Below, one piece after another: positions 1 through 64,000 of a stretch of DNA of 64,000 bases. The translations under genes were made by a program, and so were the position numbers. How positions within the stretch are numbered: the stretch's first letter is position 1; each line of letters starts with the position of its first letter. The stretch spans positions 124,001 to 188,000 of the forward strand of contig NZ_JAIPUL010000003.1 of assembly GCF_020180945.1 (NCBI RefSeq), written 5' to 3'. The stretch is from Lacticaseibacillus kribbianus (lineage in GTDB: Bacteria; Bacillota; Bacilli; Lactobacillales; Lactobacillaceae). The notes below the pieces were generated by a model that saw only the letters and a program-made list of their open reading frames with translations, did no database searches and was not told the origin of the DNA.

Positions 1-633
1 CCGGCGCAGCGCGCCGCCATCGCCGCACGGCTGAACCAGCTGGTGGTGAACAACAACACGCACCTCAACACGGGCTTCGTCGGCACGCCGTACCTGCTGG
101 AGGTGCTGACGGCCAACGGCTACGCGGCCACCGCCGTCGGGCTTTTGATGCAAAAAACGTTCCCGTCCTGGCTCTACGCGGTGACCAAGGGCGCCACCAC
201 CATCTGGGAGCACTGGGACGGCCTGCGTCTGGACGGCACCATGTGGGCGGACAGCATGAACTCCTTCAACCACTACGCGTTCGGCGCGGTCGGCAACTGG
301 ATTTACCGCTACGTGCTCGGCATCGACCAGGCCCCGACCAGCGCAGGGTTTGAGGACGTGGTGATCGCCCCGTTGATCAAGGCGTCCAAGCGGCGCCACG
401 TCAGCGGCAGCTACCAGTCGGTGCGCGGCAACATCGCGGTGGCGTGGGCCAACCAGGACGGGCGGGTGCAGATTCGCGTCCACGTGCCGGCCGAAACAAG
501 CGGCACGCTGATCCTGCAAGACGCGGTGGCCGGCTCGTACGTCGGGCCCGGCACCTACGAACCCGAGGCGACGCGCTACCGCATTCCGCTGCACGGTGGT
601 TCGACGCTAACCGCCAGCTACCGGCTGGTGTGA
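1..633 (+). CDS. Alpha-L-rhamnosidase, C-terminal part (GH78), truncated by the window edge
   Basis: The reading frame is open from base 1, so the first codons belong to a gene that begins upstream. The protein shows the end of the GH78 (alpha/alpha)6 barrel (GTPYLLEVL, TIWEHWDGL, NSFNHYAFGAVGNWIYR). This is followed by the C-terminal beta domain typical of bacterial alpha-L-rhamnosidases. These enzymes release terminal L-rhamnose from plant glycosides and polysaccharides by inversion. The NSFNHYAFG and WEHWD motifs are characteristic of the family. The stop codon lies 10 nt before the next start, with an AGGAGG-type ribosome site between, so it is the first visible gene of a seven-gene operon. 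The N-terminal half and the catalytic acid cannot be judged here. Confidence 0.88.
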   Translation, partial: PAQRAAIAARLNQLVVNNNTHLNTGFVGTPYLLEVLTANGYAATAVGLLMQKTFPSWLYAVTKGATTIWEHWDGLRLDGTMWADSMNSFNHYAFGAVGNWIYRYVLGIDQAPTSAGFEDVVIAPLIKASKRRHVSGSYQSVRGNIAVAWANQDGRVQIRVHVPAETSGTLILQDAVAGSYVGPGTYEPEATRYRIPLHGGSTLTASYRLV

Positions 634-643
634 GGAGGCAGAC

Positions 644-1360
644 ATGACTTCAGACTTATTGCCCGGCAACGCCGACCGGTACGCGCCGAAGACCTTGCCG
701 CCGGACCCGGCCTCACCGCTTTTCGGGACCACCATCGGTTTTTTGGGCTCGTCGATCACGATCGGCGCGGCGTCTTTGGGCGACTCGTTCGTCCAGTTCC
801 TAGCGCAAAAGGACGGCGTGGTGCCGGTCGAGTCCGCCATCAGCGGCACCACCCTGGCCGGCACGGCGCCGGACACCTACGTCTCGCGGCTGGCCAGCGA
901 TTTTGCCGCCGTGCCGGCGCTTGACGCCTTTGTCCTGCAGCTGTCCACCAACGACAGCCGCCAGAACAAGGCGCTCGGCGCCATCGCGCCCGGGCCTGCC
1001 ACGGCCGCCCCGGCTGGCGCGGCCAAGACCGCCTACGACGTTGAGACGACGACCGGCGCCATCGAACACGTGCTGGCGACGGTGGCTGCGCGCTGGGGCT
1101 GCCCGGTGCTGGTTTACACCTGCCTGCGCGACCCGAGCGACCGCGACTACGCGGCGCTGGTCGCGCGGCTCTACGCGCTGCAGGCCAAATGGCACTTCGC
1201 GATCCTCGACCTGTACGCCGACGCGGCACTTCACGCCGCCACGGCGGCTTTGCCCGAGGCGATGGCCGACGACGCGCACCCGACGCGCCTGGGCTACCGC
1301 GCGCTTTGGCTGCCGCGCTTTGAGGCGGCGCTTGCACCTTTAATTGGAGGAAAAAAATGA
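644..1360 (+). CDS. SGNH/GDSL-family hydrolase
   Basis: This 238-residue protein has no signal peptide. It has block I (GFLGSSITIGAAS, with the nucleophile serine), a TND block near residue 100 (LSTNDSRQ) and a C-terminal DDAHPT block supplying the catalytic Asp and His. These are the SGNH hydrolase landmarks. The family contains esterases, carbohydrate deacetylases and rhamnogalacturonan acetylesterases. Its position directly after a rhamnosidase suggests removal of acyl groups from an imported rhamnoside, but that is inference from context. The ribosome site GAGGAGGC lies just upstream. The gene ends in an ATGA overlap with the next start, indicating translational coupling. Substrate unknown. 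Confidence 0.85.
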   Translation: MTSDLLPGNADRYAPKTLPPDPASPLFGTTIGFLGSSITIGAASLGDSFVQFLAQKDGVVPVESAISGTTLAGTAPDTYVSRLASDFAAVPALDAFVLQLSTNDSRQNKALGAIAPGPATAAPAGAAKTAYDVETTTGAIEHVLATVAARWGCPVLVYTCLRDPSDRDYAALVARLYALQAKWHFAILDLYADAALHAATAALPEAMADDAHPTRLGYRALWLPRFEAALAPLIGGKK

Positions 1361-2259
1361 CGACCATGACGCTGTCCGCCTTTGCGGACGAGATCAGCCC
1401 GGACCTTGGAACCCAGATCCGGGTGCTGCAGGAAAATGACATTCACCACTTGGAGCTGCGGGGAATCGCCGGCCAGTCGGTGAGCGACTTCACGCTTGAG
1501 CAGGCGCGCACCTACGCGCAGACGCTGGCCGCGGCCGGCATCGCGGTGTCCAGCATCGGCTCGCCGATCGGCAAGATCGGCATCATCGAGCCCTTCGCCC
1601 CGCACCTGGCTAAGCTTGAGCACACGCTGGCGCTGGCGCGGATTTTCGAGGCGCCTTACCTGCGCTGCTTCAGCTTCTACGTGCCGGCGGGGGAGGCGGC
1701 CGACTTTCGCCCGCAGGTGATGCAGCGCATGCGGGCGATGCTCGAGGTGGCCAAGGCCTACCCCGAGGTGACCATGCTGCACGAGAACGAAAAGGGGATC
1801 TACGGCGACCTGCCGGAGCGCTGCCTGGACCTGGTGACGACGCTGGACAGCCCGCAGCTGCGGCTGGCCTTCGACCCGGCCAACTTCGTGCAGTGCGGCG
1901 CAAGCGTCTACCCGGAGGCCTTCGACCTGCTGTCGCCTTACGTCGCGTACGTCCACATCAAGGACGCGCACGCGGCGGACGGCACGGTGACGCCGGCGGG
2001 CGAGGGCGACGGGCACGTCGCGGCGGTGCTTGCGGCGCTGCAGCGAAGCGGCTACGCGGGCTTTTTGAGCATCGAGCCGCACCTCAGCCCGTTCCCGGGG
2101 TTCCGGGCACTCGAGGCCAAAAGCGCGGTGCACAGCATCGCCGACGCCGCGGCGACTGACGGCACCGCGGCGTCGCGCGGCGACGGCGAGGTGCTGTTCA
2201 ACCTCGCGGCGGCCGCGCTGCGGGGACTGTTGGCGCCGCTTGATCAGAGGTGGGACTAA
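1357..2259 (+). CDS. Sugar phosphate isomerase/epimerase-like TIM-barrel protein
   Basis: This 300-residue member of the xylose isomerase-like TIM barrel superfamily (AP endonuclease 2 fold) carries the metal-ligand pattern ...MLHENEKGIYGD..., FDPANFVQCG, YVHIKDAH and SIEPH. These Glu, Asp and His residues bind one divalent metal. Relatives include sugar isomerases and epimerases, inosose dehydratase, and 3-keto-glycoside eliminating enzymes that act with Gfo/Idh oxidoreductases. The next two genes are exactly such oxidoreductases, which makes the last possibility attractive. The ATG overlaps the preceding stop (ATGA), preceded by TTGGAGG. The exact reaction cannot be decided from sequence alone. 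Confidence 0.82.
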   Translation: MTTMTLSAFADEISPDLGTQIRVLQENDIHHLELRGIAGQSVSDFTLEQARTYAQTLAAAGIAVSSIGSPIGKIGIIEPFAPHLAKLEHTLALARIFEAPYLRCFSFYVPAGEAADFRPQVMQRMRAMLEVAKAYPEVTMLHENEKGIYGDLPERCLDLVTTLDSPQLRLAFDPANFVQCGASVYPEAFDLLSPYVAYVHIKDAHAADGTVTPAGEGDGHVAAVLAALQRSGYAGFLSIEPHLSPFPGFRALEAKSAVHSIADAAATDGTAASRGDGEVLFNLAAAALRGLLAPLDQRWD

Positions 2260-3425
2260 TGACAGCGTTGAACATCGGCATCATCGGCGTCGGCAACATT
2301 GGGTCGCTGCACGCCAGCTACCTGACGGCCGGCGAGATTCCGCACGCGAAGCTGGTCGCAATCGCCGACATCGACCCGGCGCGGCTGACGGCGGCGACCG
2401 CGCGCTTTGGCGCCTTGACCTGCTACGACTCGGCGGCCGCGCTGATCGCCGATCCGGCCATCGACGCCGTGATCATCGCGACGCCGCACTATTTTCACCC
2501 GCTGATCGCAGCAGAGGCGCTCGCGGCGGGCAAGCACGTGCTGTCGGAAAAACCGGCCGGCGTGTACACGCAGGCGGTGCAGCGGACGCTTGACGTGGCG
2601 GCGCAGCACCCGGAGCTGACCTACGCCTTGATGTACAACCAGCGGATGAACCCGGCCTACCAAAAGGCGCGGGCACTGGTGCAGGACGGAACGCTGGGCG
2701 AGCTGCGGCGCACCAACTGGATCATCACGGACTGGTACCGCTCGCAGAGCTACTACAACTCGGGCGGCTGGCGCGCGACGTGGGCCGGCGAGGGCGGCGG
2801 GGTGCTGCTCAACCAGGACCCGCACCAGCTGGACCTGTGGCAGTGGATCTGCGGGATGCCCAGCCGCGTGATGGGCTTCACGTATAACGGCAAGCGCCGC
2901 GACGTCGAGGTCGAAACCGAGGCGACGGCCTACGTCGAGTACGAGAACGGCGCGACCGGCGTGTTCGTCACCACGACGACCGAGACGCCGGGCACCAACC
3001 GCTTCGAGATCGTCGGCTCGCGCGGCAAGCTGGTGATTGAGGACCAGCGGCTCAGGCTTTGGCTCAACGCGCAGGACGAGGCCGACTTCAACCGCACCTA
3101 CCAGGGCGGCTTCGGCCAGCCGGACTGTCGGGAGGTGCCGGTCGACACGGTGTTCGACGGCGACTCCGGTCACCAGAAAATTGTGAAGAATTTCGTTTCA
3201 CACATTCTGGACGGCGCGCCGCTGATGTCGCCGGCGGCTGAGGGACTGCGCGGCCTGTCCATCAGCAACGCAATCTACCTGTCGTCTTGGGAGCACCGCT
3301 GGGTCGACCTGCCGATCGACGGCGCGGCGTTTCTGACCGCTTTGAACCAGCGGCGCGCCACGTCCAAATACGACGCGGCGGCCGGGTTCTCAGGCCAGGT
3401 GCTGGACACGAAGGGGAGCTACTGA
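2259..3425 (+). CDS. Gfo/Idh/MocA family NAD(P)-dependent oxidoreductase
   Basis: 388 residues. The N-terminal Rossmann fold has GVGNIGSLHASYL and a following acidic DIDPAR turn. The signature EKPAGVYTQ supplies the catalytic lysine of the EKP motif. The GGGVLLNQDPHQLDLWQW segment carries the conserved Asp/His of the family. Such enzymes oxidise or reduce a hydroxyl of a sugar, cyclitol or glycoside. The ATG at 2259 is chosen because GAGGTGG lies at the right distance and it overlaps the previous TAA; an in-frame GTG 9 nt upstream has no better ribosome site. It partners with the isomerase-like gene before it and a second Gfo/Idh gene after it. Substrate not determinable. Confidence 0.87.
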   Translation: MTALNIGIIGVGNIGSLHASYLTAGEIPHAKLVAIADIDPARLTAATARFGALTCYDSAAALIADPAIDAVIIATPHYFHPLIAAEALAAGKHVLSEKPAGVYTQAVQRTLDVAAQHPELTYALMYNQRMNPAYQKARALVQDGTLGELRRTNWIITDWYRSQSYYNSGGWRATWAGEGGGVLLNQDPHQLDLWQWICGMPSRVMGFTYNGKRRDVEVETEATAYVEYENGATGVFVTTTTETPGTNRFEIVGSRGKLVIEDQRLRLWLNAQDEADFNRTYQGGFGQPDCREVPVDTVFDGDSGHQKIVKNFVSHILDGAPLMSPAAEGLRGLSISNAIYLSSWEHRWVDLPIDGAAFLTALNQRRATSKYDAAAGFSGQVLDTKGSY

Positions 3426-4363
3426 TGACACTGAGGTTTGGCATTATCGGCTGCGGCGCGATCGCCCACGCGCACGCCGCGGCCCAGGGCGCGGGGGCGT
3501 TTTACTCGGACTACCGCGAGCTCCTGGCCGGCAACGTGGACGTCGTCACCGTCGCGACGCCGCACTTCCTGCACGCGCCGATCAGCATCGCCGCGCTGCG
3601 GGCGGGCAAGGCCGTGCTGTGCGAGAAGCCGCTGGCGATGACGCCGGCGGAGGGGCGCACGGTGCTGGCGGAGGCGGCACAGCATCCGGGGCGCTTCGCC
3701 GTGATTTTTCAAAACCGCTTCGCGCCGTCTTTGGTCGCGGCGCGGCAGATGCTGCAAAGCGGCGAGCTCGGGGCGCTCCAGGGCGCCAAGGCGTCGTTGA
3801 CCTGGCACCGCGACGCGGCCTACTACCAAGCCGCCGCGTGGAAGGGCAAGTGGGCGACGGAAGGCGGCGGGGTGCTGATCAACCAGGCAATCCACACGCT
3901 GGACGCGCTGTGCTGGCTGGAAGGCGCCCCGGTGCGGGTGCGCGGCAGCGTGATGACCAGCCTGCTGGCCGGTTCGATCGAGGTGGAAGACACCGCGATG
4001 GCCACGGCCATCCTGCCGAGCGGCGCACCGGCGGTGATTTTTGCCACCAACGACTACGCGCGCGACACGCCGCCGCGCCTGACGTTCGCGTGCACCAAGG
4101 GCGAGCTTGCGGTGACCGCCACGGGGCTTTGGCTGGACGGCGCCGTGCTGGAATCGCGCACGGCCAGGGTCGCGGCCGATCAGAAGGCGGCCTGGGGCGA
4201 CGGGCACCAGCGGCTGTTTGCGGCGTTCGCCCACCGGCTGCGCGAAGTCCCCGACCCGCTGGATTGGTGCCTGGCCGATACCGACGCGCTGGCCAGCCTG
4301 ACGCTTTTGGATGGCATCTACCAAAGCAGCCGGAAAATGGATTGGGTCTCTTTGACGAACTAG
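3425..4363 (+). CDS. Gfo/Idh/MocA family oxidoreductase with shortened Rossmann fold
   Basis: 312 residues, starting at the ATG that overlaps the previous stop (TGATG). The glycine motif GCGAIAHAHAAA is present, as are the EKPLAMTP catalytic lysine and the GGGVLINQAIHTLD block. Between the glycine motif and the FYSDYRELL segment only about five residues remain. Relatives have roughly 25-30 more there, holding the second beta strand and the acidic residue that normally binds the adenosine ribose. The upstream gene in the same operon keeps that segment (LVAIADIDPAR). The frame is intact, so this is an in-frame deletion rather than a frameshift. Cofactor binding may be altered or lost. It could be a structural partner of the intact paralogue. 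Confidence 0.8.
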   Translation: MTLRFGIIGCGAIAHAHAAAQGAGAFYSDYRELLAGNVDVVTVATPHFLHAPISIAALRAGKAVLCEKPLAMTPAEGRTVLAEAAQHPGRFAVIFQNRFAPSLVAARQMLQSGELGALQGAKASLTWHRDAAYYQAAAWKGKWATEGGGVLINQAIHTLDALCWLEGAPVRVRGSVMTSLLAGSIEVEDTAMATAILPSGAPAVIFATNDYARDTPPRLTFACTKGELAVTATGLWLDGAVLESRTARVAADQKAAWGDGHQRLFAAFAHRLREVPDPLDWCLADTDALASLTLLDGIYQSSRKMDWVSLTN

Positions 4364-4373
4364 GAGGAATAAA

Positions 4374-5249
4374 ATGTTAACGCTTACTGATAACGCGCTG
4401 CGCGTGATGCAGCTGACCGATCTGCACCTGGGCCAGACCCCGTTTGAGGCCTCGGACCTTCGCACGCTCGCGAACATGCGCGCCGCCATCGCGGCCGAAA
4501 CGCCGGACCTGATCGTCCTCTCCGGGGATCTGATCTGGTCGGACGGCGTCGTCAACCCGGCCGCCGGGCTGCGGGCGCTGGTCGCCGCGCTCAACGAATT
4601 CGACATCCCCGTCGCCACGACGTATGGCAACCACGACAGCGAGGAAACGCTGGATCGGGCCGACCTGCGCGAGCTGACCGCCGGCCTCACGCACCACGTG
4701 GCCAAGGCGCACGCCTTCGTGTCGCCGCGCGGCAAGGAGAGCTACGCCATCGAGATTGGCGAATCCGGGCGCGTGTCGCGGGTGGCGTACGTGTTCGACA
4801 CCGGCAACGTCGCGCCGGCGCCTCAGTCGGGCTACGACTGGGTGGAGCCTGAGACCATCGACTGGTACGTGCGCACGCAGGCGGCCTACCAGGCCGCGGG
4901 CGCGACGCAGGACGTCGCGTTCATGCACATTCCGGTGCCGGAGTACGCGCAGGCGGCAGAGCACATCGTGGCCGGCAAGTGGTGGGAGATGCACCCGCGG
5001 ATCGCGGCCCCGGAGCTCAACACCGGGCTTTTCACCCGCTTTCTCACGCTCGGCAACCTGAGCCACGTCTTCTGCGGGCACGACCACGACAACAACTTCG
5101 ACGGGGTCTACCTCGGCGTTCACCTGGTGTACGGCAACGTGTCGGGGTACAACTGCTACGGCGTGCTGCCGCGCGGCTACCGGATGATCACGCTGGCGGC
5201 GACCGGCGTGACGACCGAAGCGGTCCTGTACCCGGAGCCCAACGCATGA
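4374..5249 (+). CDS. Calcineurin-like metallophosphoesterase
   Basis: 291 residues with the full series of metallophosphoesterase motifs in order: TDLHLG (DxH), SGDLIW (GD), TYGNHDSEE (GNHD), FMHIPVPEY (H) and FCGHDHDNNF (GHxH). The layout resembles the Dcr2/purple acid phosphatase-like branch used for extracytoplasmic or small-molecule phosphoesters. No signal peptide is visible. A strong AGGAGGAATAAA site precedes the ATG. The 3' end overlaps the GH32 start (ATGA). In this operon it might dephosphorylate a sugar phosphate intermediate, but the substrate is unknown. Confidence 0.85.
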   Translation: MLTLTDNALRVMQLTDLHLGQTPFEASDLRTLANMRAAIAAETPDLIVLSGDLIWSDGVVNPAAGLRALVAALNEFDIPVATTYGNHDSEETLDRADLRELTAGLTHHVAKAHAFVSPRGKESYAIEIGESGRVSRVAYVFDTGNVAPAPQSGYDWVEPETIDWYVRTQAAYQAAGATQDVAFMHIPVPEYAQAAEHIVAGKWWEMHPRIAAPELNTGLFTRFLTLGNLSHVFCGHDHDNNFDGVYLGVHLVYGNVSGYNCYGVLPRGYRMITLAATGVTTEAVLYPEPNA

Positions 5250-6694
5250 GCGCGATGCTGACCGAAGCCAACCGCTTCGTGGCCGCGGCCGCGGCGCCCA
5301 ACCCCCAGTACCGACCGGCGCTGCACTTCGCGGCCCCGGTCGGGTGGCTGAACGATCCCAACGGCTTCGTGTTTTTCCGTGGGCAGTACCACCTGTTCTA
5401 CCAGGCCAACCCGTTCGATTCCCAGTGGGGCACGGTGTACTGGGGGCACGCGGTCAGTGACGACCTGCTCCACTGGCGCGACCTGCCGCTGGCCCTGGCG
5501 CCGGATCAGCCCTACGACGTCGGCGGCTGCTTCTCCGGCACCGCCATCGTGGTCGGCGAGCGCCTTTACGTCATGTACACCGGCAACCTGCCGGGGCGCC
5601 AGGTGCAGTGTCTGGCCTACTCCGACGACGGGGTCACTTTCACCAAGGTGGCGCAAAATCCCGTCATCGACACGCCCCAGGTGCCGGCCGGCGTCAGCAC
5701 CCAAGACTTCCGCGACCCCAAGGTGTTTCGCCGCGGCGACCACTACGGCGTGCTGATCGCCTCCGCGACGGCCGCCGGGCGCGGGGTGGTGCTTTTGTAC
5801 GAGTCGCCCGACCTGATCCACTGGACGTACCGGTCCCGCTTCTTTGAGGCCGACGCGCGGCAGGGGCGGCTGTTTGAGTGCCCCGACTTCTTCACCCTGG
5901 ATGGCCATGACGTACTGCTGGTCTCGACGCTGGGCACGGTGCAAGAACCTCACCGCTACCTGGGCCACAACGCGGTGATGGCGCTGGTCGGGCACGTGGA
6001 CTGGGATGCGGGCCGGTTCGTGGCGGAAACGGAATCGGAGCTTGACGGCGGGTTTGATTTTTACGCGCCGGAAACCGCACCGGACGCAAGCGGCCGGCGC
6101 TTCCTGATCGGCTGGGCGCAGCTGCCCGGGCGCTCGATGCCGACCCACGAGCTGGGGCACGGCTGGGCGAGCTGCCTGACGGTGCCGCGGACGCTTTCCG
6201 TGGTGGCCGGGCACCTGCGCCAGGCGCCTGCCCCGGCGCTGGCCACCGCGCGCACGCCGCTTGAAGGCACCGGGACGCTGCCCGCCGGCACCGCCACCGC
6301 GCGCGTCGCCTGCCCCGCCGGCCAGCCGGCGTGGGTCGCGGTGACGGCCGAAGCCGACCGGCCCTTCAGCCTGACGCTTGCGTTCGGCCCGGGTGAGGCC
6401 GTGGTGCTGGCCTACGATCCCGTCGGCCTGTTGACGCTGGACCGCACGGCGGCCGGGGTGCCGATTGTGAGTGCCGACGAGCCGGCGGCCAACCGCCGCA
6501 CGGTGCGCGTGCTGCCGACCGCAGGCGCGTTGTCGCTTCAGGTCCTGATCGACCGCGCGTGCCTCGAGGTGTACTTCGGCGCGGGCCAGGCGGCCGCGTT
6601 GACCTACTACCCGCACACCTTTGGCCCGGCCGCCGCGGTGCTTTCCAGCCCCGACCTGGGTGGGGCGCGGCTTGCGGTCAGCAGGCTTCAGTAG
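5246..6694 (+). CDS. GH32 glycoside hydrolase (beta-fructofuranosidase / sucrose-6-phosphate hydrolase type)
   Basis: 482 residues. The GH32 hallmarks are in order: WLNDPNGFV with the nucleophile Asp, the FRDPKVF motif with the transition-state-stabilising Asp, and FECPDFF with the acid/base Glu. A C-terminal beta-sandwich follows (residues about 330-482, ending RACLEVYFGAGQAAALTYYPH). It cleaves terminal fructose from sucrose, sucrose-6-phosphate or fructo-oligosaccharides. There is no secretion signal, so it acts in the cytoplasm. I start at the ATG overlapping the phosphoesterase stop. A far upstream in-frame start inside that gene has no support. It is the last gene of the operon. Confidence 0.92.
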   Translation: MSAMLTEANRFVAAAAAPNPQYRPALHFAAPVGWLNDPNGFVFFRGQYHLFYQANPFDSQWGTVYWGHAVSDDLLHWRDLPLALAPDQPYDVGGCFSGTAIVVGERLYVMYTGNLPGRQVQCLAYSDDGVTFTKVAQNPVIDTPQVPAGVSTQDFRDPKVFRRGDHYGVLIASATAAGRGVVLLYESPDLIHWTYRSRFFEADARQGRLFECPDFFTLDGHDVLLVSTLGTVQEPHRYLGHNAVMALVGHVDWDAGRFVAETESELDGGFDFYAPETAPDASGRRFLIGWAQLPGRSMPTHELGHGWASCLTVPRTLSVVAGHLRQAPAPALATARTPLEGTGTLPAGTATARVACPAGQPAWVAVTAEADRPFSLTLAFGPGEAVVLAYDPVGLLTLDRTAAGVPIVSADEPAANRRTVRVLPTAGALSLQVLIDRACLEVYFGAGQAAALTYYPHTFGPAAAVLSSPDLGGARLAVSRLQ

Positions 6695-6711
6695 CACGGA
6701 CGAACGGGGAT

Positions 6712-6750
6712 GCGGCGCTTTCTGCCCGGTGGGCGGGAGGCGCCGCTTTG
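6712..6750 (+). terminator. Possible terminator after the GH32 gene
   Basis: GCGGCGC pairs with GCGCCGC around an inner GCCC/GGGC hairpin, followed by only a short T-run (CTTTG). Position fits the operon end; the weak T-run keeps confidence moderate. Confidence 0.45.
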
Positions 6751-6764
6751 CGTCGCCGCCCCGC

Positions 6765-7390
6765 TAAGAGCGCCCCGCTGCACTCTGGTCGTCGAGTTCC
6801 GCGGGGCAGCGGCGACGCGTCCAGCTAGGGCAGACACTCGAAGCAAAGTGCGCTTCAAGCGTCCGCCCTACGCTAGCCGGTCGCCTAAGAGCGCCCCGCT
6901 GCACTCTGGTCGTCGAGTTCCGCGGGGCAACGCGGGTGCGGCTAGCTACGCACTAGCGTCGAGGCAAAGCCCGCCTCAACGCTAGCGCTAGGCTACCCGA
7001 CCCGCTAAGTGCGCCCCGCTGCACTCTGGTCGTCGAGTTCCGCGGGGCAACGGCGACGCGTCCAGCTAGGGCAGACACTCGAAGCAAAGTGCGCTTCAAG
7101 CGTCCGCCCTACGCTAGCCGGTCGCCTAAGTGCGCCCCGCTGCACGCTGGTCGTCGAGCTCCGCGGGGCAACGCGGGTGCGGCTAGCTACGCACTAGCGT
7201 CGAGGCAAAGCCCGCCTCAACGCTAGCGCTAGGCTACCCGCCCCGCTAAGAGCGCCCCGCTGCACTCTGGTCGTCGAGTTCCGCGGGGCAACGCGGGTGC
7301 GGCTAGCTACGCACTAGCGTCGAGGCAAAGCCCGCCTCAACGCTAGCGCTAGGCTACCCGCCCCGCTAAGAGCGCCCCGCTGCACTCTGG
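6765..7390 (+). repeat. Tandem array of type I long-hairpin repeats (five units plus a truncated sixth)
   Basis: About 120-bp units repeat head to tail, each opening with CTAAG(A/T)GCGCCCCGCTGCA. Two subtypes alternate. One has inner stem GAAGC/GCTTC, the other GAGGC/GCCTC. The 7-nt loops are AAAGTGC and AAAGCCC. The outer stem GCGGGGC/GCCCCGC is shared, while the middle stem is GGCGAC/GTCGCC in one subtype and CGGG/CCCG in the other, with pairing kept. No protein-coding frame is convincing. The last partial unit abuts the alpha-mannosidase promoter. Fills the whole 6695-7400 gap. Confidence 0.9.
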
Positions 7391-7409
7391 GGGGTCAATG
7401 CGCTATGAT
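7381..7409 (+). promoter_or_regulatory. Candidate promoter of the alpha-mannosidase operon
   Basis: TATGAT at 7404-7409 is a good -10. A weak -35 (TGCACT) would lie 17 nt upstream, inside the last fragment of the hairpin repeat, so the repeat array may contribute to the promoter. Confidence 0.45.
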
Positions 7410-7465
7410 TAAATGGTAAGCCACGTTAACGGGCGACCGCCCGGACATTGGAAAGGGGATCAGTT

Positions 7466-10400
7466 ATGTACTCGAAGGAAAAAATCGCGCAGCAGCGCCG
7501 CACCCTGAACCGTTACGTTCGCGCCAATTTCCTGCCAATCACCGGCATGGGCATCTGGCACGACGACCGTGAGGACCACCGGGCACTGCCGCCCGCGAGC
7601 GCCGTTTTCACCCCGATTGCGCAAGGCGACACCTGGTCGGGGCGCGACGACTACTACTGGCTGCGCTTCACGCTGGCCGTGCCGGCGCTTGAGGAAGGCG
7701 AACACTACGTCGCGCACCTGGACCTGGACCGCAACGGCAACAACGGCGCCTTCGAGGGGCTGGTCCACCTGGACGGCCGCGTCGCGCAGGGCCTCGACCG
7801 CAACCACAAGGACGTGGTGCTCGACGCGGCCGTGTCCGGCCAAAACGTGGGCGTTGACATCTGCATGTGGACCGGCCACGAAGGCGGCGGCCTGCAGCGC
7901 ACCCAGCACTACATCCTGCAGGAGGCGACCGCCGGCAAACTGATCGCGCCGATCCGCGACCTGGCGCGCTGGCTGGATGTGATCGACCAGACCAGCCGCG
8001 AGCTTGGCCCCGACGAGCCGCTGCTGTACGAGTACCAAAAGCTCCTGGACCGCGTGCTGCGCCGCTTCGTCTGGGGCAACCAGACGCTTGAGGAGATCAC
8101 CGCCACGGCTTCGCTTGGGCTGGCCGACGTCCAGGCGTTCGTGGCCGCGCACGAAGGGCAGGACAAGCAGTTCAAAATCTCTGCGATCGGGCACGCCCAC
8201 ATCGACGTCGCCTGGCTCTGGCGCCTGCGCCACACGCGCGAGAAGACGGCGCGCACCTTCGCCACCGCGCTGGCGCTGATGAACGAGCACCCGGACTACC
8301 TGTTCATGCACTCGACGCCGGCGGTATGGCAGTTCGTCAAGGAGGACCACCCGGCGCTTTACGCCGAGATGAAGCGCCGCGTCGCCGAGGGCCGCTTCGA
8401 ACCCGAGGGCGCGACCTGGGTGGAGCCGGACACCAACCTGCCGTCCGGCGAGGCGCTGACCCGCCAGTTCCTGTACGGCACACGCTTTTTCCAAAAGGAG
8501 TTCGGCGCCAAGCAGCACGTGCTGTGGCTGCCCGACGTGTTCGGCTACTCCTGGGCGCTGCCGCAGATCATGCGGGGCTTTGGCATCACCAACTTCATGA
8601 CCACCAAGATCTCCTGGAACGAGACCAACCGCATGCCGCACGACACCTTCATGTGGAAGGACATCGACGGCTCGGAGGTGCTGACGCACTTCATCACCAC
8701 CATCGGCCAGGAGTACGACTACAAGCAGACCGCGGACGGCTACTATTTTTACACCTACAACGGCCTCGTGACGCCGCACACGGTGCTCGGCTCCTACAGC
8801 GTGTACGCCGACAAGGCCCTGAACCACGACCTGCTGCTCGCGTACGGCTTCGGCGACGGCGGCGGCGGCCCGCAGCGCGAGATGATCGAAGACATCGCCA
8901 TGATCAACCAGCTGCCCGGCCTGCCAACCGTCGAAAACACCCGCGTCGACGACTACTTCGCGCGGCTGAACCAGACGATTGCGGACTCCGACCAGCCAAT
9001 CGCCGAGTGGAACGGCGAGCTGTACCTCGAGTTCCACCGCGGCACCTACACCTCCCACGCGCGGGTGAAAAAGCAAAACCGCCAGCTCGAGTTCGCGATG
9101 CGCGACCTGGAGGCCCGCTACGTGGCGGCCGGCGTCCGAGACGGCGTGGCCTACCCGGCGGCGGCCATTCAGGACCTCTGGGAGACGCTGTTGACCAACC
9201 AGTTCCACGACATTTTGCCGGGCAGCTCGATCCGCGAGGTATACGAAGACAACAAGGCCGAGTACGCGGGGATGTTCGCCCGCATCGCCGCGCTCAACGC
9301 CGCCCTGGACGACGCGGCCACGACGCCGACGCCGGACGCCTACACCGTGCGCAACCTGAACGCGTGGCGCCTGCAGGACCTCGTGACCGTGCCGGAAGCC
9401 CGCGACGGGCAGTTCACCGACGCGCGCGGTGAGGTGCTGACCGCCGAGAAGCACGGCGACCACTACCTGGTGGCGGCAGAGGCCCCGGCGTTTGGCGTTA
9501 GCGGCCTGACCTTCACCCCGCAGGCCGCGCCGGTCCGGACGGCCGGCACCACCTTCGGCGACACGGTCGAATCCGCCCACTACCGCCTGGCCTGGAACGC
9601 CGCCGGCCAGCTGACCGAGATCTACGACAAGGACCACGACCGCGAGCTCTTGGCCGCCGGCAAGCTCGGCAACGTGCTGACCGTCTACGAGGACCGGCCG
9701 CTGCAGTACGACGCCTGGAATATCGACGCCGACTACCCGGAAAAGGCAATCACCCTAGCCGCCGATGCGATCACCGTGCATGAGGCCGGGCCGCTGTCGC
9801 AGCAGGTCGACTTCCACTACACGTTCCGCGACTCCACGGTTGACCAGACGCTGATCCTGTACAGTCGCTCGCGCCGCATCGATTTTGTGACCCACCTCGA
9901 CTGGCACGAGCACCAGTTCCTGCTGCGCACCGCCTTTGACACCAGCATCCTGGCCGACCACGCGACCTTTGACGTCCAGTACGGCAACGTCGCGCGCCCG
10001 ACCAGTAACAACACCTCGTGGGACACCGCGAAGTTCGAGACGGTCGCGCACAAGTGGGCGGATCTTTCCCAGCGCGACTACGGCATCGCGCTGCTCAACG
10101 ACGCCAAGTACGGCTACAGCGTCAAGGGCGCGCGCCTGTCCATGTCGCTTCTGAAGTCCGGCATCGAGCCGGATCCAGAGGCCGACCAGGGCGCCCACGA
10201 CTTCACCTACAGCCTGCTGGGCCACCGCGGCGACTTCGTGGCGGGCCAGGTCGAGCCGCTCGCCATGGCGCTGAACCACGGCCTGACCGTCGTGCCGGGC
10301 GCAGTGAAAAACCCGGCCGCGCCGCTTTTCACCTTCGAAGCTTCCCAGCCGGTGGTGGTCGACGCCATCAAGCACAGCGAGGACGGCGACGCCGTGATCC

Positions 10401-10582
10401 TGCGCTTCCACGAGTACGCGGGGGAAAACGCGGTGATCACCGTCACGCCGCACTTCGCCTACCAATCCGCCGCCTTAGTGCGCCTTGACGAAAGCGACCC
10501 GCAGCCGCTTGACGCCGTTGCCGGCGCGCTCTCAATCACGGTCACCCCGTACCAGGTCGTGACCCTGGCGTTCACAAGATGA
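7466..10582 (+). CDS. Alpha-mannosidase, GH38
   Basis: 1038 residues, normal for bacterial GH38 enzymes. The N-terminal beta domain is followed by the catalytic domain with AHIDVAWLWRLRHTREK near residue 245 (zinc-binding HxD) and WLPDVFGYSWALPQIM (the Asp nucleophile region). The C-terminal beta domains contain DVQYGNVARPT and LAMALNHG. GH38 retaining enzymes hydrolyse alpha-mannosides; bacterial intracellular forms trim host or yeast N-glycan fragments. I start at the ATG at 7466, preceded by GAAAGGGGAT; an upstream in-frame start lacks a ribosome site. The stop overlaps the following HAD gene by 4 nt, so both are co-translated. Confidence 0.93.
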   Translation: MYSKEKIAQQRRTLNRYVRANFLPITGMGIWHDDREDHRALPPASAVFTPIAQGDTWSGRDDYYWLRFTLAVPALEEGEHYVAHLDLDRNGNNGAFEGLVHLDGRVAQGLDRNHKDVVLDAAVSGQNVGVDICMWTGHEGGGLQRTQHYILQEATAGKLIAPIRDLARWLDVIDQTSRELGPDEPLLYEYQKLLDRVLRRFVWGNQTLEEITATASLGLADVQAFVAAHEGQDKQFKISAIGHAHIDVAWLWRLRHTREKTARTFATALALMNEHPDYLFMHSTPAVWQFVKEDHPALYAEMKRRVAEGRFEPEGATWVEPDTNLPSGEALTRQFLYGTRFFQKEFGAKQHVLWLPDVFGYSWALPQIMRGFGITNFMTTKISWNETNRMPHDTFMWKDIDGSEVLTHFITTIGQEYDYKQTADGYYFYTYNGLVTPHTVLGSYSVYADKALNHDLLLAYGFGDGGGGPQREMIEDIAMINQLPGLPTVENTRVDDYFARLNQTIADSDQPIAEWNGELYLEFHRGTYTSHARVKKQNRQLEFAMRDLEARYVAAGVRDGVAYPAAAIQDLWETLLTNQFHDILPGSSIREVYEDNKAEYAGMFARIAALNAALDDAATTPTPDAYTVRNLNAWRLQDLVTVPEARDGQFTDARGEVLTAEKHGDHYLVAAEAPAFGVSGLTFTPQAAPVRTAGTTFGDTVESAHYRLAWNAAGQLTEIYDKDHDRELLAAGKLGNVLTVYEDRPLQYDAWNIDADYPEKAITLAADAITVHEAGPLSQQVDFHYTFRDSTVDQTLILYSRSRRIDFVTHLDWHEHQFLLRTAFDTSILADHATFDVQYGNVARPTSNNTSWDTAKFETVAHKWADLSQRDYGIALLNDAKYGYSVKGARLSMSLLKSGIEPDPEADQGAHDFTYSLLGHRGDFVAGQVEPLAMALNHGLTVVPGAVKNPAAPLFTFEASQPVVVDAIKHSEDGDAVILRFHEYAGENAVITVTPHFAYQSAALVRLDESDPQPLDAVAGALSITVTPYQVVTLAFTR

Positions 10583-11097
10583 CGGGGCCCGGGGTACTGC
10601 TGCTCGACTGCGGCGACACGCTGGTCGACGAGGGCAGCCAGGTCTTTGACGCCGGCGGCACCGTGCTGTCCGCGACGCCGCTGCCCCACGCGCTTGCGAC
10701 GCTGACGGCGCTGCACCGCACCGGCTGGCGCCTCGGTCTGGTCGCGGACGGGCGCGTGCAGTCCTTCGCCAACCTGCTGGCCGTCACCGGCCTGGCCCCG
10801 CTGTTTGAGGCCCGCGTGATCTCCGAAACGGTGGGCGTGGAGAAGCCGGCCGCGGCGATGTTTGCCGCCGCGGTTGACGCCATGCACCTGACGCCTTTGG
10901 ACCTGGCGCGCACCGCGATGGTCGGCAACAACCTGGCCCGCGACGTCCAGGGCGCCAACGCGTTTGGCATCGCCAGCATCTGGTACGACTGGTCGCCGCG
11001 CTACGGCCACACGCCAACCGGCCCGCTGCAGCGGCCGACCGCCACCATCACGGCGCTGGATCAGCTGCCGAAGACGCTTGCTTCGCTGTTCGATTAA
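10579..11097 (+). CDS. HAD-superfamily hydrolase
   Basis: 172 residues. Motif I is LLLDCGDTLVDE, in which the usual second Asp (DxD) is displaced to DCGD, as in a subgroup of HAD phosphatases with FDxGDTL. Motif III/IV are seen as VEKPAAAMF and AMVGNNLARDVQGANAFG. The alpha-helical cap is short. Such proteins dephosphorylate small phosphoesters. It is translationally coupled to the alpha-mannosidase by an ATGA overlap, suggesting handling of a phosphorylated mannose intermediate, which is inference. Substrate unknown. Confidence 0.82.
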   Translation: MTGPGVLLLDCGDTLVDEGSQVFDAGGTVLSATPLPHALATLTALHRTGWRLGLVADGRVQSFANLLAVTGLAPLFEARVISETVGVEKPAAAMFAAAVDAMHLTPLDLARTAMVGNNLARDVQGANAFGIASIWYDWSPRYGHTPTGPLQRPTATITALDQLPKTLASLFD

Positions 11098-11133
11098 AAA
11101 ATGGTTACGCCGGCCGCCGCAGGCTTGCATGCG

Positions 11134-11168
11134 CTGCCAACCTTCGCCAGACTGGTGATAATCAGTCT
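11134..11168 (+). promoter_or_regulatory. Possible promoter/operator of the small membrane protein gene
   Basis: CTGCCA (11134-11139) and GATAAT (11157-11162) are spaced 17 nt. GATAAT lies in the loop of the inverted repeat AGACTG/CAGTCT (11149-11168), which could be an operator. Confidence 0.4.
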
Positions 11169-11189
11169 GAATGATGGGAGGCGACGGCG

Positions 11190-11651
11190 ATGACATGGCT
11201 TGCGGTGGTGGGATGCGCGCTGATTGGCGGCGGGCTGGTGCTTGCGGCGCTGCGTTTTCACCACCCCATGGCGCTTCTGGGCGGGGCCGCGATGGGCGTG
11301 CTCGGCGGGCTGATGTGCCTGCTGACGGTCGTGCTGTTCATCAAGCCGCCGGCCGCCACGGAGGTGCTGAACGCGGCGCAGGCGACGCGCTTCGTTCAGA
11401 CGCTTGAGCGCAAGCTCCCGCGCGGCCGCGTCCGCTTCGCCGTCACCGCGCCCACCCAAAGCGGCGACACGGTCGGCTTTGCCGTCGGTGACAAGCTGGC
11501 CGTCAGCCTGCCCAAGAACGAGGCGACGATGAAGCTTGGCACCGGCGACCGGGTGGACGTCCGCGTGCGCCGGGTCGTCGAGGTCTCCGGCCACTGGCTG
11601 GTGGAGGCCAAGCTGCTGAGCACGGACTACCGCGCCAGCTTCGGCAGGTGA
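11190..11651 (+). CDS. Small membrane protein with two N-terminal transmembrane helices, unknown function
   Basis: 153 residues. Two hydrophobic helices (about 3-24 and 28-50) are followed by a basic linker. A C-terminal beta-rich domain ends VDVRVRRVVEVSGHWLVEAKLLS, which resembles an OB-like fold of the NfeD type but is not close enough to name. A GGGAGGCGACG site precedes the ATG. It stands between the mannosidase/HAD pair and a convergent esterase gene. I do not recognise the family. Confidence 0.7.
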   Translation: MTWLAVVGCALIGGGLVLAALRFHHPMALLGGAAMGVLGGLMCLLTVVLFIKPPAATEVLNAAQATRFVQTLERKLPRGRVRFAVTAPTQSGDTVGFAVGDKLAVSLPKNEATMKLGTGDRVDVRVRRVVEVSGHWLVEAKLLSTDYRASFGR

Positions 11652-11661
11652 CGGCACAGCA

Positions 11662-11696
11662 AAAACGGCGTCTCGCGTTGGCGAGGCGCCGTTTTC
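11662..11696. terminator. Bidirectional terminator between convergent genes
   Basis: AAAACGGCGTCTCGC pairs with GCGAGGCGCCGTTTT (one G-T wobble), with A-runs before and T-runs after. It serves the membrane protein gene on + and the esterase gene on -. Confidence 0.8.
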
Positions 11697-11773
11697 GTGT
11701 GCAGCGGGTGTTGCGGGGACGCGGCGTGCGCTGGCTGGCGGCGCAGATCGCCGGCCGACGGGAGCAAACCGGA

Positions 11774-12523
11774 TCAGGCTTGGTCGCGTGCGGCGATGTC
11801 TGCAAGCGCTTCTTGCACCCCGTAATCCCAGACCGCCCATTCGTGGTCGCCGGGAACGCTTTCAAACTGGCAGTCGAAGCCGTGCTGCTGCGCAAGCGCC
11901 GCGTAGGCCTGGTTCTCCGGGTACAAGCTGTCCTCGGTCCCGCAGAGCATGCGGATGAACGGCCGGCGCGCGTCCTGCCAGTGGGTGGTGATGAACGGCA
12001 CGTCCGACACGCTGCCCTGCAGCCGGTCGCGGCTGCCGAAGTTGGCGTCAAACAGCGGCCCGATGGTGGAATCGCCTTCGCGGTCCCAGCGGGTCAGGAG
12101 GTCCGGGACGCTGGACATCGCGTAGATGCCGGCGAACTGATCGGGGTTGTTCAGCCCGATCTTGAGCGCACCGTAGCCGCCCATCGACAGGCCGCCGACG
12201 AACGTCCGGGCGGGGGCGAGCGCCAGGTTGAACCAGGCCTTGCAGCGGGCCAAAAGCTCGCGGCTGACGAACTCGTAGTAGTGGATGCCGCTGGGCTGGT
12301 CGGCGTAGAAGCTGCGGTCCACGCGCGGCATAATCACCACGGTGTTGTGGTCGTCGGCGTACGCGGCCAGCCGCGAGCGCTGCAGCCACGAGTTCTCATC
12401 GTCCGAGTGCCCGTGCAACAGCAAAAGCACGCTGGCCGTGGCCGGATTGTCCGGCAGCACGACGTTGACGCGCGTCTGCATGCCCAGGCTTGCGGGCTGG
12501 AAGTTCAGGGTACAGATGGTCAT
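11774..12523 (-). CDS. Alpha/beta-hydrolase esterase (tributyrin esterase/EstA-like)
   Basis: 249 residues, esterase-D/EstA type. The nucleophile elbow is GGLSMGGYGALK, preceded by the oxyanion segment LLLLHGHSDDENSW. The triad Asp lies in CGTEDSLY and the His in PGDHEWAVWD. Lactobacillus EstA-like enzymes hydrolyse short-chain acyl esters such as tributyrin and phenolic esters, in the cytoplasm. I choose the internal ATG (MTICTLNF) because GGAGGG stands 8 nt upstream; the longer frame would begin upstream of that site. A near-perfect -10 and a cre-like box precede it, implying glucose repression. Confidence 0.85.
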   Translation of the reverse strand: MTICTLNFQPASLGMQTRVNVVLPDNPATASVLLLLHGHSDDENSWLQRSRLAAYADDHNTVVIMPRVDRSFYADQPSGIHYYEFVSRELLARCKAWFNLALAPARTFVGGLSMGGYGALKIGLNNPDQFAGIYAMSSVPDLLTRWDREGDSTIGPLFDANFGSRDRLQGSVSDVPFITTHWQDARRPFIRMLCGTEDSLYPENQAYAALAQQHGFDCQFESVPGDHEWAVWDYGVQEALADIAARDQA

Positions 12524-12551
12524 GATGTCATCCCTCCAATGATGTGTCACT

Positions 12552-12575
12552 CTATTATACGCCGTAAACGCTTAC
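12552..12575 (-). promoter_or_regulatory. Esterase promoter with cre-like (CcpA) box
   Basis: On the minus strand TATAAT (12552-12557) forms the -10. Directly upstream sits GTAAGCGTTTAC (12564-12575), the core of the CcpA consensus TGTAAGCGTTTACA. The box covers the -35/-10 spacer, a geometry for repression. Confidence 0.6.
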
Positions 12576-12579
12576 GAAA

Positions 12580-12999
12580 GCTCCGACGACACAAAAACGC
12601 CGGCCCCGGGGAGGGGTCGGCGGACCGGCTGTCGGAATGACCGGATTTTCTTAGGGGAGAGCTTGGGGTGGTGCCTAGCCTTGCATTTTGGGGAGAGCGG
12701 GTGCCGCTCGGGAATCGGTTTGGGGGAGACGCTTGGGGGAGCGCCCAATCCGTGTCCGCGTGCACAGCACCTATGCTGAATCATACGCGCTTGCACGAAA
12801 AAGGATAGGGTCCGCGGCCACAACTTGGCTTGTGGCGATATGCCAGGGCGTACGGCACGCGATAGCCAACCGCGTCAGACGGGCCTTCCAAAATTCGCGC
12901 GGCCCGGGTACACCGCGCAAGTGGCCGAATTGGGGCGTGATTTACCCGGAAAATAATCAGTTGGTATACCGAGATGAGCCCGATCGAACCGCGGGGGCA
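12580..12999. other. Gene-free stretch
   Basis: About 420 nt of GC-rich DNA between divergent genes. Open frames here have no ribosome site or recognisable motif. I see several G-runs (GGGGAG) but no convincing hairpin repeat, RNA gene or coding remnant. Confidence 0.5.
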
Positions 13000-13028
13000 T
13001 TGACGTTGCGGCCAATTTGCGGCATGAT
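13000..13028 (+). promoter_or_regulatory. Promoter of the zinc-ribbon membrane protein gene
   Basis: TTGACG (13000-13005), 17-nt spacer, CATGAT (13023-13028); the gene starts 50 nt further on after a GGAGG site. Confidence 0.6.
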
Positions 13029-13077
13029 ACGGGTAACTTTACGCCGCGCTGTCGCGGCGCACCCGGAGGTAACCACC

Positions 13078-14058
13078 ATGACTGTTCCTAAATTCTGTGC
13101 CAACTGCGGGGCCCCGCTGACCCCGAACGCCAAATTCTGTTCGCACTGCGGCGCCCGCGTGGCCGTTGCGCCGGCGGATCAGCCGGCACCCGCGCAGCCG
13201 ACCCCGGTCGCGGCGCAGCCCGCACAACCGACGCAGCCGACCCCGGCCGCGGCGCAGCCCGCAGCCGCGCAGCCGACTCCGGCCGCGACGCAGCCCGCAC
13301 AACCGACACAGCCGACCCCGGCCGCGGCACAGCCCGCACAACCGACGCAGCCGACCCCGGCCGCGGCGCAGCCCGCACAACCGACGCAGCCGACTCCGGC
13401 CGCGACGCGGCCCGCACCTGCAGCAACGAGCGTCCAGCCGGCCGCGCACGCCGCCCAGTTTTTCCAGGTCATTCGGCACCCGGAGGTCGGCGCGGTGGTG
13501 ACCGTGCTGCTCGGGCTCGGCTGGTTCGTCGCCGGCAGCTCACTGCACAAGGTGGCGACCGGCGTCAGCACGATCATCAACACGATCGCCTTTGACGCCG
13601 GCGTCGCGACACCGGACATCGATCTGACCCGCATGACCGCGGGCCTGGCGCCTCTCGGGGTTTTGATGATGATTATCGCCGCCGCGCTGGCGGTGGTCGG
13701 CGTGCTGGCCTGGGTGCGGCCGCACTGGGTCGACGCCACCGGGCTGGCCGCGGCCAACGTGGGCGCCGGCGCGGTCGGGCTGGTGCTGTTCGGCGGCATC
13801 AAGGTCCAGCTGAGTCACACGACGCTGCCGAACTCGAGCTACACGATCGGGCAGCTGCTCAAGGCCGCGCAAAGCGGCACCGACTGGCTCCAGTCGGCCC
13901 TGGGCAGCGGGCTCAGCAAGTACACGACGCTGATGCAAAACGTGCTGGCGGACTTCCGGTTGGCCCAGTCGCTGCTTTTGATCGTCGCCCTGATCGGCGC
14001 GGCGTTCGGCGGCCTGCTGCTGTACGCGAAGGTGCAGGCAAGTCTCGCCGCGGCCTAG
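13078..14058 (+). CDS. Zinc-ribbon membrane protein with Pro/Ala/Gln/Thr repeat linker
   Basis: 326 residues. The N-terminus is a zinc ribbon (CANCGAPLTPNAKFCSHCGA, two CxxC knuckles). About 90 residues of PTP/AQPAQPTQ repeats follow. The C-terminal half has four hydrophobic segments near 140-160, 180-210, 220-240 and 300-322. The start is the ATG after CGGAGGTAACC, directly giving MTVPKFCANC. Zinc-ribbon plus membrane proteins are common in Firmicutes and mostly uncharacterised. The repeat linker is coded by near-identical DNA units and is likely length-variable between strains. Function unknown. Confidence 0.75.
   Translation: MTVPKFCANCGAPLTPNAKFCSHCGARVAVAPADQPAPAQPTPVAAQPAQPTQPTPAAAQPAAAQPTPAATQPAQPTQPTPAAAQPAQPTQPTPAAAQPAQPTQPTPAATRPAPAATSVQPAAHAAQFFQVIRHPEVGAVVTVLLGLGWFVAGSSLHKVATGVSTIINTIAFDAGVATPDIDLTRMTAGLAPLGVLMMIIAAALAVVGVLAWVRPHWVDATGLAAANVGAGAVGLVLFGGIKVQLSHTTLPNSSYTIGQLLKAAQSGTDWLQSALGSGLSKYTTLMQNVLADFRLAQSLLLIVALIGAAFGGLLLYAKVQASLAAA
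13190..13425 (+). repeat. In-frame tandem repeats encoding AQPAQPTQPTPA linker
   Basis: A 24-36-nt unit based on GCGCAGCCCGCACAACCGAC recurs with few changes. The copies are prone to slippage, so the length of the Pro-rich linker may vary. Confidence 0.75.
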
Positions 14059-14142
14059 GCCGTGACACGCGGCAGACGCTCCGGCACGCCACGCGTTCGC
14101 TCACTCACGCACAGGTCTCAAGGTTTGGACAATCAGACACGA

Positions 14143-14173
14143 AAAAACTCAGCCCTCGTCAGGCTGAGTTTTT
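14143..14173. terminator. Bidirectional terminator
   Basis: AAAAACTCAGCC and GGCTGAGTTTTT pair perfectly around a 7-nt loop. It lies between the zinc-ribbon gene and the convergent ABC transporter operon. Confidence 0.88.
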
Positions 14174-14184
14174 GTTTGCCCACG

Positions 14185-14925
14185 TCACTGCGCCCGCTGC
14201 CAGCGCAGCACCCGGCGCTCGACGGCGTTGAGCACCGCAAACAGCGCGAAGGCCACCGCCGCCAGCACCACGATGCCCGCGTACATCAGCGGGTAGTCGA
14301 GCCGGTTCCACTCGTCCATGATGAAGTAGCCGAGTCCGTAGTTGGTGCCGTAGACCTCGGTGAAAAACAGGGTGGCGATCGCCGTGCCCAGCGCGATGCG
14401 CAGCGCGGTCAGCACCCCGGCGAGGCTCGCCGGCCAGGTCGCGTGGCGAAACAGCGCCCACCGCGTCGCCCCGGCCACGCGCAGCTGCTTGTACAGGGAT
14501 TCGGGCACCTGCCGCACGGCGTCGCGCACCGAGATGATGATCTGAAACACGGTGATCAGCGCGATCATGATGATTTTGGCCGCGTCGCCCAGGCCCGCCA
14601 GGAGCATCACCACCGGCAGCAGCGCGATTTTGGGCAGCGGGTAGGTCAGGTAGATCACCGGATCCAGCCACGCGCCGAACCGCGGCGCCCGCACGATCAG
14701 GATGCCCAGCGGCACGCCGATGACGGCGGCCCAGCCGAGGCTCCAGGCCAGGCGGTACAGGGAAAAGTAGAGGTGCCAGCCGATCTGGTGCGACCACAGC
14801 TGGGGCAGCGCCGCGTAGACCACGATAGGGTTGGGCAGCACCGGCTTGGCGACCAGCCACGCGGCGATCAGCCACAGCACGTGCAGGCCGACCAGCGCCC
14901 CCAGAGTCTTGCTCACTCTTGCCAT
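14185..14925 (-). CDS. ABC transporter permease, NitT/TauT (SsuC-like) type
   Basis: 246 residues with six predicted membrane helices and the permease EAA-loop region (ESLYKQLRVAGATRWALFRHATWPA). It resembles the nitrate/taurine/thiamine-precursor importer permeases. The start is the ATG with GGAGGTGGC upstream; it overlaps the end of the ATPase gene by 13 nt. It is the last gene of the operon UbiA, binding lipoprotein, ATPase, permease. The substrate is not known; the link to a prenyltransferase suggests an aromatic or quinone precursor. Confidence 0.87.
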   Translation of the reverse strand: MARVSKTLGALVGLHVLWLIAAWLVAKPVLPNPIVVYAALPQLWSHQIGWHLYFSLYRLAWSLGWAAVIGVPLGILIVRAPRFGAWLDPVIYLTYPLPKIALLPVVMLLAGLGDAAKIIMIALITVFQIIISVRDAVRQVPESLYKQLRVAGATRWALFRHATWPASLAGVLTALRIALGTAIATLFFTEVYGTNYGLGYFIMDEWNRLDYPLMYAGIVVLAAVAFALFAVLNAVERRVLRWQRAQ

Positions 14926-15656
14926 GTCGTCGCCACCTCCCGGCCCAGCGCCGCCACTTCCTGGTAGTAGCGCGCCGACTCTCGCCGCGCGCCCAGCGGG
15001 ACGCCGGCCAGCGGATTGGGCCGCACCGCGCCGCCGCCGTCGTGCAGGATCAACAGCGCGTCGCCCAGCGCCAGCGCCTCCTCCAGGTCGTGCGTGATCA
15101 ACAGCGTGGTCACCGGCCGCGCCTGCCACTGCGCGATGAACAGGCGGTACGCCCGGGCCTTGACCACCGGATCGAGCGCGGAGAACGCCTCGTCCAGCAT
15201 CAAGAGGTCCGGCGCCTGCGCGAAGGCGCGGGCGAGCGCCACGCGCTGCTTCTGCCCGCCGCTCAGGCTGTTGGGAAACCGCCCGGCGAGCTCGCCGATG
15301 CCAAGCGCCGCCATGACGGCCTGCACCGCCGCCTTTTGCGTTGCGTCGAGCTTGCGGTGCTGGCCGATGGTCAGGGGCAGCGCGACGTTTTGGCCGACGG
15401 TGTACCAGGGCAAAAGCCCGTAGTCCTGCGGCACGACGGCCAGGTGCTGGCGGTGCGGGTCGATCGCCGCGCCGTCGAGCCGGCAGTCACCGTCGGCCGC
15501 CAGCTGGCGGGTCAGCGCGTCGATCAAGGTCGTCTTGCCCGTGCCGCTGGGACCCAGCACCGCCAGGATCCCGCGGTCGGGCACGGTGAAGCTCAGGTCT
15601 TGGAGCACCGGGCGGCCGCCGCGCACGACGGTCAGCCCGGCGACGGTCAGCTTCAT
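14913..15656 (-). CDS. ABC transporter ATP-binding protein, NitT/TauT type
   Basis: 247 residues. Walker A is GPSGTGKTT, the Q-loop VVPQDYGLLPW, the signature LSGGQKQR and Walker B LLMLDEAF, with the H-loop ITHDLEEAL. All catalytic elements are intact. The gene starts in a 4-nt overlap with the stop of the binding-protein gene and overlaps the permease gene by 13 nt, so the importer is made as a coupled set. It energises uptake of the ligand bound by the lipoprotein encoded upstream. Confidence 0.92.
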   Translation of the reverse strand: MKLTVAGLTVVRGGRPVLQDLSFTVPDRGILAVLGPSGTGKTTLIDALTRQLAADGDCRLDGAAIDPHRQHLAVVPQDYGLLPWYTVGQNVALPLTIGQHRKLDATQKAAVQAVMAALGIGELAGRFPNSLSGGQKQRVALARAFAQAPDLLMLDEAFSALDPVVKARAYRLFIAQWQARPVTTLLITHDLEEALALGDALLILHDGGGAVRPNPLAGVPLGARRESARYYQEVAALGREVATTWQE

Positions 15657-16618
15657 GGCAACGACACGCTGGCCGGATCCAGCGTTGTTGCCGTGACGCC
15701 CTCGGCCTTGGCGTAGGCGAAGGCGTCCTTGAGCACGGACGTCTGGACGGCGTGCGCGTCCGTGTAGTGCACCAGCTTAACGTTCTTGGCCAGCGGGGCC
15801 GGGTAGCCGATGTCCTTGGTCAAAATGTCCTGGAAGTCGGCGGCGGTACCGTCATTCAGGGTCTTGACCGCCTGGTTGTAGGCGGCGAGCACGCGCTTGG
15901 CCACGCCGGCGTTCTTGGCGAGGCTCGGCGCGATGGCCAGAATGGTGGTCTGGTAGTCGATCGGGTCGCTTTGCGCGATCACGCGGGCGCCCTTGCTCTT
16001 GGCGATCGCCATGAACGGGTCGGGCACGATCATCGCGTCGATCTTGCGGTCCAGGCACAGCTGGATGCGGGCCGGAATCTGGGCGACCTCGGAGAGCTTG
16101 ACGTCTTTTTCACTCATGCCCACCTTTGCAAGCTCCTGATCAAGATAGAAGGTCGGGGTCTGGTGCGGCATCGTCGCGACCGTCTTGCCGCGCAGGTCGG
16201 CGACGGTCTTGATGTCCGGCTGGTTGGTCAGGATGCCGAAGGACCCGTTGAGCCCCGTGGCGATGCGCCAGTCGAGCTTGCCGTTCTCGTAGGCGGCCAG
16301 GGTCACGACGTCGGTCACGGTGCCGTCGAGCTGCCCGGCGGACACCGCGGCGTCGCGCTCCTTGGGCGACTTGAAGTTTTGCAGCGTCACGTTCAGGTTC
16401 TGGTCCTTGAAGTAGCCCTTCTCGGCCGCGACGTACAGCGGAATCGACTCCGGCGCGGACATCGTGCCGATGGTCAGGTCGACCGTTTTGGCCGTCGCCT
16501 TCTTGGCGGTCTTCGGCGCGCTTGAAGAGGACTCCTTCAGGCTGCTTTCCTTGGGCGCGCAGGCGACCAGAAGCGTTGCGACGAGCAGGGTCCCGAGCCC
16601 CAGCAGTGATTTCTTCAT
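15653..16618 (-). CDS. ABC transporter substrate-binding lipoprotein, NMT1/THI5-like (NitT/TauT type)
   Basis: 321 residues. A lipoprotein signal (MKKSLLGLG...LLVAC) has its lipobox Cys at about residue 20, then a Ser/Lys linker. The mature part is a two-lobed periplasmic-binding fold typical of the SsuA/ThiY/NMT1 group (LTIGTMSAPESIPLYVAAEKGYF, GQLDGTVTD, PDPFMAIAKSKG). These proteins bind small organic anions, pyrimidine precursors or aromatic compounds. I reject the long upstream extension, which is the antisense frame of the UbiA gene; GGGGGAG precedes the chosen ATG. Only 14 nt separate it from the prenyltransferase gene. Confidence 0.87.
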   Translation of the reverse strand: MKKSLLGLGTLLVATLLVACAPKESSLKESSSSAPKTAKKATAKTVDLTIGTMSAPESIPLYVAAEKGYFKDQNLNVTLQNFKSPKERDAAVSAGQLDGTVTDVVTLAAYENGKLDWRIATGLNGSFGILTNQPDIKTVADLRGKTVATMPHQTPTFYLDQELAKVGMSEKDVKLSEVAQIPARIQLCLDRKIDAMIVPDPFMAIAKSKGARVIAQSDPIDYQTTILAIAPSLAKNAGVAKRVLAAYNQAVKTLNDGTAADFQDILTKDIGYPAPLAKNVKLVHYTDAHAVQTSVLKDAFAYAKAEGVTATTLDPASVSLP

Positions 16619-16632
16619 ATTAAAAACTCCCC

Positions 16633-17604
16633 CTAAAGTGATTGCCACAGCGACCAGCCGGCCAGCACCAGCACCTCGGCGCCGACGGTGAACAGCAGGT
16701 TGTTGACGGCGGTTTTGAATGTGAGCCGGCGCACTTGCACGGCCATGAAGCGTTGGATGTTCTTGTGAATCAGCGGCCAAAGCAGCAGCACGAAAAGCGT
16801 CGGCCACGGCATCAGCCCGAGCGCCACGGCCGCAACGATGGCGAGGTAGGCGGCGACCGGCACCCAGCGGTAGATCGCCAGCGACCGGTCGTGGCCGAGG
16901 TACACCGCCAGCGTTGCCCGGTGGTTGGTGATGTCCTCCTCGATGTCGCCGATGTTGTTGGCGAACATGATGTTGGCCTCCAGGATGATGATCGGCGCGG
17001 CGACCAGCAGCATCTGGGCAATCACCTCGATGTTGCCGTGCAGGCTGAAGGTCCGCCAAGTCAGGTCGAGCCCGAGCGGCCGGTTCGGCACGTTGACGAA
17101 GTAGGCGATGAAAAAGGTTCCGAAGCCCTCGGTCATGCTGGAGACCACCTCGCCGATCGGCAGGCGCGAGATCGGCATCGGCCCGAACGTGTAGAAGATC
17201 GCGATGGCAATCGCCGTGGCGCCGATGAACAGCAGCACTAGGTTCGTGCGCACCACGAGAATCAGCCCGGCGACAACGGCGACGCCCAACAGCGTCAGCA
17301 TCAGCGCCATGATGCGGCGCGGGTCCAGGTGCGCGGTGCCGATGATGTTGCCGTTTTGCCGGTAGTCCTCGTCCTTGGACTTGTGGTAGTCCTGCACATT
17401 GTTGAAGCCGGTGACGAAGCAGGCAATGCTCAGCTGACCCACAAAGTAGATCAGCGTGTTCACCCCGTTGAAGCCGCCCTGGTCGTGCCACGCGTACAGG
17501 ACGCCGAGCGCGAAGGGCATCGCGGAGGCCAGCTTGACCGGCAGCCGGATCAGCTGCAGGAAAAGCGGCCAGGTCAGCTTGTGGTATGGTGTTGATTCCG
17601 TCAT
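16633..17604 (-). CDS. UbiA-family prenyltransferase (MenA-like, 1,4-dihydroxy-2-naphthoate prenyltransferase type)
   Basis: 323 residues with about eight membrane helices. The two Asp-rich Mg-diphosphate motifs of UbiA enzymes are visible: FVTGFNNVQDYHKSKDEDY near residue 60 and ANNIGDIEEDITNHRATLA near residue 210. MenA attaches a polyprenyl chain to 1,4-dihydroxy-2-naphthoate (DHNA) to give demethylmenaquinone. Many lactobacilli lack the early menaquinone genes and use external DHNA. I use the second ATG (MTESTPYHKL), which sits 6 nt after GGGAGG; the first ATG touches the ribosome site. It heads the ABC importer operon, suggesting precursor uptake and prenylation as one pathway. Confidence 0.85.
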   Translation of the reverse strand: MTESTPYHKLTWPLFLQLIRLPVKLASAMPFALGVLYAWHDQGGFNGVNTLIYFVGQLSIACFVTGFNNVQDYHKSKDEDYRQNGNIIGTAHLDPRRIMALMLTLLGVAVVAGLILVVRTNLVLLFIGATAIAIAIFYTFGPMPISRLPIGEVVSSMTEGFGTFFIAYFVNVPNRPLGLDLTWRTFSLHGNIEVIAQMLLVAAPIIILEANIMFANNIGDIEEDITNHRATLAVYLGHDRSLAIYRWVPVAAYLAIVAAVALGLMPWPTLFVLLLWPLIHKNIQRFMAVQVRRLTFKTAVNNLLFTVGAEVLVLAGWSLWQSL

Positions 17605-17686
17605 TCTCATCCTCCCAATTGCCAGCGAAGCGCTGCCAATATGATACTAGTCTACGTTAGCGCGCCGCTTTTGTACACGACCGCAC

Positions 17687-17716
17687 AAAAAAATGAGAGG
17701 TTCACCCCCTCATTCT
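17687..17716 (-). terminator. Terminator of the GNAT operon
   Basis: On the minus strand AATGAGGGG and CCTCTCATT pair (one G-T), followed by seven T residues. Confidence 0.8.
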
Positions 17717-17731
17717 TACGCTTAGTTAATG

Positions 17732-18394
17732 CTAGAACCGAAACGCCGGGTCGTCGGCGACGGTGTCGCGGGTCAGCACCAGCGTGGTGGCGTCAACCGC
17801 CACAAAGTGGTTGGCGGCCAAAAGCGCCCGCGCCGCCGCGTTGGCCGCGGGCAGGTCGGCCGGCGTGGTCGCCTCGGGTTCGGTCGCCGTCTGGTCAGCG
17901 GTGGTGGCTGCCGCGTTAGTTGCCGCAGGTTCAGCCGCCGCGGTTTCCGGTGGCAGCACGCTTTGCGCCGCCGCGGTTTCCGGTGGCAGCACCACGCGCA
18001 GCCGTTTCAGCCCGAGCTCGAAGAAGGCGAAGCCCGCCACGCGCGGCAGCACTTCCGCCATCACCGCCGCCGGGGTGCGTTCCAGCACCTCAAAGCGCAG
18101 CTGGGCTTCGGTCTTTTCGGCGTCGAACTGCCACAGGCAGATGCTGCCGCAAAAGGCGCCGGTCGCGCGATCGCCGATGCCGTACAGAAGCGACCGGTCG
18201 CCCATCACCAGCTGCATGGACTGGTTGACGTAGCGCGCGGTGTCCTCGATGGTCGCATCGAGCGCGCGCCCGGACAGCGCGGCCTGCGTGGCGTCGGCGC
18301 GCAGGGCGTGGACGTCCTTGAGGCGAAACAGCGTCGGCCAGTCGAGCTGGTAGTGCGCCGACAGCAGCGGGTGGTATTTTTCAAAATGGGCCAT
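17732..18394 (-). CDS. GNAT-family acetyltransferase with low-complexity insertion
   Basis: 220 residues of the RimJ/RimL-like branch: WPTLFRLKDVHALRADA at the start, IEDTARYVNQSM, and a core YGIGDRATGAFCGSICLWQF. After FELGLKRLRV the usual segment LPPEN.AAARALL is interrupted by about 50 residues rich in Ala, Thr, Pro and Glu, including a doubled VLPPETAAA. The segment then resumes as AANAAARALLAANHFV. The insertion sits where acetyl-CoA contacts are expected. AGGAGGCGC precedes the ATG. It is the second gene of a pair with the 106-residue protein upstream. Substrate unknown. Confidence 0.78.
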   Translation of the reverse strand: MAHFEKYHPLLSAHYQLDWPTLFRLKDVHALRADATQAALSGRALDATIEDTARYVNQSMQLVMGDRSLLYGIGDRATGAFCGSICLWQFDAEKTEAQLRFEVLERTPAAVMAEVLPRVAGFAFFELGLKRLRVVLPPETAAAQSVLPPETAAAEPAATNAAATTADQTATEPEATTPADLPAANAAARALLAANHFVAVDATTLVLTRDTVADDPAFRF

Positions 18395-18404
18395 GTCGCG
18401 CCTC

Positions 18405-18725
18405 CTAGAAGATGCCGTTGTCCTGCAGGTCGGTGATCGGATCGTTGAAGTTCTTGTGGTAGTAGGTTTCGTCCATCACCTTGTACTTGCCGTTGGCGAA
18501 CTTGGCAATCAGGTTGCCGGGTGTCGCGATCTGCGCGTCGGAGTTGGGCACGTGCAGCTCGACGGACGGCAGTGGCGTCAGCGCGACGAACTTGGCATCG
18601 GCCCCGAAGAAGGCGTCGATGGTCGCGCGGTCGATGTCCTCGCGCACAGGCAGGAAGTACGACATCTTAGCGGTGGAAAACGCGGCGAACTCGCCGCCGG
18701 GAAACTTGGATTCAAAGGCAGGCAT
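18405..18725 (-). CDS. Hypothetical protein, 106 residues
   Basis: A soluble protein with no signal peptide (MPAFESKFPGGEFAAFS...TDLQDNGIF). It has a mixed alpha/beta composition and a Tyr/His-rich C-terminus (DETYYHKNFNDP). AAAGAGGTCC precedes the ATG. It ends 10 nt before the GNAT start, so both are one operon. I do not recognise the family. Confidence 0.65.
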   Translation of the reverse strand: MPAFESKFPGGEFAAFSTAKMSYFLPVREDIDRATIDAFFGADAKFVALTPLPSVELHVPNSDAQIATPGNLIAKFANGKYKVMDETYYHKNFNDPITDLQDNGIF

Positions 18726-18777
18726 TGCCGGGACCTCTTTTCAATGGTTTCACTAAGTATATCACGTATAATGGAGA

Positions 18778-18905
18778 GGGTGGAGCAAGCCGGGCTTAGC
18801 GGGTTGAATAGCCTAGCCGCTGCGCTTGGGCCCGCACTTAGGCCCGAGCGCAGCGGCGTAGCTATTCACACCCGCGTTGGCTTGCGGAACCCGTTTATTG
18901 AAGGG
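18778..18905 (-). repeat. Type I long-hairpin repeat, single unit, reverse orientation
   Basis: Central stem arms GAATAGC..GCCGCTGCGCT and AGCGCAGCGGC..GCTATTC are complementary, with inner TTGGGCC/GGCCCGA. The loop CGCACTT is the reverse complement of the AAGTGCG loop of other clusters. Confidence 0.85.
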
Positions 18906-18931
18906 TGGCGCAAGCCTAGTTTGGCGGGTTG

Positions 18932-19150
18932 TGGCCGCGGCCTCCGGGCCCCGGGCGGGTTGGGCTGTGCGGCCGGTCTCCGCCCGTTGGGCTCCGACCT
19001 AGATTTAGAGCCGGAGCCGCGTTGCGGCTACCCCGTCTCTAAATCTGCCGGGATGAGTGGCGCGAAAGCTCGCCAAGACCGCGAGGCTTTTGAGACGCTC
19101 ATCCTTTCACGGCCCAACCCGCCCGGGGCCCTCCGGCCGCTACACAGCGG
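18932..19150 (-). ncRNA. Type II multi-stem structured element, copy A
   Basis: Closing stem P1 is 20 perfect base pairs (18946-18965 with 19112-19131). Inside it, read on the minus strand, come the conserved CGTGAAAGGAT, stem P2 (GGATGAG/CTCATCC) with loop GGTCTTG, stem P3 (AGATTTAGAG/CTCTAAATCT) with an inner AGCCGC/GCGGCT hairpin, a short GCCC/GGGC stem, and conserved ACCGGCCGCACAGCC. The same plan with different stem sequences is found near 40.46-40.77 kb, and a reduced form near 27.0 kb. Strand is chosen from the motif order shared by all copies; transcription is not shown. Confidence 0.65.
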
Positions 19151-19288
19151 TATCACGCGACGGACCAACCTGCGAAAGGTAGGACATTTATTGCTGCCGT
19201 TTATTCGCGTGAGCGTATGCGATTGGACCGTCTGCCGCCGTATTTACTGTTCCAATTTCCCACGCATTTGTGAAAGAAGGCACCTCAC

Positions 19289-20617
19289 ATGGACTTATTC
19301 GAATCCGCCGGCCAGGCGCTTCAGCCGCTGGCCAGCCGCATGCGGCCGCAGACTTTGGCCGAGTTCGCCGGGCAGGCGCAGCTGGTCGGGCCCGACGCCG
19401 TTTTGACCAAGCTGATCACGCAAGACGAGATTCCCTCGCTGATCTTCTGGGGACCGCCGGGCGTGGGCAAAACCACGCTGGCGCAGATCATCGCGCGCCA
19501 GACCAAGGCCGCGTTCGTCAACTTCTCCGCCGTCACCAGCGGCATCAAGGAGATCAAGAAGGTGATGGAGGAGGCCGAGGCCAACCGCTTGCTGGGGCAG
19601 AAAACCATCGTCTTCGTCGACGAGATTCACCGCTTCAACAAGGCCCAGCAGGACGCCTTTTTGCCCTACGTCGAGCGCGGCTCCATCACGCTGATTGGGG
19701 CGACGACGGAGAACCCGTCGTTCGAGGTCAACGCGGCGCTGTTGTCGCGCACCCGGGTGTTCGTGATGAAGCCGCTGGCCACCGCCGACCTGGTCGGACT
19801 GCTGCAGCGTGCGCTGCGCGACCCGCGCGGCTACGGGCTGGAAAAAGTGGAGATTGCAGACGAGCTGCTGCAACAGATTGCGACCTTCGCCAACGGGGAT
19901 GCGCGGATTGCGCTGAACACGCTGGAGATGGCGGTGACCGACGCCGGCGGCCAGTCGGGTGATGTGATTCACGTCACGAAGCAGGCGGTCGGGCAGCTGC
20001 TGTCCAAGAAGGCGTTGCTGTACGACAAGAACGGCGAGGAGCATTACAACCTGATCTCGGCCTTGCACAAGTCGATGCGCAACTCTGACGTCGACGCGGC
20101 GGTTTACTGGCTGGCGCGGATGCTTGAGGCCGGTGAGGACCCGCTGTACATCGCGCGGCGGCTGGTGCGGTTCGCCTCCGAGGACATCGGCATGGCCGAC
20201 TCCCGTGCGCTTGAGATCTGCACCAGCGTTTTTCAGGCCTGTCAGTTCATCGGCATGCCGGAGTGCTCGGTCCACCTGACCCACGCGGTGGTGTACCTGA
20301 GCCTGGCGCCGAAGAGCAACGCCCTGTACACGGCCTATGAGGCGGCGAAAAAGGATGCGACGGAAACGCTTGCGGAGCCGGTGCCGCTCCAGATTCGCAA
20401 CGCCGTCACCGACCTGATGGGAGAGGTCGGCTACGGCAAGGGTTATGAATACGCTCACGACACCAAGGACAAGCTGACCACGATGCAGACGATGCCGGAC
20501 AACCTGGTCGGGCGCCGCTACTACCACCCGACTACGCAGGGCAGCGAGGCCAAAGTGGCGCAGCGGCTGGCACAGATTCAGGCGTGGCACCGGGAGCACG
20601 ACGGCGAGTCGGAATAA
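19289..20617 (+). CDS. rarA: Replication-associated recombination protein RarA (MgsA), AAA+ ATPase
   Basis: 442 residues. Walker A is GPPGVGKTT, Walker B IVFVDEIHRF, sensor 1 IGATTENPSFEVN and the arginine finger LLSRTRVF. The C-terminal MgsA tetramerisation domain contains LHKSMRNSDVDAAVYWLARMLEAGEDPLYIARRL, cut here into a known family pattern. RarA acts at stalled replication forks. The length is normal. The ATG follows a GAAGGCACC site. A strong terminator follows. It stands alone as a single gene. Confidence 0.94.
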   Translation: MDLFESAGQALQPLASRMRPQTLAEFAGQAQLVGPDAVLTKLITQDEIPSLIFWGPPGVGKTTLAQIIARQTKAAFVNFSAVTSGIKEIKKVMEEAEANRLLGQKTIVFVDEIHRFNKAQQDAFLPYVERGSITLIGATTENPSFEVNAALLSRTRVFVMKPLATADLVGLLQRALRDPRGYGLEKVEIADELLQQIATFANGDARIALNTLEMAVTDAGGQSGDVIHVTKQAVGQLLSKKALLYDKNGEEHYNLISALHKSMRNSDVDAAVYWLARMLEAGEDPLYIARRLVRFASEDIGMADSRALEICTSVFQACQFIGMPECSVHLTHAVVYLSLAPKSNALYTAYEAAKKDATETLAEPVPLQIRNAVTDLMGEVGYGKGYEYAHDTKDKLTTMQTMPDNLVGRRYYHPTTQGSEAKVAQRLAQIQAWHREHDGESE

Positions 20618-20636
20618 TGCTTTAGTCTTGAACATG

Positions 20637-20688
20637 AAAAAGTAGGACAGGCTACGCCGTTATTTGCGCCGTGCTTGTCCTACTTTTT
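20637..20688 (+). terminator. rarA terminator
   Basis: AAAAAGTAGGACA and TGTCCTACTTTTT pair perfectly, with a 26-nt loop region and a T-run. Confidence 0.88.
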
Positions 20689-20701
20689 GATTAGGGCGAA
20701 T

Positions 20702-21694
20702 AGTTCCGCTCTGATCTCGTCGAGCTCCGTGCGGCAACGCGGGAGCGGATTGCTACGCACCAGCACTCGGGGCAAGGCCCGCCCCAAGCACTGGCGCTAG
20801 GCAATCCGACCCGCTAAGCCCGCCGCACTCTGCTCTGGTTCGTCGAGCTCCAGACCACAACGCGGAAGCGCCTAGCTAGAACAAGCCCTTGAAGCCAAGT
20901 ACGCTTCAAGGGCTTGTCCTACGCTATGCGTTCCGCTAAATTCGCGGTCTTCCGCTCTGGTATCGTCGAGCTCCGCCGAGCATCGCCGGTGCGTCTAGCT
21001 CGGGTCGGACACTGGGCCAAGTTCGGGCCCAATGCCCAACCCTACGCTAGCCGACCGGCTAAACGCTCGGCTCCGCTCTGGGTTGTCGAGCTCCGTGCGG
21101 CAACGGCAACTCGTCCAGCTAAGGCCAGCACTCGGGGCAAGGAACGCCCCAAGCACTGGCCTTGCGCTAGACGATTGCCTAAATTCGCCGCACTCCGCTC
21201 TGGTTTCGTCGAGCTCCAGCCCGCAACGCGGAAGCGCCTAGCTAGAACAAGCCCTTGAAGCCAAGTGCGCTTCAAGGGCTCGTTCTACGCTATGCGTTCC
21301 GCTAAGTGCGCGGTCTTCCGCTCTGGTATCGTCGAGCTCCGCCGAGCATCGCCGGTGCGTCTAGCTCGGGTCGGACACTGGGCCAAGTTCGGGCCCAATG
21401 CCCAACCCTACGCTAGCCGACCGGCTAAACGCTCGGCTCCGCTCTGGATTCGTCGAGCTCCGTGCGGCAACGCCCACTCGTCCAGCTAAGGCCAGCACTC
21501 GGGGCAAAGAGCGCCCCAAGCACTGGCCTTACGCTGGACGGTGGGCTAAGCCCGCCGCCCTCCGCTGTGGGTTCGTCGAGCTCCAGCCCGCAACGCGGAA
21601 TCGCCTAGCTAGAACAAGCCCTTGAAGCCAAGTGCGCTTCAAGGGCTTGTTCTACGCTATGCGTTCCGCTAAATTCGCGGTCTTCCGCTCTGGG
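20702..21694 (+). repeat. Tandem array of eight type I long-hairpin repeats
   Basis: Eight units of about 119 bp. Units 2, 5 and 8, units 3 and 6, and units 4 and 7 are near-copies, so a three-unit block has been duplicated. Outer stems differ between subtypes but pair: GTGCGGC/GCCGCAC, AGACC/GGTCT and GCCGAGC/GCTCGGC. Inner stems are GGGGC/GCCCC, GAAGC/GCTTC and TGGGCC/GGCCCA. The array runs directly into the 3' end of the Pip gene. No coding frame is credible. Confidence 0.92.
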
Positions 21695-24600
21695 TTACTT
21701 TTCCACTTCCTGCAACTTCTGGTTGTCGTCCAGCTGCGAGACACCCATCAGGTGCTTGCGCTGCAAGTACTGCATGACCAGCCACAGGAGGGCCAGGGAG
21801 CCGAGGATAACGCCGATCAGGACGACGACCGCCTGGGCGACCGTGCCCGAGGCGATGCCCGAGGTGATGGCCTGACGGAAGCCCATGATCGAGTAGCTCA
21901 TCGGCAGAAACGGGTGGATGATGTTGTAGAAGCGGTTGGTGATCTCGAGCGGGAACGTCCCGCCGGCACCGCCCAGCTGCAGCATCAGGAGCACCATCGC
22001 GACGAAGCGGCCCGGGTTGTCCAGCCACATGGACAGGAACATGACCAGGTACATGGACGCGAGGGCGAAGAGTTCGGCGAAAAGGTAGAAGAGGCCGACG
22101 TGGTCGACGGTCAACCCGGCCGCGATGATGAGCGTGGCCTCGACCAGCGCCATGCCGGTGGCGACCAGGCCGCCGAGCACGATCTTGGAGGCGAACCACT
22201 GCGTTGCCGTGCCGTCCTTCTTGGAAACCTTGCGGATCGGGTAGGCGAAGTTGAAGACCAGGGCACCGACGTAAAGCGCCAGGGACAGCACGTAAGGCGC
22301 CAGGGCGTGGCCGTAGTTGTCGACCTTGCTGAAGTAGCCGTGGTGCAGCTTGGTCGGGGCGGCGAACATCTTCGCCGTCTTGTCGCTCAACTTGATGCCG
22401 TTGACCTGCTTGGCGCCGGCGCCAAGGCTGGTCGACAGGGTTTTGGCGCCGCCTTCGAGCTTACCGGTGCCGTCGGTCAGGTCCTTGGACTTGTCGTCAA
22501 GCTGCTTGGTGCCATCGGCCAGCTGCGTAACGCCGGTGGTCAGCTGCGGCAGCTGACCCTTCATCTGGTCGAGGCCGCCTGCAATCTGCTTGGCGCCGCT
22601 GGTGAGCTTGCCACCGTTGGCCGCGAGCTGCTGACCGCCGTTGTTGAGCTGGGAGACGCCGGACGTCAGGGCCGGGATCTGGCCGTTCATGGTGTTGAGG
22701 CCGCCCGCAAGCTGGCCTGCGCCGTTGTTGAGCTGGGAGACGCCGGCGGTGAGGGTCGGAATCTGGCCGTTCATGGTGTTGAGGCCGCCCGCGAGCTGGC
22801 CGGCACCGTTGTTGAGCTTGGTGACGCCGGCAGTCAGGTCAGGGATCTGACCGTTCATGGTGTTGAGGCCGCCTGCGAGCTGGCCTGCACCGTCGTTGAG
22901 CTTGGTGACGCCGGCGGTCAGGTCAGGGATCTGGCCGTTCATGGTGTTGAGGCCGCCCGCGACCTGGCTAGCGCCGTCGTTGAGCTTGTCAACGCCGGTA
23001 GTCAGGACCGGAATCTGGCCGTTCATCTGGTTGAGGCCGCCGGTCAGGGTGGCCGCGCCGAGCTTGAGCTTCAGGTTGTTGGCGGTGACCTGGGTCACGC
23101 CCTGGTCGAGCTGGTCGATGCCGTCCAGCAGGGCGGGCAGGCCCGCGGCGAGCTGCTGGATGCTGTCGTTGAGCTCGTCGGAGCCGTCGGTCAAAGCCGT
23201 GCCCTTGGTGGCCAAAAGTTTGGCGCCGTCCTGCAGCTGGGTGAGGCTTGAGGCGAGCTTGGTGATGTCGCCGTCGGTTGCCAGCTGGGTGTCAAGCGCA
23301 GCGGACAGGGTCTTGGCGCCGTTTTCCAGCTGGGTCAGGCCGCCCATCAGGGTTTTGGCGTCCGCGGAATCAGCCGCGGTGCCGGTCGCCTGCTCCTGGG
23401 TGGAGGCGAAATCCATGAAGTCCGTGTACATCTTGTCCACCGACTTCGCGGCGGTCGAGTCCTTGGCCACGCCGGCCGCGGAAAGCTGGGCCTTGGCGGT
23501 CGCGTAGTCGTTCACGACCTTGGTGGCCTTGCTCTTGGCCAGCGCCGTGGTGGCGGTGACCTGGGCCTTGATCGCGGTGACGCCGGCTGCCATCTTGTCG
23601 ATGTTTTGCTGCAGCGTCTTCATGTTGCTCGGCAGCGTCTGGGCCGCCGCGTTGAGCTTGGTCAGGTTGTCCGACAGCGTGGTGACGCCGGCGACGTACT
23701 CACCGGTGCTGGCGTTCAGCGTCGTGCTCCCGTCCGTGAGCTTCTTGAGGCTTGCGGCGGCGAGGCTTGCCGTCTGCGCCTTCATGGCGGAGATGCCCTT
23801 GGCGACCTGGGAGACGCCGGCGGTGTAGTCGCCGATGCCGGTGTTCAGGGTCTTGGCGCCGTCCGCAAGCTTCTGGGTGCCGTCTGCAAGCGGGCCGACC
23901 TTGGACTTGAGCTCTTTGGTGCCGTCGGATAGATCGTTGGCGCCGTCCGCGAGCTTCTGGGTACCAGCCGCGAGCGGGCCAACCTTGGACTTGAGCTCCT
24001 TGGTGCCATCGGAAAGCTGGTTGGCGCCGTCCGCGAGCTTCTTGGTGCCGGCTGCGAGCGGGCCGACCTTGGACTTGAGCTCCTTGGTGCCATCGGAAAG
24101 CTGGTTGGCGCCGTCCGCGAGCTTCTTGGTGCCGCTCGCCAGTGGGCCGACCTTCGAGTTGAGCTCGGTGGTGCCGGCCTTGAGCTGGTTGGCGCCGTCC
24201 GCGAGCTTTTGGGTGCCTGCCGCCAGTGGGCCAACCTTGCCGGCCAGGGTGTTGATCCCGGCCGCCAGGGTGTCGGCGCCGGTCACGTACTGGTCCAGGC
24301 CAGCGTTCAGGGTGTTGGCCCCGTCGTCAAGCTTGGTGACGCCGCTGCTCAGCGGCTTGACCTTGACGCTCAGGGTCTGGACGCCGTCGTTGACCTTGGA
24401 GACGCCGACCACGTACTGGGAGACGCCGTCGTCCAGGGTCGCGAGACCGTCGGACAGCTGCGTGGCGCCCTTGGCCGCCTTGTGCATGCCCTTGCCGACC
24501 GTTTTGATCTGGTCGAAAACGGCGCTGGCGTAAGCGTTGGTGACGTTGGCGCGAATCTCTTTGTCCAGCGTGTCGACGCCGATGCCGGAGATCACCGAGC

Positions 24601-25015
24601 TCAGGTAGTTCAGCGAGTCGTTGGTCTGGTAGGTCAACTTCATCTTCTTGGGGTTTTCGTCCAGCACGGTCGCCGCGTTCTTCGAGAAGTTCGAAGGAAT
24701 GGTGACGACGGTGTAGTACTTGTTATCCTTGAGCCCCTGCTGCGCCTGCTTGGCGGTGACGAAGTGCCAGCCGAGCTGCTTGTTCTTGCGTAGCTTGGCG
24801 ACCGTCTGCTCGCCGACGTTCATCTTCGTGCCGTTGTAGGTGACGGCGCGGTCGTTGTTGACCACGGCGACGGGCAGGTCCTGCGTGTCGCCGTATGGGT
24901 CCCAGACCGACTTCAGGAAGAAGATGCTGTACAGGAACGGGATGATCATGATGACCATCACCGACAGCAGAATCAGCTTGTTGCGCTTGATGAACCCGAA
25001 TTCATCTTTTATCAA
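21695..25015 (-). CDS. YhgE/Pip-family membrane protein with expanded coiled repeat region
   Basis: 1106 residues. An N-terminal helix (about 14-36) leads to the YhgE/Pip N-domain (DLPVAVVNNDRAV, VTIPSNFSKNAATVL). A very long extracytoplasmic segment (about 170-880) of heptad-like repeats follows (LADGANQLSDGTKELKSKV, and LNDGAGQLAGGLNTMNGQIP). About six C-terminal helices of the ABC-2 permease type complete it. The family includes the Lactococcus phage infection protein Pip and relatives of type VII secretion EsaA. The repeats are near-identical at DNA level, so the length is probably variable. It is 14 nt downstream of a TetR gene, which likely controls it. Confidence 0.88.
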   Translation of the reverse strand: MIKDEFGFIKRNKLILLSVMVIMIIPFLYSIFFLKSVWDPYGDTQDLPVAVVNNDRAVTYNGTKMNVGEQTVAKLRKNKQLGWHFVTAKQAQQGLKDNKYYTVVTIPSNFSKNAATVLDENPKKMKLTYQTNDSLNYLSSVISGIGVDTLDKEIRANVTNAYASAVFDQIKTVGKGMHKAAKGATQLSDGLATLDDGVSQYVVGVSKVNDGVQTLSVKVKPLSSGVTKLDDGANTLNAGLDQYVTGADTLAAGINTLAGKVGPLAAGTQKLADGANQLKAGTTELNSKVGPLASGTKKLADGANQLSDGTKELKSKVGPLAAGTKKLADGANQLSDGTKELKSKVGPLAAGTQKLADGANDLSDGTKELKSKVGPLADGTQKLADGAKTLNTGIGDYTAGVSQVAKGISAMKAQTASLAAASLKKLTDGSTTLNASTGEYVAGVTTLSDNLTKLNAAAQTLPSNMKTLQQNIDKMAAGVTAIKAQVTATTALAKSKATKVVNDYATAKAQLSAAGVAKDSTAAKSVDKMYTDFMDFASTQEQATGTAADSADAKTLMGGLTQLENGAKTLSAALDTQLATDGDITKLASSLTQLQDGAKLLATKGTALTDGSDELNDSIQQLAAGLPALLDGIDQLDQGVTQVTANNLKLKLGAATLTGGLNQMNGQIPVLTTGVDKLNDGASQVAGGLNTMNGQIPDLTAGVTKLNDGAGQLAGGLNTMNGQIPDLTAGVTKLNNGAGQLAGGLNTMNGQIPTLTAGVSQLNNGAGQLAGGLNTMNGQIPALTSGVSQLNNGGQQLAANGGKLTSGAKQIAGGLDQMKGQLPQLTTGVTQLADGTKQLDDKSKDLTDGTGKLEGGAKTLSTSLGAGAKQVNGIKLSDKTAKMFAAPTKLHHGYFSKVDNYGHALAPYVLSLALYVGALVFNFAYPIRKVSKKDGTATQWFASKIVLGGLVATGMALVEATLIIAAGLTVDHVGLFYLFAELFALASMYLVMFLSMWLDNPGRFVAMVLLMLQLGGAGGTFPLEITNRFYNIIHPFLPMSYSIMGFRQAITSGIASGTVAQAVVVLIGVILGSLALLWLVMQYLQRKHLMGVSQLDDNQKLQEVEK

Positions 25016-25029
25016 TACGTGTAGCCTCC

Positions 25030-25587
25030 TTATGCGATGACTTCATTGAGGTAGAGGTTGACCAGCTGGGCGTAGTTGCCGTTTTGGCCGTGGGGCATGA
25101 AGCCCATGATCTCGAGCACGGAAAACCCGAGGACGCTTGCGATCAGCGCCTGCTCGAAGGCCTGCGGGGACATGTGGCGCAGCTTGGTGTGCGTGATCAG
25201 CCGCCGCAAGAGGTCCAGCACCTTCGCCGTCGCGGCGACGAATGGGCTGTCCTGCGGGTAGCGGTGCACGTAGTAGAAAAGCTGCACCAGCGCGCCGTTT
25301 TGGTCGAAGAACTGGTGGGCCGTGGCGGTGTAGGCGGCAAGCGCCGAGCGCCCGGACAGGCCGGTCGCGGCCTCCAACAGCTGCGTGTAAAGGTCGGCCA
25401 TGAAGGTCGCGCCGAGGTCCTCGATCATCGCGTCCACGTTGTCGTAGTAGTTGTACAGCGACTGCGAGCGAATGCCGAGCCGCTTGGCTAGGTGCTGAAA
25501 GGTCAGCGCCTGAAACCCTTCCTCGCGCACCAACTGCTGCGCCGCTTCGAGCACCTGCGCGTGATCAAGCCTGCGATGTGTCCCCAT
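25030..25587 (-). CDS. TetR/AcrR-family transcriptional regulator
   Basis: 185 residues. The N-terminal helix-turn-helix is FQALTFQHLAKRLGIRSQSLYNYYDNVDA, the canonical TetR pattern. The C-terminal ligand domain includes a WHG/TetR_C-like segment (LIASVLGFSVLEIMGF). It precedes the Pip gene by 14 nt in one operon, so it is probably the autoregulated repressor of that membrane protein. An ATGAAT/ATTCAT dyad at 25616-25649 could be its operator. The ligand is unknown. Confidence 0.88.
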   Translation of the reverse strand: MGTHRRLDHAQVLEAAQQLVREEGFQALTFQHLAKRLGIRSQSLYNYYDNVDAMIEDLGATFMADLYTQLLEAATGLSGRSALAAYTATAHQFFDQNGALVQLFYYVHRYPQDSPFVAATAKVLDLLRRLITHTKLRHMSPQAFEQALIASVLGFSVLEIMGFMPHGQNGNYAQLVNLYLNEVIA

Positions 25588-25693
25588 GTCTGCCCCTCCT
25601 TAGTGGTGTCACCCAATGAATTACAAGGTATAAATATAAAGGGATTCATCGAAGGTCACAACCTACAAAATGTAGATTATGCCCAAAAACGCA

Positions 25694-25719
25694 CAAAAAA
25701 AGCCCCGGGTGCGCGGGGC
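25694..25719 (-). terminator. Terminator-like hairpin facing leftwards
   Basis: On the minus strand GCCCCG/CGGGGC is followed by seven T residues. No minus-strand gene lies immediately to its right, so it may shield the tetR promoter from antisense transcription of the toxin-antitoxin pair. Confidence 0.6.
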
Positions 25720-25804
25720 AACCTCGTGGGTTCGCATCACGGGTACGTGGGGCAGACTGTTTGCTTGAGTGATATATTGGATCCCATTGTACGCGCAGCG
25801 TATG

Positions 25805-25832
25805 TTCAAACTGCACCGAAACGTGATATAAT
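25805..25832 (+). promoter_or_regulatory. Promoter of DinJ-YafQ pair 1
   Basis: TATAAT at 25827-25832 with a weak TTCAAA 16 nt upstream. GGAGGTGAG and the antitoxin ATG follow about 20 nt later. Confidence 0.6.
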
Positions 25833-25852
25833 CCTGAGTGGAGGTGAGTTGA

Positions 25853-26122
25853 ATGCAAACCAAAAGACAAGAGGCAAGGCTTAACATTAGGCTCGATGCC
25901 GAACTCAAGCAGGAGGCAACGGATATTGCGAATGATATGGGAATTGATCTTACCACCGTCATTAAGATGACGCTGACCCAGATGGTGAAAGATCACCGGC
26001 TGCCCTTCACACCAACAAGTCTGCCGATTGAGACCATTCAAGCGTTGAAGGAACTCGATCATGCAGAGAATTATCCAACCTATGCGACGGTTGATGAGAT
26101 GAAGAAGGCTATCGATGCTTAG
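25853..26122 (+). CDS. RelB/DinJ-family antitoxin (pair 1)
   Basis: 89 residues with an N-terminal ribbon-helix-helix (ARLNIRLDAELKQEATDIANDMGIDLTTVIKMTLTQMV, cut) and the typical LPFTPTSLPIETIQAL linker of DinJ antitoxins. It neutralises the toxin encoded next and represses the operon. GGAGGTGAGTTGA precedes the ATG. The gene overlaps the toxin start by 8 nt. Base composition is much more AT-rich than the flanks, consistent with transfer. Confidence 0.9.
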   Translation: MQTKRQEARLNIRLDAELKQEATDIANDMGIDLTTVIKMTLTQMVKDHRLPFTPTSLPIETIQALKELDHAENYPTYATVDEMKKAIDA

Positions 26123-26414
26123 GCTCCAGCCGATGCCAAGGTTTGTTCGGGATTACAAAAGGTTGACGAGGAAACACTACGACATCAAACAACTGGATAC
26201 GGTAATTTCAATGATTCAGACCGGTGGCCACGAGGAAGAATTACGCCGACGATATTTTGATCATCCTCTTGAGGGTAGCTGGGAGGGACATCGGGACCTT
26301 CATGTTGTTGGCGGTCGTCGCGGTGACTGGTTACTTCTCTATCAGATTGATATCGAAACGAATACGCTTCGGTTGGTACGATCAGGCTCACATCAAGATT
26401 TGTTCGGCATATAA
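26115..26414 (+). CDS. YafQ-family type II toxin, mRNA interferase (pair 1)
   Basis: 99 residues of the RelE/YafQ fold (PRFVRDYKRLTRKHYD, WEGHRDLHVVG, DWLLLYQID, LRLVRSGSHQDLFG). The conserved His, Arg and C-terminal SHxxLF motif match YafQ endonucleases, which cut mRNA on the ribosome. The start overlaps the antitoxin end by 8 nt, as in the second pair near 44.3 kb. A strong terminator follows. Confidence 0.9.
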   Translation: MLRLQPMPRFVRDYKRLTRKHYDIKQLDTVISMIQTGGHEEELRRRYFDHPLEGSWEGHRDLHVVGGRRGDWLLLYQIDIETNTLRLVRSGSHQDLFGI

Positions 26415-26457
26415 AAAACACGTAAGCGTTCAGCGTTGAACGCTTGCGTGTTTTTTT
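26413..26457. terminator. Bidirectional terminator
   Basis: A long stem (ACACGTAAGCGTTCA with TGAACGCTTGCGTGT, one G-T) is flanked by six A and seven T residues. It lies between the toxin gene and a convergent small gene. Confidence 0.9.
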
Positions 26458-26477
26458 CTTGGTAGATTCACTCGAGT

Positions 26478-26639
26478 TTACAGCCGGAAGTGCAGGTCCG
26501 GGTGCGTGTCGAGCACAACGACGCCAATCATGAGCAGCGCGGTGACGAACGCGGCGACGACGGCGTGCACCGCCAGCAGTGCCGCGAAGGCGAAGGCCGC
26601 CACCCCGAGGACGATCCAATCGAATGTGTTTAATGACAT
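26478..26639 (-). CDS. Small hydrophobic membrane protein, 53 residues
   Basis: A short gene with a good ribosome site (GAAGGAGTGAG, 7 nt before ATG). The protein MSLNTFDWIVLGVAAFAF continues with a second Ala/Val-rich helix and ends in a charged tail (DTHPDLHFRL). Nearly the whole sequence is membrane-spanning, as two short helices. Codon use is GC-rich like the core genes. Function unknown. Confidence 0.65.
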   Translation of the reverse strand: MSLNTFDWIVLGVAAFAFAALLAVHAVVAAFVTALLMIGVVVLDTHPDLHFRL

Positions 26640-26949
26640 AAGACTCACTCCTTCAGAAGCGCGATGTCGGGCGGCCGAGCAGCGTGGCCGCTTGATTCCG
26701 CTTTCATTATACCACGTTTCGATTCGTTATTGTGAATGGTTGCGCAATTCAATGGGCGCGAGCCGCAAAGAGGCGCGAGGAGCGGCGAGCGGGTAAAATG
26801 GAGGCAGGGCGGCGATGCGACCCGCTTCCAACCGCGACCCGCAGCATAGAGGAGCACTTCTAGACGTCGGACCGGTGAAGTGGGGTGCCATCGCGCTTGA
26901 CGCCATGGTTGAATCGACCAGTCCCACATGCAGAAGCGGCGGATCACAA

Positions 26950-27155
26950 TGTAGGACGGAGGCTCTGGAGGGTGACGTTGGAGGCGTAGGGCCGAGGCGA
27001 GCCAGCGTGAAATTGCTGTTAGTTGGCGGTTTTTGCCAACTTACAGCAAGGGCGGGTCGCAAGACCGGGCTTTGGGCTTGCGGGAGCCCCACGCGTTCCG
27101 CAGCCTCGACCCGGAGCCGGAAACGGCACCCGCCAGGGCCGGAGTCCGCGTTTTA
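26950..27155 (+). ncRNA. Type II multi-stem structured element, copy C (reduced form)
   Basis: It keeps the order of copies A and B: GCGTGAAA; P2 (TTGCTGT/ACAGCAA) capped by AGTTGGC/GCCAACT with loop GGTTTTT; P3 (GGGTCG/CGACCC); P4 (GCCG-GAAA-CGGC); and a 3' motif GGCCGGAGTCCGCG like GGCCCGGAGCCCGCG in copy B. The closing stem is short (GGCC-GA-GGCG with CGCC-AG-GGCC). It lies 60-100 nt before the phosphoketolase promoter. The rest of 26640-26950 holds GC-rich DNA in which I recognise nothing further. Confidence 0.5.
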
Positions 27156-27214
27156 CCGCCCTCTCTGCTTTTTAAGCAATTTTAAGCGAAACTAAGTGAT
27201 TTTTCCGTTTTTCG

Positions 27215-27223
27215 TGGTATACT
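27215..27223 (+). promoter_or_regulatory. Extended -10 promoter of the phosphoketolase gene
   Basis: TGGTATACT combines a TGn extension with TATACT at 27218-27223. No clear -35 is seen, as expected for extended -10 promoters. Confidence 0.6.
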
Positions 27224-27257
27224 GGGGTCAACAACTTAGAAAAGGATGGTGTCGTTC

Positions 27258-29633
27258 ATGACGACAGCTGTTGATTATTCTTCCAAGGACTACTTCGACA
27301 AGATGACGGCCTACTGGCGCGCGGTCAATTACGTGTCCGTCGGCCAGCTCTACCTTGCCGACAACCCGCTTTTGAAGCGGCCACTGGAGTCCGACGATGT
27401 GAAGTTCTACCCGATCGGCCACTGGGGCACGATTGCGGGCCAAAACTACATCTACACGCACCTCAACCGGGTCATCAACAAGTACAACCTGAACATGTTT
27501 TACATTGAAGGCCCCGGTCACGGCGGCCAGGTCATGATCTCCAACGCGTACCTGGACGGCACCTACACGGAGACCTACCCGAACATCACCCAGGACGAAA
27601 AGGGCATGAAGATCCTCTTCAAGCGCTTCTCCTTCCCGGGCGGCGCGGCGAGCCACGCCAACGCCCAGATTCCGGGCTCCATCCACGAAGGCGGCGAGCT
27701 GGGGTACGCCCTGAGCCACGCCACCGGCGCGATCCTCGACAACCCTGACGTGATCGTGGCGGCGGTCACCGGCGACGGCGAAACCGAAACCGGCCCGCTG
27801 GCGACCAGCTGGTTCTCCAACACCTTCATCAACCCGATCACCGACGGCGCGGTGCTGCCGATCGTCCACATGAACGGCTTCAAGATTTCCAACCCGACGA
27901 TCCTGTCCCGCAAGTCCGACGCCGACCTGCGCAAGTACTTCGAGGGCATGGGCTGGGATCCGTACTTCGTCGAAGGCGACGACGCCGACAAGCTCAACCC
28001 GATCATGGCCGAGACCATGGACACCGTGATCGAGAAGATCAAGGCGATCCAAAAGCACGCACGCGAAACCGGCGACACCACGATGCCGCACTGGCCGGTG
28101 CTGATCGTCCGCACGCCAAAGGGCTGGACCGGCCCGAAGACCTGGGACGGCGAGCCGATCGAAGGCTCCTTCCGTGCCCACCAGATTCCGATTCCGGTCA
28201 AGCGCGACGACATGACCCACGCCGACTCCCTGGAGGGCTGGTTGAAGTCCTACAAGCCGGAGGAGCTCTTCGACGACAACGGCGTTTTGAAGCCTGAGCT
28301 GAAGGCCCTCACGCCTAAGGGCACGCACCGCATGGCGGCCAACCCGATCACCAACATGGGCTACAACACCAAGCCGCTGGTGCTGCCGGACTTCAAGGAC
28401 TACGCGCTGGACAACACCAAGCGCGGCCAAAACGTGAAGCAGGACATGATCATCTGGTCCGACTACCTGCGCGACCTGATCAAGCTGAACCCGGACAACT
28501 TCCGCGTCTTCGGGCCTGACGAAACCATGAGCAACCGCCTGTACGGCCTGTTCGAGGCCACCGACCGCCAGTGGTTAGAACCAATCGACCAGAAGGGTTG
28601 CGACGAGAAGATGGCCCCGAGCGGCCGCATCATCGACTCGCAGCTGTCCGAGCACCAGGCGGAAGGCTTCAACGAAGGCTACACGCTGACCGGTCGCCAC
28701 GGGCTTTTCACCTCCTACGAGGCGTTCCTGCGCGTCGTGGACTCCATGCTCACCCAGCACTTCAAGTGGATGCGTGAAGCCTCTGAGCAGCCGTGGCACA
28801 AGCCGTACCCATCCCTGAACGTGGTTTCCACCTCCACGTCCTTCCAGCAGGATCACAACGGCTACACCCACCAGGATCCGGGCATTTTGACCCACCTGGC
28901 GGAGAAAAAGGGCGAATTCATCCGCGAGTACCTGCCGGCCGATGCCAACTCCCTTTTGGCCGTATCGCCTAAGGTCTTCGAAAGCCAGAACACGATCAAC
29001 CTGCTGATCACCTCCAAGCAGCCGCGGCCGCAGTTCTACTCCATCGAAGAGGCGCAGGTCCTGGCCAACAACGGCCTCAAGCGTATCGACTGGGCCTCTA
29101 ACGACGACGGCGTCGAACCCGACGTGATCATCGCCGCGGCCGGCACCGAGCCGAACATGGAAAGCCTGGCCGCCATCGACCTGCTGCACGCCAACTTCCC
29201 AGACCTGAAGTTCCGCTTCATCAACGTGGTTGACCTTCTGAAGCTGCGCTCGCCTGAGCGCGACCCACGCGGTTTGACCGATGAGGAATTCGACCGCTAC
29301 TTCACCACCGACAAGCCGGTGTTCTTCCAGTTCCACGGCTTCGAGGACCTGATCCGCGACATCTTCTTCGATCGCCACAACCGCAACGTCTTCGTTCACG
29401 GTTACCGCGAGGAAGGCGCGATCACCACGCCGTTCGACATGCGGGTGCTCAACGAGCTCGACCGCTTCCACCTGGCCAAGGACATCATCGCGCACGTCCC
29501 GGGTTACGCGGAAAAGGCCGGTGCCTTCATCCAGAAGATGGACGACACCCTGCAGTACCACCACGATTACATTCGCGAGCACGGCGAAGACATCCAGGAA
29601 GTCCTCGACTGGACCTGGACCGACATCAAGTAG
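27258..29633 (+). CDS. xfp: Xylulose-5-phosphate/fructose-6-phosphate phosphoketolase
   Basis: 791 residues, the normal length. Hallmarks are [40 protein letters not shown] (cut into the phosphoketolase signature), [11 protein letters not shown] (thiamine diphosphate Asp motif), and the C-terminal [12 protein letters not shown]. It cleaves xylulose-5-phosphate or fructose-6-phosphate with phosphate to acetyl phosphate plus glyceraldehyde-3-phosphate or erythrose-4-phosphate. This is the key step of heterofermentation or pentose use. I start at the ATG at 27258 (MTTAVDYSS); the ATG 12 nt upstream overlaps the ribosome site AAAAGG. Codon use is strongly biased to C-ending codons, as for highly expressed genes. 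Confidence 0.96.
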
Positions 29634-29654
29634 TGCACATCTGCTCCGGACACG

Positions 29655-29698
29655 AAACGGCCGGGCACGCCAGAACAAGGCGTGCTCGGCTGTTTTGT
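29655..29698 (+). terminator. Terminator of xfp
   Basis: GGCCGGGCACGCC pairs with GGCGTGCTCGGCT, followed by TGTTTTGT. Confidence 0.85.
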
Positions 29699-29762
29699 AC
29701 CCAGGGCGCAGCCGGACGATGGCTAGGGCGAAGCTTGTCACACTTAGGTCGGCGTCCGGCGG

Positions 29763-29790
29763 TTGTGAATTCTGTGAGGGGGGGTACAAT
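29763..29790 (+). promoter_or_regulatory. Promoter of the 90-residue protein gene
   Basis: TTGTGA (29763-29768), 16-nt spacer, TACAAT (29785-29790). Confidence 0.65.
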
Positions 29791-29828
29791 GTTCCTGTAA
29801 ACGATTGCATCAACATGGAGGAATAATG

Positions 29829-30101
29829 ATGAAGAAGCGGTATGGGTGGCTGATGCTCCTGGCAGGGGTGCTGCTGGGGGGCCTGCTGGTGCTGGGCGGC
29901 CAGCGCGTGGTGCAGTCTCGAACCGACGCGGGCTTCGAGGTGGTGAGCGCGCCGACCAAGGCGAAGACCGTGATCTACAAGAGCAAGGACGGCGAGATGA
30001 GTTTTCCGAACAAGCGCCGGGCCTGGAGCGTGGTGGCGCGACAGCGCAAGGACGGCGCGTGGACCTACGCGCTGTACGAGCTGACCCCGGCGAACCAGTA
30101 G
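29829..30101 (+). CDS. Small membrane-anchored protein, 90 residues
   Basis: One N-terminal helix (residues about 5-24, WLMLLAGVLLGGLLVLGG) anchors a short extracellular basic domain with a probable beta hairpin (KTVIYKSKDGEMSF, WSVVARQRKDGAWTYALYEL). GGAGGA lies 6 nt before the second of two adjacent ATGs, which I use. It has its own promoter. No family recognised; it may be a type II membrane protein or a secreted peptide with an uncleaved signal. Confidence 0.65.
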   Translation: MKKRYGWLMLLAGVLLGGLLVLGGQRVVQSRTDAGFEVVSAPTKAKTVIYKSKDGEMSFPNKRRAWSVVARQRKDGAWTYALYELTPANQ

Positions 30102-30130
30102 CGCTGGGCACGGCGACGGCATTGAAGGAG

Positions 30131-30166
30131 GCGGCAACTGCGGGCAGCGTGGTCGCCGCTTTTTCG
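30131..30166 (+). terminator. Weak terminator
   Basis: GCGGC and GCCGC pair around a long loop, followed by TTTTT. Confidence 0.45.
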
Positions 30167-30196
30167 TGTCGTCCGGGGCCGCACCGGGCCGATTCA

Positions 30197-30226
30197 TTGC
30201 GCTAGATATTAGCAAGATGATATTCT
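30197..30226 (+). promoter_or_regulatory. Candidate promoter of the baeRF-like gene
   Basis: TTGCGC (30197-30202), 18-nt spacer, TATTCT (30221-30226). Confidence 0.5.
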
Positions 30227-30268
30227 GGGATTGTGACCTGTTACCGAGGCTCGAAGGGAGAGACTTAT

Positions 30269-31396
30269 ATGCCAACTCAGACCGAACAGACCCTGCAACA
30301 ATTCCTGGCCGCCGCGGACGGCCCGTTCGTGACGCTGTACCTGCCGCTGACCACCCACGACGGAGACAAGCTGCGGCTGAAAATGCGCCACCTGACCGAC
30401 CATGCCAAGCAGGTGATGGCCGAGACCTGGCCGGACGCCGACTGGGCCGCCTACGCCGATCAGCTCGGCGGGGACCTCGCCGACCCGGCGCAGCTGGCCC
30501 GCCTGGACGGGGAGGGCCTGTGCGTGATCGTCGACGCCGAGGCCCGCTACACCCGGACTTTGGCCTTCCCGGTTCAGGAGACGGCGATGGTGACCGCGCT
30601 GCCGCAGGTGCTGCCGCTGATTCTTGACGTGCGCCGCCAGTTCGAGTTCGACCTGCTGGTGCTGTCCACCGACCGCATCTCGCTGTACCGCAACGCCGGC
30701 GGCCACCTGACCGAAATCGAGCTGCCGGACAACGCGCCGGTGACACTCGAAGAGGCGCTTGGCACCGAGCTGCGCGGCGGCGGCATCAACAGCGTGTCGC
30801 GCGGCAGCGGCCACGTCGGCTACCACGGCCACAACGAGAAGGCCGCCGTGGCGGAGGTCGACCGCCGCCGCTACTACCAGGCCGTCGACAGCTACATCGC
30901 CGACCATTACTCCAAGCCATTTTCCCGTCGGCTGATCCCGGCCGGCTTGACCCAAAACCTCGCCGTGTTCCGCCAGATCAGCAAAAATCCGCACCTGAGC
31001 GGCTCGATGCAGCTGGAGCTCAACGCCGGCGACATGAGCCTGCAGGAGCTCGACGCGGCCTGCGATCCGCTGCGCGCGGAGCACCGCCTGCGCCGCCAGC
31101 AAAAAGTACTGGCGGAGATCGACTACGCCCGCGGCAGCGCCCGCTTCAAGGACGACCTGTCCGCCATCGTCGCCGCGGTCAACACCGGTGCCGTGGCGAC
31201 TCTGGTGATTCGCCAGGGCGCGCGCATCAACGCGCGGCTGAACCCGGACTTCACCCTCGACCGCGAGTCCCCGCGGGCTCAGCACAACAACCTGCTCAAC
31301 GACCTGGCCGACTACGCCCTGGCGCGCGGCGGCGAGGTGCGCGTGCTGCCGGAGGAAATGATGGAAGAACCCGTGTGCGCGGTGCTTAGGTACTAG
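30269..31396 (+). CDS. baeRF-like protein (bacterial archaeo-eukaryotic release-factor domain family)
   Basis: 375 residues. The N-terminal part (FVTLYLPLTTHDGDKLRLKMRHL) and the middle (FDLLVLSTDRISLYRNAGGHLTEIELP) resemble the baeRF family. In that family an eRF1-like domain is followed by a Pelota/L7Ae-like tail (KVLAEIDYARGSARFKDDLSAIVAAVNTGAVATLVI, cut). baeRF proteins are predicted to act in ribosome or stress biology, and none is well characterised. The ATG at 30269 follows GAAGGGAGA; the longer frame lacks a site. Assignment rests on recalled pattern only. Confidence 0.6.
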   Translation: MPTQTEQTLQQFLAAADGPFVTLYLPLTTHDGDKLRLKMRHLTDHAKQVMAETWPDADWAAYADQLGGDLADPAQLARLDGEGLCVIVDAEARYTRTLAFPVQETAMVTALPQVLPLILDVRRQFEFDLLVLSTDRISLYRNAGGHLTEIELPDNAPVTLEEALGTELRGGGINSVSRGSGHVGYHGHNEKAAVAEVDRRRYYQAVDSYIADHYSKPFSRRLIPAGLTQNLAVFRQISKNPHLSGSMQLELNAGDMSLQELDAACDPLRAEHRLRRQQKVLAEIDYARGSARFKDDLSAIVAAVNTGAVATLVIRQGARINARLNPDFTLDRESPRAQHNNLLNDLADYALARGGEVRVLPEEMMEEPVCAVLRY

Positions 31397-31398
31397 AG

Positions 31399-31680
31399 GG
31401 CGGAGAAGCGCGCACTTAGCGGGTCGGCTAGCGTAGGACTGGGGCTTGAAGCGCACTTTGCTTCGAGCCCCAGTTCTAGCTAGACGAACCGGCGTTGCCT
31501 TGCGTAGCCCGTTTAGAGAGTGGAACGCGGCGGTCTTAGTGGGTCGAATAGCCTAGCGCTAGCGTTGAGGCGGGCTATGCCTCGGCGCTAGTGCGTAGCT
31601 ATTCGCACCCGCGTTGCCGCGTGGAACTCGTTTCGATTAGAGAGTGGAGAAGCGCGCACTTAGCGGGTCGGCTGATGCCT
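31399..31680 (-). repeat. Type I long-hairpin repeats, two units and a fragment, reverse orientation
   Basis: Unit 1 has stem GGGGCTTGAAGC/GCTTCGAGCCCC with loop GCACTTT. Unit 2 has GAATAGC/GCTATTC arms and GAGGC/GCCTC inner stem. A partial third copy of the left arm (GGAGAAGCGCGCACTTAGCGG) ends at about 31675, next to the toxin-antitoxin locus. Confidence 0.85.
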
Positions 31681-31682
31681 GC

Positions 31683-31848
31683 TTTACGCCTAGAATTTGT
31701 CCGTGTTATACTGGATACAGCAAAAGACGACGCCCCGGGTAAGAGCGCCGTCCCGCGCAGACTGCCGCGTTAAGAGCGGTAGCACCCGTCATATTGCAAG
31801 CATTACGCCGCCTTCCAACTGTGCAAAGTTAATCGGGCGGCGTTTTTG
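31683..31848 (+). ncRNA. Predicted antitoxin RNA of a type I toxin-antitoxin locus
   Basis: A promoter (TTTACG, 18-nt spacer, TATACT at 31707-31712) is followed about 130 nt later by a terminator (CGCCGCC/GGCGGCG plus TTTTT, 31806-31847). The RNA would run convergently into the 3' end of the minus-strand small toxin gene. It contains a block GAGCGGTAGCACCCGTCATA (starting 31773) repeated at 32217. Convergent RNAs with direct repeats are the plan of par/Fst-type loci. The toxin sequence itself is not a clear Fst homologue. Confidence 0.55.
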
Positions 31849-31853
31849 CTTGC

Positions 31854-32000
31854 TCATCTCCGGAACTTTCGGAATTCGTGCCTCAGCTTGCGGGCTTCTT
31901 TGAGGAAGCCGGTTGCCGTCTTGCAACAACGTGTCGCCACGTAGAGCAAGCCGGCAAGCTCGCCGATGATCACGATGGCCCCTTGTAGTAACGAGGTCAT
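31854..32000 (-). CDS. Predicted small hydrophobic toxin (type I toxin-antitoxin or holin-like), 48 residues
   Basis: AAAGGAG and an ATG 14 nt later start a 48-residue protein. It has one membrane helix (LLQGAIVIIGELAGLLYVA), a Cys pair, and a strongly basic C-terminus (ARKLRHEFRKFRR). This is the composition of type I toxins. It is too short for routine ORF calling. The second locus copy at 32298 keeps only the end RKFRK and stop. Could also be a small membrane protein without toxicity. Confidence 0.55.
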   Translation of the reverse strand: MTSLLQGAIVIIGELAGLLYVATRCCKTATGFLKEARKLRHEFRKFRR

Positions 32001-32216
32001 GAGGTCGCGCTGTACTCCTTTCTACCAGATTCCGACAACCAACGGTCATTCCACCATTGGCATCACCCTCTTTCGATTGGGTACCACCGCTCATATCACT
32101 TTGTCTGCTGGTTGACAGTGTAACAGGCAGGGCGCTGTTTTGACTAGGCGGCGCGCACGAACCCTTGCGGCAGTAAGAATTGCCACGAAATTTTGGGTAA
32201 CCGGCGGTTCTGCGCC

Positions 32217-32318
32217 GAGCGGTAGCACCCGTCATATTGCAAGCATTACGCCGCTATAAAACTCTGCAAAGTTATAACTGGGCGGCGTTTTTGCGTCTCA
32301 TTTCCGGAACTTGCGGGT
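32217..32318 (+). ncRNA. Second antitoxin-RNA copy with toxin remnant
   Basis: The block GAGCGGTAGCACCCGTCATA continues with the same 38 nt as the first copy, a similar GCAAAGTTA segment and the terminator GGGCGGCGTTTTTG. After it, on the minus strand, only the toxin's last codons (RKFRK, stop at 32298-32300) remain. The rest of 32001-32435 holds no other gene I can support. Confidence 0.5.
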
Positions 32319-32435
32319 CGCGACTCCTGGTCGCGGCCCTTTTCGGCGTGAAATTAAAAATATTATCGGCCCGACTGTCAGATTTGGCGTCCCGAGACCG
32401 TATTATAGGGTGAGGAGCATGAAAGGGGTGAGGAG

Positions 32436-32975
32436 ATGGAGGACGAGACATTAGTGGCCGCGCTGCGGCTGCACGACGACCAGGCGATGATGGCCCTGAT
32501 TGAGACTTACGGCACGTTCGTCCGCCAGGTGGTGTGGCGCAACCTGCCGAGCGCTTACGAGCGCAGCTACACCAACGACATCGAGAACCGCACGTACTAC
32601 AAGGTGTGGACCAAGATCGGCCAGTTCGACCCGGCCAAGGGCAGCTTCAAGAGCTGGCTTGCGGCCATCGCCCAGAACCAGGCGCGGGACTACCAGCGGG
32701 GGCTGGCGGCCAGCTTCCAGTTCCTGGACATCGACCAGGTGTACCTGGCGGAGCCCGCGGCCCCGGAACCGGAGGCCCAGTTGGACACCGACGCGCTGTT
32801 CGCCAACCTGTCCGACGTCGAGCGGGCGGTGTTCGAGCGCTTTTTCAACCAGGACCAGACGCCGGCGCAGATCGCCAAGGCGCTGCACATGCGGCGCAGC
32901 GCCGTCTACCAGCACCTGTCGCGCGGGCGCAAGAAGTTGCGCCAAGGAGGTGGCCTGAATGCCTATTCTGAGTAA
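32436..32975 (+). CDS. ECF-type RNA polymerase sigma factor
   Basis: 179 residues. Region 2 is seen as DDQAMMALIETYGTFVRQVVWRNL to WTKIGQFDPAKGSFKSWLAAIAQN (the -10 recognition part), and region 4 as LSDVERAVFERFFNQDQTPAQIAKALHMRRSAVYQHLSRGRKKL (shown in pieces), a helix-turn-helix for the -35. GAAAGGGGTGAGGAG precedes the ATG. The last 17 nt overlap the next gene, whose membrane-anchored product may be its anti-sigma or signal partner. Confidence 0.88.
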   Translation: MEDETLVAALRLHDDQAMMALIETYGTFVRQVVWRNLPSAYERSYTNDIENRTYYKVWTKIGQFDPAKGSFKSWLAAIAQNQARDYQRGLAASFQFLDIDQVYLAEPAAPEPEAQLDTDALFANLSDVERAVFERFFNQDQTPAQIAKALHMRRSAVYQHLSRGRKKLRQGGGLNAYSE

Positions 32976-34053
32976 CCCGTTCGTCGAGGTCGTCAACGGC
33001 ATGAACGGGATCAAAACCCGCCCGGTCGGCCTGACCGACTACCTGCAGCAGCGCTACAACGCGCGCAAGGCGTCCTTGTACATCACGATGCAGCAGGTGC
33101 TCGCCAAGGTCACCAAGATGCTTGAACCGGGCGAGCAAATCATCAACATGATGCCGATGACCAACGAGGAGAACTCCGCGATGGCGACCGACGGCGTCAT
33201 GGGGATGTACGCGCCCAAGACCGACGACACCAAGCAGTACCTCAAGGCGCAAGACAGCCTGCGCGGCAACCGCCTGATGGTGTTCACCACCACGCGCATC
33301 CTGTTCTTCACCGTCATCGAGTTCCTGGACTCGGACACCGCCTACTTCTCCTACCCCTACGACCACATCAAAAAGCTCCAGCTGGCGGAGCGGTCGATGA
33401 ACTACCTGACCCAAAAGCCGGTGAACACGCAGCTCAAGATGCCGGGGGCCGCGGGCAAAAAGTCCGGGGTGGGGCCCGCGAAAGCGGCGGGCCAAGCCGC
33501 CGCAGCGGATGCCGAGGCGGCGAAGCGCGAGCCGGAACAGGGGCCTGAATCCGAGAAAATCGAGCCAGGCGCGGGCGCGGGTGCGGCCACCCAGTCCGCC
33601 GACGCCTCGGCTGCCCCGACCCCGGACGCCCAGTCATCAGCGGCAGCACCAACCCAGGCCACTGCGGCCAAGCCCCGCCGGCGCGGCCTGGTCGACAGCA
33701 TCGCCCAGGCGACCGGCGCGGCCGATGGTGGGCTGGTCAACGCCCAGAAGACCTGGCAGCGCGAGAACCGCATGTGGTACGTGCTGGATTTTCAGACCAG
33801 CGACGGCAACGTGTTCACCGAGAGCCTGACGAAGCTCAACGGTGAGCAGTTCAAGCGCAACCTCCTGACCATCCCGGGGATGCAGGACATCGAAGTGACC
33901 GAGCACGTGACCCGCAACAACCGCTTCGAGCACATCGCCAGCAACACCAGCCTCCAGGCGCGGGCGATGATCGGCTGCATGACCGTCCTGATCGTGCCGG
34001 TGACCATCTACCTGATCTGGATGTGCATCCAAACCATCCTAGGCAATGCGTGA
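32959..34053 (+). CDS. PH-like domain membrane protein coupled to the ECF sigma gene
   Basis: 364 residues. The N-terminal half (KVTKMLEPGEQIINMMPMTNEEN, LMVFTTTRILFFTVIEF, YPYDHIKKLQLAERS) looks like a bacterial PH domain. A disordered Ala/Pro/Glu-rich insert follows (about residues 155-245). The domain then seems to resume (MWYVLDFQTSDGNVFTESL, EQFKRNLLTIPGMQ). A single C-terminal helix (MIGCMTVLIVPVTIYLIWMCIQTIL) anchors it. The start lies inside the sigma gene with AAGGAGGTGG upstream. Its role as anti-sigma factor is inferred from position only. Confidence 0.7.
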   Translation: MPILSNPFVEVVNGMNGIKTRPVGLTDYLQQRYNARKASLYITMQQVLAKVTKMLEPGEQIINMMPMTNEENSAMATDGVMGMYAPKTDDTKQYLKAQDSLRGNRLMVFTTTRILFFTVIEFLDSDTAYFSYPYDHIKKLQLAERSMNYLTQKPVNTQLKMPGAAGKKSGVGPAKAAGQAAAADAEAAKREPEQGPESEKIEPGAGAGAATQSADASAAPTPDAQSSAAAPTQATAAKPRRRGLVDSIAQATGAADGGLVNAQKTWQRENRMWYVLDFQTSDGNVFTESLTKLNGEQFKRNLLTIPGMQDIEVTEHVTRNNRFEHIASNTSLQARAMIGCMTVLIVPVTIYLIWMCIQTILGNA

Positions 34054-34061
34054 GCCCTGAG

Positions 34062-34087
34062 CCGCCGCCCCCGCGACGGCTTTTTGC
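34062..34087 (+). terminator. Terminator of the sigma/PH operon
   Basis: AGCCG and CGGCT flank a short GC-rich hairpin and are followed by TTTTTGC. Confidence 0.7.
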
Positions 34088-34213
34088 GTGGCACGGGTTC
34101 TCGACCCTGACCAAAAATATATCGAAAAACAATATATTTTCGTTGACGCTCGGTAACGGTCGGCGTACACTCATGGTGTTGAGAGATGGGTATGGGAGAA
34201 AGGGAGGCGTGAG

Positions 34214-34825
34214 ATGACAATTTCAAGGCGCGTGATGCACGGCGTGGCCCGGTTCCTGCAGGTGGCGGCACTTGTGGTGCTTGTGGGCCTGGTGATCAGT
34301 ATGGTGTGGGTGGTGCTCGGGTGGGTAACGCTCGCCAATGTCGAACACCTCGGTCGGGTCATCCACGACAGCACGCTGGCGCGGCCCTACGTCGAAGGCG
34401 CGGCGAAATCGGGTCTGGTGGCGACGATTGGGCAGCATTACCTGAACATCACCGGGGGGCCGGTGACGCCTGCGGTACGCGTGGCCATCAGCGCACTTCT
34501 GATTCTGGAGACGCTGCCCTACGCCGGCATCGTCTACCTGATGAGTCGGCTGTTCAGAAACATTGCCCAGAACCGCGTGTTCGTGCGAGGCAACGCCCGC
34601 ATTTTCATCGCCTGCGGCTGCTTGAGTCTGGCCGCAGCGGTTGTCGGGATGGTGGTGTCGCCGGTCACGCAGGCGCTGTTCGAGAGGTTCAGCCAGACCA
34701 AGTTCTTCTGGTTCGGCACGGTTCACTTCCTGCCGGCGCTGTTTGAGGTGCTGGTGTGGTTCATCGTCGGCGGGGTGTTCACTTACGGCCTGCAGCTGCA
34801 GCAGGACGCCGACGGTCTGGTGTGA
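34214..34825 (+). CDS. DUF2975-family membrane protein (first of two)
   Basis: 203 residues with four hydrophobic helices (about 15-37, 90-112, 133-152, 175-197). The DUF2975 motif is NIAQNRVFVRGNARIFIACGCLSL before the third helix. Members are small integral membrane proteins of unknown role, typically followed by a YozG-like XRE regulator, as here. GAAAGGGAGGCGTGAG precedes the ATG. It is followed by a paralogue after 11 nt. Confidence 0.82.
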   Translation: MTISRRVMHGVARFLQVAALVVLVGLVISMVWVVLGWVTLANVEHLGRVIHDSTLARPYVEGAAKSGLVATIGQHYLNITGGPVTPAVRVAISALLILETLPYAGIVYLMSRLFRNIAQNRVFVRGNARIFIACGCLSLAAAVVGMVVSPVTQALFERFSQTKFFWFGTVHFLPALFEVLVWFIVGGVFTYGLQLQQDADGLV

Positions 34826-34836
34826 GGAGGAAAGAG

Positions 34837-35451
34837 ATGACGAAACGAATTTCAGGCCGTGTCGTGCGCGCTGGCGCGTGTGTGCTCCTCGCGGCAATGG
34901 GCGTCGGCGTGCTGAACAGCCTCTTCTCGCTGGTGCTGGTGTGGCTGGGCCGTGTGCCGATCGACACCGTGGTGCACGGCGGGCGGGTGGTCGCGAATAG
35001 CACGCTGGCCCAGCCTTACGTCAATTACGCGGCGTCTGCCGACGGCCTGATGGGCCCGCGCGTGGCGGAATCGCTGCACATCACCGGCGCGGTGACGCCT
35101 GGGCTAAAAGTGCTGCTCCAAAGCGTGCTGACGGTCCAGCAGCTGCCGGCGATGGTGGTCATGGGGCTTTTGGGTGTGCTGTTTCACAACATCGCTGACG
35201 ACCGCGTGTTCACTCGCGGCAACGCCAGACTGCTGATCACCAGCGGCTACCTGTGCCTGCTGATGATCGCCCTGCAGCTGTTGCCGCAGCTGGGCGTGGC
35301 GCTGTACCAGCAGTTTGCGGCGACGCGGGTTGGCGTGGGCCAGGCCCTCGTGCTTGCAACGCCGTTGATTGGGAGCGGTGTGCTGCTTTTGATGGGTTAC
35401 GTGCTTGCGTACGGCCTGCAGCTGCGCCAGGAAACGGAGGGGTTGGTATGA
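34837..35451 (+). CDS. DUF2975-family membrane protein (second of two)
   Basis: 204 residues, a paralogue of the preceding protein with the same four-helix plan and the motif NIADDRVFTRGNARLLITSGYLCL. Both end in YGLQLxQxxxGLV. GAGGAGGAAAGAG precedes the ATG. The stop overlaps the start of the XRE gene (ATGA). The tandem pair probably arose by duplication and may form a heteromer. Confidence 0.82.
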   Translation: MTKRISGRVVRAGACVLLAAMGVGVLNSLFSLVLVWLGRVPIDTVVHGGRVVANSTLAQPYVNYAASADGLMGPRVAESLHITGAVTPGLKVLLQSVLTVQQLPAMVVMGLLGVLFHNIADDRVFTRGNARLLITSGYLCLLMIALQLLPQLGVALYQQFAATRVGVGQALVLATPLIGSGVLLLMGYVLAYGLQLRQETEGLV

Positions 35452-35660
35452 TTGTGTCGCGTCTGGATCGGCTGATGGCCGACCGTAAAATTCGCCTGAA
35501 CGAGCTGGCGGCGCGCGTCGGCATCACCGAGGCCAACCTCAGCATCCTCAAGAACGACAAGGCCAAGGCGATGCGCTTCTCGACGCTTGAGGCCCTCTGC
35601 AAGGCGCTGGACTGCCAGCCCGGCGATCTGCTGGAGTACCAGCCGGACGACCAGGAGTAA
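35448..35660 (+). CDS. XRE-family helix-turn-helix regulator (YozG-like)
   Basis: 70 residues consisting of a single Cro/C1-type HTH (DRKIRLNELAARVGITEANLSILKNDKAK, FSTLEALCKALDCQPGDLLEY). This is the standard partner of DUF2975 genes. The start overlaps the previous stop by 4 nt and uses GGAGGGG. It probably regulates the membrane-protein pair. Confidence 0.9.
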   Translation: MIVSRLDRLMADRKIRLNELAARVGITEANLSILKNDKAKAMRFSTLEALCKALDCQPGDLLEYQPDDQE

Positions 35661-35678
35661 GTAGCCCGTTCAAGCTGC

Positions 35679-35719
35679 AAAAATCGGCCCCGCCGCAACT
35701 GCGACGAGGCCGATTTTTT
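35679..35719. terminator. Bidirectional terminator
   Basis: AAAAATCGGCC and GGCCGATTTTTT pair perfectly. It lies between the XRE gene and the convergent small membrane protein gene. Confidence 0.9.
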
Positions 35720-35724
35720 AGATA

Positions 35725-35940
35725 TTAGTGTGTCTGCTTGTCCTCTTGGTCGGACTCGGCTTTCTTCTTCTTGCTGCGACGCGTGATCAGCCAGAAGCCG
35801 AGCAGCGCGAAGCCAACGCCGAATGTCAAGGGGACGGGACGGGGATTGCTGACCCCAGGGCCCGCTGGCGAGTACATGATCAGGTAAAACCCGATGGCCA
35901 GGAACAGCAACCCGGCGGAGCCGTAGCTCTGTTTTTTCAC
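35725..35940 (-). CDS. Small membrane protein with two helices, 71 residues
   Basis: GTG start directly after the upstream TAA. Two helices (LLFLAIGFYLIMYS and LTFGVGFALLGFWLIT) are followed by a charged tail RRSKKKKAESDQEDKQ. No family recognised. Coupled to the 74-residue protein gene. Confidence 0.65.
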   Translation of the reverse strand: MKKQSYGSAGLLFLAIGFYLIMYSPAGPGVSNPRPVPLTFGVGFALLGFWLITRRSKKKKAESDQEDKQTH

Positions 35941-36165
35941 TTACTTCTCGACGCCAACTTGGAAGTAGAGGACAGACGCCCAGCGTTGCGCCTTGATCGT
36001 CGACTTGGCCAGCTTGGCCGCAGCCTCGAGGTCTTCCATGTTGGTTTCGAACAGCAGCTTCATGCCGGACTTCTTGACGAACTTGAACGTGACGCCGTTT
36101 TCGTTGTAAGCGTTGAGGGTTTCGATCATCTTGTCGGCGGAAATAGGTGCGTTAATAAAGATCAT
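35941..36165 (-). CDS. Hypothetical protein, 74 residues
   Basis: A soluble alpha/beta protein (MIFINAPISADKMIETLNAY...SVLYFQVGVEK) with a clean AAAGGAGCC ribosome site. The pattern of a short strand, helix and repeated strand is ferredoxin-like, and ends in strand VLYFQV. Family not recognised; common in lactobacilli as a short conserved protein is a guess. Confidence 0.65.
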   Translation of the reverse strand: MIFINAPISADKMIETLNAYNENGVTFKFVKKSGMKLLFETNMEDLEAAAKLAKSTIKAQRWASVLYFQVGVEK

Positions 36166-36235
36166 GAGATTTGGCTCCTTTGATTATTGGTGGGTACAAC
36201 TCTATGATAAGCCTTTGCGTGGGGTAAGCGCAACC

Positions 36236-36420
36236 AGAGGGCGGAGAAGCGCGCACTTAGCGGGTCGGGTAGCCTAGCTAGGGCGGTTGGGCCCGAACTT
36301 AGGCCCAAGCGCCCTGGCGTAGCTAGCCGCGCCCGCGTTGCGCTTCGCAGCCCGTTTAGATAGAGGGCGGAGAAGCAGCACTTAGCGGATCGGGATGCCT
36401 AGCACCTTGAGCGCTGCCTG
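36236..36420 (-). repeat. Type I long-hairpin repeat, one unit and a degenerate half, reverse orientation
   Basis: Stem TAGCTAGGGCGGTTGGGCC and GGCCCAAGCGCCCTGGCGTA pair imperfectly with loop CGAACTT, the reverse complement of the AAGTTCG loop of units 3 and 6 at 21 kb. From 36360 a second left arm decays before pairing. Confidence 0.82.
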
Positions 36421-36442
36421 CTCACTCAGAGTTGCCCCGGGA

Positions 36443-36477
36443 ACGAACAAACGGCACAACGCCAACGCGTTGTGCCG
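36443..36477 (-). terminator. Terminator of PTS EIIC gene 1
   Basis: CGGCACAACGC and GCGTTGTGCCG pair perfectly with a 4-nt loop. On the minus strand TTTGTTCG follows. Confidence 0.75.
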
Positions 36478-36495
36478 CTTGCTTTTAGACTAAGC

Positions 36496-37863
36496 TTAAG
36501 CTTCGGTGGATTCTTCCTGAACCTTGCTGGAAGCCAGAACGAATGGCATCCAGATGAAGAATGCGATTACCATGTTGAACAGCGCCAGCAGGGCAGCACG
36601 GAAGTCGAAGTTGGTCGCCATGAAGGCGTTCAAGATCGGAGGCGTGATCCACGGAACCGCGATCTGAACTGGGTTTACCCAGCCAGCGACGGTTACGAGG
36701 TAAGCGATGACGGTGTTGACAACAGGTGCCACGATGAACGGAATGAAGTAAACGGCGTTCAAAACGATTGGCAGACCGAACATAACAGGCTCGTTGATGT
36801 TGAACAGACCAGGGGCAAAGGCAAGCTTTGCGACGGTGCGCTCATCAGCACGCTTGGAGAAGATCAGGATGGCGATCAGCAGAACGATGGTACCACCTGA
36901 ACCGCCGAACCATACGTAGGCATCGAAGGAACCACGAACCCACTGGAACGGAAGGGCCTGGTGGTTAGCCAAGGCCTGGATGTTCTGGATCTGGGAAGTG
37001 CCCCAGATGGATTCCAGAACAGGGCCAAGGACGTTAGGGCCGTGAATCCCGAAGAACCAGAATACTTGAACCAGCAGCGCAACCAGGAAGACCATCCAGC
37101 CGCTCTGACCAGCGTGCAGCAGAGGTGCCTGGATCGTGGCGGACAGCCAGTCCCCGAACACTTTGCCGGTAACGGAGGTGAAGAAGAAGTTGACGATGGA
37201 AACGAGGTAGAGGGCCGCGATCCCTGGGATCAGGGAAGTGAAGGCCTTAGAAACTGCAGGTGGAACGGTGTCTGGCATCTTGATGGAGATATCCTTCTTC
37301 ATCAGGAAAATGTAAACAACCAGCGCCAAAGCACCGAAAATCATGGCAGTAAACAGACTTGCAGAACCAAGGTTACCAGTGGAGAACGCACCACCAACGG
37401 TGATGGAATTTGCACTGGCGGTAACACCGGCGCCGGTCAGGGTCTTGATTGCGCCAGCAGTAAGTTTGCCGTTAGCAATCGCAACCGAGGTGGTGCCGTT
37501 GATGCCCATGAAGAAGGCAGCCAGAGAAATCAAGGTCCCGGCAACACCATCGACATCGTACTGGGTGGACAGGTTGTAACCCCACATAGCCGCAAAGAAG
37601 ATCGCGAAGATCGTCAGAGATGCGGTACCCACCGTGTTGTCGATCGTGATAATCGGCTGAACCGCCTTAACGAAGCCGTCCCAACCCCATTGAGTTGGGT
37701 AGGTTTGAAGAAGCGCGTTCAGCAATGTGGACAGAGAACCAGCCATGGTGATAGGCAGCGTTGCAATAAAGGCATCACGCAGCGCAACCAGCCACCGAAT
37801 TGAGCCGATTTTCGCCGCAACAGGCACGACGTACTTTTCAAGCCAATTCATAATTGCTTGCAT
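36496..37863 (-). CDS. PTS lichenan/cellobiose-family EIIC component (paralogue 1)
   Basis: 455 residues of the Lac/Cel EIIC type, with about eight to ten helices. The membrane-embedded motif is HGPNVLGPVLESIW and the GITEP-like signature is LFNINEPVMFGLPIVLNAVYFIPF. The EIIC imports and phosphorylates a beta-glucoside with EIIA and EIIB made elsewhere, since neither is encoded here. Start at the ATG after GGGAGGTTAGATAT; the longer frame upstream overlaps the promoter. Codon use is distinctly more AT-rich than paralogue 2, although the proteins are collinear. A cre box lies at the promoter. Confidence 0.92.
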   Translation of the reverse strand: MQAIMNWLEKYVVPVAAKIGSIRWLVALRDAFIATLPITMAGSLSTLLNALLQTYPTQWGWDGFVKAVQPIITIDNTVGTASLTIFAIFFAAMWGYNLSTQYDVDGVAGTLISLAAFFMGINGTTSVAIANGKLTAGAIKTLTGAGVTASANSITVGGAFSTGNLGSASLFTAMIFGALALVVYIFLMKKDISIKMPDTVPPAVSKAFTSLIPGIAALYLVSIVNFFFTSVTGKVFGDWLSATIQAPLLHAGQSGWMVFLVALLVQVFWFFGIHGPNVLGPVLESIWGTSQIQNIQALANHQALPFQWVRGSFDAYVWFGGSGGTIVLLIAILIFSKRADERTVAKLAFAPGLFNINEPVMFGLPIVLNAVYFIPFIVAPVVNTVIAYLVTVAGWVNPVQIAVPWITPPILNAFMATNFDFRAALLALFNMVIAFFIWMPFVLASSKVQEESTEA

Positions 37864-38107
37864 ATATCTAACCTCCCTAAGATTTGAGCAAACCCTTGCG
37901 TGCCCACCGTCGAATTCATGACATGTCACGCATTGGTGGGGACATGTATGTACTAGTGGGCACAAACAATGATTCGATGAGCTGCATGCAGTCGCGGTGA
38001 TCACGTCTGATCTGTGCGCCTGACTGGGCCAACCCCCCCGGATAGGACCAGTAGCAGTTCCCGATTTCGGCCGAAATCGATGTGACCCGCACGGCCACAA
38101 TGCCAAG

Positions 38108-38136
38108 TGTAACCGGTTGCACCTAAAAAGTATAGG
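38108..38136 (-). promoter_or_regulatory. Promoter and cre box of PTS EIIC gene 1
   Basis: On the minus strand TATACT is the -10 (38131-38136), and TGCAACCGGTTACA (38108-38121), a near-match to the CcpA consensus, lies just after the expected start of transcription. The 240-nt leader to the gene shows no other clear motif. Confidence 0.65.
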
Positions 38137-38159
38137 ATTTAAGCGTACAAAAAAACAAA

Positions 38160-38467
38160 AAGTCATTCATAAAACAAATGGTATCATCAGGAACAAGTTC
38201 CGAAAGCGGCAGCGGTTTCCCCGCAAATGTTTCCGATTCCAAACCGCCCGATTGCCGCCGCCACGACGCGAAACCGTATTCATGCCGTGAAATATTTCAG
38301 CGATTGGTACACCAGGTTTACGCGTTCCGGTCGTCGGATGCGCTGAAACAAATTACTGGCGCCGAAGCCCTTGACAAGGCGGCGGCCGCTCGGGGGTCGC
38401 CGCAAAAACAGGCCCGACCGGCGAAGCGGATGTTTCTTCGGTCGGACCTGCGGGTGGTGAATCGGAA
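38160..38467. other. Gene-free stretch
   Basis: About 300 nt upstream of the PTS promoter. Short frames have no ribosome site. I see nothing recognisable before the hairpin repeats begin at 38468. Confidence 0.5.
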
Positions 38468-38717
38468 TTGAAGCGTCGGGCTCCGCAAGGCAACGCGGGA
38501 GCGCACAGCTTGCGCCGGCGCTTGGGCCTAAATGCGGGCCCAAGTGCCAGCGCTACGCTATGCGTCCCGCTAAATGCGCGCCGCTTCGCCCTGGTCGTCG
38601 GGCTCCGCGGCGCAACGCGTGAGCGGCTAGCTACGCTCGGCAACTTGAAGCGCACTTTGCTTCGAGTTGCCGAGCTACGCTATGTGTCCCGCTAAATGCG
38701 CGCCGCTTCGCCCTGGC
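38468..38717 (+). repeat. Type I long-hairpin repeats, two units, one with flipped apical hairpin
   Basis: Unit 1 has loop TAAATGC inside CTTGGGCC/GGCCCAAG. Unit 2 keeps + orientation outer arms (GCGGCGC/GCGCCGC), but its inner stem-loop reads GAAGC-GCACTTT-GCTTC, the inverted form of the usual loop. Confidence 0.85.
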
Positions 38718-38720
38718 ATC

Positions 38721-38749
38721 AAAAAAAGCGCCGGGTCTCCCCGACGCTT
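38721..38749 (-). terminator. Terminator of PTS EIIC gene 2
   Basis: On the minus strand AAGCGTCGGG and CCCGGCGCTT pair with one mismatch around GAGA, then seven T residues. Confidence 0.8.
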
Positions 38750-38754
38750 CCAGG

Positions 38755-40122
38755 CTATGCCTGATCCGGTGTTGCCTCCTGCACGCGGCTGGAGGCCATG
38801 ACGAATGGCACCCAGATCGCGAAGGCGATGGCCATGTTGACGACGGCCAACACGGCGGCCCGCCAGTCGAAGTTCGTCGCCATCAAGGCGTTGAGGACTG
38901 GTGGGGTGATCCAAGGAACGGCAATCTGCACCGGGTTCACCCAGCCAGCCGCGGTCACGAAGTAGGCGATGGTCACGTTGACCACTGGCGCGACGAGGAA
39001 CGGGATGAAGTAGATTGCGTTCAGCACGATCGGCAGCCCGAACATCACGGGTTCGTTGATGTTGAACAGGCCTGGCGCAAGCGCCAGTTTGGCCACCGCT
39101 TTTTCATCCGCCCGCTTGGAGAAAATCAGGAGGGCAATCAGAAGCACGATGGTCCCGCCGGAGCCGCCGAACCACACGTAGGCGTCGAAGGAGCCACGCA
39201 CCCACTGGAACGGCAGCTCCTGGTGGTTGGCCAGCGCCTGGATGTTCTGGATCTGGGACGTGCCCCAGATGGATTCCAGCACCGGTGCCAGCACGTTCGG
39301 CCCGTGGATCCCGAAGAACCAGAAGACCTGAACCAGAAGCGTCACGAGGATCACCATGCCCGCGCCCTGGCCCGCGTGCAGCAGCGGCGCCTGGATGGTG
39401 GCGGACAGCCAGTCGCCGAACACGTGGCCGGTGACGCTGGTGAAAATGTGGTTGACGATGGACACGACGTACAGCGCCGCGATCCCCGGGATCAGGGAGG
39501 TGAACGCCTTGGCCACGGCCGGCGGCACGCTATCTGGCATCTTGATGGTGATGTCTTTTTTCATCAGCCAGATGTACACCACCGTCGCCAGCGCGCCGAA
39601 CAGCATCGCGGTGAACAGGCTGGTGGAGCCGAGGTTCGAGGTGGAAAAGGCGGAGTTGATGGTCAGCGCCTTGTCGCCGACCGCCACACCGGCGTCGGTC
39701 AGGATCTTGCTGGCGGCCTTGGACAGGTTGTTGCCGAGCACCACGCTGGCGGTGCCGTTGATGCCCATGAAGAAGGCGGCCAGGGACACCAGGGCGCCGG
39801 CCACGCCGTCAACGTCGTACTGGACGGACAGGTGGTAGCCCCACATCGCGGCGAAGAAGACGCCGAAGATGGTCAAGGACGCGGTGCCGATGGTGGAATT
39901 CACCGCGATGAACGGCTGCACGGCATCGACGAAGCCGTTCCAACCCCACTGCGCGGGATATGTGCCTAAAATGGCGTTAAAAAGGGTGGCCAGGGAACCG
40001 GCCATGGTGATCGGCATGGTGGCGATGAAGGCGTCGCGCAGCGCAACCAGCCAGCGGATGGAGCCAATCTTCGCCGCGACGGGCACGACGTATTTTTCAA
40101 GCCAATTCATCAGAGCTTCCAT
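38755..40122 (-). CDS. PTS lichenan/cellobiose-family EIIC component (paralogue 2)
   Basis: 455 residues, collinear with paralogue 1 over the whole length (same MNWLEKYVVPVAAKIGSIRW start, same LFNINEPVMFGLPIVLNAIYF signature). It is written in GC-rich codons like most of the window. The start is the ATG after AAGGAGGAACAC. No EIIA or EIIB neighbours. The RpiR-family regulator encoded 700 nt upstream on the same strand could control it. Differences between paralogues cluster in the loop near residues 155-180. Confidence 0.92.
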   Translation of the reverse strand: MEALMNWLEKYVVPVAAKIGSIRWLVALRDAFIATMPITMAGSLATLFNAILGTYPAQWGWNGFVDAVQPFIAVNSTIGTASLTIFGVFFAAMWGYHLSVQYDVDGVAGALVSLAAFFMGINGTASVVLGNNLSKAASKILTDAGVAVGDKALTINSAFSTSNLGSTSLFTAMLFGALATVVYIWLMKKDITIKMPDSVPPAVAKAFTSLIPGIAALYVVSIVNHIFTSVTGHVFGDWLSATIQAPLLHAGQGAGMVILVTLLVQVFWFFGIHGPNVLAPVLESIWGTSQIQNIQALANHQELPFQWVRGSFDAYVWFGGSGGTIVLLIALLIFSKRADEKAVAKLALAPGLFNINEPVMFGLPIVLNAIYFIPFLVAPVVNVTIAYFVTAAGWVNPVQIAVPWITPPVLNALMATNFDWRAAVLAVVNMAIAFAIWVPFVMASSRVQEATPDQA

Positions 40123-40240
40123 ATAGTGTTCCTCCTTACTTATGCGTGCAGAAAGCAACACGCAGCTGGGGCGAACCCCTGGGAGTGGTGCACAGTTGAT
40201 GATCCTGGCCAGGATCGTGGCTTTCCTGCCACTCATTAAG

Positions 40241-40254
40241 CGTAACCGATTGCC
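40241..40254 (-). promoter_or_regulatory. Possible cre box upstream of PTS EIIC gene 2
   Basis: On the minus strand GGCAATCGGTTACG matches 11 of 14 positions of the CcpA consensus. Weaker than the box of paralogue 1. Confidence 0.35.
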
Positions 40255-40454
40255 CCCGGCCGTGACCAGCAATTAGGCAGAGGGGTTAATCATTTGCGTC
40301 GCGACGCGCGTTGACCGCTTGGCACCGCCAATATTTCCCGGGCAATATATTCCAATCCTTGGCGCTGAGCGGGCAGTCTCAGGATTCTGGGCTGATGCTG
40401 CACGCGGGTGATCAGCGCCAAACCTACGATGAGTGGGTGGCCAAGATGTAGTGG

Positions 40455-40780
40455 GCGGAGGGCCGGCGGGTGGTCAGGCCGTGAAAGGATTAGGTGATGA
40501 GTGACCGCGGTCTTGCGGGCACTCACCGCCTAATCCCGGCAAAATTCGAGACGACCAGGGGAGCCGCAGGCGACGGCTGGCTCGAATTTTAGGTTGGAGC
40601 CCGAACAGAGGGCGGAGAAGCGCGGGCTTAGTGGGACGGGTAGCCTAGCCCAAGCGTTGAGGCGGGCCCTGCCTCGGCGCTTGGGCGTAGCTAGCCGCTC
40701 CCGCGTTGCGCTTCGCAGCCCGTTTCGGGCGGAAACCGGCCGCACAGCCTGACCACCCGCCGGCCCGGAGCCCGCGGCCC
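40455..40780 (+). ncRNA. Type II multi-stem structured element, copy B, with a type I repeat inserted
   Basis: P1 is 20 perfect pairs (40460-40479 with 40747-40766). Next come CGTGAAAGGAT, P2 (GGATTAGG/CCTAATCC) with loop GGTCTTG, P3 (AAAATTCGAG/CTCGAATTTT) with inner AGCCG/CGGCT, and the conserved AGGTTGGAGCCCG. The P4 arms GCCCG/CGGGC are separated by a complete type I hairpin unit. The 3' side carries ACCGGCCGCACAGCC as in copy A. Strand assigned by motif order. Confidence 0.68.
40604..40726 (-). repeat. Type I long-hairpin repeat nested in the type II element
   Basis: The unit runs from AGAGGGCGGAGAAGCGCGGG to GCAGCCCGTTT in the reverse orientation. Inner stem GAGGCGGG/.CCTGCCTC is less regular than in other units. 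Confidence 0.75.
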
Positions 40781-40787
40781 GCACGAC

Positions 40788-40817
40788 AAAAAACCCCTCC
40801 GGCACAATCCGGAGGGG
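40788..40817 (-). terminator. Terminator of the RpiR-family regulator gene
   Basis: CCCCTCCGG and CCGGAGGGG pair perfectly. On the minus strand six T residues follow. Confidence 0.88.
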
Positions 40818-40827
40818 CAAAGTCTGG

Positions 40828-41580
40828 TTAGAGTTGGTCTGCGGCCTGCGCGTCCGCCAGCTTGTGGGCCAGCAGCTCGAGCAGGTAGATGATCGGGACC
40901 TGGGTGGTGAGGTTCAGCTCGCCGTGGTGAATCTCTGGCATGTAGTAGGCCAGCACCAGGTCGGACATGTGGGCGAGCGTCGAGTCCGCGCGGTTGGTCA
41001 GCGCGATGACGAACACGCCGTTTTGCTGGGCGCGGGAGGCCAGCTCGATCACCTGCTGGGTCTCACCGGACACCGACAGGGCGACCATCACCGTGTCTTG
41101 GAGCACGGGGTTTTGCACCGGGAAGGGGTAGTCCGTGTCGGTGATCGCCAGGGCGAACTTGCCGACGTTGGACCAGTAGCGCGCGCCGTACTCGGCGAGC
41201 GCCTGGCCCTGGCCGACGCCGCACAAAAGGACCATCGGCGCGGGCTGGATGTGGCCGAGCGCCTGGTCGATCAGCTGCGTGAAGTCCGGCGAGTTGACGC
41301 TTTCGAAGAACTCGGCGACGGGAATGGAGATGTCGTAGCCGGTCTGCGGGTTGGCGGCGGCGAGCCGGGCGCGGTGCTGCTTGAGGGCGTAGCGCAGCTC
41401 GGAGTAGCCCTCGAAGCCCATCTTGTTGGCGAAGCGCAGAATCGTGGTGGTGCTGACGTGGGCTTTTTCCGCCAGCTCGCGAATGGTCATCTTCTCCACG
41501 ACGGCTTGGTGCTGGTTGATATAGGTGTAAACGGCCGACTCGAGGCCGTTCAGGGTCCGCAACTTATCATACGGGAACAC
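40828..41580 (-). CDS. MurR/RpiR-family transcriptional regulator
   Basis: 250 residues. The N-terminal HTH (MTIRELAEKAHVSTTTILRFANKMGFEGYSELRYALKQ, shown in family) is followed by a SIS sugar-phosphate-binding domain (LLCGVGQGQALAEYGARYW, VALSVSGETQQVIELA). Such regulators sense phosphosugars and control nearby sugar genes; here the EIIC genes on the same strand are candidates. The start is a GTG with TAGGAG 8 nt upstream; no in-frame ATG is better placed. Confidence 0.9.
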   Translation of the reverse strand: MFPYDKLRTLNGLESAVYTYINQHQAVVEKMTIRELAEKAHVSTTTILRFANKMGFEGYSELRYALKQHRARLAAANPQTGYDISIPVAEFFESVNSPDFTQLIDQALGHIQPAPMVLLCGVGQGQALAEYGARYWSNVGKFALAITDTDYPFPVQNPVLQDTVMVALSVSGETQQVIELASRAQQNGVFVIALTNRADSTLAHMSDLVLAYYMPEIHHGELNLTTQVPIIYLLELLAHKLADAQAADQL

Positions 41581-41647
41581 GCCTTCATCTCCTACCTGAC
41601 GATTTTTCTCCCACTCATCATACCATAACGCCGGCGTGCGTTTGTGG

Positions 41648-41679
41648 GAAAAACGGCCGCTTCTGATTTGGCGGCCGTT
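41648..41679 (-). terminator. Terminator-like hairpin upstream of the rpiR-type gene
   Basis: AACGGCCGC and GCGGCCGTT pair perfectly. On the minus strand TTTTTCC follows. No minus-strand gene ends here, so it may block antisense transcription from the nox side. Confidence 0.6.
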
Positions 41680-41696
41680 GTGTCATAATGTATACG
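41668..41696 (+). promoter_or_regulatory. Promoter of the NADH oxidase gene
   Basis: TTGGCG (41668-41673), 17-nt spacer, TATACG (41691-41696). Confidence 0.55.
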
Positions 41697-41729
41697 GCCC
41701 ACTATCACGTTAATGGAGGAATCGGTCTG

Positions 41730-43082
41730 ATGAAAATTGCAGTCGTCGGATGCACGCATGCCGGCACCGCGGCCGTGCACCAGATTCTGGCGGCACAGCC
41801 GGATGCCCAAGTCGATATCTTCGAGCGCCGCGCGGACATCAGTTTCCTGTCCTGCGGCATCGCGCTGTACCTCGAGGGCATGGTGCCCAAGCTTGAGTCG
41901 ATGTTCTACGATTCCCCGGAAGGCCTGGCGCAGCTGGGGCCCAACGTCCACGTTCACCTGCAGCACGACGTCACCGCGCTCGACGCGCATTTTCACCGCT
42001 TCGAGGTCCAGAACATGGTGACCGGCGAGACCTTCACCCAGGACTACGACAAGCTGATCGTGACCACCGGCTCGTACCCGGTGGTGCCGCCGATTCAGGG
42101 CGTCAGCCTGCCGCGCATCCTGCTGTGCAAGAACGCGGACGACGCGCGGGCCATCAAGGAGACGGCTAAGGAGGCCGAGACCATCGCCATCGTCGGCGGC
42201 GGCTACATCGGCGTCGAGCTGGCCGAGGCGTACAGCCGCACCGGCCACCACGTGCTGTTCATCAACGGCGTGCACCGGCTGTTGAGCCATTACGTCGACG
42301 AGCCGATCGGCAAGCTGATCGAGGCCGAGCTCAACCAGCACGGCGTGGACACGCACCTCAACGAGGTCGCGCTGCAGTTCGACTCCGACGAGTCGCACGC
42401 CTACATCCGCACGGACAAAACGGAACACACGGCGGATTTTGCCGTTGTGTGCGTCGGCTTCCAGCCGATGACCGAGCTGGTCGAGGGCCAGATCGCCACC
42501 AACCCGGACGGCTCGATTCACGTCAACGATTACATGCAGACCTCGGATCCCGACATCTACGCCGCCGGGGACGCGGTCGCGGTGCACTTCAACCCCACGG
42601 GACGTGACGCCTACGCGCCGCTTGCGACCAACGCGGTGCGCCAGGGCAAGCTCGCCGGCATCAACGTGCTGGGCAACCGCGTCAAGTACATGGGCACCCA
42701 GTCGACCAGCGCGATGCGCGTCTACAACCACACGCTGGCCTGCACCGGCCTGACGCTGGACCACGCGCTGCGGGCCAAGCTGCCCGCCGCCGCGGTGACG
42801 CTCAAGGAGAACTACCGCCCCGAGTTCATGCCGAGCACCGCGCCGATCACCATGCGGCTGGTGTACAACACCGACAACCGCCGGATCCTCGGCGCGCAGC
42901 TGTACAGCAAGTACGACATCGTGCAGTCGGCCAACCTGCTGTCGGTGATGATCCAAAACAAGAACACCATCGATGACCTGGCTTACGTGGACATGCTTTT
43001 CAACCCGCACTACAATAAGCCTTGGAACTACCTGAACCTGCTGGGACAAGCCGCCGTTGAGCAGGCGGACCGAGCGCAATAG
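41730..43082 (+). CDS. nox: NADH oxidase, H2O-forming (Nox), CoA-disulfide-reductase-like flavoprotein
   Basis: 450 residues. An N-terminal FAD site (KIAVVGCTHAGTAAVHQI) is followed by the redox-active cysteine in SFLSCGIALYLEG (about residue 42). The NAD site is TIAIVGGGYIGVELAEAY, the second FAD motif DIYAAGDAVAVHFN, and the C-terminal dimerisation domain starts near residue 330. It reduces O2 to water with NADH and regenerates NAD in aerated cells. GGAGGA is 9 nt before the ATG; the longer frame starts before the promoter. The lactate oxidase encoded 3 kb downstream also uses O2. Confidence 0.94.
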   Translation: MKIAVVGCTHAGTAAVHQILAAQPDAQVDIFERRADISFLSCGIALYLEGMVPKLESMFYDSPEGLAQLGPNVHVHLQHDVTALDAHFHRFEVQNMVTGETFTQDYDKLIVTTGSYPVVPPIQGVSLPRILLCKNADDARAIKETAKEAETIAIVGGGYIGVELAEAYSRTGHHVLFINGVHRLLSHYVDEPIGKLIEAELNQHGVDTHLNEVALQFDSDESHAYIRTDKTEHTADFAVVCVGFQPMTELVEGQIATNPDGSIHVNDYMQTSDPDIYAAGDAVAVHFNPTGRDAYAPLATNAVRQGKLAGINVLGNRVKYMGTQSTSAMRVYNHTLACTGLTLDHALRAKLPAAAVTLKENYRPEFMPSTAPITMRLVYNTDNRRILGAQLYSKYDIVQSANLLSVMIQNKNTIDDLAYVDMLFNPHYNKPWNYLNLLGQAAVEQADRAQ

Positions 43083-43092
43083 GAGGACTAAT

Positions 43093-43725
43093 ATGTGGAA
43101 CCTGATCGGGGTCGCGGCCTGGGCGCTTGTGATCTGCTACCTGATTGCCATCGTGATGAACATTCGCCGGCGCCACCTGCGCATGCTGGTGCTGCACCGC
43201 AAGAACCGCGCCGGCGTGACGCTTCTGATTGACCTGATCGAGGTCGTCGTGCTGATTGCTGCGACCTACGGCATGGCCTGGGTGACCTGGCTGCGGCCAA
43301 CCGACTACACCGACGCGGCGAGCGTCAAAATCGCGTACACGTACGGCAAGCTGGTGATCCAGCCCGACGCGACGCGCTCCTACTACGTGACGGTCAAAAC
43401 GGGCACCGGTAAGGACGCCGTGCGCTACTACACCTACTGGACGGAGGGCGCCAAGACCGAGATCACCAGTCGCAACGCCGACATCGCCAGCGGCACCAAC
43501 GCGCTGACGCTGAAGGCCTCCGCCTACCCGTGGGACACCGCGGAGCTGGCGACGCTCGACCGCACGTCCGAGAAGGCCTGGGTCGCCACCATGCGCGCGA
43601 CCTACAAGCCGACCTTCCTGAACGGGCTGGGCATGCACGTCGGCCACCAGGCGCAGCGCTTCGACCTGATTCGTGTGCCAAACGAGACCGTGATCAAGGT
43701 CCTGCCGCTGGGCGAAGACGAATAG
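43093..43725 (+). CDS. Conserved membrane protein of the LVIS_2131-like type
   Basis: 210 residues. Two N-terminal helices (about 3-24 and 45-68) and an extracytoplasmic beta-rich domain (KIAYTYGKLVIQ, YYVTVKTGTGKDAVRYYTYW). I recall a Lactobacillus family named LVIS_2131 with this layout next to oxidase genes, but cannot verify it here. AGGAGGACTAAT precedes the ATG, 10 nt after nox, so both form an operon. Function unknown. Confidence 0.7.
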   Translation: MWNLIGVAAWALVICYLIAIVMNIRRRHLRMLVLHRKNRAGVTLLIDLIEVVVLIAATYGMAWVTWLRPTDYTDAASVKIAYTYGKLVIQPDATRSYYVTVKTGTGKDAVRYYTYWTEGAKTEITSRNADIASGTNALTLKASAYPWDTAELATLDRTSEKAWVATMRATYKPTFLNGLGMHVGHQAQRFDLIRVPNETVIKVLPLGEDE

Positions 43726-43740
43726 ACCAAGTGTGATGAG

Positions 43741-43775
43741 GGCACGACGCTGCGGGCGGCGTGCCTTTTTGCTTG
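43741..43775 (+). terminator. Terminator of the nox operon
   Basis: GGCACG and CGTGCC flank a GC-rich inner hairpin and are followed by TTTTTG. Confidence 0.78.
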
Positions 43776-43947
43776 AATTTGATGTGTCGGCTGACACACG
43801 CCAGAAAGGGCTCAGATGCACGGCAGAATGCGCTGGATTTTCTGACGCGCACCGGCACACTTGACGTTGTCGTGCGGCGCATGCCTTTTTTGCGAAAAAA
43901 TTCTAGCAATACAAGGATACTCACACACCGATACCCATTTGGAGCTT

Positions 43948-43985
43948 ATATGGTGTACATAGGTAACCCAATGTGTTACCATATG
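43948..43985 (+). promoter_or_regulatory. Operator dyad of DinJ-YafQ pair 2
   Basis: ATAGGTAAC and GTTACCATAT form an inverted repeat around CCAATGT. This is the usual place for the antitoxin-binding site, 25 nt before the antitoxin start. Confidence 0.6.
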
Positions 43986-44006
43986 GTTGATAAAGAGGTG
44001 AAAAGA

Positions 44007-44276
44007 ATGACGGAAAAGGCAAAGGATACTCGGCTTAGCATTCGCATTGATCCAGCGTTAAAGACGGCGGGTCAAGACGTTGCGCAAGATATGGGCCTTG
44101 ATTTGACGACTGCAGTCAAAATGTTCATCACCGCGATGGTGAAAGAGCACCGCTTGCCATTTGAGCCAACAAGTCTGCCGGCAGAAACAATTCAGGCGTT
44201 ACGGGAATCGGCGCATCATCAAGACTACAAGGCGTACGATACGCCCGATGAAATGTGGGATGATCTGAATGTATAA
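44007..44276 (+). CDS. RelB/DinJ-family antitoxin (pair 2)
   Basis: 89 residues, the same length and plan as the antitoxin at 25.9 kb: ribbon-helix-helix TRLSIRIDPALKTAGQDVAQ, then the LPFEPTSLPAETIQAL linker. I start at the ATG after AAAGAGGTGAAAAG; the longer frame has no site and would cross the operator. It overlaps the toxin by 8 nt. It is AT-rich compared with neighbours. Because the two systems diverge in sequence, cross-neutralisation is uncertain. Confidence 0.9.
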   Translation: MTEKAKDTRLSIRIDPALKTAGQDVAQDMGLDLTTAVKMFITAMVKEHRLPFEPTSLPAETIQALRESAHHQDYKAYDTPDEMWDDLNV

Positions 44277-44574
44277 GACGATCCCGCTGCCGTCGTTCAG
44301 ACGTGACCTCAAGCGACTGACTCGTAAGCATTATCAGATGGCCTATTTGAAGGATGTCGTTAGTATCCTTGCTGAGGGCGATCAGCAGGAACTCTTGATG
44401 CAGCGTTACGCCGACCACCTACTTTCATCCGACAGCAGTTGGCGCGGCCACCGAGAGCTCCATGTTGCGAGGCGGTATAATGATGACTGGTTGTTAATCT
44501 ATCGGCTTGATCGTGAAGAGGGCGTACTTGAGTTGGTTAGAACTGGCTCCCATCGACAACTTCTTGGTGTGTGA
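44269..44574 (+). CDS. YafQ-family type II toxin, mRNA interferase (pair 2)
   Basis: 101 residues (LPSFRRDLKRLTRKHYQM, WRGHRELHVARR, DWLLIYRLD, LELVRTGSHRQLLGV). It is clearly related to the 26.1-kb toxin and has the same conserved His/Arg pattern. It retains the C-terminal SHRQLL. Intact frame. No clear terminator follows; a large hairpin lies 55 nt downstream. Confidence 0.9.
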   Translation: MYKTIPLPSFRRDLKRLTRKHYQMAYLKDVVSILAEGDQQELLMQRYADHLLSSDSSWRGHRELHVARRYNDDWLLIYRLDREEGVLELVRTGSHRQLLGV

Positions 44575-44602
44575 GGACCAGTGGAAGATAACGAAGCGGC
44601 TG

Positions 44603-44709
44603 GGCCATAAGTCGCACTTGGCCCAGAGTACAAGGCGGTCCCCGCGTGTTTCTCGAACTGAGGAAACACGCGGGGACCGCCTTGTGCGCGTTGATGCTGG
44701 CTTATGGCC
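44603..44709. repeat. Large perfect hairpin with outer arms
   Basis: A perfect 23-bp stem (44630-44652 with 44663-44685) has a 10-nt loop TCGAACTGAG. Outside it, GGCCATAAG (44603-44611) pairs with CTTATGGCC (44701-44709). No T-run follows, so it is not a standard terminator. Unlike the type I family in sequence. Confidence 0.8.
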
Positions 44710-44723
44710 GGCCCGCTTTGTTG

Positions 44724-45023
44724 TCAGCCGACCAGCACCGCGTGGTCGACGCCTAGAATGTAGTGGACAGCATCCGCCAGCTGCCGCTCGGAGAAGAAGC
44801 GGATGTCCTGATGCTCGCCCAGATTGTCGATCTCGATCACCGGCTCGAAGCCGCCGAATGCGCGCAGCTCGCGGCGCAGCCAGGCGTCCCACACGGCGGT
44901 GGTCAGCCCGTTGTTGTTGGCGAGGTTGCGCCGGATAATCACGTTCTTGTTCTCGAAGCGCCGCACCCGCAGCTTGGTGTGCTGCGCGGCGGCCAGGTCG
45001 TTGAGGTAGGCGAAATGATCCAT
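44724..45023 (-). CDS. Hypothetical protein, 99 residues
   Basis: A soluble protein (MDHFAYLNDLAAAQHTKLRV...HYILGVDHAVLVG) with mixed helices. The middle (NVIIRRNLANNNGLTTAVWDAWLRREL) suggests an alpha-helical DNA or protein binding unit, but no family is recognised. AAGGGAGGG precedes the ATG. GC-rich codons, so not part of the transferred toxin pair. Confidence 0.65.
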   Translation of the reverse strand: MDHFAYLNDLAAAQHTKLRVRRFENKNVIIRRNLANNNGLTTAVWDAWLRRELRAFGGFEPVIEIDNLGEHQDIRFFSERQLADAVHYILGVDHAVLVG

Positions 45024-45129
45024 GGCTGATCCCTCCCTTATCTTGCTCTAGTTCCATTATACAAACAAATGTTCGCTTACGCAAGTTTAGTGGGCGAAAA
45101 ATTGGTCTGGGGGTAGTGGGCGGCTTGCC

Positions 45130-45635
45130 CTGTGCATAGTCGGGCTCCGCCGAGCGACGCGGGAGCGCCTAGCTTGCACCGGTACTTGGGGCCAAGTGCG
45201 CCCCAAGTACCAGCGCTACGCTATGCGTCCCGCTAAGCCCGCTCGGCTCCGCCCTGTGATAGTCGGGCTCCGCGGGGCGACGCCGGTTCGTCTAGCTAAG
45301 GCCGTCACTTGGGCCAAAGTGCGGCCCAAGCGCCAGCCTTACGCTAGCCGACCGGCTAAGTGCGCCCCCGCTCCGCCCTGTGATAGTCGGGCTCCGCAAG
45401 GCAACGGCCACTCGTCCAGCTAAGGCCCGCACTCGAGGCAAAGTGCGCCTCAAGCGCGGGCCTTACGCTGGCCGGTGGCCTAAGTGCGCCTTGCTCCGCC
45501 CTGTGCATAGTCGGGCTCCGCGGGGCAACGCAAACGCGGCCAGCTAGGACCGGACACTGACCCAAAGCCCGGGTCAATGCCCAGCCCTACGCTGGCCGGT
45601 TTGCTAAGAACGCCCCGCTCCGCCCTGTGCAAATA
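45130..45635 (+). repeat. Tandem array of four type I long-hairpin repeats
   Basis: Each unit begins GTCGGGCTCCGC and ends CTCCGCCCTGTG. Outer stems are GCCGAGC/GCTCGGC, GCGGGGC/CCCCCGC, GCAAGGC/GCCTTGC and GCGGGGC/GCCCCGC. Second stems are CGGGA/TCCCG, GCCGGT/ACCGGC, GGCCAC/GTGGCC and GCAAAC/GTTTGC. Inner stems are GGGGC/GCCCC, GGGCC/GGCCC, GAGGC/GCCTC and GACCC/GGGTC. This cluster shows the compensatory changes most clearly. Confidence 0.93.
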
Positions 45636-45700
45636 AACTGCTCTTTTTCCCCAAAGTTCGGTATACTAAAGGGGATACAAATCGAGGAGGTTCAAAAACC

Positions 45701-45907
45701 GTGAGTGAAAAAGATCAAGTAAGTGCGTTCTCTCAGGAGATCATCGCGTTCCAGCGTAAGAACAACCTGACCGATACTGAAATGGCGCTGAACAGTCACG
45801 TGTCCGTCGAGCACATCCACAACATTAAGGCGATGCGCGAGGCACCGGAACCGTCGATCGTGGCGAGTCTCCGCGATTACATGGAACACAAGCCGACAGG
45901 CAAATAG
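45701..45907 (+). CDS. Small conserved protein with HTH-like fold, 68 residues
   Basis: GTG start after GAGGAGG. The protein (FSQEIIAFQRKNNLTDTEMALNSHVSVEHIHNIKAM, shown in pieces) resembles a short XRE-like helix-turn-helix. I recall a Lactobacillus family of this size (LBP_cg2779-like), not verified. Followed by its own terminator. Role unknown; it may bind DNA or RNA. Confidence 0.65.
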   Translation: MSEKDQVSAFSQEIIAFQRKNNLTDTEMALNSHVSVEHIHNIKAMREAPEPSIVASLRDYMEHKPTGK

Positions 45908-45917
45908 GACGACGAAA

Positions 45918-45942
45918 GGCGCGCGCTGCGGCGCCTTTTTTG
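45918..45942 (+). terminator. Terminator
   Basis: GGCGC and GCGCC pair around GCGCTGCG, followed by six T residues. Confidence 0.75.
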
Positions 45943-45957
45943 CTGCCGCCAGAACTT

Positions 45958-46010
45958 CTTACAAAAAATAAGCCAAAACCCTTTAACTTATAAAAAGTAA
46001 GTGTTATGAT
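45958..46010 (+). promoter_or_regulatory. Lactate oxidase promoter with paired operator-like boxes
   Basis: The -10 is TATGAT (46005-46010). Two 15-bp boxes, CTTACAAAAAATAAG (45958-45972) and CTTATAAAAAGTAAG (45987-46001), each nearly palindromic, lie 29 bp apart and bracket the -35 position, which has no good hexamer. Confidence 0.6.
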
Positions 46011-46042
46011 GAATCTCGTTAACAACTTGGGAGGGATTCATT

Positions 46043-47158
46043 ATGACAATTGTGAATGGCTATGAACAAAGCGATAACGAACGCGCGCTGAAGATTGTGA
46101 ACCTGCCGGCACTCGAGCAGGAGGCGCAAAAGATTATCCCTAAGGGTGGCTTCGGCTACATCGTCGGCGGATCCGAGGACGACTGGACGCTGCGCGAGAA
46201 CACCAAAGCGTTCACCCATGCCCAGATTGTGCCCAAGGCCCTGTCCAACATCGAGCAGCCGTCGACGGCCACCACGGTTTTTGGCCTCGACCTTAAGACG
46301 CCGATCATGATGGCGCCGGTCGCCGCCCAGGGCCTCGCCCACGCCAAGGGTGAGGTCGACACGGCGCAGGGCGTCGCCGCGGTCGGCGGCCTGATGAGCC
46401 AGAGCACGTACAGCTCCACCTCCATCGCCGCCACCGCCGCGGCCGGCAACGGCGCGCCGCAGTTCTTCCAGCTGTACATGAGCAAGGATTGGACGTTCAA
46501 CTACGCGCTGTTGGACGAGGCGAAAAAGGCCGGCGTGAAGGCCATCATCCTGACCGTTGACGCCACCGTCGACGGCTATCGCGAGGCCGACATCGTCAAC
46601 GACTTCCAGTTCCCGATTCCGATGGCCAACCTCCAGAAGTTCTCCGAAGGCGCCGGCAAGGGTCAGGGCATCGGTGAGATTTACGCCGCCGCCGCCCAGA
46701 AAATCGGCCCGGATGACGTGCGCCGCATCGCGGCACACACCGACCTGCCGGTGATCGTCAAGGGCATCGAGTCGCCGGAGGACGCCCTGCTGGCCATCGG
46801 CGCCGGTGCGGCCGGCATCTACGTCTCCAACCACGGCGGCCGCCAGCTCAACGGTGGCCCGGCCGCGTTCGACGTTCTGCCGGCGATCGCCAAGGCGGTC
46901 AACCACCGCGTGCCGATCATCTTCGACTCCGGCGTTCGCCGCGGCAGCCACGTCTTCAAGGCGCTGGCCGCAGGGGCCGACCTGGTCGCCATCGGCCGTC
47001 CCGCCGTCTACGGCCTGGCGCTCGGCGGCGCGAAGGGCGTCCAGAGCGTGTTCGAGGCGCTGAACCACGAGCTTGAGATCACCATGCAGCTGGCCGGCAC
47101 CAAGACCATCGCGGACGTCCACCAGGCACCGCTCACACATTTTAATTACGCAGACTAA
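46043..47158 (+). CDS. L-lactate oxidase (FMN-dependent alpha-hydroxy-acid oxidase)
   Basis: 371 residues. Family landmarks are GGFGYIVGGSEDDWTLREN, MMAPVAAQGLAH, QFFQLYMSKD, IILTVDATVDGYREAD, the catalytic YVSNHGGRQL (His and Arg) and DSGVRRGSHVFKALAAGAD. It oxidises L-lactate with O2 to pyruvate and H2O2 in the cytoplasm. Related enzymes of the group act on glycolate or other hydroxy acids. GGGAGG precedes the ATG. Codon bias suggests strong expression. With nox it fits an aerobic lactate-use programme. Confidence 0.9.
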   Translation: MTIVNGYEQSDNERALKIVNLPALEQEAQKIIPKGGFGYIVGGSEDDWTLRENTKAFTHAQIVPKALSNIEQPSTATTVFGLDLKTPIMMAPVAAQGLAHAKGEVDTAQGVAAVGGLMSQSTYSSTSIAATAAAGNGAPQFFQLYMSKDWTFNYALLDEAKKAGVKAIILTVDATVDGYREADIVNDFQFPIPMANLQKFSEGAGKGQGIGEIYAAAAQKIGPDDVRRIAAHTDLPVIVKGIESPEDALLAIGAGAAGIYVSNHGGRQLNGGPAAFDVLPAIAKAVNHRVPIIFDSGVRRGSHVFKALAAGADLVAIGRPAVYGLALGGAKGVQSVFEALNHELEITMQLAGTKTIADVHQAPLTHFNYAD

Positions 47159-47162
47159 ACAC

Positions 47163-47325
47163 AGGGCGGAGCCCGACTAAACACAGGGCGGAGCTGGGCG
47201 CACTTAGCCGGTTGGCTAGCGTAAGGCTGGCGCTTGGGCCGCACTTTGGCCCGAGTGCCTGCCTTAGCTAGACGAGCCGGCGTTGCCCAGCGGAACCCGA
47301 CTATGCACAGGGCGGAGCCCGACTA
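47163..47325 (-). repeat. Type I long-hairpin repeat, one unit flanked by short direct repeats
   Basis: The unit in reverse orientation has stem TTGGGCC/GGCCCGA with loop GCACTTT. ACAGGGCGGAGCCCGACTAA occurs before and after it, so the right arm border is triplicated. Confidence 0.8.
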
Positions 47326-47338
47326 ACAAATCCGACCG

Positions 47339-47368
47339 AAAAAGAATCGCAACTTGCGATTCTTTTTT
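47339..47368. terminator. Terminator of the lactate oxidase gene
   Basis: AAAAAGAATCGC and GCGATTCTTTTT pair perfectly around AACTT. Confidence 0.88.
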
Positions 47369-47409
47369 GTATCAGGCCCGCGCAATCCCGCAACCGGCGC
47401 GTGAAAGCT

Positions 47410-47437
47410 TTTACAACCCGCGCGGGGCCTGTATAAT
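47410..47437 (+). promoter_or_regulatory. Flavodoxin promoter
   Basis: TTTACA (47410-47415), 16-nt spacer, perfect TATAAT (47432-47437). Confidence 0.75.
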
Positions 47438-47456
47438 GAGGGGAGAGGTGAACGCG

Positions 47457-47924
47457 ATGAAAGTGTTGATTTTGTACGCATCAATCACAGGCAACGCCAA
47501 GGGAATGGCGCGGATTCTGGACCAGTTCTTTAAGCACGTCGGCGCGGAGACGACCGTCGGCACCATGCAGCAGACCGACGCGGCGACGCTGAACGATTAC
47601 GACGCCGTGATCCTGTCGACCTACACGTGGTCCGGCGGCACCATCCCGGAGGAGTCCGAGGACTTCTTCGCGGACCTTGAGACCGTTGACTTCAGCCAGG
47701 GCCCGCTGGTGTTCGGCGTCGTCGGCACCGGCGACCCGTTCTACGGCGCCAACTACAACACCGCGCCGGACCTGTTCACGGCCGCCCTGCGCGCCAGCGG
47801 GGCCGTCCGCGGCGCGACGACGGTCAAGATTGAGCAAAACGCGACGGAAGGCGACATGCCGGCATTCGCCCAGTTCACCAAGTCCGTCGTGGCCAAAATC
47901 AAGGAAGTCCAGGCGGCCAAGTAA
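47457..47924 (+). CDS. Flavodoxin
   Basis: 155 residues. The FMN-phosphate loop is YASITGNAKGMA; STYTWSGGTIPEE and FGVVGTGDPFYG are the 50s and 90s isoalloxazine loops of a short-chain flavodoxin. It carries one electron at a time between cytoplasmic flavoenzymes. Start at ATG after GGGGAGAGGTG; the longer frame begins before the promoter. The 76-residue protein gene follows after 88 nt. Confidence 0.92.
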   Translation: MKVLILYASITGNAKGMARILDQFFKHVGAETTVGTMQQTDAATLNDYDAVILSTYTWSGGTIPEESEDFFADLETVDFSQGPLVFGVVGTGDPFYGANYNTAPDLFTAALRASGAVRGATTVKIEQNATEGDMPAFAQFTKSVVAKIKEVQAAK

Positions 47925-48012
47925 GCGGCCGGTCGGTGTGCCGTGACTGCGGCGCCGACACCCGCGGTGGTGCGGCCGGAATCTGAGACGATGCAGAAAG
48001 GGAGCGAGCAGT

Positions 48013-48243
48013 ATGGATGAGATCATTTACTTTAACCCAGGCGATGCGGTGGCGCAGGATCACGATTTTGCGGCGGCGCGGCGCAGCGCGGAGATTTTCA
48101 AGGCCAAGTCGGTGAAGGACTTGGGGCTGGTGGTCGGCAAGGACGACGACGGCAAGTTCGCCGTGTTCTACGAGGGCGCGGCCCAGGAGCCGAACCCGGG
48201 CGCGGAGCCGGCCACGCGGTACACGATTCTGGCGCACCTGTAA
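48013..48243 (+). CDS. Hypothetical protein, 76 residues
   Basis: A small acidic soluble protein (MDEIIYFNPGDAVAQDHDFAAAR...YTILAHL) with ribosome site AAAGGGAGCGAG. Two short strands (LGLVVGKDD, KFAVFYEG) suggest a beta hairpin. Family not recognised. It may share the flavodoxin transcript. Confidence 0.65.
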   Translation: MDEIIYFNPGDAVAQDHDFAAARRSAEIFKAKSVKDLGLVVGKDDDGKFAVFYEGAAQEPNPGAEPATRYTILAHL

Positions 48244-48270
48244 GCGACTGACCTAGGGATACGACAAGAC

Positions 48271-48326
48271 AAAACAGGGCTGCCGCCCATCATCGCAAAC
48301 GCGGTGACGGGCGGCAGCCCTGTTTT
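48271..48326. terminator. Strong bidirectional terminator
   Basis: An 18-bp perfect stem AAAACAGGGCTGCCGCCC with GGGCGGCAGCCCTGTTTT and a 20-nt loop, between convergent genes. Confidence 0.92.
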
Positions 48327-48417
48327 GTGGTTCACGCTGGTTCCCAAATGTCTGGTTCACGGCCGAACCGAGCCGGGTGGTTCGTGTGGTGAATCGTTCG
48401 CGGCTCCGGCGCAAGGT

Positions 48418-49080
48418 TCACGCGGTGACCGTTGCGCGCTGCTCGAGGATCAGCTTGGCGATCGCCCGAGCGATGTTCTCGTTGCGCAGCAGCGGGCCGT
48501 GGGAGTAGCTGCCGAAGGTGTTCTTGTAGCGCATGCCCTCGACGCCGTCGTCCGGGTTGTTGCCGTAGCCCTGGACCATTTTGCCCAGCGGCTGCAGCTT
48601 GTCGGGGTCGTCGAAGTACGTGCGGCCGCTGTGGTTCTCGAAGGCGCGGACGGTGCCGAACTCGGTCTCGAACTCGGTGTCGCCGATCATGCGGGCGTCG
48701 GCCTTGAAAACGGTGTGGAGTGGCAGGATGTCCAGCCCCGGGATCTTGGTGCCGCCGGAGGTCATGTAGTAGCTGCCCAAAAGCTGGTAGCCGCCGCAGA
48801 TGGCGAGCATCGGCTTGCCGGCCTCGATGTAGTCGGTCAACGTCTCCTTCAGGCGCGGCAGGTCCTTGGCCACGACCGTCTGCTCGTAGTCCTGGCCGCC
48901 GCCGAAGAACACGAAGTCGTACTGCGACGCGTCGAACGGCGCGTCCAGGCTGATGTTGTCGACCTCAACCGGGTGGCCCTCACGGTTGAGCCAGTAGCGC
49001 AGGATTTTGACGTCGCCGCTGTCGCCGTAAGTGTTCATCAGGTCTTCGTAGAGGTACGCGATGCGAATCGTGTCTGCCAT
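48418..49080 (-). CDS. gatD: Lipid II isoglutaminyl synthase, glutamine amidotransferase subunit GatD
   Basis: 220 residues of the CobB/CobQ-like class I amidotransferase type. The nucleophile Cys is in PMLAICGGYQLLG, the catalytic His in GSYSHGPLL, and the N-terminus (IRIAYLYEDLMNTYGDSGDVKIL) is typical of GatD. With MurT it amidates the D-glutamate of lipid II to isoglutamine. The start is the ATG with GGAAAGGAAG upstream. The partner murT gene is not adjacent, which is unusual; 270 nt without a gene lie upstream. Confidence 0.88.
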   Translation of the reverse strand: MADTIRIAYLYEDLMNTYGDSGDVKILRYWLNREGHPVEVDNISLDAPFDASQYDFVFFGGGQDYEQTVVAKDLPRLKETLTDYIEAGKPMLAICGGYQLLGSYYMTSGGTKIPGLDILPLHTVFKADARMIGDTEFETEFGTVRAFENHSGRTYFDDPDKLQPLGKMVQGYGNNPDDGVEGMRYKNTFGSYSHGPLLRNENIARAIAKLILEQRATVTA

Positions 49081-49352
49081 GTGGGTCTTCCTTTCCGTGC
49101 GCTGAGTATGCCTGATTCTACCACAGAACCGGCGAAAAATCAGCCGGCGGGGATGCGGGCGGGCTTGGGAACGGGAGGGGGGCAGCGCAGAGATGCAGGT
49201 GGGGATGCGCGGCGGGCGGCCGCCCAGCTCAGGCCGCCTAGTTTCGACGGCTGCCTGATGCACGCCACGCGGCAACGCGGCCCGGCGCCTGCGGCCGGCG
49301 CGCGCCGACCGAGGCCACCGGGCCGCGGATCGTTCGATTCAGTTAGCGGGGC
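49081..49352. other. Gene-free GC-rich stretch upstream of gatD
   Basis: About 270 nt with GGCGGCCGCCC-type dyads. Frames through it have no ribosome site, and none resembles MurT. I see no type I or type II repeat. Confidence 0.5.
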
Positions 49353-49976
49353 TCACTGCTCAAGCAGCTTGAGCAGCACCTTTTTCGTCTCGGCCTTGTG
49401 CTTGGACGTCATCGAGACGAACAGCACCTGCTTGTCCAGACCGTACTTCTTGAACAGCGGCAGCTGGCCGGCGACGACGCCGGTGGCCTTGCCCTTGCTG
49501 TTGAAAAGCAGCTTGGACTTGTACTTCTCGACCTGCGCCGCCGTCAGCGGCAGCACGTCGACGCTGCCCTGCTTCTGGTAGTTGCGGTAGATCTTAGGCT
49601 CCACCACGGCCAGGTCAATCTCGCTTGCCGCGATGCCGTCGACCAGCCGCTGCATCGCGGCGGCGCTTGCAGACACCGTGTCCCAGGAGACCGCCAGCGT
49701 CTGCTTACGCTTGTCGTAGGTGATCCATTTGTCCAGCTGCTTTTCGATGCCGGGCTGGGCCTTGTCGTTGGCGATATTGGCGAAAATGCTGACGTTGAAG
49801 GCCTGACTCTTGGCCGTCACCTGGGTGTAGATGAACGAGCCGACCAGCCCGAGCGCCACGAGGACGGCGACGGCGGCCTTCCAGTAGTAGTGGGCGAGGT
49901 ACTTGGCCTTCTCCTGGTTGGAGATGTCAGAGTGCAGGACGTTTTTGAGCTGATTGTGAACTTCGTATTTAGGCAT
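49353..49976 (-). CDS. Membrane-anchored protein with extracytoplasmic binding-like domain, 207 residues
   Basis: A short cytoplasmic N-terminus (MPKYEVHNQLKNVL...KAKYLAHYYW) is followed by one helix (KAAVAVLVALGLVGSFIYT). The extracytoplasmic domain (FNVSIFANIANDK, VDGIAASEIDLAVVEPKIYRNY, DKQVLFVSM) recalls a reduced substrate-binding fold. The ribosome site is weak (TGGAAG). An upstream ATG (MVASTERR) without any site is possible. Function unknown. Confidence 0.65.
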   Translation of the reverse strand: MPKYEVHNQLKNVLHSDISNQEKAKYLAHYYWKAAVAVLVALGLVGSFIYTQVTAKSQAFNVSIFANIANDKAQPGIEKQLDKWITYDKRKQTLAVSWDTVSASAAAMQRLVDGIAASEIDLAVVEPKIYRNYQKQGSVDVLPLTAAQVEKYKSKLLFNSKGKATGVVAGQLPLFKKYGLDKQVLFVSMTSKHKAETKKVLLKLLEQ

Positions 49977-50160
49977 GGTGTGCTTCCAATCTGTCTGGAT
50001 TTGTCTGCGTTCGGTGCTTGCCACCATGTTACCACGAAAGCCACCGCGCCGCGCGGGAAGGTGGGCGGTGTCGCATGTGAATCGGGGCGCCGCGGGGATG
50101 CCGGACGGCGGAGGCGTTCAGCACGGCACGGCCCCGACGTCGCACGGAAAAATGTGCGGC

Positions 50161-50847
50161 TCAGCTCTGCTCCAGCCGCAACACGTCCTGGGCCTCCTCG
50201 AAGTTGTTGGTGATCAGCCCGGTCACGTGCGGCAGGCGATTGATTCGGCGCATCTGCCACGGGTCGTCAATCGTCCAGAGGCGCTGCGGCACGGCGAGAT
50301 CCGCGAAGTAGCGGTCGGGGTGCAGCACGTCGGTGAGCGCCGCCATTCGGCCCCACGCCGGCAGCGCCGCGCCCTCGGTGAGAAGGCACCGCTGCATTTG
50401 CGGGGCGAGGTCGTGGATGGTGACCAGACTGTCCGGGTTGAACGAGCAGTAGACGGTGCGATCTGCGACGCCGTACCGTTCGACCAGCCCCTGGATCTGC
50501 GCCTCGATGCCCTCGTAGCGGTACCGCGTGGTTTTGAACTCGATGTCCAAAAGTGCGTCGGCGTCGGCGACGGCCGCGAGGAATTCCTGGAACGTCGGAA
50601 TCGGCTCGCCGTTGGCCAGGTGGAACGTGCGCAGCTGCGCGAGCGAGTAGTCCTTGATGGCGCCGTGCCCGTCGGTGGTGCGGTCGATCCACTCGTCGTG
50701 CATGATGACCAGCTCTCCATCGGCGGTGCGGTGGACGTCGGTCTCCACACCGTCGATGCCGTGCGCGACGGCGTACCGGAAGCCGGCGAGACTGTTTTCA
50801 GGGAAGCGTGCGGGGTAGCCGCGGTGACCGAAGATCTGAAGTGACAT
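50161..50847 (-). CDS. Glycerophosphodiester phosphodiesterase (GDPD family)
   Basis: 228 residues. GHRGYPARFPENSLAGF provides the HRG and EN metal ligands, VETDVHRTADGELVIMHDE the ExD and HD residues, and LLDIEFKTT the conserved Glu/Lys. It hydrolyses glycerophosphodiesters such as glycerophosphocholine to sn-glycerol-3-phosphate and an alcohol. No signal peptide, so cytoplasmic. TAGGAGGTTCCC precedes the ATG. TATAAT on the minus strand at 50968-50973 is a likely -10. Confidence 0.92.
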   Translation of the reverse strand: MSLQIFGHRGYPARFPENSLAGFRYAVAHGIDGVETDVHRTADGELVIMHDEWIDRTTDGHGAIKDYSLAQLRTFHLANGEPIPTFQEFLAAVADADALLDIEFKTTRYRYEGIEAQIQGLVERYGVADRTVYCSFNPDSLVTIHDLAPQMQRCLLTEGAALPAWGRMAALTDVLHPDRYFADLAVPQRLWTIDDPWQMRRINRLPHVTGLITNNFEEAQDVLRLEQS

Positions 50848-50967
50848 GGGAACCTCCTAATGTGGGTGAGGTGATTGGCTGCCAGAGTGGCGTGCGACCT
50901 CGGTGCGGTGGCCGGGTTGAGTCGGGGGTCGCAAGCGCGGGCGGAATGAGAAACCGCTGATGCCGTT

Positions 50968-50973
50968 ATTATA
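50968..50973 (-). promoter_or_regulatory. -10 box of the glycerophosphodiesterase gene
   Basis: Perfect TATAAT on the minus strand about 120 nt before the gene; no clear -35. Confidence 0.5.
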
Positions 50974-51039
50974 GAAGATGCGCCGACTGAAGACGAGGAC
51001 AATCGGGTGGCGGTTGGTTGATGCTAAAGGCGGGCTGTG

Positions 51040-51470
51040 GTCAGGCTTAGACTGCGATGAGGCAGTTATAACACTTTTTGCTATTTATTGGTTACAAATG
51101 AGTGGCGTGTGCGGCCGCTGCCACGCGTGTGAAGCCGACACATAATTTTTAATTTAATTTTCGAACCGAATATTTCGCCGATTAGCGGATGTATTTGATC
51201 GATAGCTGATTGAAAAACGGACTGAAATTGTCTGAAACCGGAAGAAAAAATTCAATTATAAAATTTGTTCCGACAAATACGTTCCTTATATTTTTTGATG
51301 ATGTCCCGCTACAATTCTGATCGTGTGCCAGCAAATCAACGTTTTTACGACTAACTAGTTGAAATGGTACTAATTTAGGTGAACAAGTATGGTGGGGGAT
51401 AACAGCAAAGTTGTGCCGCAATTTTGAATGTGTCCCTCGTTACTTTTACTAATTTTTTTGATGAGATGTC
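51040..51470. other. AT-rich upstream region of the pilus operon
   Basis: About 430 nt, sharply AT-rich after 51140. TTTTTTGATGATGTCCCGC.. near 51290-51325 is a partial, earlier copy of the promoter-proximal block TTTTTTTGATGAGATGTCGG at 51454. No coding frame is supported. Confidence 0.6.
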
Positions 51471-51474
51471 GGCG

Positions 51475-51655
51475 TTGTACGAATATAACGGCTGTGTTAC
51501 ATTAACATTGCTATAAAAAAGTCTTCGGGGGAACGACTTTTTGGGGATGCAAGTGACTGGCCTACGCAATAGCTGTGTGATCCTACACACCTACTTGATC
51601 ATCCTCGAAAGCGTCATTCGACAGCGAATGCACGCTTTTTTGTTGTACCCAATTC
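51475..51655 (+). promoter_or_regulatory. Surface-protein leader, copy 1 (pilus operon): promoter and two terminator-like hairpins
   Basis: Promoter TTGTAC (51475-51480), 17 nt, TACATT (51498-51503). Hairpin 1: AAGTCTTC-GGGG-GAAcGACTT then T-run (51517-51543). Hairpin 2: AAGCG.CATTCG/CGAATG..CGCTT then six T (51608-51641). AGAAGGAGG and the first pilus gene follow. The same series recurs at 58.75/60.0 kb and 63.05 kb. Confidence 0.75.
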
Positions 51656-51676
51656 TGACGAGAAGGAGGAATGCAC

Positions 51677-54499
51677 ATGAAATTGAAGAAGCTTCTGGCG
51701 AGTCTGGCCCTGCTAGTGATTACAATCGGCGCGATGCCGCTCAACCTAGTGTCTGCGGTTAATGACCTCACCGTGGGGAAGTTCACTCAGGGCGTCATGC
51801 GGTACCCAGGCGACGAGTCCGTGCCGGGGCTATACGGCATTATTCTGAGCGGTAATCAGACGATGAATGGTCCGGACACTGAGTCTAACGAGGCCATTTA
51901 CGGCGATCTGATTGGCGCTAAGGGCGCCTCGGTTCAAGTGGCCGGTAATTATGGCCTTAGCGAAGGCCTAGCAGGGTTGGGAATTGATGATCGACAACGG
52001 ATTGGTGTTTTACTCAATGGCACATTAGTCGGACACGAGGGCACCTCGTTTGCCTTTGGCCAAGGCCCTGGCCCGGGCTCGGATGTTCCCGGTTACATCG
52101 TGCCCAAGGACAGCAATCTGGACAGCCTGCTCAGCGCCAATATTCTTCGGATGATGAACGGGAATGCGACCCCCAATGTTCTGACAATGACGGACGACGA
52201 GATGGCAACAACGTTCGACAAGCTGATGAGGAGCGAACGTGCAACGGAGGATACTTTGGCCGAATTGGTTGCTAATCCACTGCCGTACAAGGACGGCAGT
52301 GTTGTGGTCGGGGGCCCCATTTATGCAACAGTTCAGGAATCTCAGATTTCTCTGGAGTCAGACGACGAGGAACCCGCCAAAGTTCTCGTGATTGATGTCC
52401 CAATCGAAACGTACAACGGTGAGCGAGTTGCAATGGTGCCGCCGGTCGCCGGGATGGACGACTTGATTAAGGACGAAACAATCACTCAGATTGTCTACAC
52501 TTGCTCCGATCCGTCGGTGACAAAGGCGATTTTCTTCGGCGCCAACATGCACAATGGCGCACAACTTCCGCCGAAAGATCCTTTTATCAACGAAGCGGCC
52601 AAGAAGATTACGTACTATCTTCCCAATATGACCCAGGTCATCAACTTCGGGCCGCAGAAGCCAGCCAGCGAAGACGCCTCTCAAACGGTTCCTGACCTGA
52701 AGAAGGGGCCGAATGGCGTCATCGACGATAACAATCCGATCTCTAGTACGGGAGAGGATTCGTATAATCTGGATTTCTTTAAGCCTTATACGACACAGGC
52801 ACAGATATACGGCAGCGTGATTGCGCCCCTGGCCTCGGTCATGGTTGGCAAGGGCGGCAACATCAATGGCTACGTGCGGGCCAAAAACCTTCACCTTCGT
52901 GACGGCGGTGAGGTTCACAACTTCTACAACAATCTGTTGACGCCGGTGGAGATGAACTTAAACAAGTTGGATCCTTTTGGCAAGGGACTGCCTGGCGCCA
53001 TCTTTAAGCTTAAGGATGATAAGACGGGTGAGGTTAATGAAATCAACATGGCCAATGCGGCAAGTGTTGAGGGAATTAGTCTCGAGCACGGGCATAGCTA
53101 CACCTTGACCGAGTCCCAGGCCCCGAATGGCTATAAGCCGATCGGCGCGCCCATTACAATCAGGGTCAATGCGGCCGGCAAGATTTTTGTCAACGGGAAT
53201 CAGCTTAAGGAGAGCAATCCGAATGTGGCACCCAATGTTTCGGCCAGCTTAGTCGGTGACGAAAAGGCGACGCTTCAATTCGATATCACCGACGATAAGG
53301 ACAACCCCCATTTCGCCTTTACGAAGGTTGATAACACGCTCGCAAATGACAGCCAAGCCCTAGAAGGCGCCGTCTTTGCACTGTACACAGATAAAGACGG
53401 GAAGCGTGACGCGAAGATCACCAAGGACATCACGTCCAATTCAGCCGGCCTAGTTGCCTTTGATGCTTACCAACAAGATTTGGTGGTAGGGGCAACCTAC
53501 TGGATTCACGAGGAAACGGCGCCGGCAGGCTATCAGGCAATTGATGATATTGCAGTAACGGTCGCCGACGATGGCACCGGCAAGCTTGTTGTCACCGGGC
53601 TGGATGGTGAGCTCAAGGGCAAGCCCATCACCGTGGCGACCAAGATTAACGACCTGAAGGCGCCCGCCAACATTACGGTCACTAAGAAGGGATTGCAAGG
53701 AGCGGCCCTGAAAGGTGCGGAATTCACGCTCTACAGGTACGATTCCACCAAGCCTAACGACCGGGGCGAGCAAGTCGGTGAGCCAGTCTTAACGGATAGT
53801 GAAGGCAAAGTCGGCTTTGCCGACCTTGACTGGAGCCAAAAGTACGTCGTAGTTGAAACCAAGGCCCCCATTGGTTACAAGCTACCGACGGATGGCTCAC
53901 AGCAGAAAACCATCGATTTTCAAGATGGCGGTAAGCTGACGCTCTCGGTAGCGGCGGCGTTCACCGACACGCTGAAGCCGATCACCATTCACCTGAACAA
54001 GGTGTCGAAGTGGTTGGGCGACCAGCTCGAAGGCGCGGAATTCACGCTGTTCGACAAGGACGGAAAGCAGATTGGTGATCCAATCACGACCGGGAAAGCC
54101 GGCGATGACACCTGGAACTTCGCGCTGACCGGACTGGAAGCGGGCCAGTCGTACACCTTGAAGGAGACCAAGGCCCCTGCAGGATACACGGTTGATCACA
54201 AGGCCTACACCGTGGTCGTGGCAGAAGATGGCAAGCGTGTCACCGTGACGCCAGTGGATGCCCAGGAGGACGAGAAGGAAGGCCAAACCGTCGACGTGGT
54301 ACTGAAGGACGGTGAAGAGGAGAACCTCGGTGATGGGGTCGTCAAGATCACCAACACCCCGACCACGATCCTGCCGCACACCGGCGGCAGCGGGTCCGAC
54401 CACTTCACCCTGGCGTTGGCGGTCACCCTGCTCGGCGCAGCCTTCGCGCTGGGCACCCTGACTTGGCTGAAGCGACGGGAGGTGCGCGATCATGAGTAA
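51677..54499 (+). CDS. LPXTG pilus tip adhesin with choice-of-anchor A domain and Cna-B repeats
   Basis: 940 residues. Signal peptide (about 1-28). Residues about 60-420 form a choice-of-anchor A domain (AIYGDLIGAKGASVQVAGNYGL ... GSVIAPLASVMVGKGGNINGYV). Four or five Cna-B/SpaA-like Ig domains with E-box motifs follow (YTLTESQAPNGY, YWIHEETAPAGY, YVVVETKAPIGY, YTLKETKAPAGY). They should carry Lys-Asn isopeptide bonds. The sorting signal is LPHTGG, a helix and RREVRD. By size and order it matches the SpaC-type tip adhesin. The second ATG is used, 6 nt after AGGAGGA. AT-rich until about 53.9 kb, then GC-rich. Confidence 0.9.
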   Translation: MKLKKLLASLALLVITIGAMPLNLVSAVNDLTVGKFTQGVMRYPGDESVPGLYGIILSGNQTMNGPDTESNEAIYGDLIGAKGASVQVAGNYGLSEGLAGLGIDDRQRIGVLLNGTLVGHEGTSFAFGQGPGPGSDVPGYIVPKDSNLDSLLSANILRMMNGNATPNVLTMTDDEMATTFDKLMRSERATEDTLAELVANPLPYKDGSVVVGGPIYATVQESQISLESDDEEPAKVLVIDVPIETYNGERVAMVPPVAGMDDLIKDETITQIVYTCSDPSVTKAIFFGANMHNGAQLPPKDPFINEAAKKITYYLPNMTQVINFGPQKPASEDASQTVPDLKKGPNGVIDDNNPISSTGEDSYNLDFFKPYTTQAQIYGSVIAPLASVMVGKGGNINGYVRAKNLHLRDGGEVHNFYNNLLTPVEMNLNKLDPFGKGLPGAIFKLKDDKTGEVNEINMANAASVEGISLEHGHSYTLTESQAPNGYKPIGAPITIRVNAAGKIFVNGNQLKESNPNVAPNVSASLVGDEKATLQFDITDDKDNPHFAFTKVDNTLANDSQALEGAVFALYTDKDGKRDAKITKDITSNSAGLVAFDAYQQDLVVGATYWIHEETAPAGYQAIDDIAVTVADDGTGKLVVTGLDGELKGKPITVATKINDLKAPANITVTKKGLQGAALKGAEFTLYRYDSTKPNDRGEQVGEPVLTDSEGKVGFADLDWSQKYVVVETKAPIGYKLPTDGSQQKTIDFQDGGKLTLSVAAAFTDTLKPITIHLNKVSKWLGDQLEGAEFTLFDKDGKQIGDPITTGKAGDDTWNFALTGLEAGQSYTLKETKAPAGYTVDHKAYTVVVAEDGKRVTVTPVDAQEDEKEGQTVDVVLKDGEEENLGDGVVKITNTPTTILPHTGGSGSDHFTLALAVTLLGAAFALGTLTWLKRREVRDHE

Positions 54500-56009
54500 G
54501 TTCATCAAGCGATTGATTGGCGCGGCCCTCGGCGTGCTCATCCTGATCGGCATCGGCGCGGCCGCGCAGCCCGTTGAAGCGGCGGCCCCCAAGCGCGTCG
54601 ATGTCGTGCTCCACAAGCTTTTGTTCCAAGATTCACTGCCCGAATCGCAGCTCAACGACGGGCACGCCCAGCCGGACTTCGGCCAGGCCAGCAAGCCGCT
54701 CAACGGCGTGACCTTCACGGCCTACGACGTGACCGGCGACTTCTGGCGGCTGGTGGACCAAGGCGCCAGCGTCGAGGACGCGCAGGACCAGGTTGCCGCC
54801 GCCGACTTCCAGGTCGCGGCCGGCGCCGAGCTTTCCAGCGTCGTCACGGCGGGGCAGGGACAGGCCGCTTTTGACCAGCTGCCGCTGCGCGAGGGTGGGC
54901 GCTACGCCGTCTACCTGTTCAAGGAAACCGCCGCGCCGGACGGCATCACCGCGAGCCAGAACCTCGTGGTGGTGATGCCCGGCAACCTGGAAGGCGGGGT
55001 CCAGTCGCGCATCGACCTGTTCCCGAAGAACCAGATGACGCACGGGTACGCCGAGATTGATAAAACGATTGAGAACAATCGCACCAACTTCGGTTACGGC
55101 GACCCGATTCCGTACCGCATCGCGGTCAAGGTGCCGGCCAACATCGGCGCCCTGACCAGCTTCAAGCTGACCGACACCGCCGACACCCGCCTCGAGCGGA
55201 TCGGCGGGCTGACGGTGACCGTCGACGGCAAGGCTGCCGACGACCTGTACACCGTCACCAAGGCGGACAGCCACAGCTTCGCGCTCACCTTCGACGTCGC
55301 CAAGCTGACGCCGCTGGCCAACAAGACGATCACGGTCACCTACCAGATGCGCATCCGGCCCGGCACCGTGCCGGACGCGCCGCTGGTCAACCGCACCGTT
55401 TTGTACCCCGGCGACTTCGAGCCTGTCACCGACACCGCCGTGGTGATCACGGGCGGCAAGCGGTTCGTCAAGGTCGACGCCGAGCACCACGGCACCAAGC
55501 TCCAAGGCGCGGTCTTCGTGGTACGCAACACGGCCGGCGAGTACCTGGTGCAGGAGAAAACGGGCTGGACCTGGCGCCGCGTCGCCGGGGATGTCGTCAA
55601 GGCCTACCACCGCGCAGGCCTGCACACCCTGGTTTCGGCCAAGGACGGCCGCTTCGCCATCACCGGCTTGAAGGCCGGCGCCTACACGCTCATCGAGGTG
55701 AAGGCGCCGCGCGGATACACGCGCAACGCCAAGGCGATTCCGTTCGCCGTGGTCGCCGGCGAGTACACCCGTGGCCTGGCCGACCCGTACAACGTGATCA
55801 ACGTGAAGACGCCGGTCACGCCACCGCACAAGCCGGGCGAACCGACCACCCCGGGGCAACCGGGCAAGCCGGGCTTACCGCCCCGCCTACCACTGACAGG
55901 CGGGCACTTACCACAGACCGGCGGCGAATGGGCCGCCTGGCTCTCAATTCTGGGTCTCATCCTGATCGGGCTTGTCGCCGCGGTCAGAGTAAAAACCAAA
56001 AAAGCATAG
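54492..56009 (+). CDS. LPXTG pilin with fimbrial isopeptide-forming domain
   Basis: 505 residues. Signal peptide to about residue 30 (VEAAAP). The N-domain has the pilin motif (SRIDLFPKN). A fimbrial isopeptide-formation D2-type domain spans about 190-320 (FGYGDPIPYRIAVKVPANI). A Cna-B-like domain with E-box ITGLKAGAYTLIEVKAPRGY follows. The tail is a Pro-rich stalk and two adjacent sorting-like motifs, LPLTG and LPQTG, then a helix. Overlaps the adhesin gene by 8 nt. It is larger than the SpaB basal pilin of L. rhamnosus, so it may be a backbone or basal subunit. Confidence 0.87.
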   Translation: MSKFIKRLIGAALGVLILIGIGAAAQPVEAAAPKRVDVVLHKLLFQDSLPESQLNDGHAQPDFGQASKPLNGVTFTAYDVTGDFWRLVDQGASVEDAQDQVAAADFQVAAGAELSSVVTAGQGQAAFDQLPLREGGRYAVYLFKETAAPDGITASQNLVVVMPGNLEGGVQSRIDLFPKNQMTHGYAEIDKTIENNRTNFGYGDPIPYRIAVKVPANIGALTSFKLTDTADTRLERIGGLTVTVDGKAADDLYTVTKADSHSFALTFDVAKLTPLANKTITVTYQMRIRPGTVPDAPLVNRTVLYPGDFEPVTDTAVVITGGKRFVKVDAEHHGTKLQGAVFVVRNTAGEYLVQEKTGWTWRRVAGDVVKAYHRAGLHTLVSAKDGRFAITGLKAGAYTLIEVKAPRGYTRNAKAIPFAVVAGEYTRGLADPYNVINVKTPVTPPHKPGEPTTPGQPGKPGLPPRLPLTGGHLPQTGGEWAAWLSILGLILIGLVAAVRVKTKKA

Positions 56010-56031
56010 GGAAAATAGGGGAGAAATTACA

Positions 56032-57111
56032 ATGACAAAATCATTTCTGAAAAAGGCGATGACCGTTGTCGGTGCCGCACTGCTGGCCCTACCGCTGGCA
56101 CTGAACGCGAATATCGTGAGCGCTGCGGAAGGCGATACCGCAACGACGCCAACGCAAAATATTACGCTCACTAAGTATGCCTACACAAAGGGGGATACTC
56201 ATCCTGACAACACTTCCGAAGACATCTTCAAGGGACCGGATGATCCTGATGCCAACAAGCGTCTCTCCGATGTTACGTTCAATGTATACAACGTGACCGA
56301 TCAGTATTGGGCTGATCCTTCAGCCTTCAAGGATGATGAGGGCAATATCAAAGCTGATGATTTTGCAACTGATGGTCTGACCCCGGTTAAAATGACCACG
56401 GACGCTAATGGTCAGGCAACTCACGACTTTGATGTCTTCACCAAGGACAAGACGTCTGTCTACGTGTTCGAAGAAATCGAGGGCACAACCAACAAGGGGT
56501 ACACGCTTCAGCCTAAGCTTGCAATCAGCCTTCCTCAAGGCGACAAGCAGGCAGACGACACATACCAGAACCTCTATGTGTTCCCAAAGAATACCTCTGA
56601 AGACACGCTTGATATTCAGTTCACCAAGATTGATGGCACGACTGAGAAGCCGTTGGCTGGTGCGAAGTTTGCAATCAAGAATGCTGATGGACTGTTTGCC
56701 ACGTTCTACAAAGATGGTCAGCCGGTTGCAGAAGTAACTGAATGGAGTGCCGACCCGTCCGATGTTGTTTGGACTAAGGACCAACAGACCACATTTGTTT
56801 CTGATAGTGAGGGGATTGTCGGCTTCACTTCGTACCTTGAAAGCAAGCAGGGCGCGGACATCCATGGTATTGCTAAGGACGGCAAGTACACTGCCGTTGA
56901 AATTGAGGCGCCAAAGGGTTACGAACAGCCAGCCGCAGACGCTGCTGAGACTGTGGTTCCGGAAGACGATAACACTAAGACCGTCAAGAACACCCCAGAA
57001 GGCATCCTCCCACACACCGGTGGCGCCGGCATCGTGGCGTTCGTTGTCCTGGGTGCTGCGCTTCTGACCTTCGGCATCGTCGCTTACAACAAGCGCCGCG
57101 CCAGCTTCTAA
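56032..57111 (+). CDS. Major pilin, SpaA-like, LPXTG
   Basis: 359 residues. Signal peptide to about 32 (IVSAAEG). The pilin motif is YQNLYVFPKN with the polymerising Lys. A Cna-B-type domain follows (DIQFTKIDGTTEKPLAGAKFAI), with E-box YTAVEIEAPKGY. The anchor is LPHTGG, a helix and NKRRASF. The size and motif fit the major shaft pilin. GGGGAGAAATTAC precedes the ATG. The codon use is AT-richer than the previous gene, as if from another source or expression class. A terminator follows before sortase. Confidence 0.9.
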   Translation: MTKSFLKKAMTVVGAALLALPLALNANIVSAAEGDTATTPTQNITLTKYAYTKGDTHPDNTSEDIFKGPDDPDANKRLSDVTFNVYNVTDQYWADPSAFKDDEGNIKADDFATDGLTPVKMTTDANGQATHDFDVFTKDKTSVYVFEEIEGTTNKGYTLQPKLAISLPQGDKQADDTYQNLYVFPKNTSEDTLDIQFTKIDGTTEKPLAGAKFAIKNADGLFATFYKDGQPVAEVTEWSADPSDVVWTKDQQTTFVSDSEGIVGFTSYLESKQGADIHGIAKDGKYTAVEIEAPKGYEQPAADAAETVVPEDDNTKTVKNTPEGILPHTGGAGIVAFVVLGAALLTFGIVAYNKRRASF

Positions 57112-57131
57112 GCGCCCGCGCGGACTGATAG

Positions 57132-57162
57132 AATAGAGGCGTCCTGGACGTCTCTATTTTTT
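57132..57162 (+). terminator. Attenuating terminator between major pilin and sortase
   Basis: AATAGAG.CGTC and GACG.CTCTATT pair with one mismatch, followed by six T. It probably lowers sortase transcription relative to pilins. Confidence 0.8.
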
Positions 57163-57177
57163 ATATGCGAGGTAATT

Positions 57178-58266
57178 ATGGCCAAAAAGCAAAAGAAGCC
57201 GCTGGGCATCATCGACCTGATCATCATGGTGCTGGTGGTCGCGGGCATCGGCGTGCTGGCGTATCCCTTCGTCAGCGACGCCTACGTCTCCCACAAGAAC
57301 CAGCAGGTGATCGATTCCTACCAGGTGCGCGAGACCAACAAGAATCAGGCCGCACTGAAGAAGGAGTACCGGCGCTACCAGGCGAAAAACCGCGAGCTGG
57401 CCGCGGCCAACACCGCGCCCGGCGTCAGCAGCTTCAACGCGGCGGTCAACGACCAGGGCACGGCCAACACCGACGCCAAGCGCAACCAAAAGAAGTTGGC
57501 CGGCGACACCATCGCCCAGCTGACGATCCCCAAAATCGGCGCGAGCCTGCCCGTGTTCGACCACACCACCGACTGGCTTCTGCAGTTCGGCGCCTGCCTG
57601 CTGGATGGCACCAGCTACCCGACCGGCGGCCCCGGCACCCACGCGGTAATCTCCGGCCATCGCGGCGTGCCCAACGCCGAGCTTTTCACCCGCCTGCCCG
57701 AACTCGGCAAGGGCGACAAGTTTTACATCAAAATCGGGAACAAAACGCTGGCGTATCAGGTGTTCAAACGTGAGGTGATCGAGCCGACCGACGTGTCCAA
57801 GCTGCGGATCGCGCCGGGCGAAGACCTCGTGACGCTGATGACCTGCACCCCGTACATGATCAACTCGCAGCGCCTGCTGATCACGGGCCGGCGGGTGCCG
57901 TACACCAAGGCGGACGCGGCGGCGGCCGAGCGCGCGACCTGGTGGAACAAGGCGAAGCTCTACGTCTGGGCCCTGGCGGCGCTGGCACTGCTGGGCCTGC
58001 TGGCGGCGATGCTGCGCGGCCTGGCAATCGGCCGCACCCGCTACGAGCTGCTGCTCCCGGCCGGCTTCGCCTCGGCGACAGTCAGCCGCGGCCGCCGCAC
58101 CCGCGCCTTCACCCCAGGCGACGACGGCCTGATCCGCGCCGAGCTGCCGGGCAACCGCTACAAGGTCCAGGCGACCGGTGACGGTGCGGTCGTGCGGTAC
58201 ACGGCCTACATCGGGCGGTTGCGGGACAAGCGGTTCACGCTTCGAACCAAAGGGGAGCAGTCATAG
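57178..58266 (+). CDS. srtC: Class C sortase (pilus polymerising) with C-terminal extension
   Basis: 362 residues. N-terminal helix (about 10-32), catalytic beta-barrel with AVISGHRGVPNAELF (His), VTLMTCTPYMINSQRLLITGRR (TLxTC Cys and the Arg). A C-terminal helix (about 255-278) marks class C. It links pilins through the Lys of the pilin motif. Beyond the helix there are about 80 more residues (ELLLPAGFASATVSRGRRTRAF...YIGRLRDKRFTL), longer than usual. I do not see a clear DP(F/W/Y) lid motif before the barrel. GAGG 8 nt before ATG. Last gene of the pilus operon. Confidence 0.92.
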   Translation: MAKKQKKPLGIIDLIIMVLVVAGIGVLAYPFVSDAYVSHKNQQVIDSYQVRETNKNQAALKKEYRRYQAKNRELAAANTAPGVSSFNAAVNDQGTANTDAKRNQKKLAGDTIAQLTIPKIGASLPVFDHTTDWLLQFGACLLDGTSYPTGGPGTHAVISGHRGVPNAELFTRLPELGKGDKFYIKIGNKTLAYQVFKREVIEPTDVSKLRIAPGEDLVTLMTCTPYMINSQRLLITGRRVPYTKADAAAAERATWWNKAKLYVWALAALALLGLLAAMLRGLAIGRTRYELLLPAGFASATVSRGRRTRAFTPGDDGLIRAELPGNRYKVQATGDGAVVRYTAYIGRLRDKRFTLRTKGEQS

Positions 58267-58277
58267 CTGCACACTGA

Positions 58278-58308
58278 GGAGACTCCTGGTTAGCAGGAGT
58301 CTCCTTTT
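58278..58308 (+). terminator. Terminator of the pilus operon
   Basis: GGAGACTCCTG and CAGGAGTCTCC pair perfectly around GTTAG, followed by TTTT. Confidence 0.88.
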
Positions 58309-58309
58309 G

Positions 58310-58750
58310 AATGATTCATAGAATAGTGTGAGGACGCATTAACGCTTAATCCTGGTTGGCGAGAGGTAATCTGGACCGCAAGTGACCACTGCTGAAAGGC
58401 GTGGCGTGCGGATGGAGGATAAGGCGAGGGACACGGATAGGCAAAAAATGACGATGAACATCCGAGGAAAAACGTCTACGCTGCGTGGGATTTTTGCACA
58501 ACAGAATCATAATATTCGAAATAATTTTCGTTTAAAAATATGCCCAGCAAGAAATCGTTCCCCTCTCCGCATGGCTTGCCAACGTTGCATATATGCAACT
58601 ACACTGCTTTTGCGCCGAAGCTGCAACAATTAGCCGATGGTAATCGTCGGATGATCCGAGGCTTATTCACGTCAAAAAAGACAAACTTGTGCCTCGGTTT
58701 TCAAACTGGAGCTCCTTACTTTTAACAATTATTTTGATTAAATATCGGCA
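58310..58750. other. AT-rich region upstream of leader copy 2
   Basis: About 440 nt. Contains the perfect palindrome TTGCATATATGCAA (58585-58598), shared with leader copy 3 at the same distance from hairpin 1. Open frames have no convincing ribosome site. Confidence 0.6.
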
Positions 58751-58825
58751 TTGTACCAATTCTAATCGTGTGTTAACTTTAACTTGCTGTAAGAAAGTCT
58801 TCGGGGGAACGACTTTTTTGGGGAT
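58751..58825 (+). promoter_or_regulatory. Surface-protein leader, copy 2, promoter and hairpin 1 (cut by IS30)
   Basis: TTGTAC (58751-58756), 17 nt, TAACTT (58774-58779) with TGT before it (extended -10). Hairpin 1 (AAGTCTTC-GGGG-GAAcGACTT) ends in a T-run where the IS30 element begins. Confidence 0.75.
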
Positions 58826-60002
58826 CCCCAGTTTACAATTCAAGTGCAACACCCTGACGACTAGACCAAAAAGGCCATGAAGACCTATTCTTGTTAGTAC
58901 TAGCTAAACAAGAAAGCAGGAATCTTCATGACCCACTCTCAGACTAACACCCACAAGCATTACCAACAACTCAGTTTTAGCGACCGTGCTACAATTCAGG
59001 CCCTTCGGGCTGCTAGTGACACCGCGACCGTGATTGCACAGAAGCTTCATCGCAGTAAAGCGACAATCTCACGAGAAATCACGCGTGGATCTGTAACTCA
59101 GCTCGACTCGAAGCGTCACTCGCATCAAGTCTATCTTGCGGAAACTGCCCAAGCCATGCACGACCGTAAACGCGATAGAACCGGTCACTACGCCTTTCTT
59201 AAGACCGGCCGTGCGTTCTTCAAGGCTCTCGCCAGGGAGCTTACTCGTAAGCCGCGCGTACACAGCGTTGATAGCTTCGTACACTTCTATCGCGACCAGG
59301 GCAAGGCTTGCCCTTCAACGACAACTGTGTATCGCTACATCGACGCCGGGCTGCTTGAGTTAGACAACATGACACTTCCCAAGAAGCTCCGACGCCGCAT
59401 CAAAGGCTATAAGAACGCCCACAAGCGCAAGAATAAGAAGATATACGGCGACTCAATCGAGTTGCGTCCTGCGGCCGTGAATGACCGCACAGGCGTGGGA
59501 CATTGGGAAGGCGACTTGGTCAAAGGTATTCGCTTAGCTGATGAGCCAGCATTAATGACGCTCACAGAACGGTACAGCCGGACTGAGATCATCGTCAAGA
59601 TTCCTGACTATCATGCGGGCACCTGCCTTAAAGCCTTGCAGGACACGATCGACGACTACGGGGCCAAGGAATTTGAGAGTATCACTTTTGACAATGGTTC
59701 CGAGTTTGCCAAGTTATCAGAGATTGTTGGAACCCAGATTTACTTCGCACATCCGTACTCGCCTTGGGAGCGTGGCACAAACGAGAACGCCAATGGACTG
59801 CTTAGGGAATTCTTCCCGAAAGGGAAGTCTCTCAGAGCAGTTACCCTGGTTGAAATTCAAGCAGTCCAATCCGCACTGAACCATCGTCCCAGACGTATTC
59901 TGAACTATCTTCGCCCATGCGATTACTACCGATGCATGGCGTAACAGCCTAGACCACTATCAAGAATTCGTTATCATCGTTGCACTTGACTTGAAAATTG
60001 AG
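58826..60002 (+). mobile_element. IS30-family insertion sequence, 1177 bp, with 15-bp target duplication
   Basis: The sequence GACTTTTTTGGGGAT stands on both sides (58811-58825 and 60003-60017), so the leader was split with a 15-bp duplication. Terminal inverted repeats are about 24 bp and imperfect, sharing TCAAGTGCAAC. The left end begins CCCCAGTTTACAA, the right end is CTTGACTTGAAAATTGAG. One complete transposase gene. The target is the U-tract of a terminator-like hairpin. Confidence 0.85.
58928..59944 (+). CDS. IS30-family transposase
   Basis: 338 residues. An N-terminal HTH (AATVIAQKLHRSKATISREI-like) binds DNA. The DDE catalytic core is GHWEGDLVKG (D), ITFDNGSEF (D) and ERGTNENANGLLREFFPKG (E), with the IS30 spacing. 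The frame is intact, so the element may be active. AAAGCAGGAATC precedes the ATG. Its GC content is lower than that of core genes. Confidence 0.95.
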   Translation: MTHSQTNTHKHYQQLSFSDRATIQALRAASDTATVIAQKLHRSKATISREITRGSVTQLDSKRHSHQVYLAETAQAMHDRKRDRTGHYAFLKTGRAFFKALARELTRKPRVHSVDSFVHFYRDQGKACPSTTTVYRYIDAGLLELDNMTLPKKLRRRIKGYKNAHKRKNKKIYGDSIELRPAAVNDRTGVGHWEGDLVKGIRLADEPALMTLTERYSRTEIIVKIPDYHAGTCLKALQDTIDDYGAKEFESITFDNGSEFAKLSEIVGTQIYFAHPYSPWERGTNENANGLLREFFPKGKSLRAVTLVEIQAVQSALNHRPRRILNYLRPCDYYRCMA

Positions 60003-60125
60003 GACTTTTTTGGGGATGTTAGTGACTGGCCTGTGCAATGCCGCACGTCTACTTGAGTGTACGTGTACACCTTTCTAAGCATTCTCGAGAAGCGTCATTC
60101 GGAAGCGAATGTCGCTTTTTTGTTA
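60003..60125 (+). promoter_or_regulatory. Surface-protein leader, copy 2, part after the IS30 element with hairpin 2
   Basis: Continues TTTTTTGGGGATGTTAGTGACTGGCC as in copy 1. Hairpin 2 is AAGCG.CATTCG-GAAG-CGAATG.CGCTT plus TTTTTT (60090-60121). Confidence 0.75.
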
Positions 60126-61010
60126 CCCCGAGGCTGAGAGGGAGGCGTACGCGGAATCGGAAATCATAATCATAATAATTGTTTCAGCGCATCGTCTTTC
60201 AGGTGCCCACGAACTAGGCCGGTTGACGGCTCGGGCACTGCCCATGCGACGTCGAATCGCTTCCGCTTGAGAACCGATGCCACGGCAGACGTTCAAGGAA
60301 CTTTCGCGTCGAACACTGTGAACCATCATCCTCCGCCGATCGTGCCGAAGCACGATGGCAAGCGCTGACTATGGACTCGCCCCCGCACCGTGCGCGAAGT
60401 CTGTAAGAAGGGCGCCGCTTTGTTGGCCCACTGCCGAGAGCATGATCTCGCGGCACGGGACCACAACCTCGAGAGCGGCACTCGGATGCGCAGAAGCTGT
60501 CAATCAACGTGTACTAATCCCCTTGGTTAGGCCGATTGTCCAACAATTGGCCGGCCATGGCAGCTTCAGTTATTACCCCAAGGTATTGGAACGCTGCTTC
60601 GGGTGGACTGTCCGCGGCACGCGGCTTGCTTTCAGCGAGGCAAGCACGCGAGCCCCAGGGCCAGAGCCCGAGGACGTTCAGTTCCTCAAGGTGGACGCAA
60701 GCTTCTATATTAGTAGCAGCGCGCCCATCTCAAAACTGGCGACCTGGTTCTTCAGTCATCGCCACAGCCTTTTGCTTCGCGGCTGCCCGCAATGCGTCGG
60801 CGCAGTCCCGAGAGAGGACAACGCTCCACGGAAACACTGTTTCCAGTTGGAAAAGGTACCACTGGGTGTTTTAGCCGGCGACGGTTGACACCCAATCCGT
60901 GCGGGAGGCTCCAGCCTCAGCACGATGCTCCATCTCATGTTTGACGAGAGAACGGCGTGCGGTCGCACAGAATCGTGCACGTGCACGTGAGTTTTCGACG
61001 ACAGAATTTA
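60126..61010 (+). ncRNA. Long conserved non-coding leader segment of the LPQTG gene
   Basis: About 890 nt with no credible coding frame. It aligns by eye with 63230-64000, including CCGCTTGAG.AC, CATCATCCTC.GCCG, GTAAGAAG, AACCTCGAGA and TCGGATGCGC. A hairpin ATCGTGC-CGAA-GCACGAT (60339-60356) corresponds to CTCGTGC-TGAA-GCATGAG in the other copy, with two compensated pairs. It ends at the ribosome site of the LPQTG gene. Confidence 0.6.
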
Positions 61011-61024
61011 GGGGGAACTTTTTA

Positions 61025-62479
61025 ATGAAAGATCGTCGTGGTTTAAAACGATTATATAAGTCCAACAAGGGCTGGATGGTTGCTGGCGTAGTCGCTGCCG
61101 CATTGGCTGGCGGCGCATTCGTCGCACCTCAGACCTTTGGCGGGCAGGTCAACGTGGTTCAGGCTGCTACTTCCAGTGTGCCGGAGTATCAGTTCGTAGA
61201 TATTGATACGCTGGAAGAGGCCCTTCAGAACGATGACGCAAGTGCGGGACTCTACTTCATCGAGCACTATTTGGGACTTACAGATCCTAGAGCGGCAGCT
61301 GAAGAATATGGGAACACGCATAAGGTTGTTCCTGGTCATGTCAAAGGCGACCTTAGTAAGAGCAATCTTGCTTTGCTGTCCTACCTCATCATCAACAAGG
61401 TGCAGCAGGGCGGACTAAAAGACCAGGCTTATTCAAAACTGTTCGATCAACTAGACGCCGCTTTTGAGGCAGTTGATGAAAGTTATGACGCTGGCTATGA
61501 TGATGCAATGCAGGGCAAGGAACCTGCAGACGTTTCTGGCCTGCCAGAGCGTAACCGGAATGCCTACAATGAAGGCTACAAGAACGCAACTGATAAGCGT
61601 AATGCAGACATTGAAGCGGGGACAAACGCAGGCAAGGAAGACGGAGCGGCAGGTAAAGAATCGGCAGATCTGAGCGATAAGTCAAAGGACTACACTGACG
61701 CTTACAATGATGCCTACAAGGAAGCAAAGGCAGCTGCCGATAAGGAGAAAGCTCGTGCTAAGGCAGCGGCAGATGCTAAGGCAGCTATTGAAAAGCTGAC
61801 TCCAGCAGTTCAGGCTGCGGCAGATAAGTCCAACGCTCGCAAGCAGGCAGCGGCAGATGCTAAGGCAGCTATTGAAAAGCTGACTCCAGCAGTTCAGGCT
61901 GCGGCAGATAAGTCCAACGCTCGCAAGCAGGCAGCGGCAGATGCTAAAGCAGCTATTGAAAAGCTGACTCCAGCAGTTAAGGCAGCGGCAGATAAGTCCA
62001 ACGCCCGCAAGCAGGCAGCGGCAGATGCTAAAGCAGCTATTGAAAAGCTGACTCCAGCAGTTAAGGCAGCGGCAGATAAGTCCAACGCCCGCAAGCAGGC
62101 AGCGGCAGATGCTAAGGCCGCTATTGAAAAGCTGACTCCAGCAGTTAAGGCAGCGGCAGATAAGTCCAACGCTCGTAAGCAGGCAGCGGCAGATGCTAAG
62201 GCAGCTATTGACGAGCTGATCCCAGCAGTTAAGGCAGCGGCAGATAAGTCCAACGCCCGGAAGGCAGCTGAGGCCAAGACGATTGCTACCGTTGCGACCC
62301 CTGCAACAAAGGCTGCCGTAACGACGACTGTCGCTAAGACCACCAAGGCTGCCGCAGCAACCAAGGCACTCCCACAGACCGGTGACGACGTGAACGTTGC
62401 CGCCTCCGCAATGGGTGTTGTCGCAGTGCTCGGCGCACTGTTCGGCCTGGCTGGTACTTCTCTGAAGAAGCGCGCCTAA
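61025..62479 (+). CDS. LPQTG-anchored surface protein with six 28-residue repeats
   Basis: 484 residues. The signal peptide has a KxYKxxKxW-like motif (RLYKSNKGWMVAGV) and ends near VVQAATS. A unique domain (about 50-140) is followed by a YDAGYDDA/YNEGYKNA-type segment. Six near-identical 28-residue helical repeats come next (AAADAKAAIEKLTPAV, then AAADKSNARKQ). The anchor is LPQTGDD, a helix and KKRA. GGGGGAAC precedes the ATG; the longer frame runs through the leader and is rejected. It should form an extended rod on the wall. Ligand unknown. AT-rich codon use. Confidence 0.88.
   Translation: MKDRRGLKRLYKSNKGWMVAGVVAAALAGGAFVAPQTFGGQVNVVQAATSSVPEYQFVDIDTLEEALQNDDASAGLYFIEHYLGLTDPRAAAEEYGNTHKVVPGHVKGDLSKSNLALLSYLIINKVQQGGLKDQAYSKLFDQLDAAFEAVDESYDAGYDDAMQGKEPADVSGLPERNRNAYNEGYKNATDKRNADIEAGTNAGKEDGAAGKESADLSDKSKDYTDAYNDAYKEAKAAADKEKARAKAAADAKAAIEKLTPAVQAAADKSNARKQAAADAKAAIEKLTPAVQAAADKSNARKQAAADAKAAIEKLTPAVKAAADKSNARKQAAADAKAAIEKLTPAVKAAADKSNARKQAAADAKAAIEKLTPAVKAAADKSNARKQAAADAKAAIDELIPAVKAAADKSNARKAAEAKTIATVATPATKAAVTTTVAKTTKAAAATKALPQTGDDVNVAASAMGVVAVLGALFGLAGTSLKKRA
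61763..62266 (+). repeat. Six 84-bp tandem repeats within the surface protein gene
   Basis: Units of 84 bp (28 codons) beginning GCAGCGGCAGATGCTAA are almost identical at DNA level. The last unit differs (DELIPAV). Copy number is likely variable. Confidence 0.92.
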
Positions 62480-62506
62480 GCCACAATTGTTCCACCAAGG
62501 AAGTCT

Positions 62507-62526
62507 GCCTGCTGGCAGGCTTTTTT
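62507..62526 (+). terminator. Terminator of the LPQTG gene
   Basis: GCCTGC and GCAGGC with a 2-nt centre, followed by six T. Confidence 0.82.
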
Positions 62527-63050
62527 GGTTTCAGGAGATTTACATTGGCACCTGTAGTCTCAGTGGCCCGGGTGGTTTAGACGGGATGCGACAAATGATG
62601 AGTAAGTCAGATTCATGGGCCGATTCAATCGTTTCGGAAGGCCTGGGGGAGTGGATACACCAGGCGGCCGCGAATCAGTCGATGGGTGTGATGCGAAGGT
62701 GGAAGGCCACGCCGATGTAATCTGACTCAGGCGTGATATAAGCTCAAAATATTAGGATCATGAGGAAAAATTGAGCGAAAATTTTTTCAGAAACCGCCGC
62801 ATTCCTATCATAAATAGGAAACAAATAGTCAAAATTATGACGCTAAATTTGTGAACGCAATTGCTGGGGCCGTTAAGCTTTCCTGTTGCATATATGCAAA
62901 TAAACCGGCTCGATAGCATTGGTCTAACAACTGTACTCAGACAAATAATGGCTGTAACCAGCCATTTCGGGGCCTCCATCGGCATCGGCCTACCTTGATT
63001 TTCCAAACGAATTATTCTATTTAGAACAAATATTTTGATGAAGTCCCGAT
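62527..63050. other. Gene-free region upstream of leader copy 3
   Basis: The first 220 nt show no feature. From 62750 the DNA is AT-rich and carries TTGCATATATGCAA (62886-62899), 196 nt before hairpin 1, the same distance as in copy 2. No supported frame. Confidence 0.6.
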
Positions 63051-63051
63051 A

Positions 63052-63227
63052 TTGTAAGAATTCGAATACTGTGTTAACTTTATGTTGCTGTAACAAAGTC
63101 TTCGGGGGAATGACTTTTGGGATGTAAGCAACTCGGCTGTGCATGGCCACACGTTTGTTTGCGTATCCATGTGCAACATCTGCCTCAGCCTCGAAGCGTC
63201 ATTCAACAGCGAATGATCGCTTTTTTT
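63052..63227 (+). promoter_or_regulatory. Surface-protein leader, copy 3: promoter and two hairpins
   Basis: TTGTAA (63052-63057), 17 nt, TAACTT (63075-63080) with TGT extension. Hairpin 1 (AAGTCTTC-GGGG-GAAtGACTT, 63094-63117) and hairpin 2 (AAGCG.CATTC/GAATG..CGCTT, seven T, 63194-63227). Confidence 0.75.
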
Positions 63228-64000
63228 GTTCTCCCGAATGTCGACGAAAGAGGAGGCATGCGCCAGAATCGGATGTAATAAGTGCAACAATAACTGTCTG
63301 TCAGACGCTCGCGGCCAGATTGCTTTCTGAGCCGGGGCATCGTCATTCGACTTTGAACCACTACCGCTTGAGGACTAACGCCTCGGCAGAGCCCAAGGGC
63401 CGTCCGGTCGAACTGTTGAATAATCATCCTCTGCCGCTCGTGCTGAAGCATGAGGCCAGCGCGTTGAGTACGGATCTGCGTCGGCACCGTACGTGATTCG
63501 TAAGAAGAAGTCTGTTTTGTCGCCACCCACTAGCGAATGCCCGCGGGGACAATGGCGGCAACCTCGAGAATGGATTTCGGATGCGCGTGAGTGCCTTTGA
63601 CCACATCTATTCCCCTCGGCAAGGTTCTGGGAGCAACTCGCGCCTTGCCTTGGCCGCTTCAGCAAGAGAGATCGGCAGCAATCATTTTCATCGATGTGTG
63701 TGGTACCAGGATTGACGTGAAGTAGGAATGCCGGCTTGACTGGCGTGTTCATCTTCAGCGAGGTGAAGTACGTGAGTTACGCTGCAACTTCGGGGGCCTA
63801 AGACCCTGGAGCACGGCATTCCTATCATCGCTTGTCACGGCTACATACGTCTGGCGCGCGGTTCGGTACTTCTGTCCTAAGGCTGACATGCCGAGTGCTT
63901 TGGCAGTCGGGAAAACGCCGGGGAAAAAGAAAACTTTGTTACACAGACATTCTTTATCTGAGGAAGACAATGTCGGCAGAAAGACGTTGTGGTGGCAGAC
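63228..64000 (+). ncRNA. Long conserved non-coding leader segment, copy 3, truncated by the window edge
   Basis: At least 770 nt, homologous to 60126-60900 and without a coding frame. GAGGAGGC and an ATG open a 6-codon frame (MRQNRM, stop) at 63258, the position where the pilus leader has the adhesin start. A further surface-protein gene is expected just beyond the window. Confidence 0.55.

Follow-up and report, generated by a model that had tools for sequence, protein, structure and literature searches.

Small palindromic repeats are common in bacteria, and for many of them it has not been settled at which level, RNA or DNA, the fold is maintained. That question is raised by a 64,000-nucleotide stretch of the Lacticaseibacillus kribbianus genome (‘the window’), for which an original prediction, made from the letters alone, had described about 25 intergenic hairpin units of about 120 bp, lying in both orientations and still paired in spite of differing stems. 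Why have the arms of these hairpins remained complementary, and by what route did the units reach the places where they now lie? Every place named in that prediction holds units, and 25 full units were catalogued in the window, 19 on the + strand and 6 on the - strand (Table 1).

Each unit forms one continuous hairpin of about 120 bp with 39 modelled pairs. The stem arms quoted beforehand (GCCGAGC/GCTCGGC, GCAAGGC/GCCTTGC, GTGCGGC/GCCGCAC, GCAAAC/GTTTGC, GGCCAC/GTGGCC and GCCGGT/ACCGGC) were all found, and all are paired; an outer clamp (GGGC/GCCC, GAGC/GCTC or GAGT/ACTC) and a TCC/TCC loop, both absent from that list, also belong to the unit. When examined as terminal inverted repeats, the clamp arms pair, display two-sided changes at two of their four pairs, and continue into the rest of the hairpin. 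The predicted 7-nucleotide apical loop is present, with its commonest sequence corrected from an AAGTGCG-like form to AAAGTGC (64 of 278 units in genomes G000 and G010). The CAACG and CTAAG positions, described as unpaired, are so except for three stem bases, namely the C in CTAAG and both end bases (C and G) in CAACG; the internal loop is nearly constant among the window’s units, as claimed, but loses this constancy in other genera. CGTC precedes many class I units, AAAC precedes class II units, and AGTC precedes some units.

Table 1. Hairpin units and unit remnants in the window. The 25 collected units were used to build the model (R1) whose scores are given, and the same 25 are its best window matches; limits of features identified by eye are approximate.
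Feature	Position	Strand	R1 score or basis
5'-truncated unit, left edge of 6.8-kb array	6755..6788	+	by eye; unit 3' part adjoining first full unit
Full unit 1/5, class I array (6.8 kb)	6791..6909	+	124.1 bits
Full unit 2/5	6912..7029	+	118.0 bits
Full unit 3/5	7032..7150	+	122.9 bits
Full unit 4/5	7153..7270	+	110.0 bits
Full unit 5/5	7273..7390	+	113.9 bits
Single full unit, class II ends	18775..18895	-	113.0 bits
Full unit 1/8, class I array (20.7 kb), convergent genes either side	20719..20838	+	114.2 bits
Full unit 2/8	20842..20960	+	118.4 bits
Full unit 3/8	20965..21081	+	110.0 bits
Full unit 4/8	21085..21203	+	119.4 bits
Full unit 5/8; three-unit block (~366 bp) repeats	21208..21326	+	121.5 bits
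Full unit 6/8	21331..21447	+	110.0 bits
Full unit 7/8	21452..21570	+	120.2 bits
Full unit 8/8; clamp end 4 nt from called - strand gene (stop 21695)	21575..21693	+	122.0 bits
Full unit, class II; right end at stop codon of gene ending 31396	31395..31513	-	110.0 bits
Full unit, class II	31515..31632	-	105.2 bits
Truncated unit, left edge (unit orientation) of 31.4-kb array	31640..31675	-	by eye
Single full unit, class II	36236..36356	-	105.2 bits
Truncated unit, left edge beside 36236..36356 unit	36362..36405	-	by eye
Full unit, class I	38475..38594	+	114.5 bits
Full unit, inverted apical hairpin (loop GCACTTT); A-tract near right end	38597..38716	+	104.5 bits
Single full unit, class II, inside second palindromic repeat	40607..40724	-	104.5 bits
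Full unit 1/4 (45.1-kb array); ends AGTC..TGTG, counted class I	45139..45257	+	125.6 bits
Full unit 2/4	45262..45381	+	122.1 bits
Full unit 3/4	45386..45504	+	131.2 bits, window’s best
Full unit 4/4	45510..45628	+	120.6 bits
Collapsed unit: outer clamp only, hairpin missing	47160..47178	-	by eye
Single full unit, 3' of lactate oxidase gene	47183..47301	-	124.4 bits
Collapsed unit: outer clamp only	47305..47324	-	by eye

Among the 25 window units (24 of them distinct), 87.6% of cells are paired, a figure that drops to 48.0% or less once the partner column is displaced, and two-sided changes occupy 166 cells, as compared with 53 ± 6 in shuffles. A covariation test against a phylogenetic null, performed on 145 distinct units with our own script in the manner of R-scape rather than with R-scape itself, found significant covariation (E<0.05) at 15 of the 39 structure pairs versus 2 of 6,982 other pairs, in support of the claim that the fold is selected, whether as RNA or as extruded DNA. 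Nor is pairing a property of recent copies alone: comparison of unit pairs of equal length revealed 53 one-sided and no two-sided changes in the 44 pairs that differ at seven positions or fewer, and 155 one-sided and 76 two-sided changes in the 72 pairs with 8 to 12 differences. Complementarity of the arms has been maintained over time.

Such complementarity might, in principle, be unselected, if one arm served as template for the other during DNA repair or through a template switch within the hairpin. Template switching is known to occur at long DNA hairpins, the pairs change on both sides and rarely stand as G·T, and one unit of the window carries its apical hairpin in inverted form, all of which speak for such copying. 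However, the exclusively one-sided changes in near-identical copies indicate that the arms are not corrected in one step, and columns 30 and 31 hold lasting mismatches (they are 51% and 59% paired) that correction should erase, so that we regard this explanation as quite improbable. If the fold is selected, its chemical form can be approached with a simple test, in which G·T and A·C mismatches are counted and the numbers are set beside those of terminator-like hairpins, the control. In 261 distinct units, 21 pair positions (5,481 cells) contain 72 G·T and 89 A·C mismatches, whereas 174 terminator-like hairpins from these and related genomes, used because a tRNA wobble control offered too few pairs (87 from 4 parsed tRNAs, with 2 G·T and 0 A·C), contain 82 and 36, respectively (Fisher p = 5e-5). 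Because wobble is preferred in the terminator-like hairpins but not in the units, the fold looks to be selected as DNA rather than RNA, although wobble could be missing for another reason: the two strands might both function as RNA, or the mismatched copies might simply be young.

The corresponding RNA explanation takes the units to be structured elements of untranslated regions (3' or 5') that are selected because they stabilise or terminate mRNAs, and that have multiplied through chance duplication. It draws on the very stable folds of the units and on the position of many arrays in places where they may be transcribed: 32 of 101 directly follow a stop codon, and 9 of 101 precede a ribosome-binding site. 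We consider it unlikely, given that G·U is not preferred on either strand: the 29 distinct class II units that lie before a rightward gene (the sense case) contain 2 G·T and 9 A·C mismatches, and the 106 class I units towards which a gene points (the antisense case) contain 31 and 32. Of the 101 arrays, 33 have an A-tract within 16 nucleotides of their right edge, and 19 of those 33 fall within 110 nucleotides of a called leftward gene, probably past its terminator. A search of Rfam at gathering thresholds gave no match in the window; the 17 loci fetched from relatives yielded three matches, none of which falls on a unit. For one 581-base stretch, 13 hits up to E=10 were returned, to microRNA families and to a viral and a mammalian mRNA element; every one scored well short of its gathering threshold and was taken as chance.

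Taken together, these boundary signals (a stop codon, an A-tract or a ribosome-binding site, with cut-offs chosen after the flanks had been inspected) mark the right edge of 74 of 101 arrays and the left edge of a single one, as compared with 8.5% of 6,000 random intergenic points; the remaining 27 right edges are without such a signal. At the left edge, the 3' part of a truncated unit is present in 46 of 101 arrays, while any unit-like match is found at the right edge of only 2. All but one of the 101 arrays lie outside called genes. The association of arrays with gene ends on one side only is pronounced, and selection on position alone would not easily produce it.

Evidence that the units move comes from comparison with L. 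parakribbianus (G010), in which one clean insertion of a whole single unit (net 121 bp, with 123 nucleotides between anchors versus 2 in the window’s genome) occupies a place that is empty in its relative, and breaks, with an early stop, a reading frame that runs uninterrupted through 66 codons in the window’s genome. This is the one clean insertion found, and it is compatible with a target duplication of about 2 bp or with none; a search for a third allele, with 260 bp of flank against eight genomes, returned, besides G010 itself, nothing more than weak matches of short length in G001, G010 and G020, and hence no third allele. The insertion is not at a gene boundary, and thus the placement of arrays need not stem from a choice of target. 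Arrays are also in flux. By our reading of the comparison, there are 15 shared sites, at which a G010 array has its two flanks matched by a G000 locus that carries an array within 1.5 kb; the number of units differs at 12 of them (for example 6 versus 1, 3 versus 5 and 2 versus 4) and is equal at 3. The original prediction had included neither this mobility, nor the one-sided placement, nor the spread beyond the genus.

The units are probably, in our view, copies of a non-autonomous mobile DNA element of about 121 bp that is recognised in its folded form. Recognition by some enzyme would take place on single-stranded (or cruciform) DNA and would require paired arms and defined ends; copies with mismatched arms would fail to spread, leaving compensated changes in those lineages that do, and arrays may grow and shrink through tandem duplication and through deletion between short repeats. 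A more specific proposal, which we put forward only tentatively, is that this Lactobacillaceae element moves as a folded single DNA strand, and that one defined end of the hairpin is joined to gene boundaries (immediately behind stop codons and terminators, immediately ahead of ribosome-binding sites) by a type of enzyme with no previous link to elements of this sort.

A link to a RAYT-type transposase had been suggested beforehand, and the units might accordingly be a REP-type family mobilised by such an (IS200/IS605-type) enzyme: they are intergenic, palindromic and of high copy number, and the CGTC that precedes many class I units is the tag of one REP superfamily. Yet no match to the Y1 transposase family (PF01797), which is found in 13 of 30 genomes of the genus, was detected in G000, G001, G006, G010 or G013, each of which has at least 48 unit matches, and the units, at about 120 nucleotides, are far longer than REPs (20-40 bp in the accounts drawn on here). 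For the present genomes that reading is largely refuted, and we hold it to be very improbable overall. Reverse transcription, an idea drawn from a right end that is constant and a left end that is truncated, was set aside with no match to PF00078 in G000, G001 and G010 (11 of 30 genus genomes have one); IS1182-type targeting of stem-loops, suggested by PMC5678879, was set aside with no match in the same three genomes to PF13751 (present in 8 of 30), the sole DDE family sought as a parent transposon. The absence of these three mobiliser families agrees also with an ancient, slow spread. Since units are abundant in the host, extend to other genera of Lactobacillaceae and occur in genomes with no match to the three families, lactobacilli could serve in the search for a novel recombinase that reads structure.

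Several known systems invite comparison. The attC sites of integrons are recombined as folded single strands, and no attC boxes were seen by eye in the units; group IIC introns insert after terminators, and differ in that G000 has no reverse transcriptase match. The repeats of Enterococcus faecalis termed Efar are a possible further comparison. In the Bacillus cereus group, bcr1 (147 or 167 bp; PMC2267715, PMC3446304) and related repeats are described as folded, intergenic, MITE-like and often located in untranslated regions (PMC3446304); compared by description only, both they and the units are folded intergenic repeats, whereas tandem arrays, one-sided gene-end placement and wobble-free covariation are features of the units that do not figure in the bcr1 descriptions consulted. 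The BOX, RUP and SPRITE elements of Streptococcus pneumoniae are likewise small mobile repeats with strong folds, among which nested insertions occur and the number of boxB modules is strain-variable (PMC3049150), but BOX is a modular boxA-boxB-boxC arrangement, and IS parents have been proposed for RUP and BOX from their ends, whereas each of the present units is a single hairpin throughout, for which no parent was detected. GTAG- and CGTC-tagged REPs share with the units a palindromic form and a position near gene ends, but have stems of 5-13 bp (PMC3733652) rather than 39 modelled pairs; the same report states that CGTC REPs are without a dedicated transposase, and no RAYT was found in the host. 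IS1272, of the IS1182 family, selects stem-loop targets and leaves no target duplication (PMC5678879), but it encodes its own transposase and removes the target stem-loop, in contrast to units whose genomes (G000, G001 and G010) are without PF13751.

The units are a new family of non-autonomous hairpin repeats; no published description was found in titles and abstract openings, a scope that excluded most subscription journals. A search of plasmids with a unit of the window and a unit of another genus gave no matches. Five stretches of viral contigs with the core pattern, three of them identical, were taken as chance matches to a loose pattern, four of them being without a long-hairpin fold, and the other (L243), which folds as an imperfect hairpin, resembling coding repeats by eye. 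The pattern ACGC..GCTAA has a high background (213 and 157 matches versus 177 and 175 in the control). In the host genome, 220 matches were counted in 341 kb of stretches chosen round the matches. Relatives of the units are present in other Lactobacillaceae genera, where, among 15 elements that were read, the ends are common to 13 and the core to 11.

The hairpin units of about 120 bp, originally noted as about 25 in the window, were modeled by a covariance model (R1) whose training set consisted of the 25 units collected there; its best matches in the window are precisely these 25, and its weaker matches are the same sites on the opposite strand. The window (C5:124001-188000 of a 2.79-Mb genome) includes genes with matches of the phosphoketolase, L-lactate oxidase and NADH oxidase types, the lactate oxidase giving a 96% match to Lacticaseibacillus parakribbianus; gene content and this match assign the window to Lacticaseibacillus. 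Each unit is closed at its base by a four-pair clamp (GGGC/GCCC, GAGC/GCTC or GAGT/ACTC). Going inward, a TCC/TCC loop separates this clamp from a stem of 7 bp; next come a loop in which AAC faces TAAGTGC, a stem of 6 bp, near-invariant AGC/GCT pairs and a variable stem. The tip is an apical stem of roughly 5 bp, closed by a loop of 7 nt whose commonest sequence is AAAGTGC. Class I ends mostly have CGTC before the unit and TGG after it; at 45 and 47 kb these are AGTC and TGTG instead. Class II ends have AAAC before and CTCT after. Of 278 units, 26 of which could not be assigned by loop pattern, a single one has its apical hairpin inverted, with the loop GCACTTT instead of AAAGTGC, a sign of DNA-level rearrangement inside the hairpin.

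Confidence is very high in the reality of the units, in their folding and in their covariation. Two-sided changes among the 25 window units lie far above shuffled and slid controls. In a covariation test in the manner of R-scape (our own script, applied to 145 distinct aligned units out of the best 150, in an alignment that was fitted to the model), pairs were scored by a G statistic with average-product correction and compared with 40 null alignments, in which the parsimony substitutions on a FastTree tree were re-placed in equal numbers at random on the branches. Covariation beyond this phylogenetic null, as had been anticipated, was found at E<0.05 for 15 of 39 structure pairs versus 2 of 6,982 other pairs, one of the two lying no more than two columns from a true pair; the remaining 24 structure pairs were below significance, in several cases for want of much variation. 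Nor is pairing restricted to recently copied units. When equal-length units were compared at 25 pair positions (in pairs that share units and hence are not independent), 44 unit pairs with at most 7 differences displayed 53 one-sided and no two-sided changes. At 8 to 12 differences (72 unit pairs) the counts were 155 one-sided and 76 two-sided changes, 61 of the latter from one Watson-Crick pair to another. That near-identical units show no two-sided changes indicates that fresh mutations break pairs on one side and that matching changes follow later; loss or non-spread of mismatched copies fits these data better than one-step copying from arm to arm.

The fold had been proposed to be selected either as RNA or as extruded DNA. 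G·U pairs well in RNA, G·T and A·C are both mismatches in DNA, and point mutation is expected to supply G·T and A·C about equally. Across 261 distinct units from this genome and that of L. parakribbianus, at 21 pair positions (4 often-unpaired positions of the 25 having been dropped), 5,113 of the 5,481 pair cells are Watson-Crick; among the rest, G·T accounts for 72, A·C for 89 and further combinations for 207, with G·T and A·C not differing significantly (p = 0.21); a separate earlier count of 185 units at all 25 positions gave 60 G·T and 95 A·C. In contrast, 174 terminator-like hairpins, found by allowing up to 2 mismatches of any kind, contain 82 G·T and 36 A·C (p = 3e-5; Fisher p = 5e-5 for the ratio in units versus these hairpins). 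The excess of G·T in the control and its lack in the units suggest that what counts is the fold in DNA, or in both strands alike. Of the two proposed alternatives the DNA side is thus favored, and we regard a fold read as DNA as reasonably probable.

A whole-genome R1 search returned at least 150 matches, with 19 of the 25 window units among the matches listed. At E<=1e-12 the window and 74 stretches fetched around matches (341 kb, or 12% of the genome, chosen around units rather than as a random sample) hold 220 matches, including one or more short of full length (74 nt, at locus L173). An HMM scan of the same 341 kb likewise gave 220 units, forming 101 arrays. Of these, 34 consist of one unit, 37 of two, 17 of three, 8 of four, 3 of five, 1 of six and 1 of eight. 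With at most the best 60 candidates scored per genome at E<=0.001, matches occur in 26 of 60 genomes: 25 of 30 from Lacticaseibacillus, this one included (weakly in G005 and G028; none in G008, G009, G011, G022 and G025), one of seven others of the same family (G031), and none of 23 from other families of the order. A wider draw from the family, with at most the best 14 candidates scored, gave matches in at least 37 of 251 genomes and at least 12 of 40 genera; G031 has none under that setting, though matching among its best 60. Fifteen other-genus elements were read, one per fetched locus and with further matches there left out; 11 contain the core AGCTAC..AGGCTA, in one case on the opposite strand, and 13 the unit ends (four of these without the core), some likeness being built in by their discovery through R1.

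This distribution, together with one clean case, makes it very probable that the units are mobile DNA. In L. parakribbianus a unit interrupts a reading frame that stays open over 66 codons in the present genome, the site measuring 123 versus 2 nt, and the interrupted frame ends shortly past the inserted unit; about 2 bp may have been duplicated at the site. At 15 sites where both flanks of an L. parakribbianus array match a locus here with an array within 1.5 kb, unit number is unequal in 12, and stems at shared sites are often unlike (for example, L159 versus L208). The eight-unit array of the window corresponds, by one flank, to four units in L. parakribbianus, and that species is missing full units at the counterpart of the 31.4-kb site, where it may keep a decayed remnant. 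Tandem repetition of three-unit blocks indicates that arrays also grow through multi-unit duplication. Collapsed units occur in the window at 47.2 and 47.3 kb and at L144; those of the window look as if the hairpin had been lost between TCCGC repeats. A linked RAYT-type transposase, suggested earlier, was not found, and no mobilizing enzyme emerged from the three families searched: there is no profile match to PF01797 (RAYT/IS200), PF00078 (reverse transcriptase) or PF13751 (IS1182-type) in this genome, G001 or L. parakribbianus. The involvement of a new kind of enzyme is considered unlikely.

Our own simple gene caller, for which 20 window frames served as the training set, places 100 of the 101 arrays outside called genes. 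With sides taken in unit orientation, a called gene lies to the right of 66 of 67 class I arrays and points towards the array in 58 of those 66 (p = 2e-10). Under boundary rules fixed after the flanks had been inspected, the right edge has a stop codon no more than 10 nt away in 32 of 101 arrays, an A-tract (5 or more) no more than 16 nt away in 33 and a ribosome-binding site no more than 14 nt away in 9; 27 right edges have none of these. Of the 33 with an A-tract, 19 have a called leftward gene at a distance of up to 110 nt and 14 do not. The left edge meets such a signal in 1 of 101, and random intergenic points do so in 8.5% of 6,000. In 46 of the arrays a 3' unit part, whose start falls between model positions 22 and 94, stands ahead of the first full unit, and unit-like matches beyond the right edge occur in 2 (a continuing array and an internally shortened unit). 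Selection on position should act equally on both ends, so the asymmetry points to the way in which the element joins, grows or is trimmed. Left-only trimming, for want of free space on the right, is a possible explanation of the truncation; it would leave the close fit of the right edge to be explained. In another genus, at locus L235, a related hairpin unit lies directly past the terminator-like T-tract ending an sRNA match, and by eye a stop codon or ribosome-binding site seems to follow the right end of some further other-genus elements.

As far as the portions of the published descriptions consulted extend, the units resemble bcr1, BOX and RUP as small mobile repeats, and share a palindromic form with REPs but depart from them in two of three features compared; for the third, a GTAG or CGTC tag at one end, many class I units follow CGTC, class II units follow AAAC and some units AGTC. 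We class them as non-autonomous hairpin repeats that make up a new family. Its distinguishing marks are that each unit is one long hairpin, that its covariation is free of wobble pairs and that its anchoring at gene ends is one-sided; no published description of this family was found in the literature searched.

Coordinates of units, repeats and neighboring features
Feature	Sequence	Position	Detail
Second palindromic repeat	window	18900-19050; ~40490-40800	..CCGGTTTCCGCCC..GGGCTCCAACCTAAAATT..
Three-unit blocks in tandem	window	20842-21693	~366 bp each
Unit with inverted apical hairpin	window	38597-38716	
Class II-type unit nested in second repeat	window	40607-40724	
Collapsed units	window	47160-47178; 47305-47324	outer clamp alone (GGGCTCCGCCC)
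Two adjacent frames	window	51671-54499; 54492-56009	SpaA-type and Gram-positive pilin domains
Region of pilin-domain frames	window	51671-57111	without units
Lacto-3 (Ref68) sRNA match	L235	1312-1420	
Related hairpin	L235	1501-1618	

The SpaA-type and pilin frames perhaps belong to a pilus operon. The second palindromic repeat is also present at loci L135, L139, L142 and L151; by eye, its loop harbors a nested class II-type unit in the window and at L135, L142 and L151, and L139 has the repeat without a nested unit.
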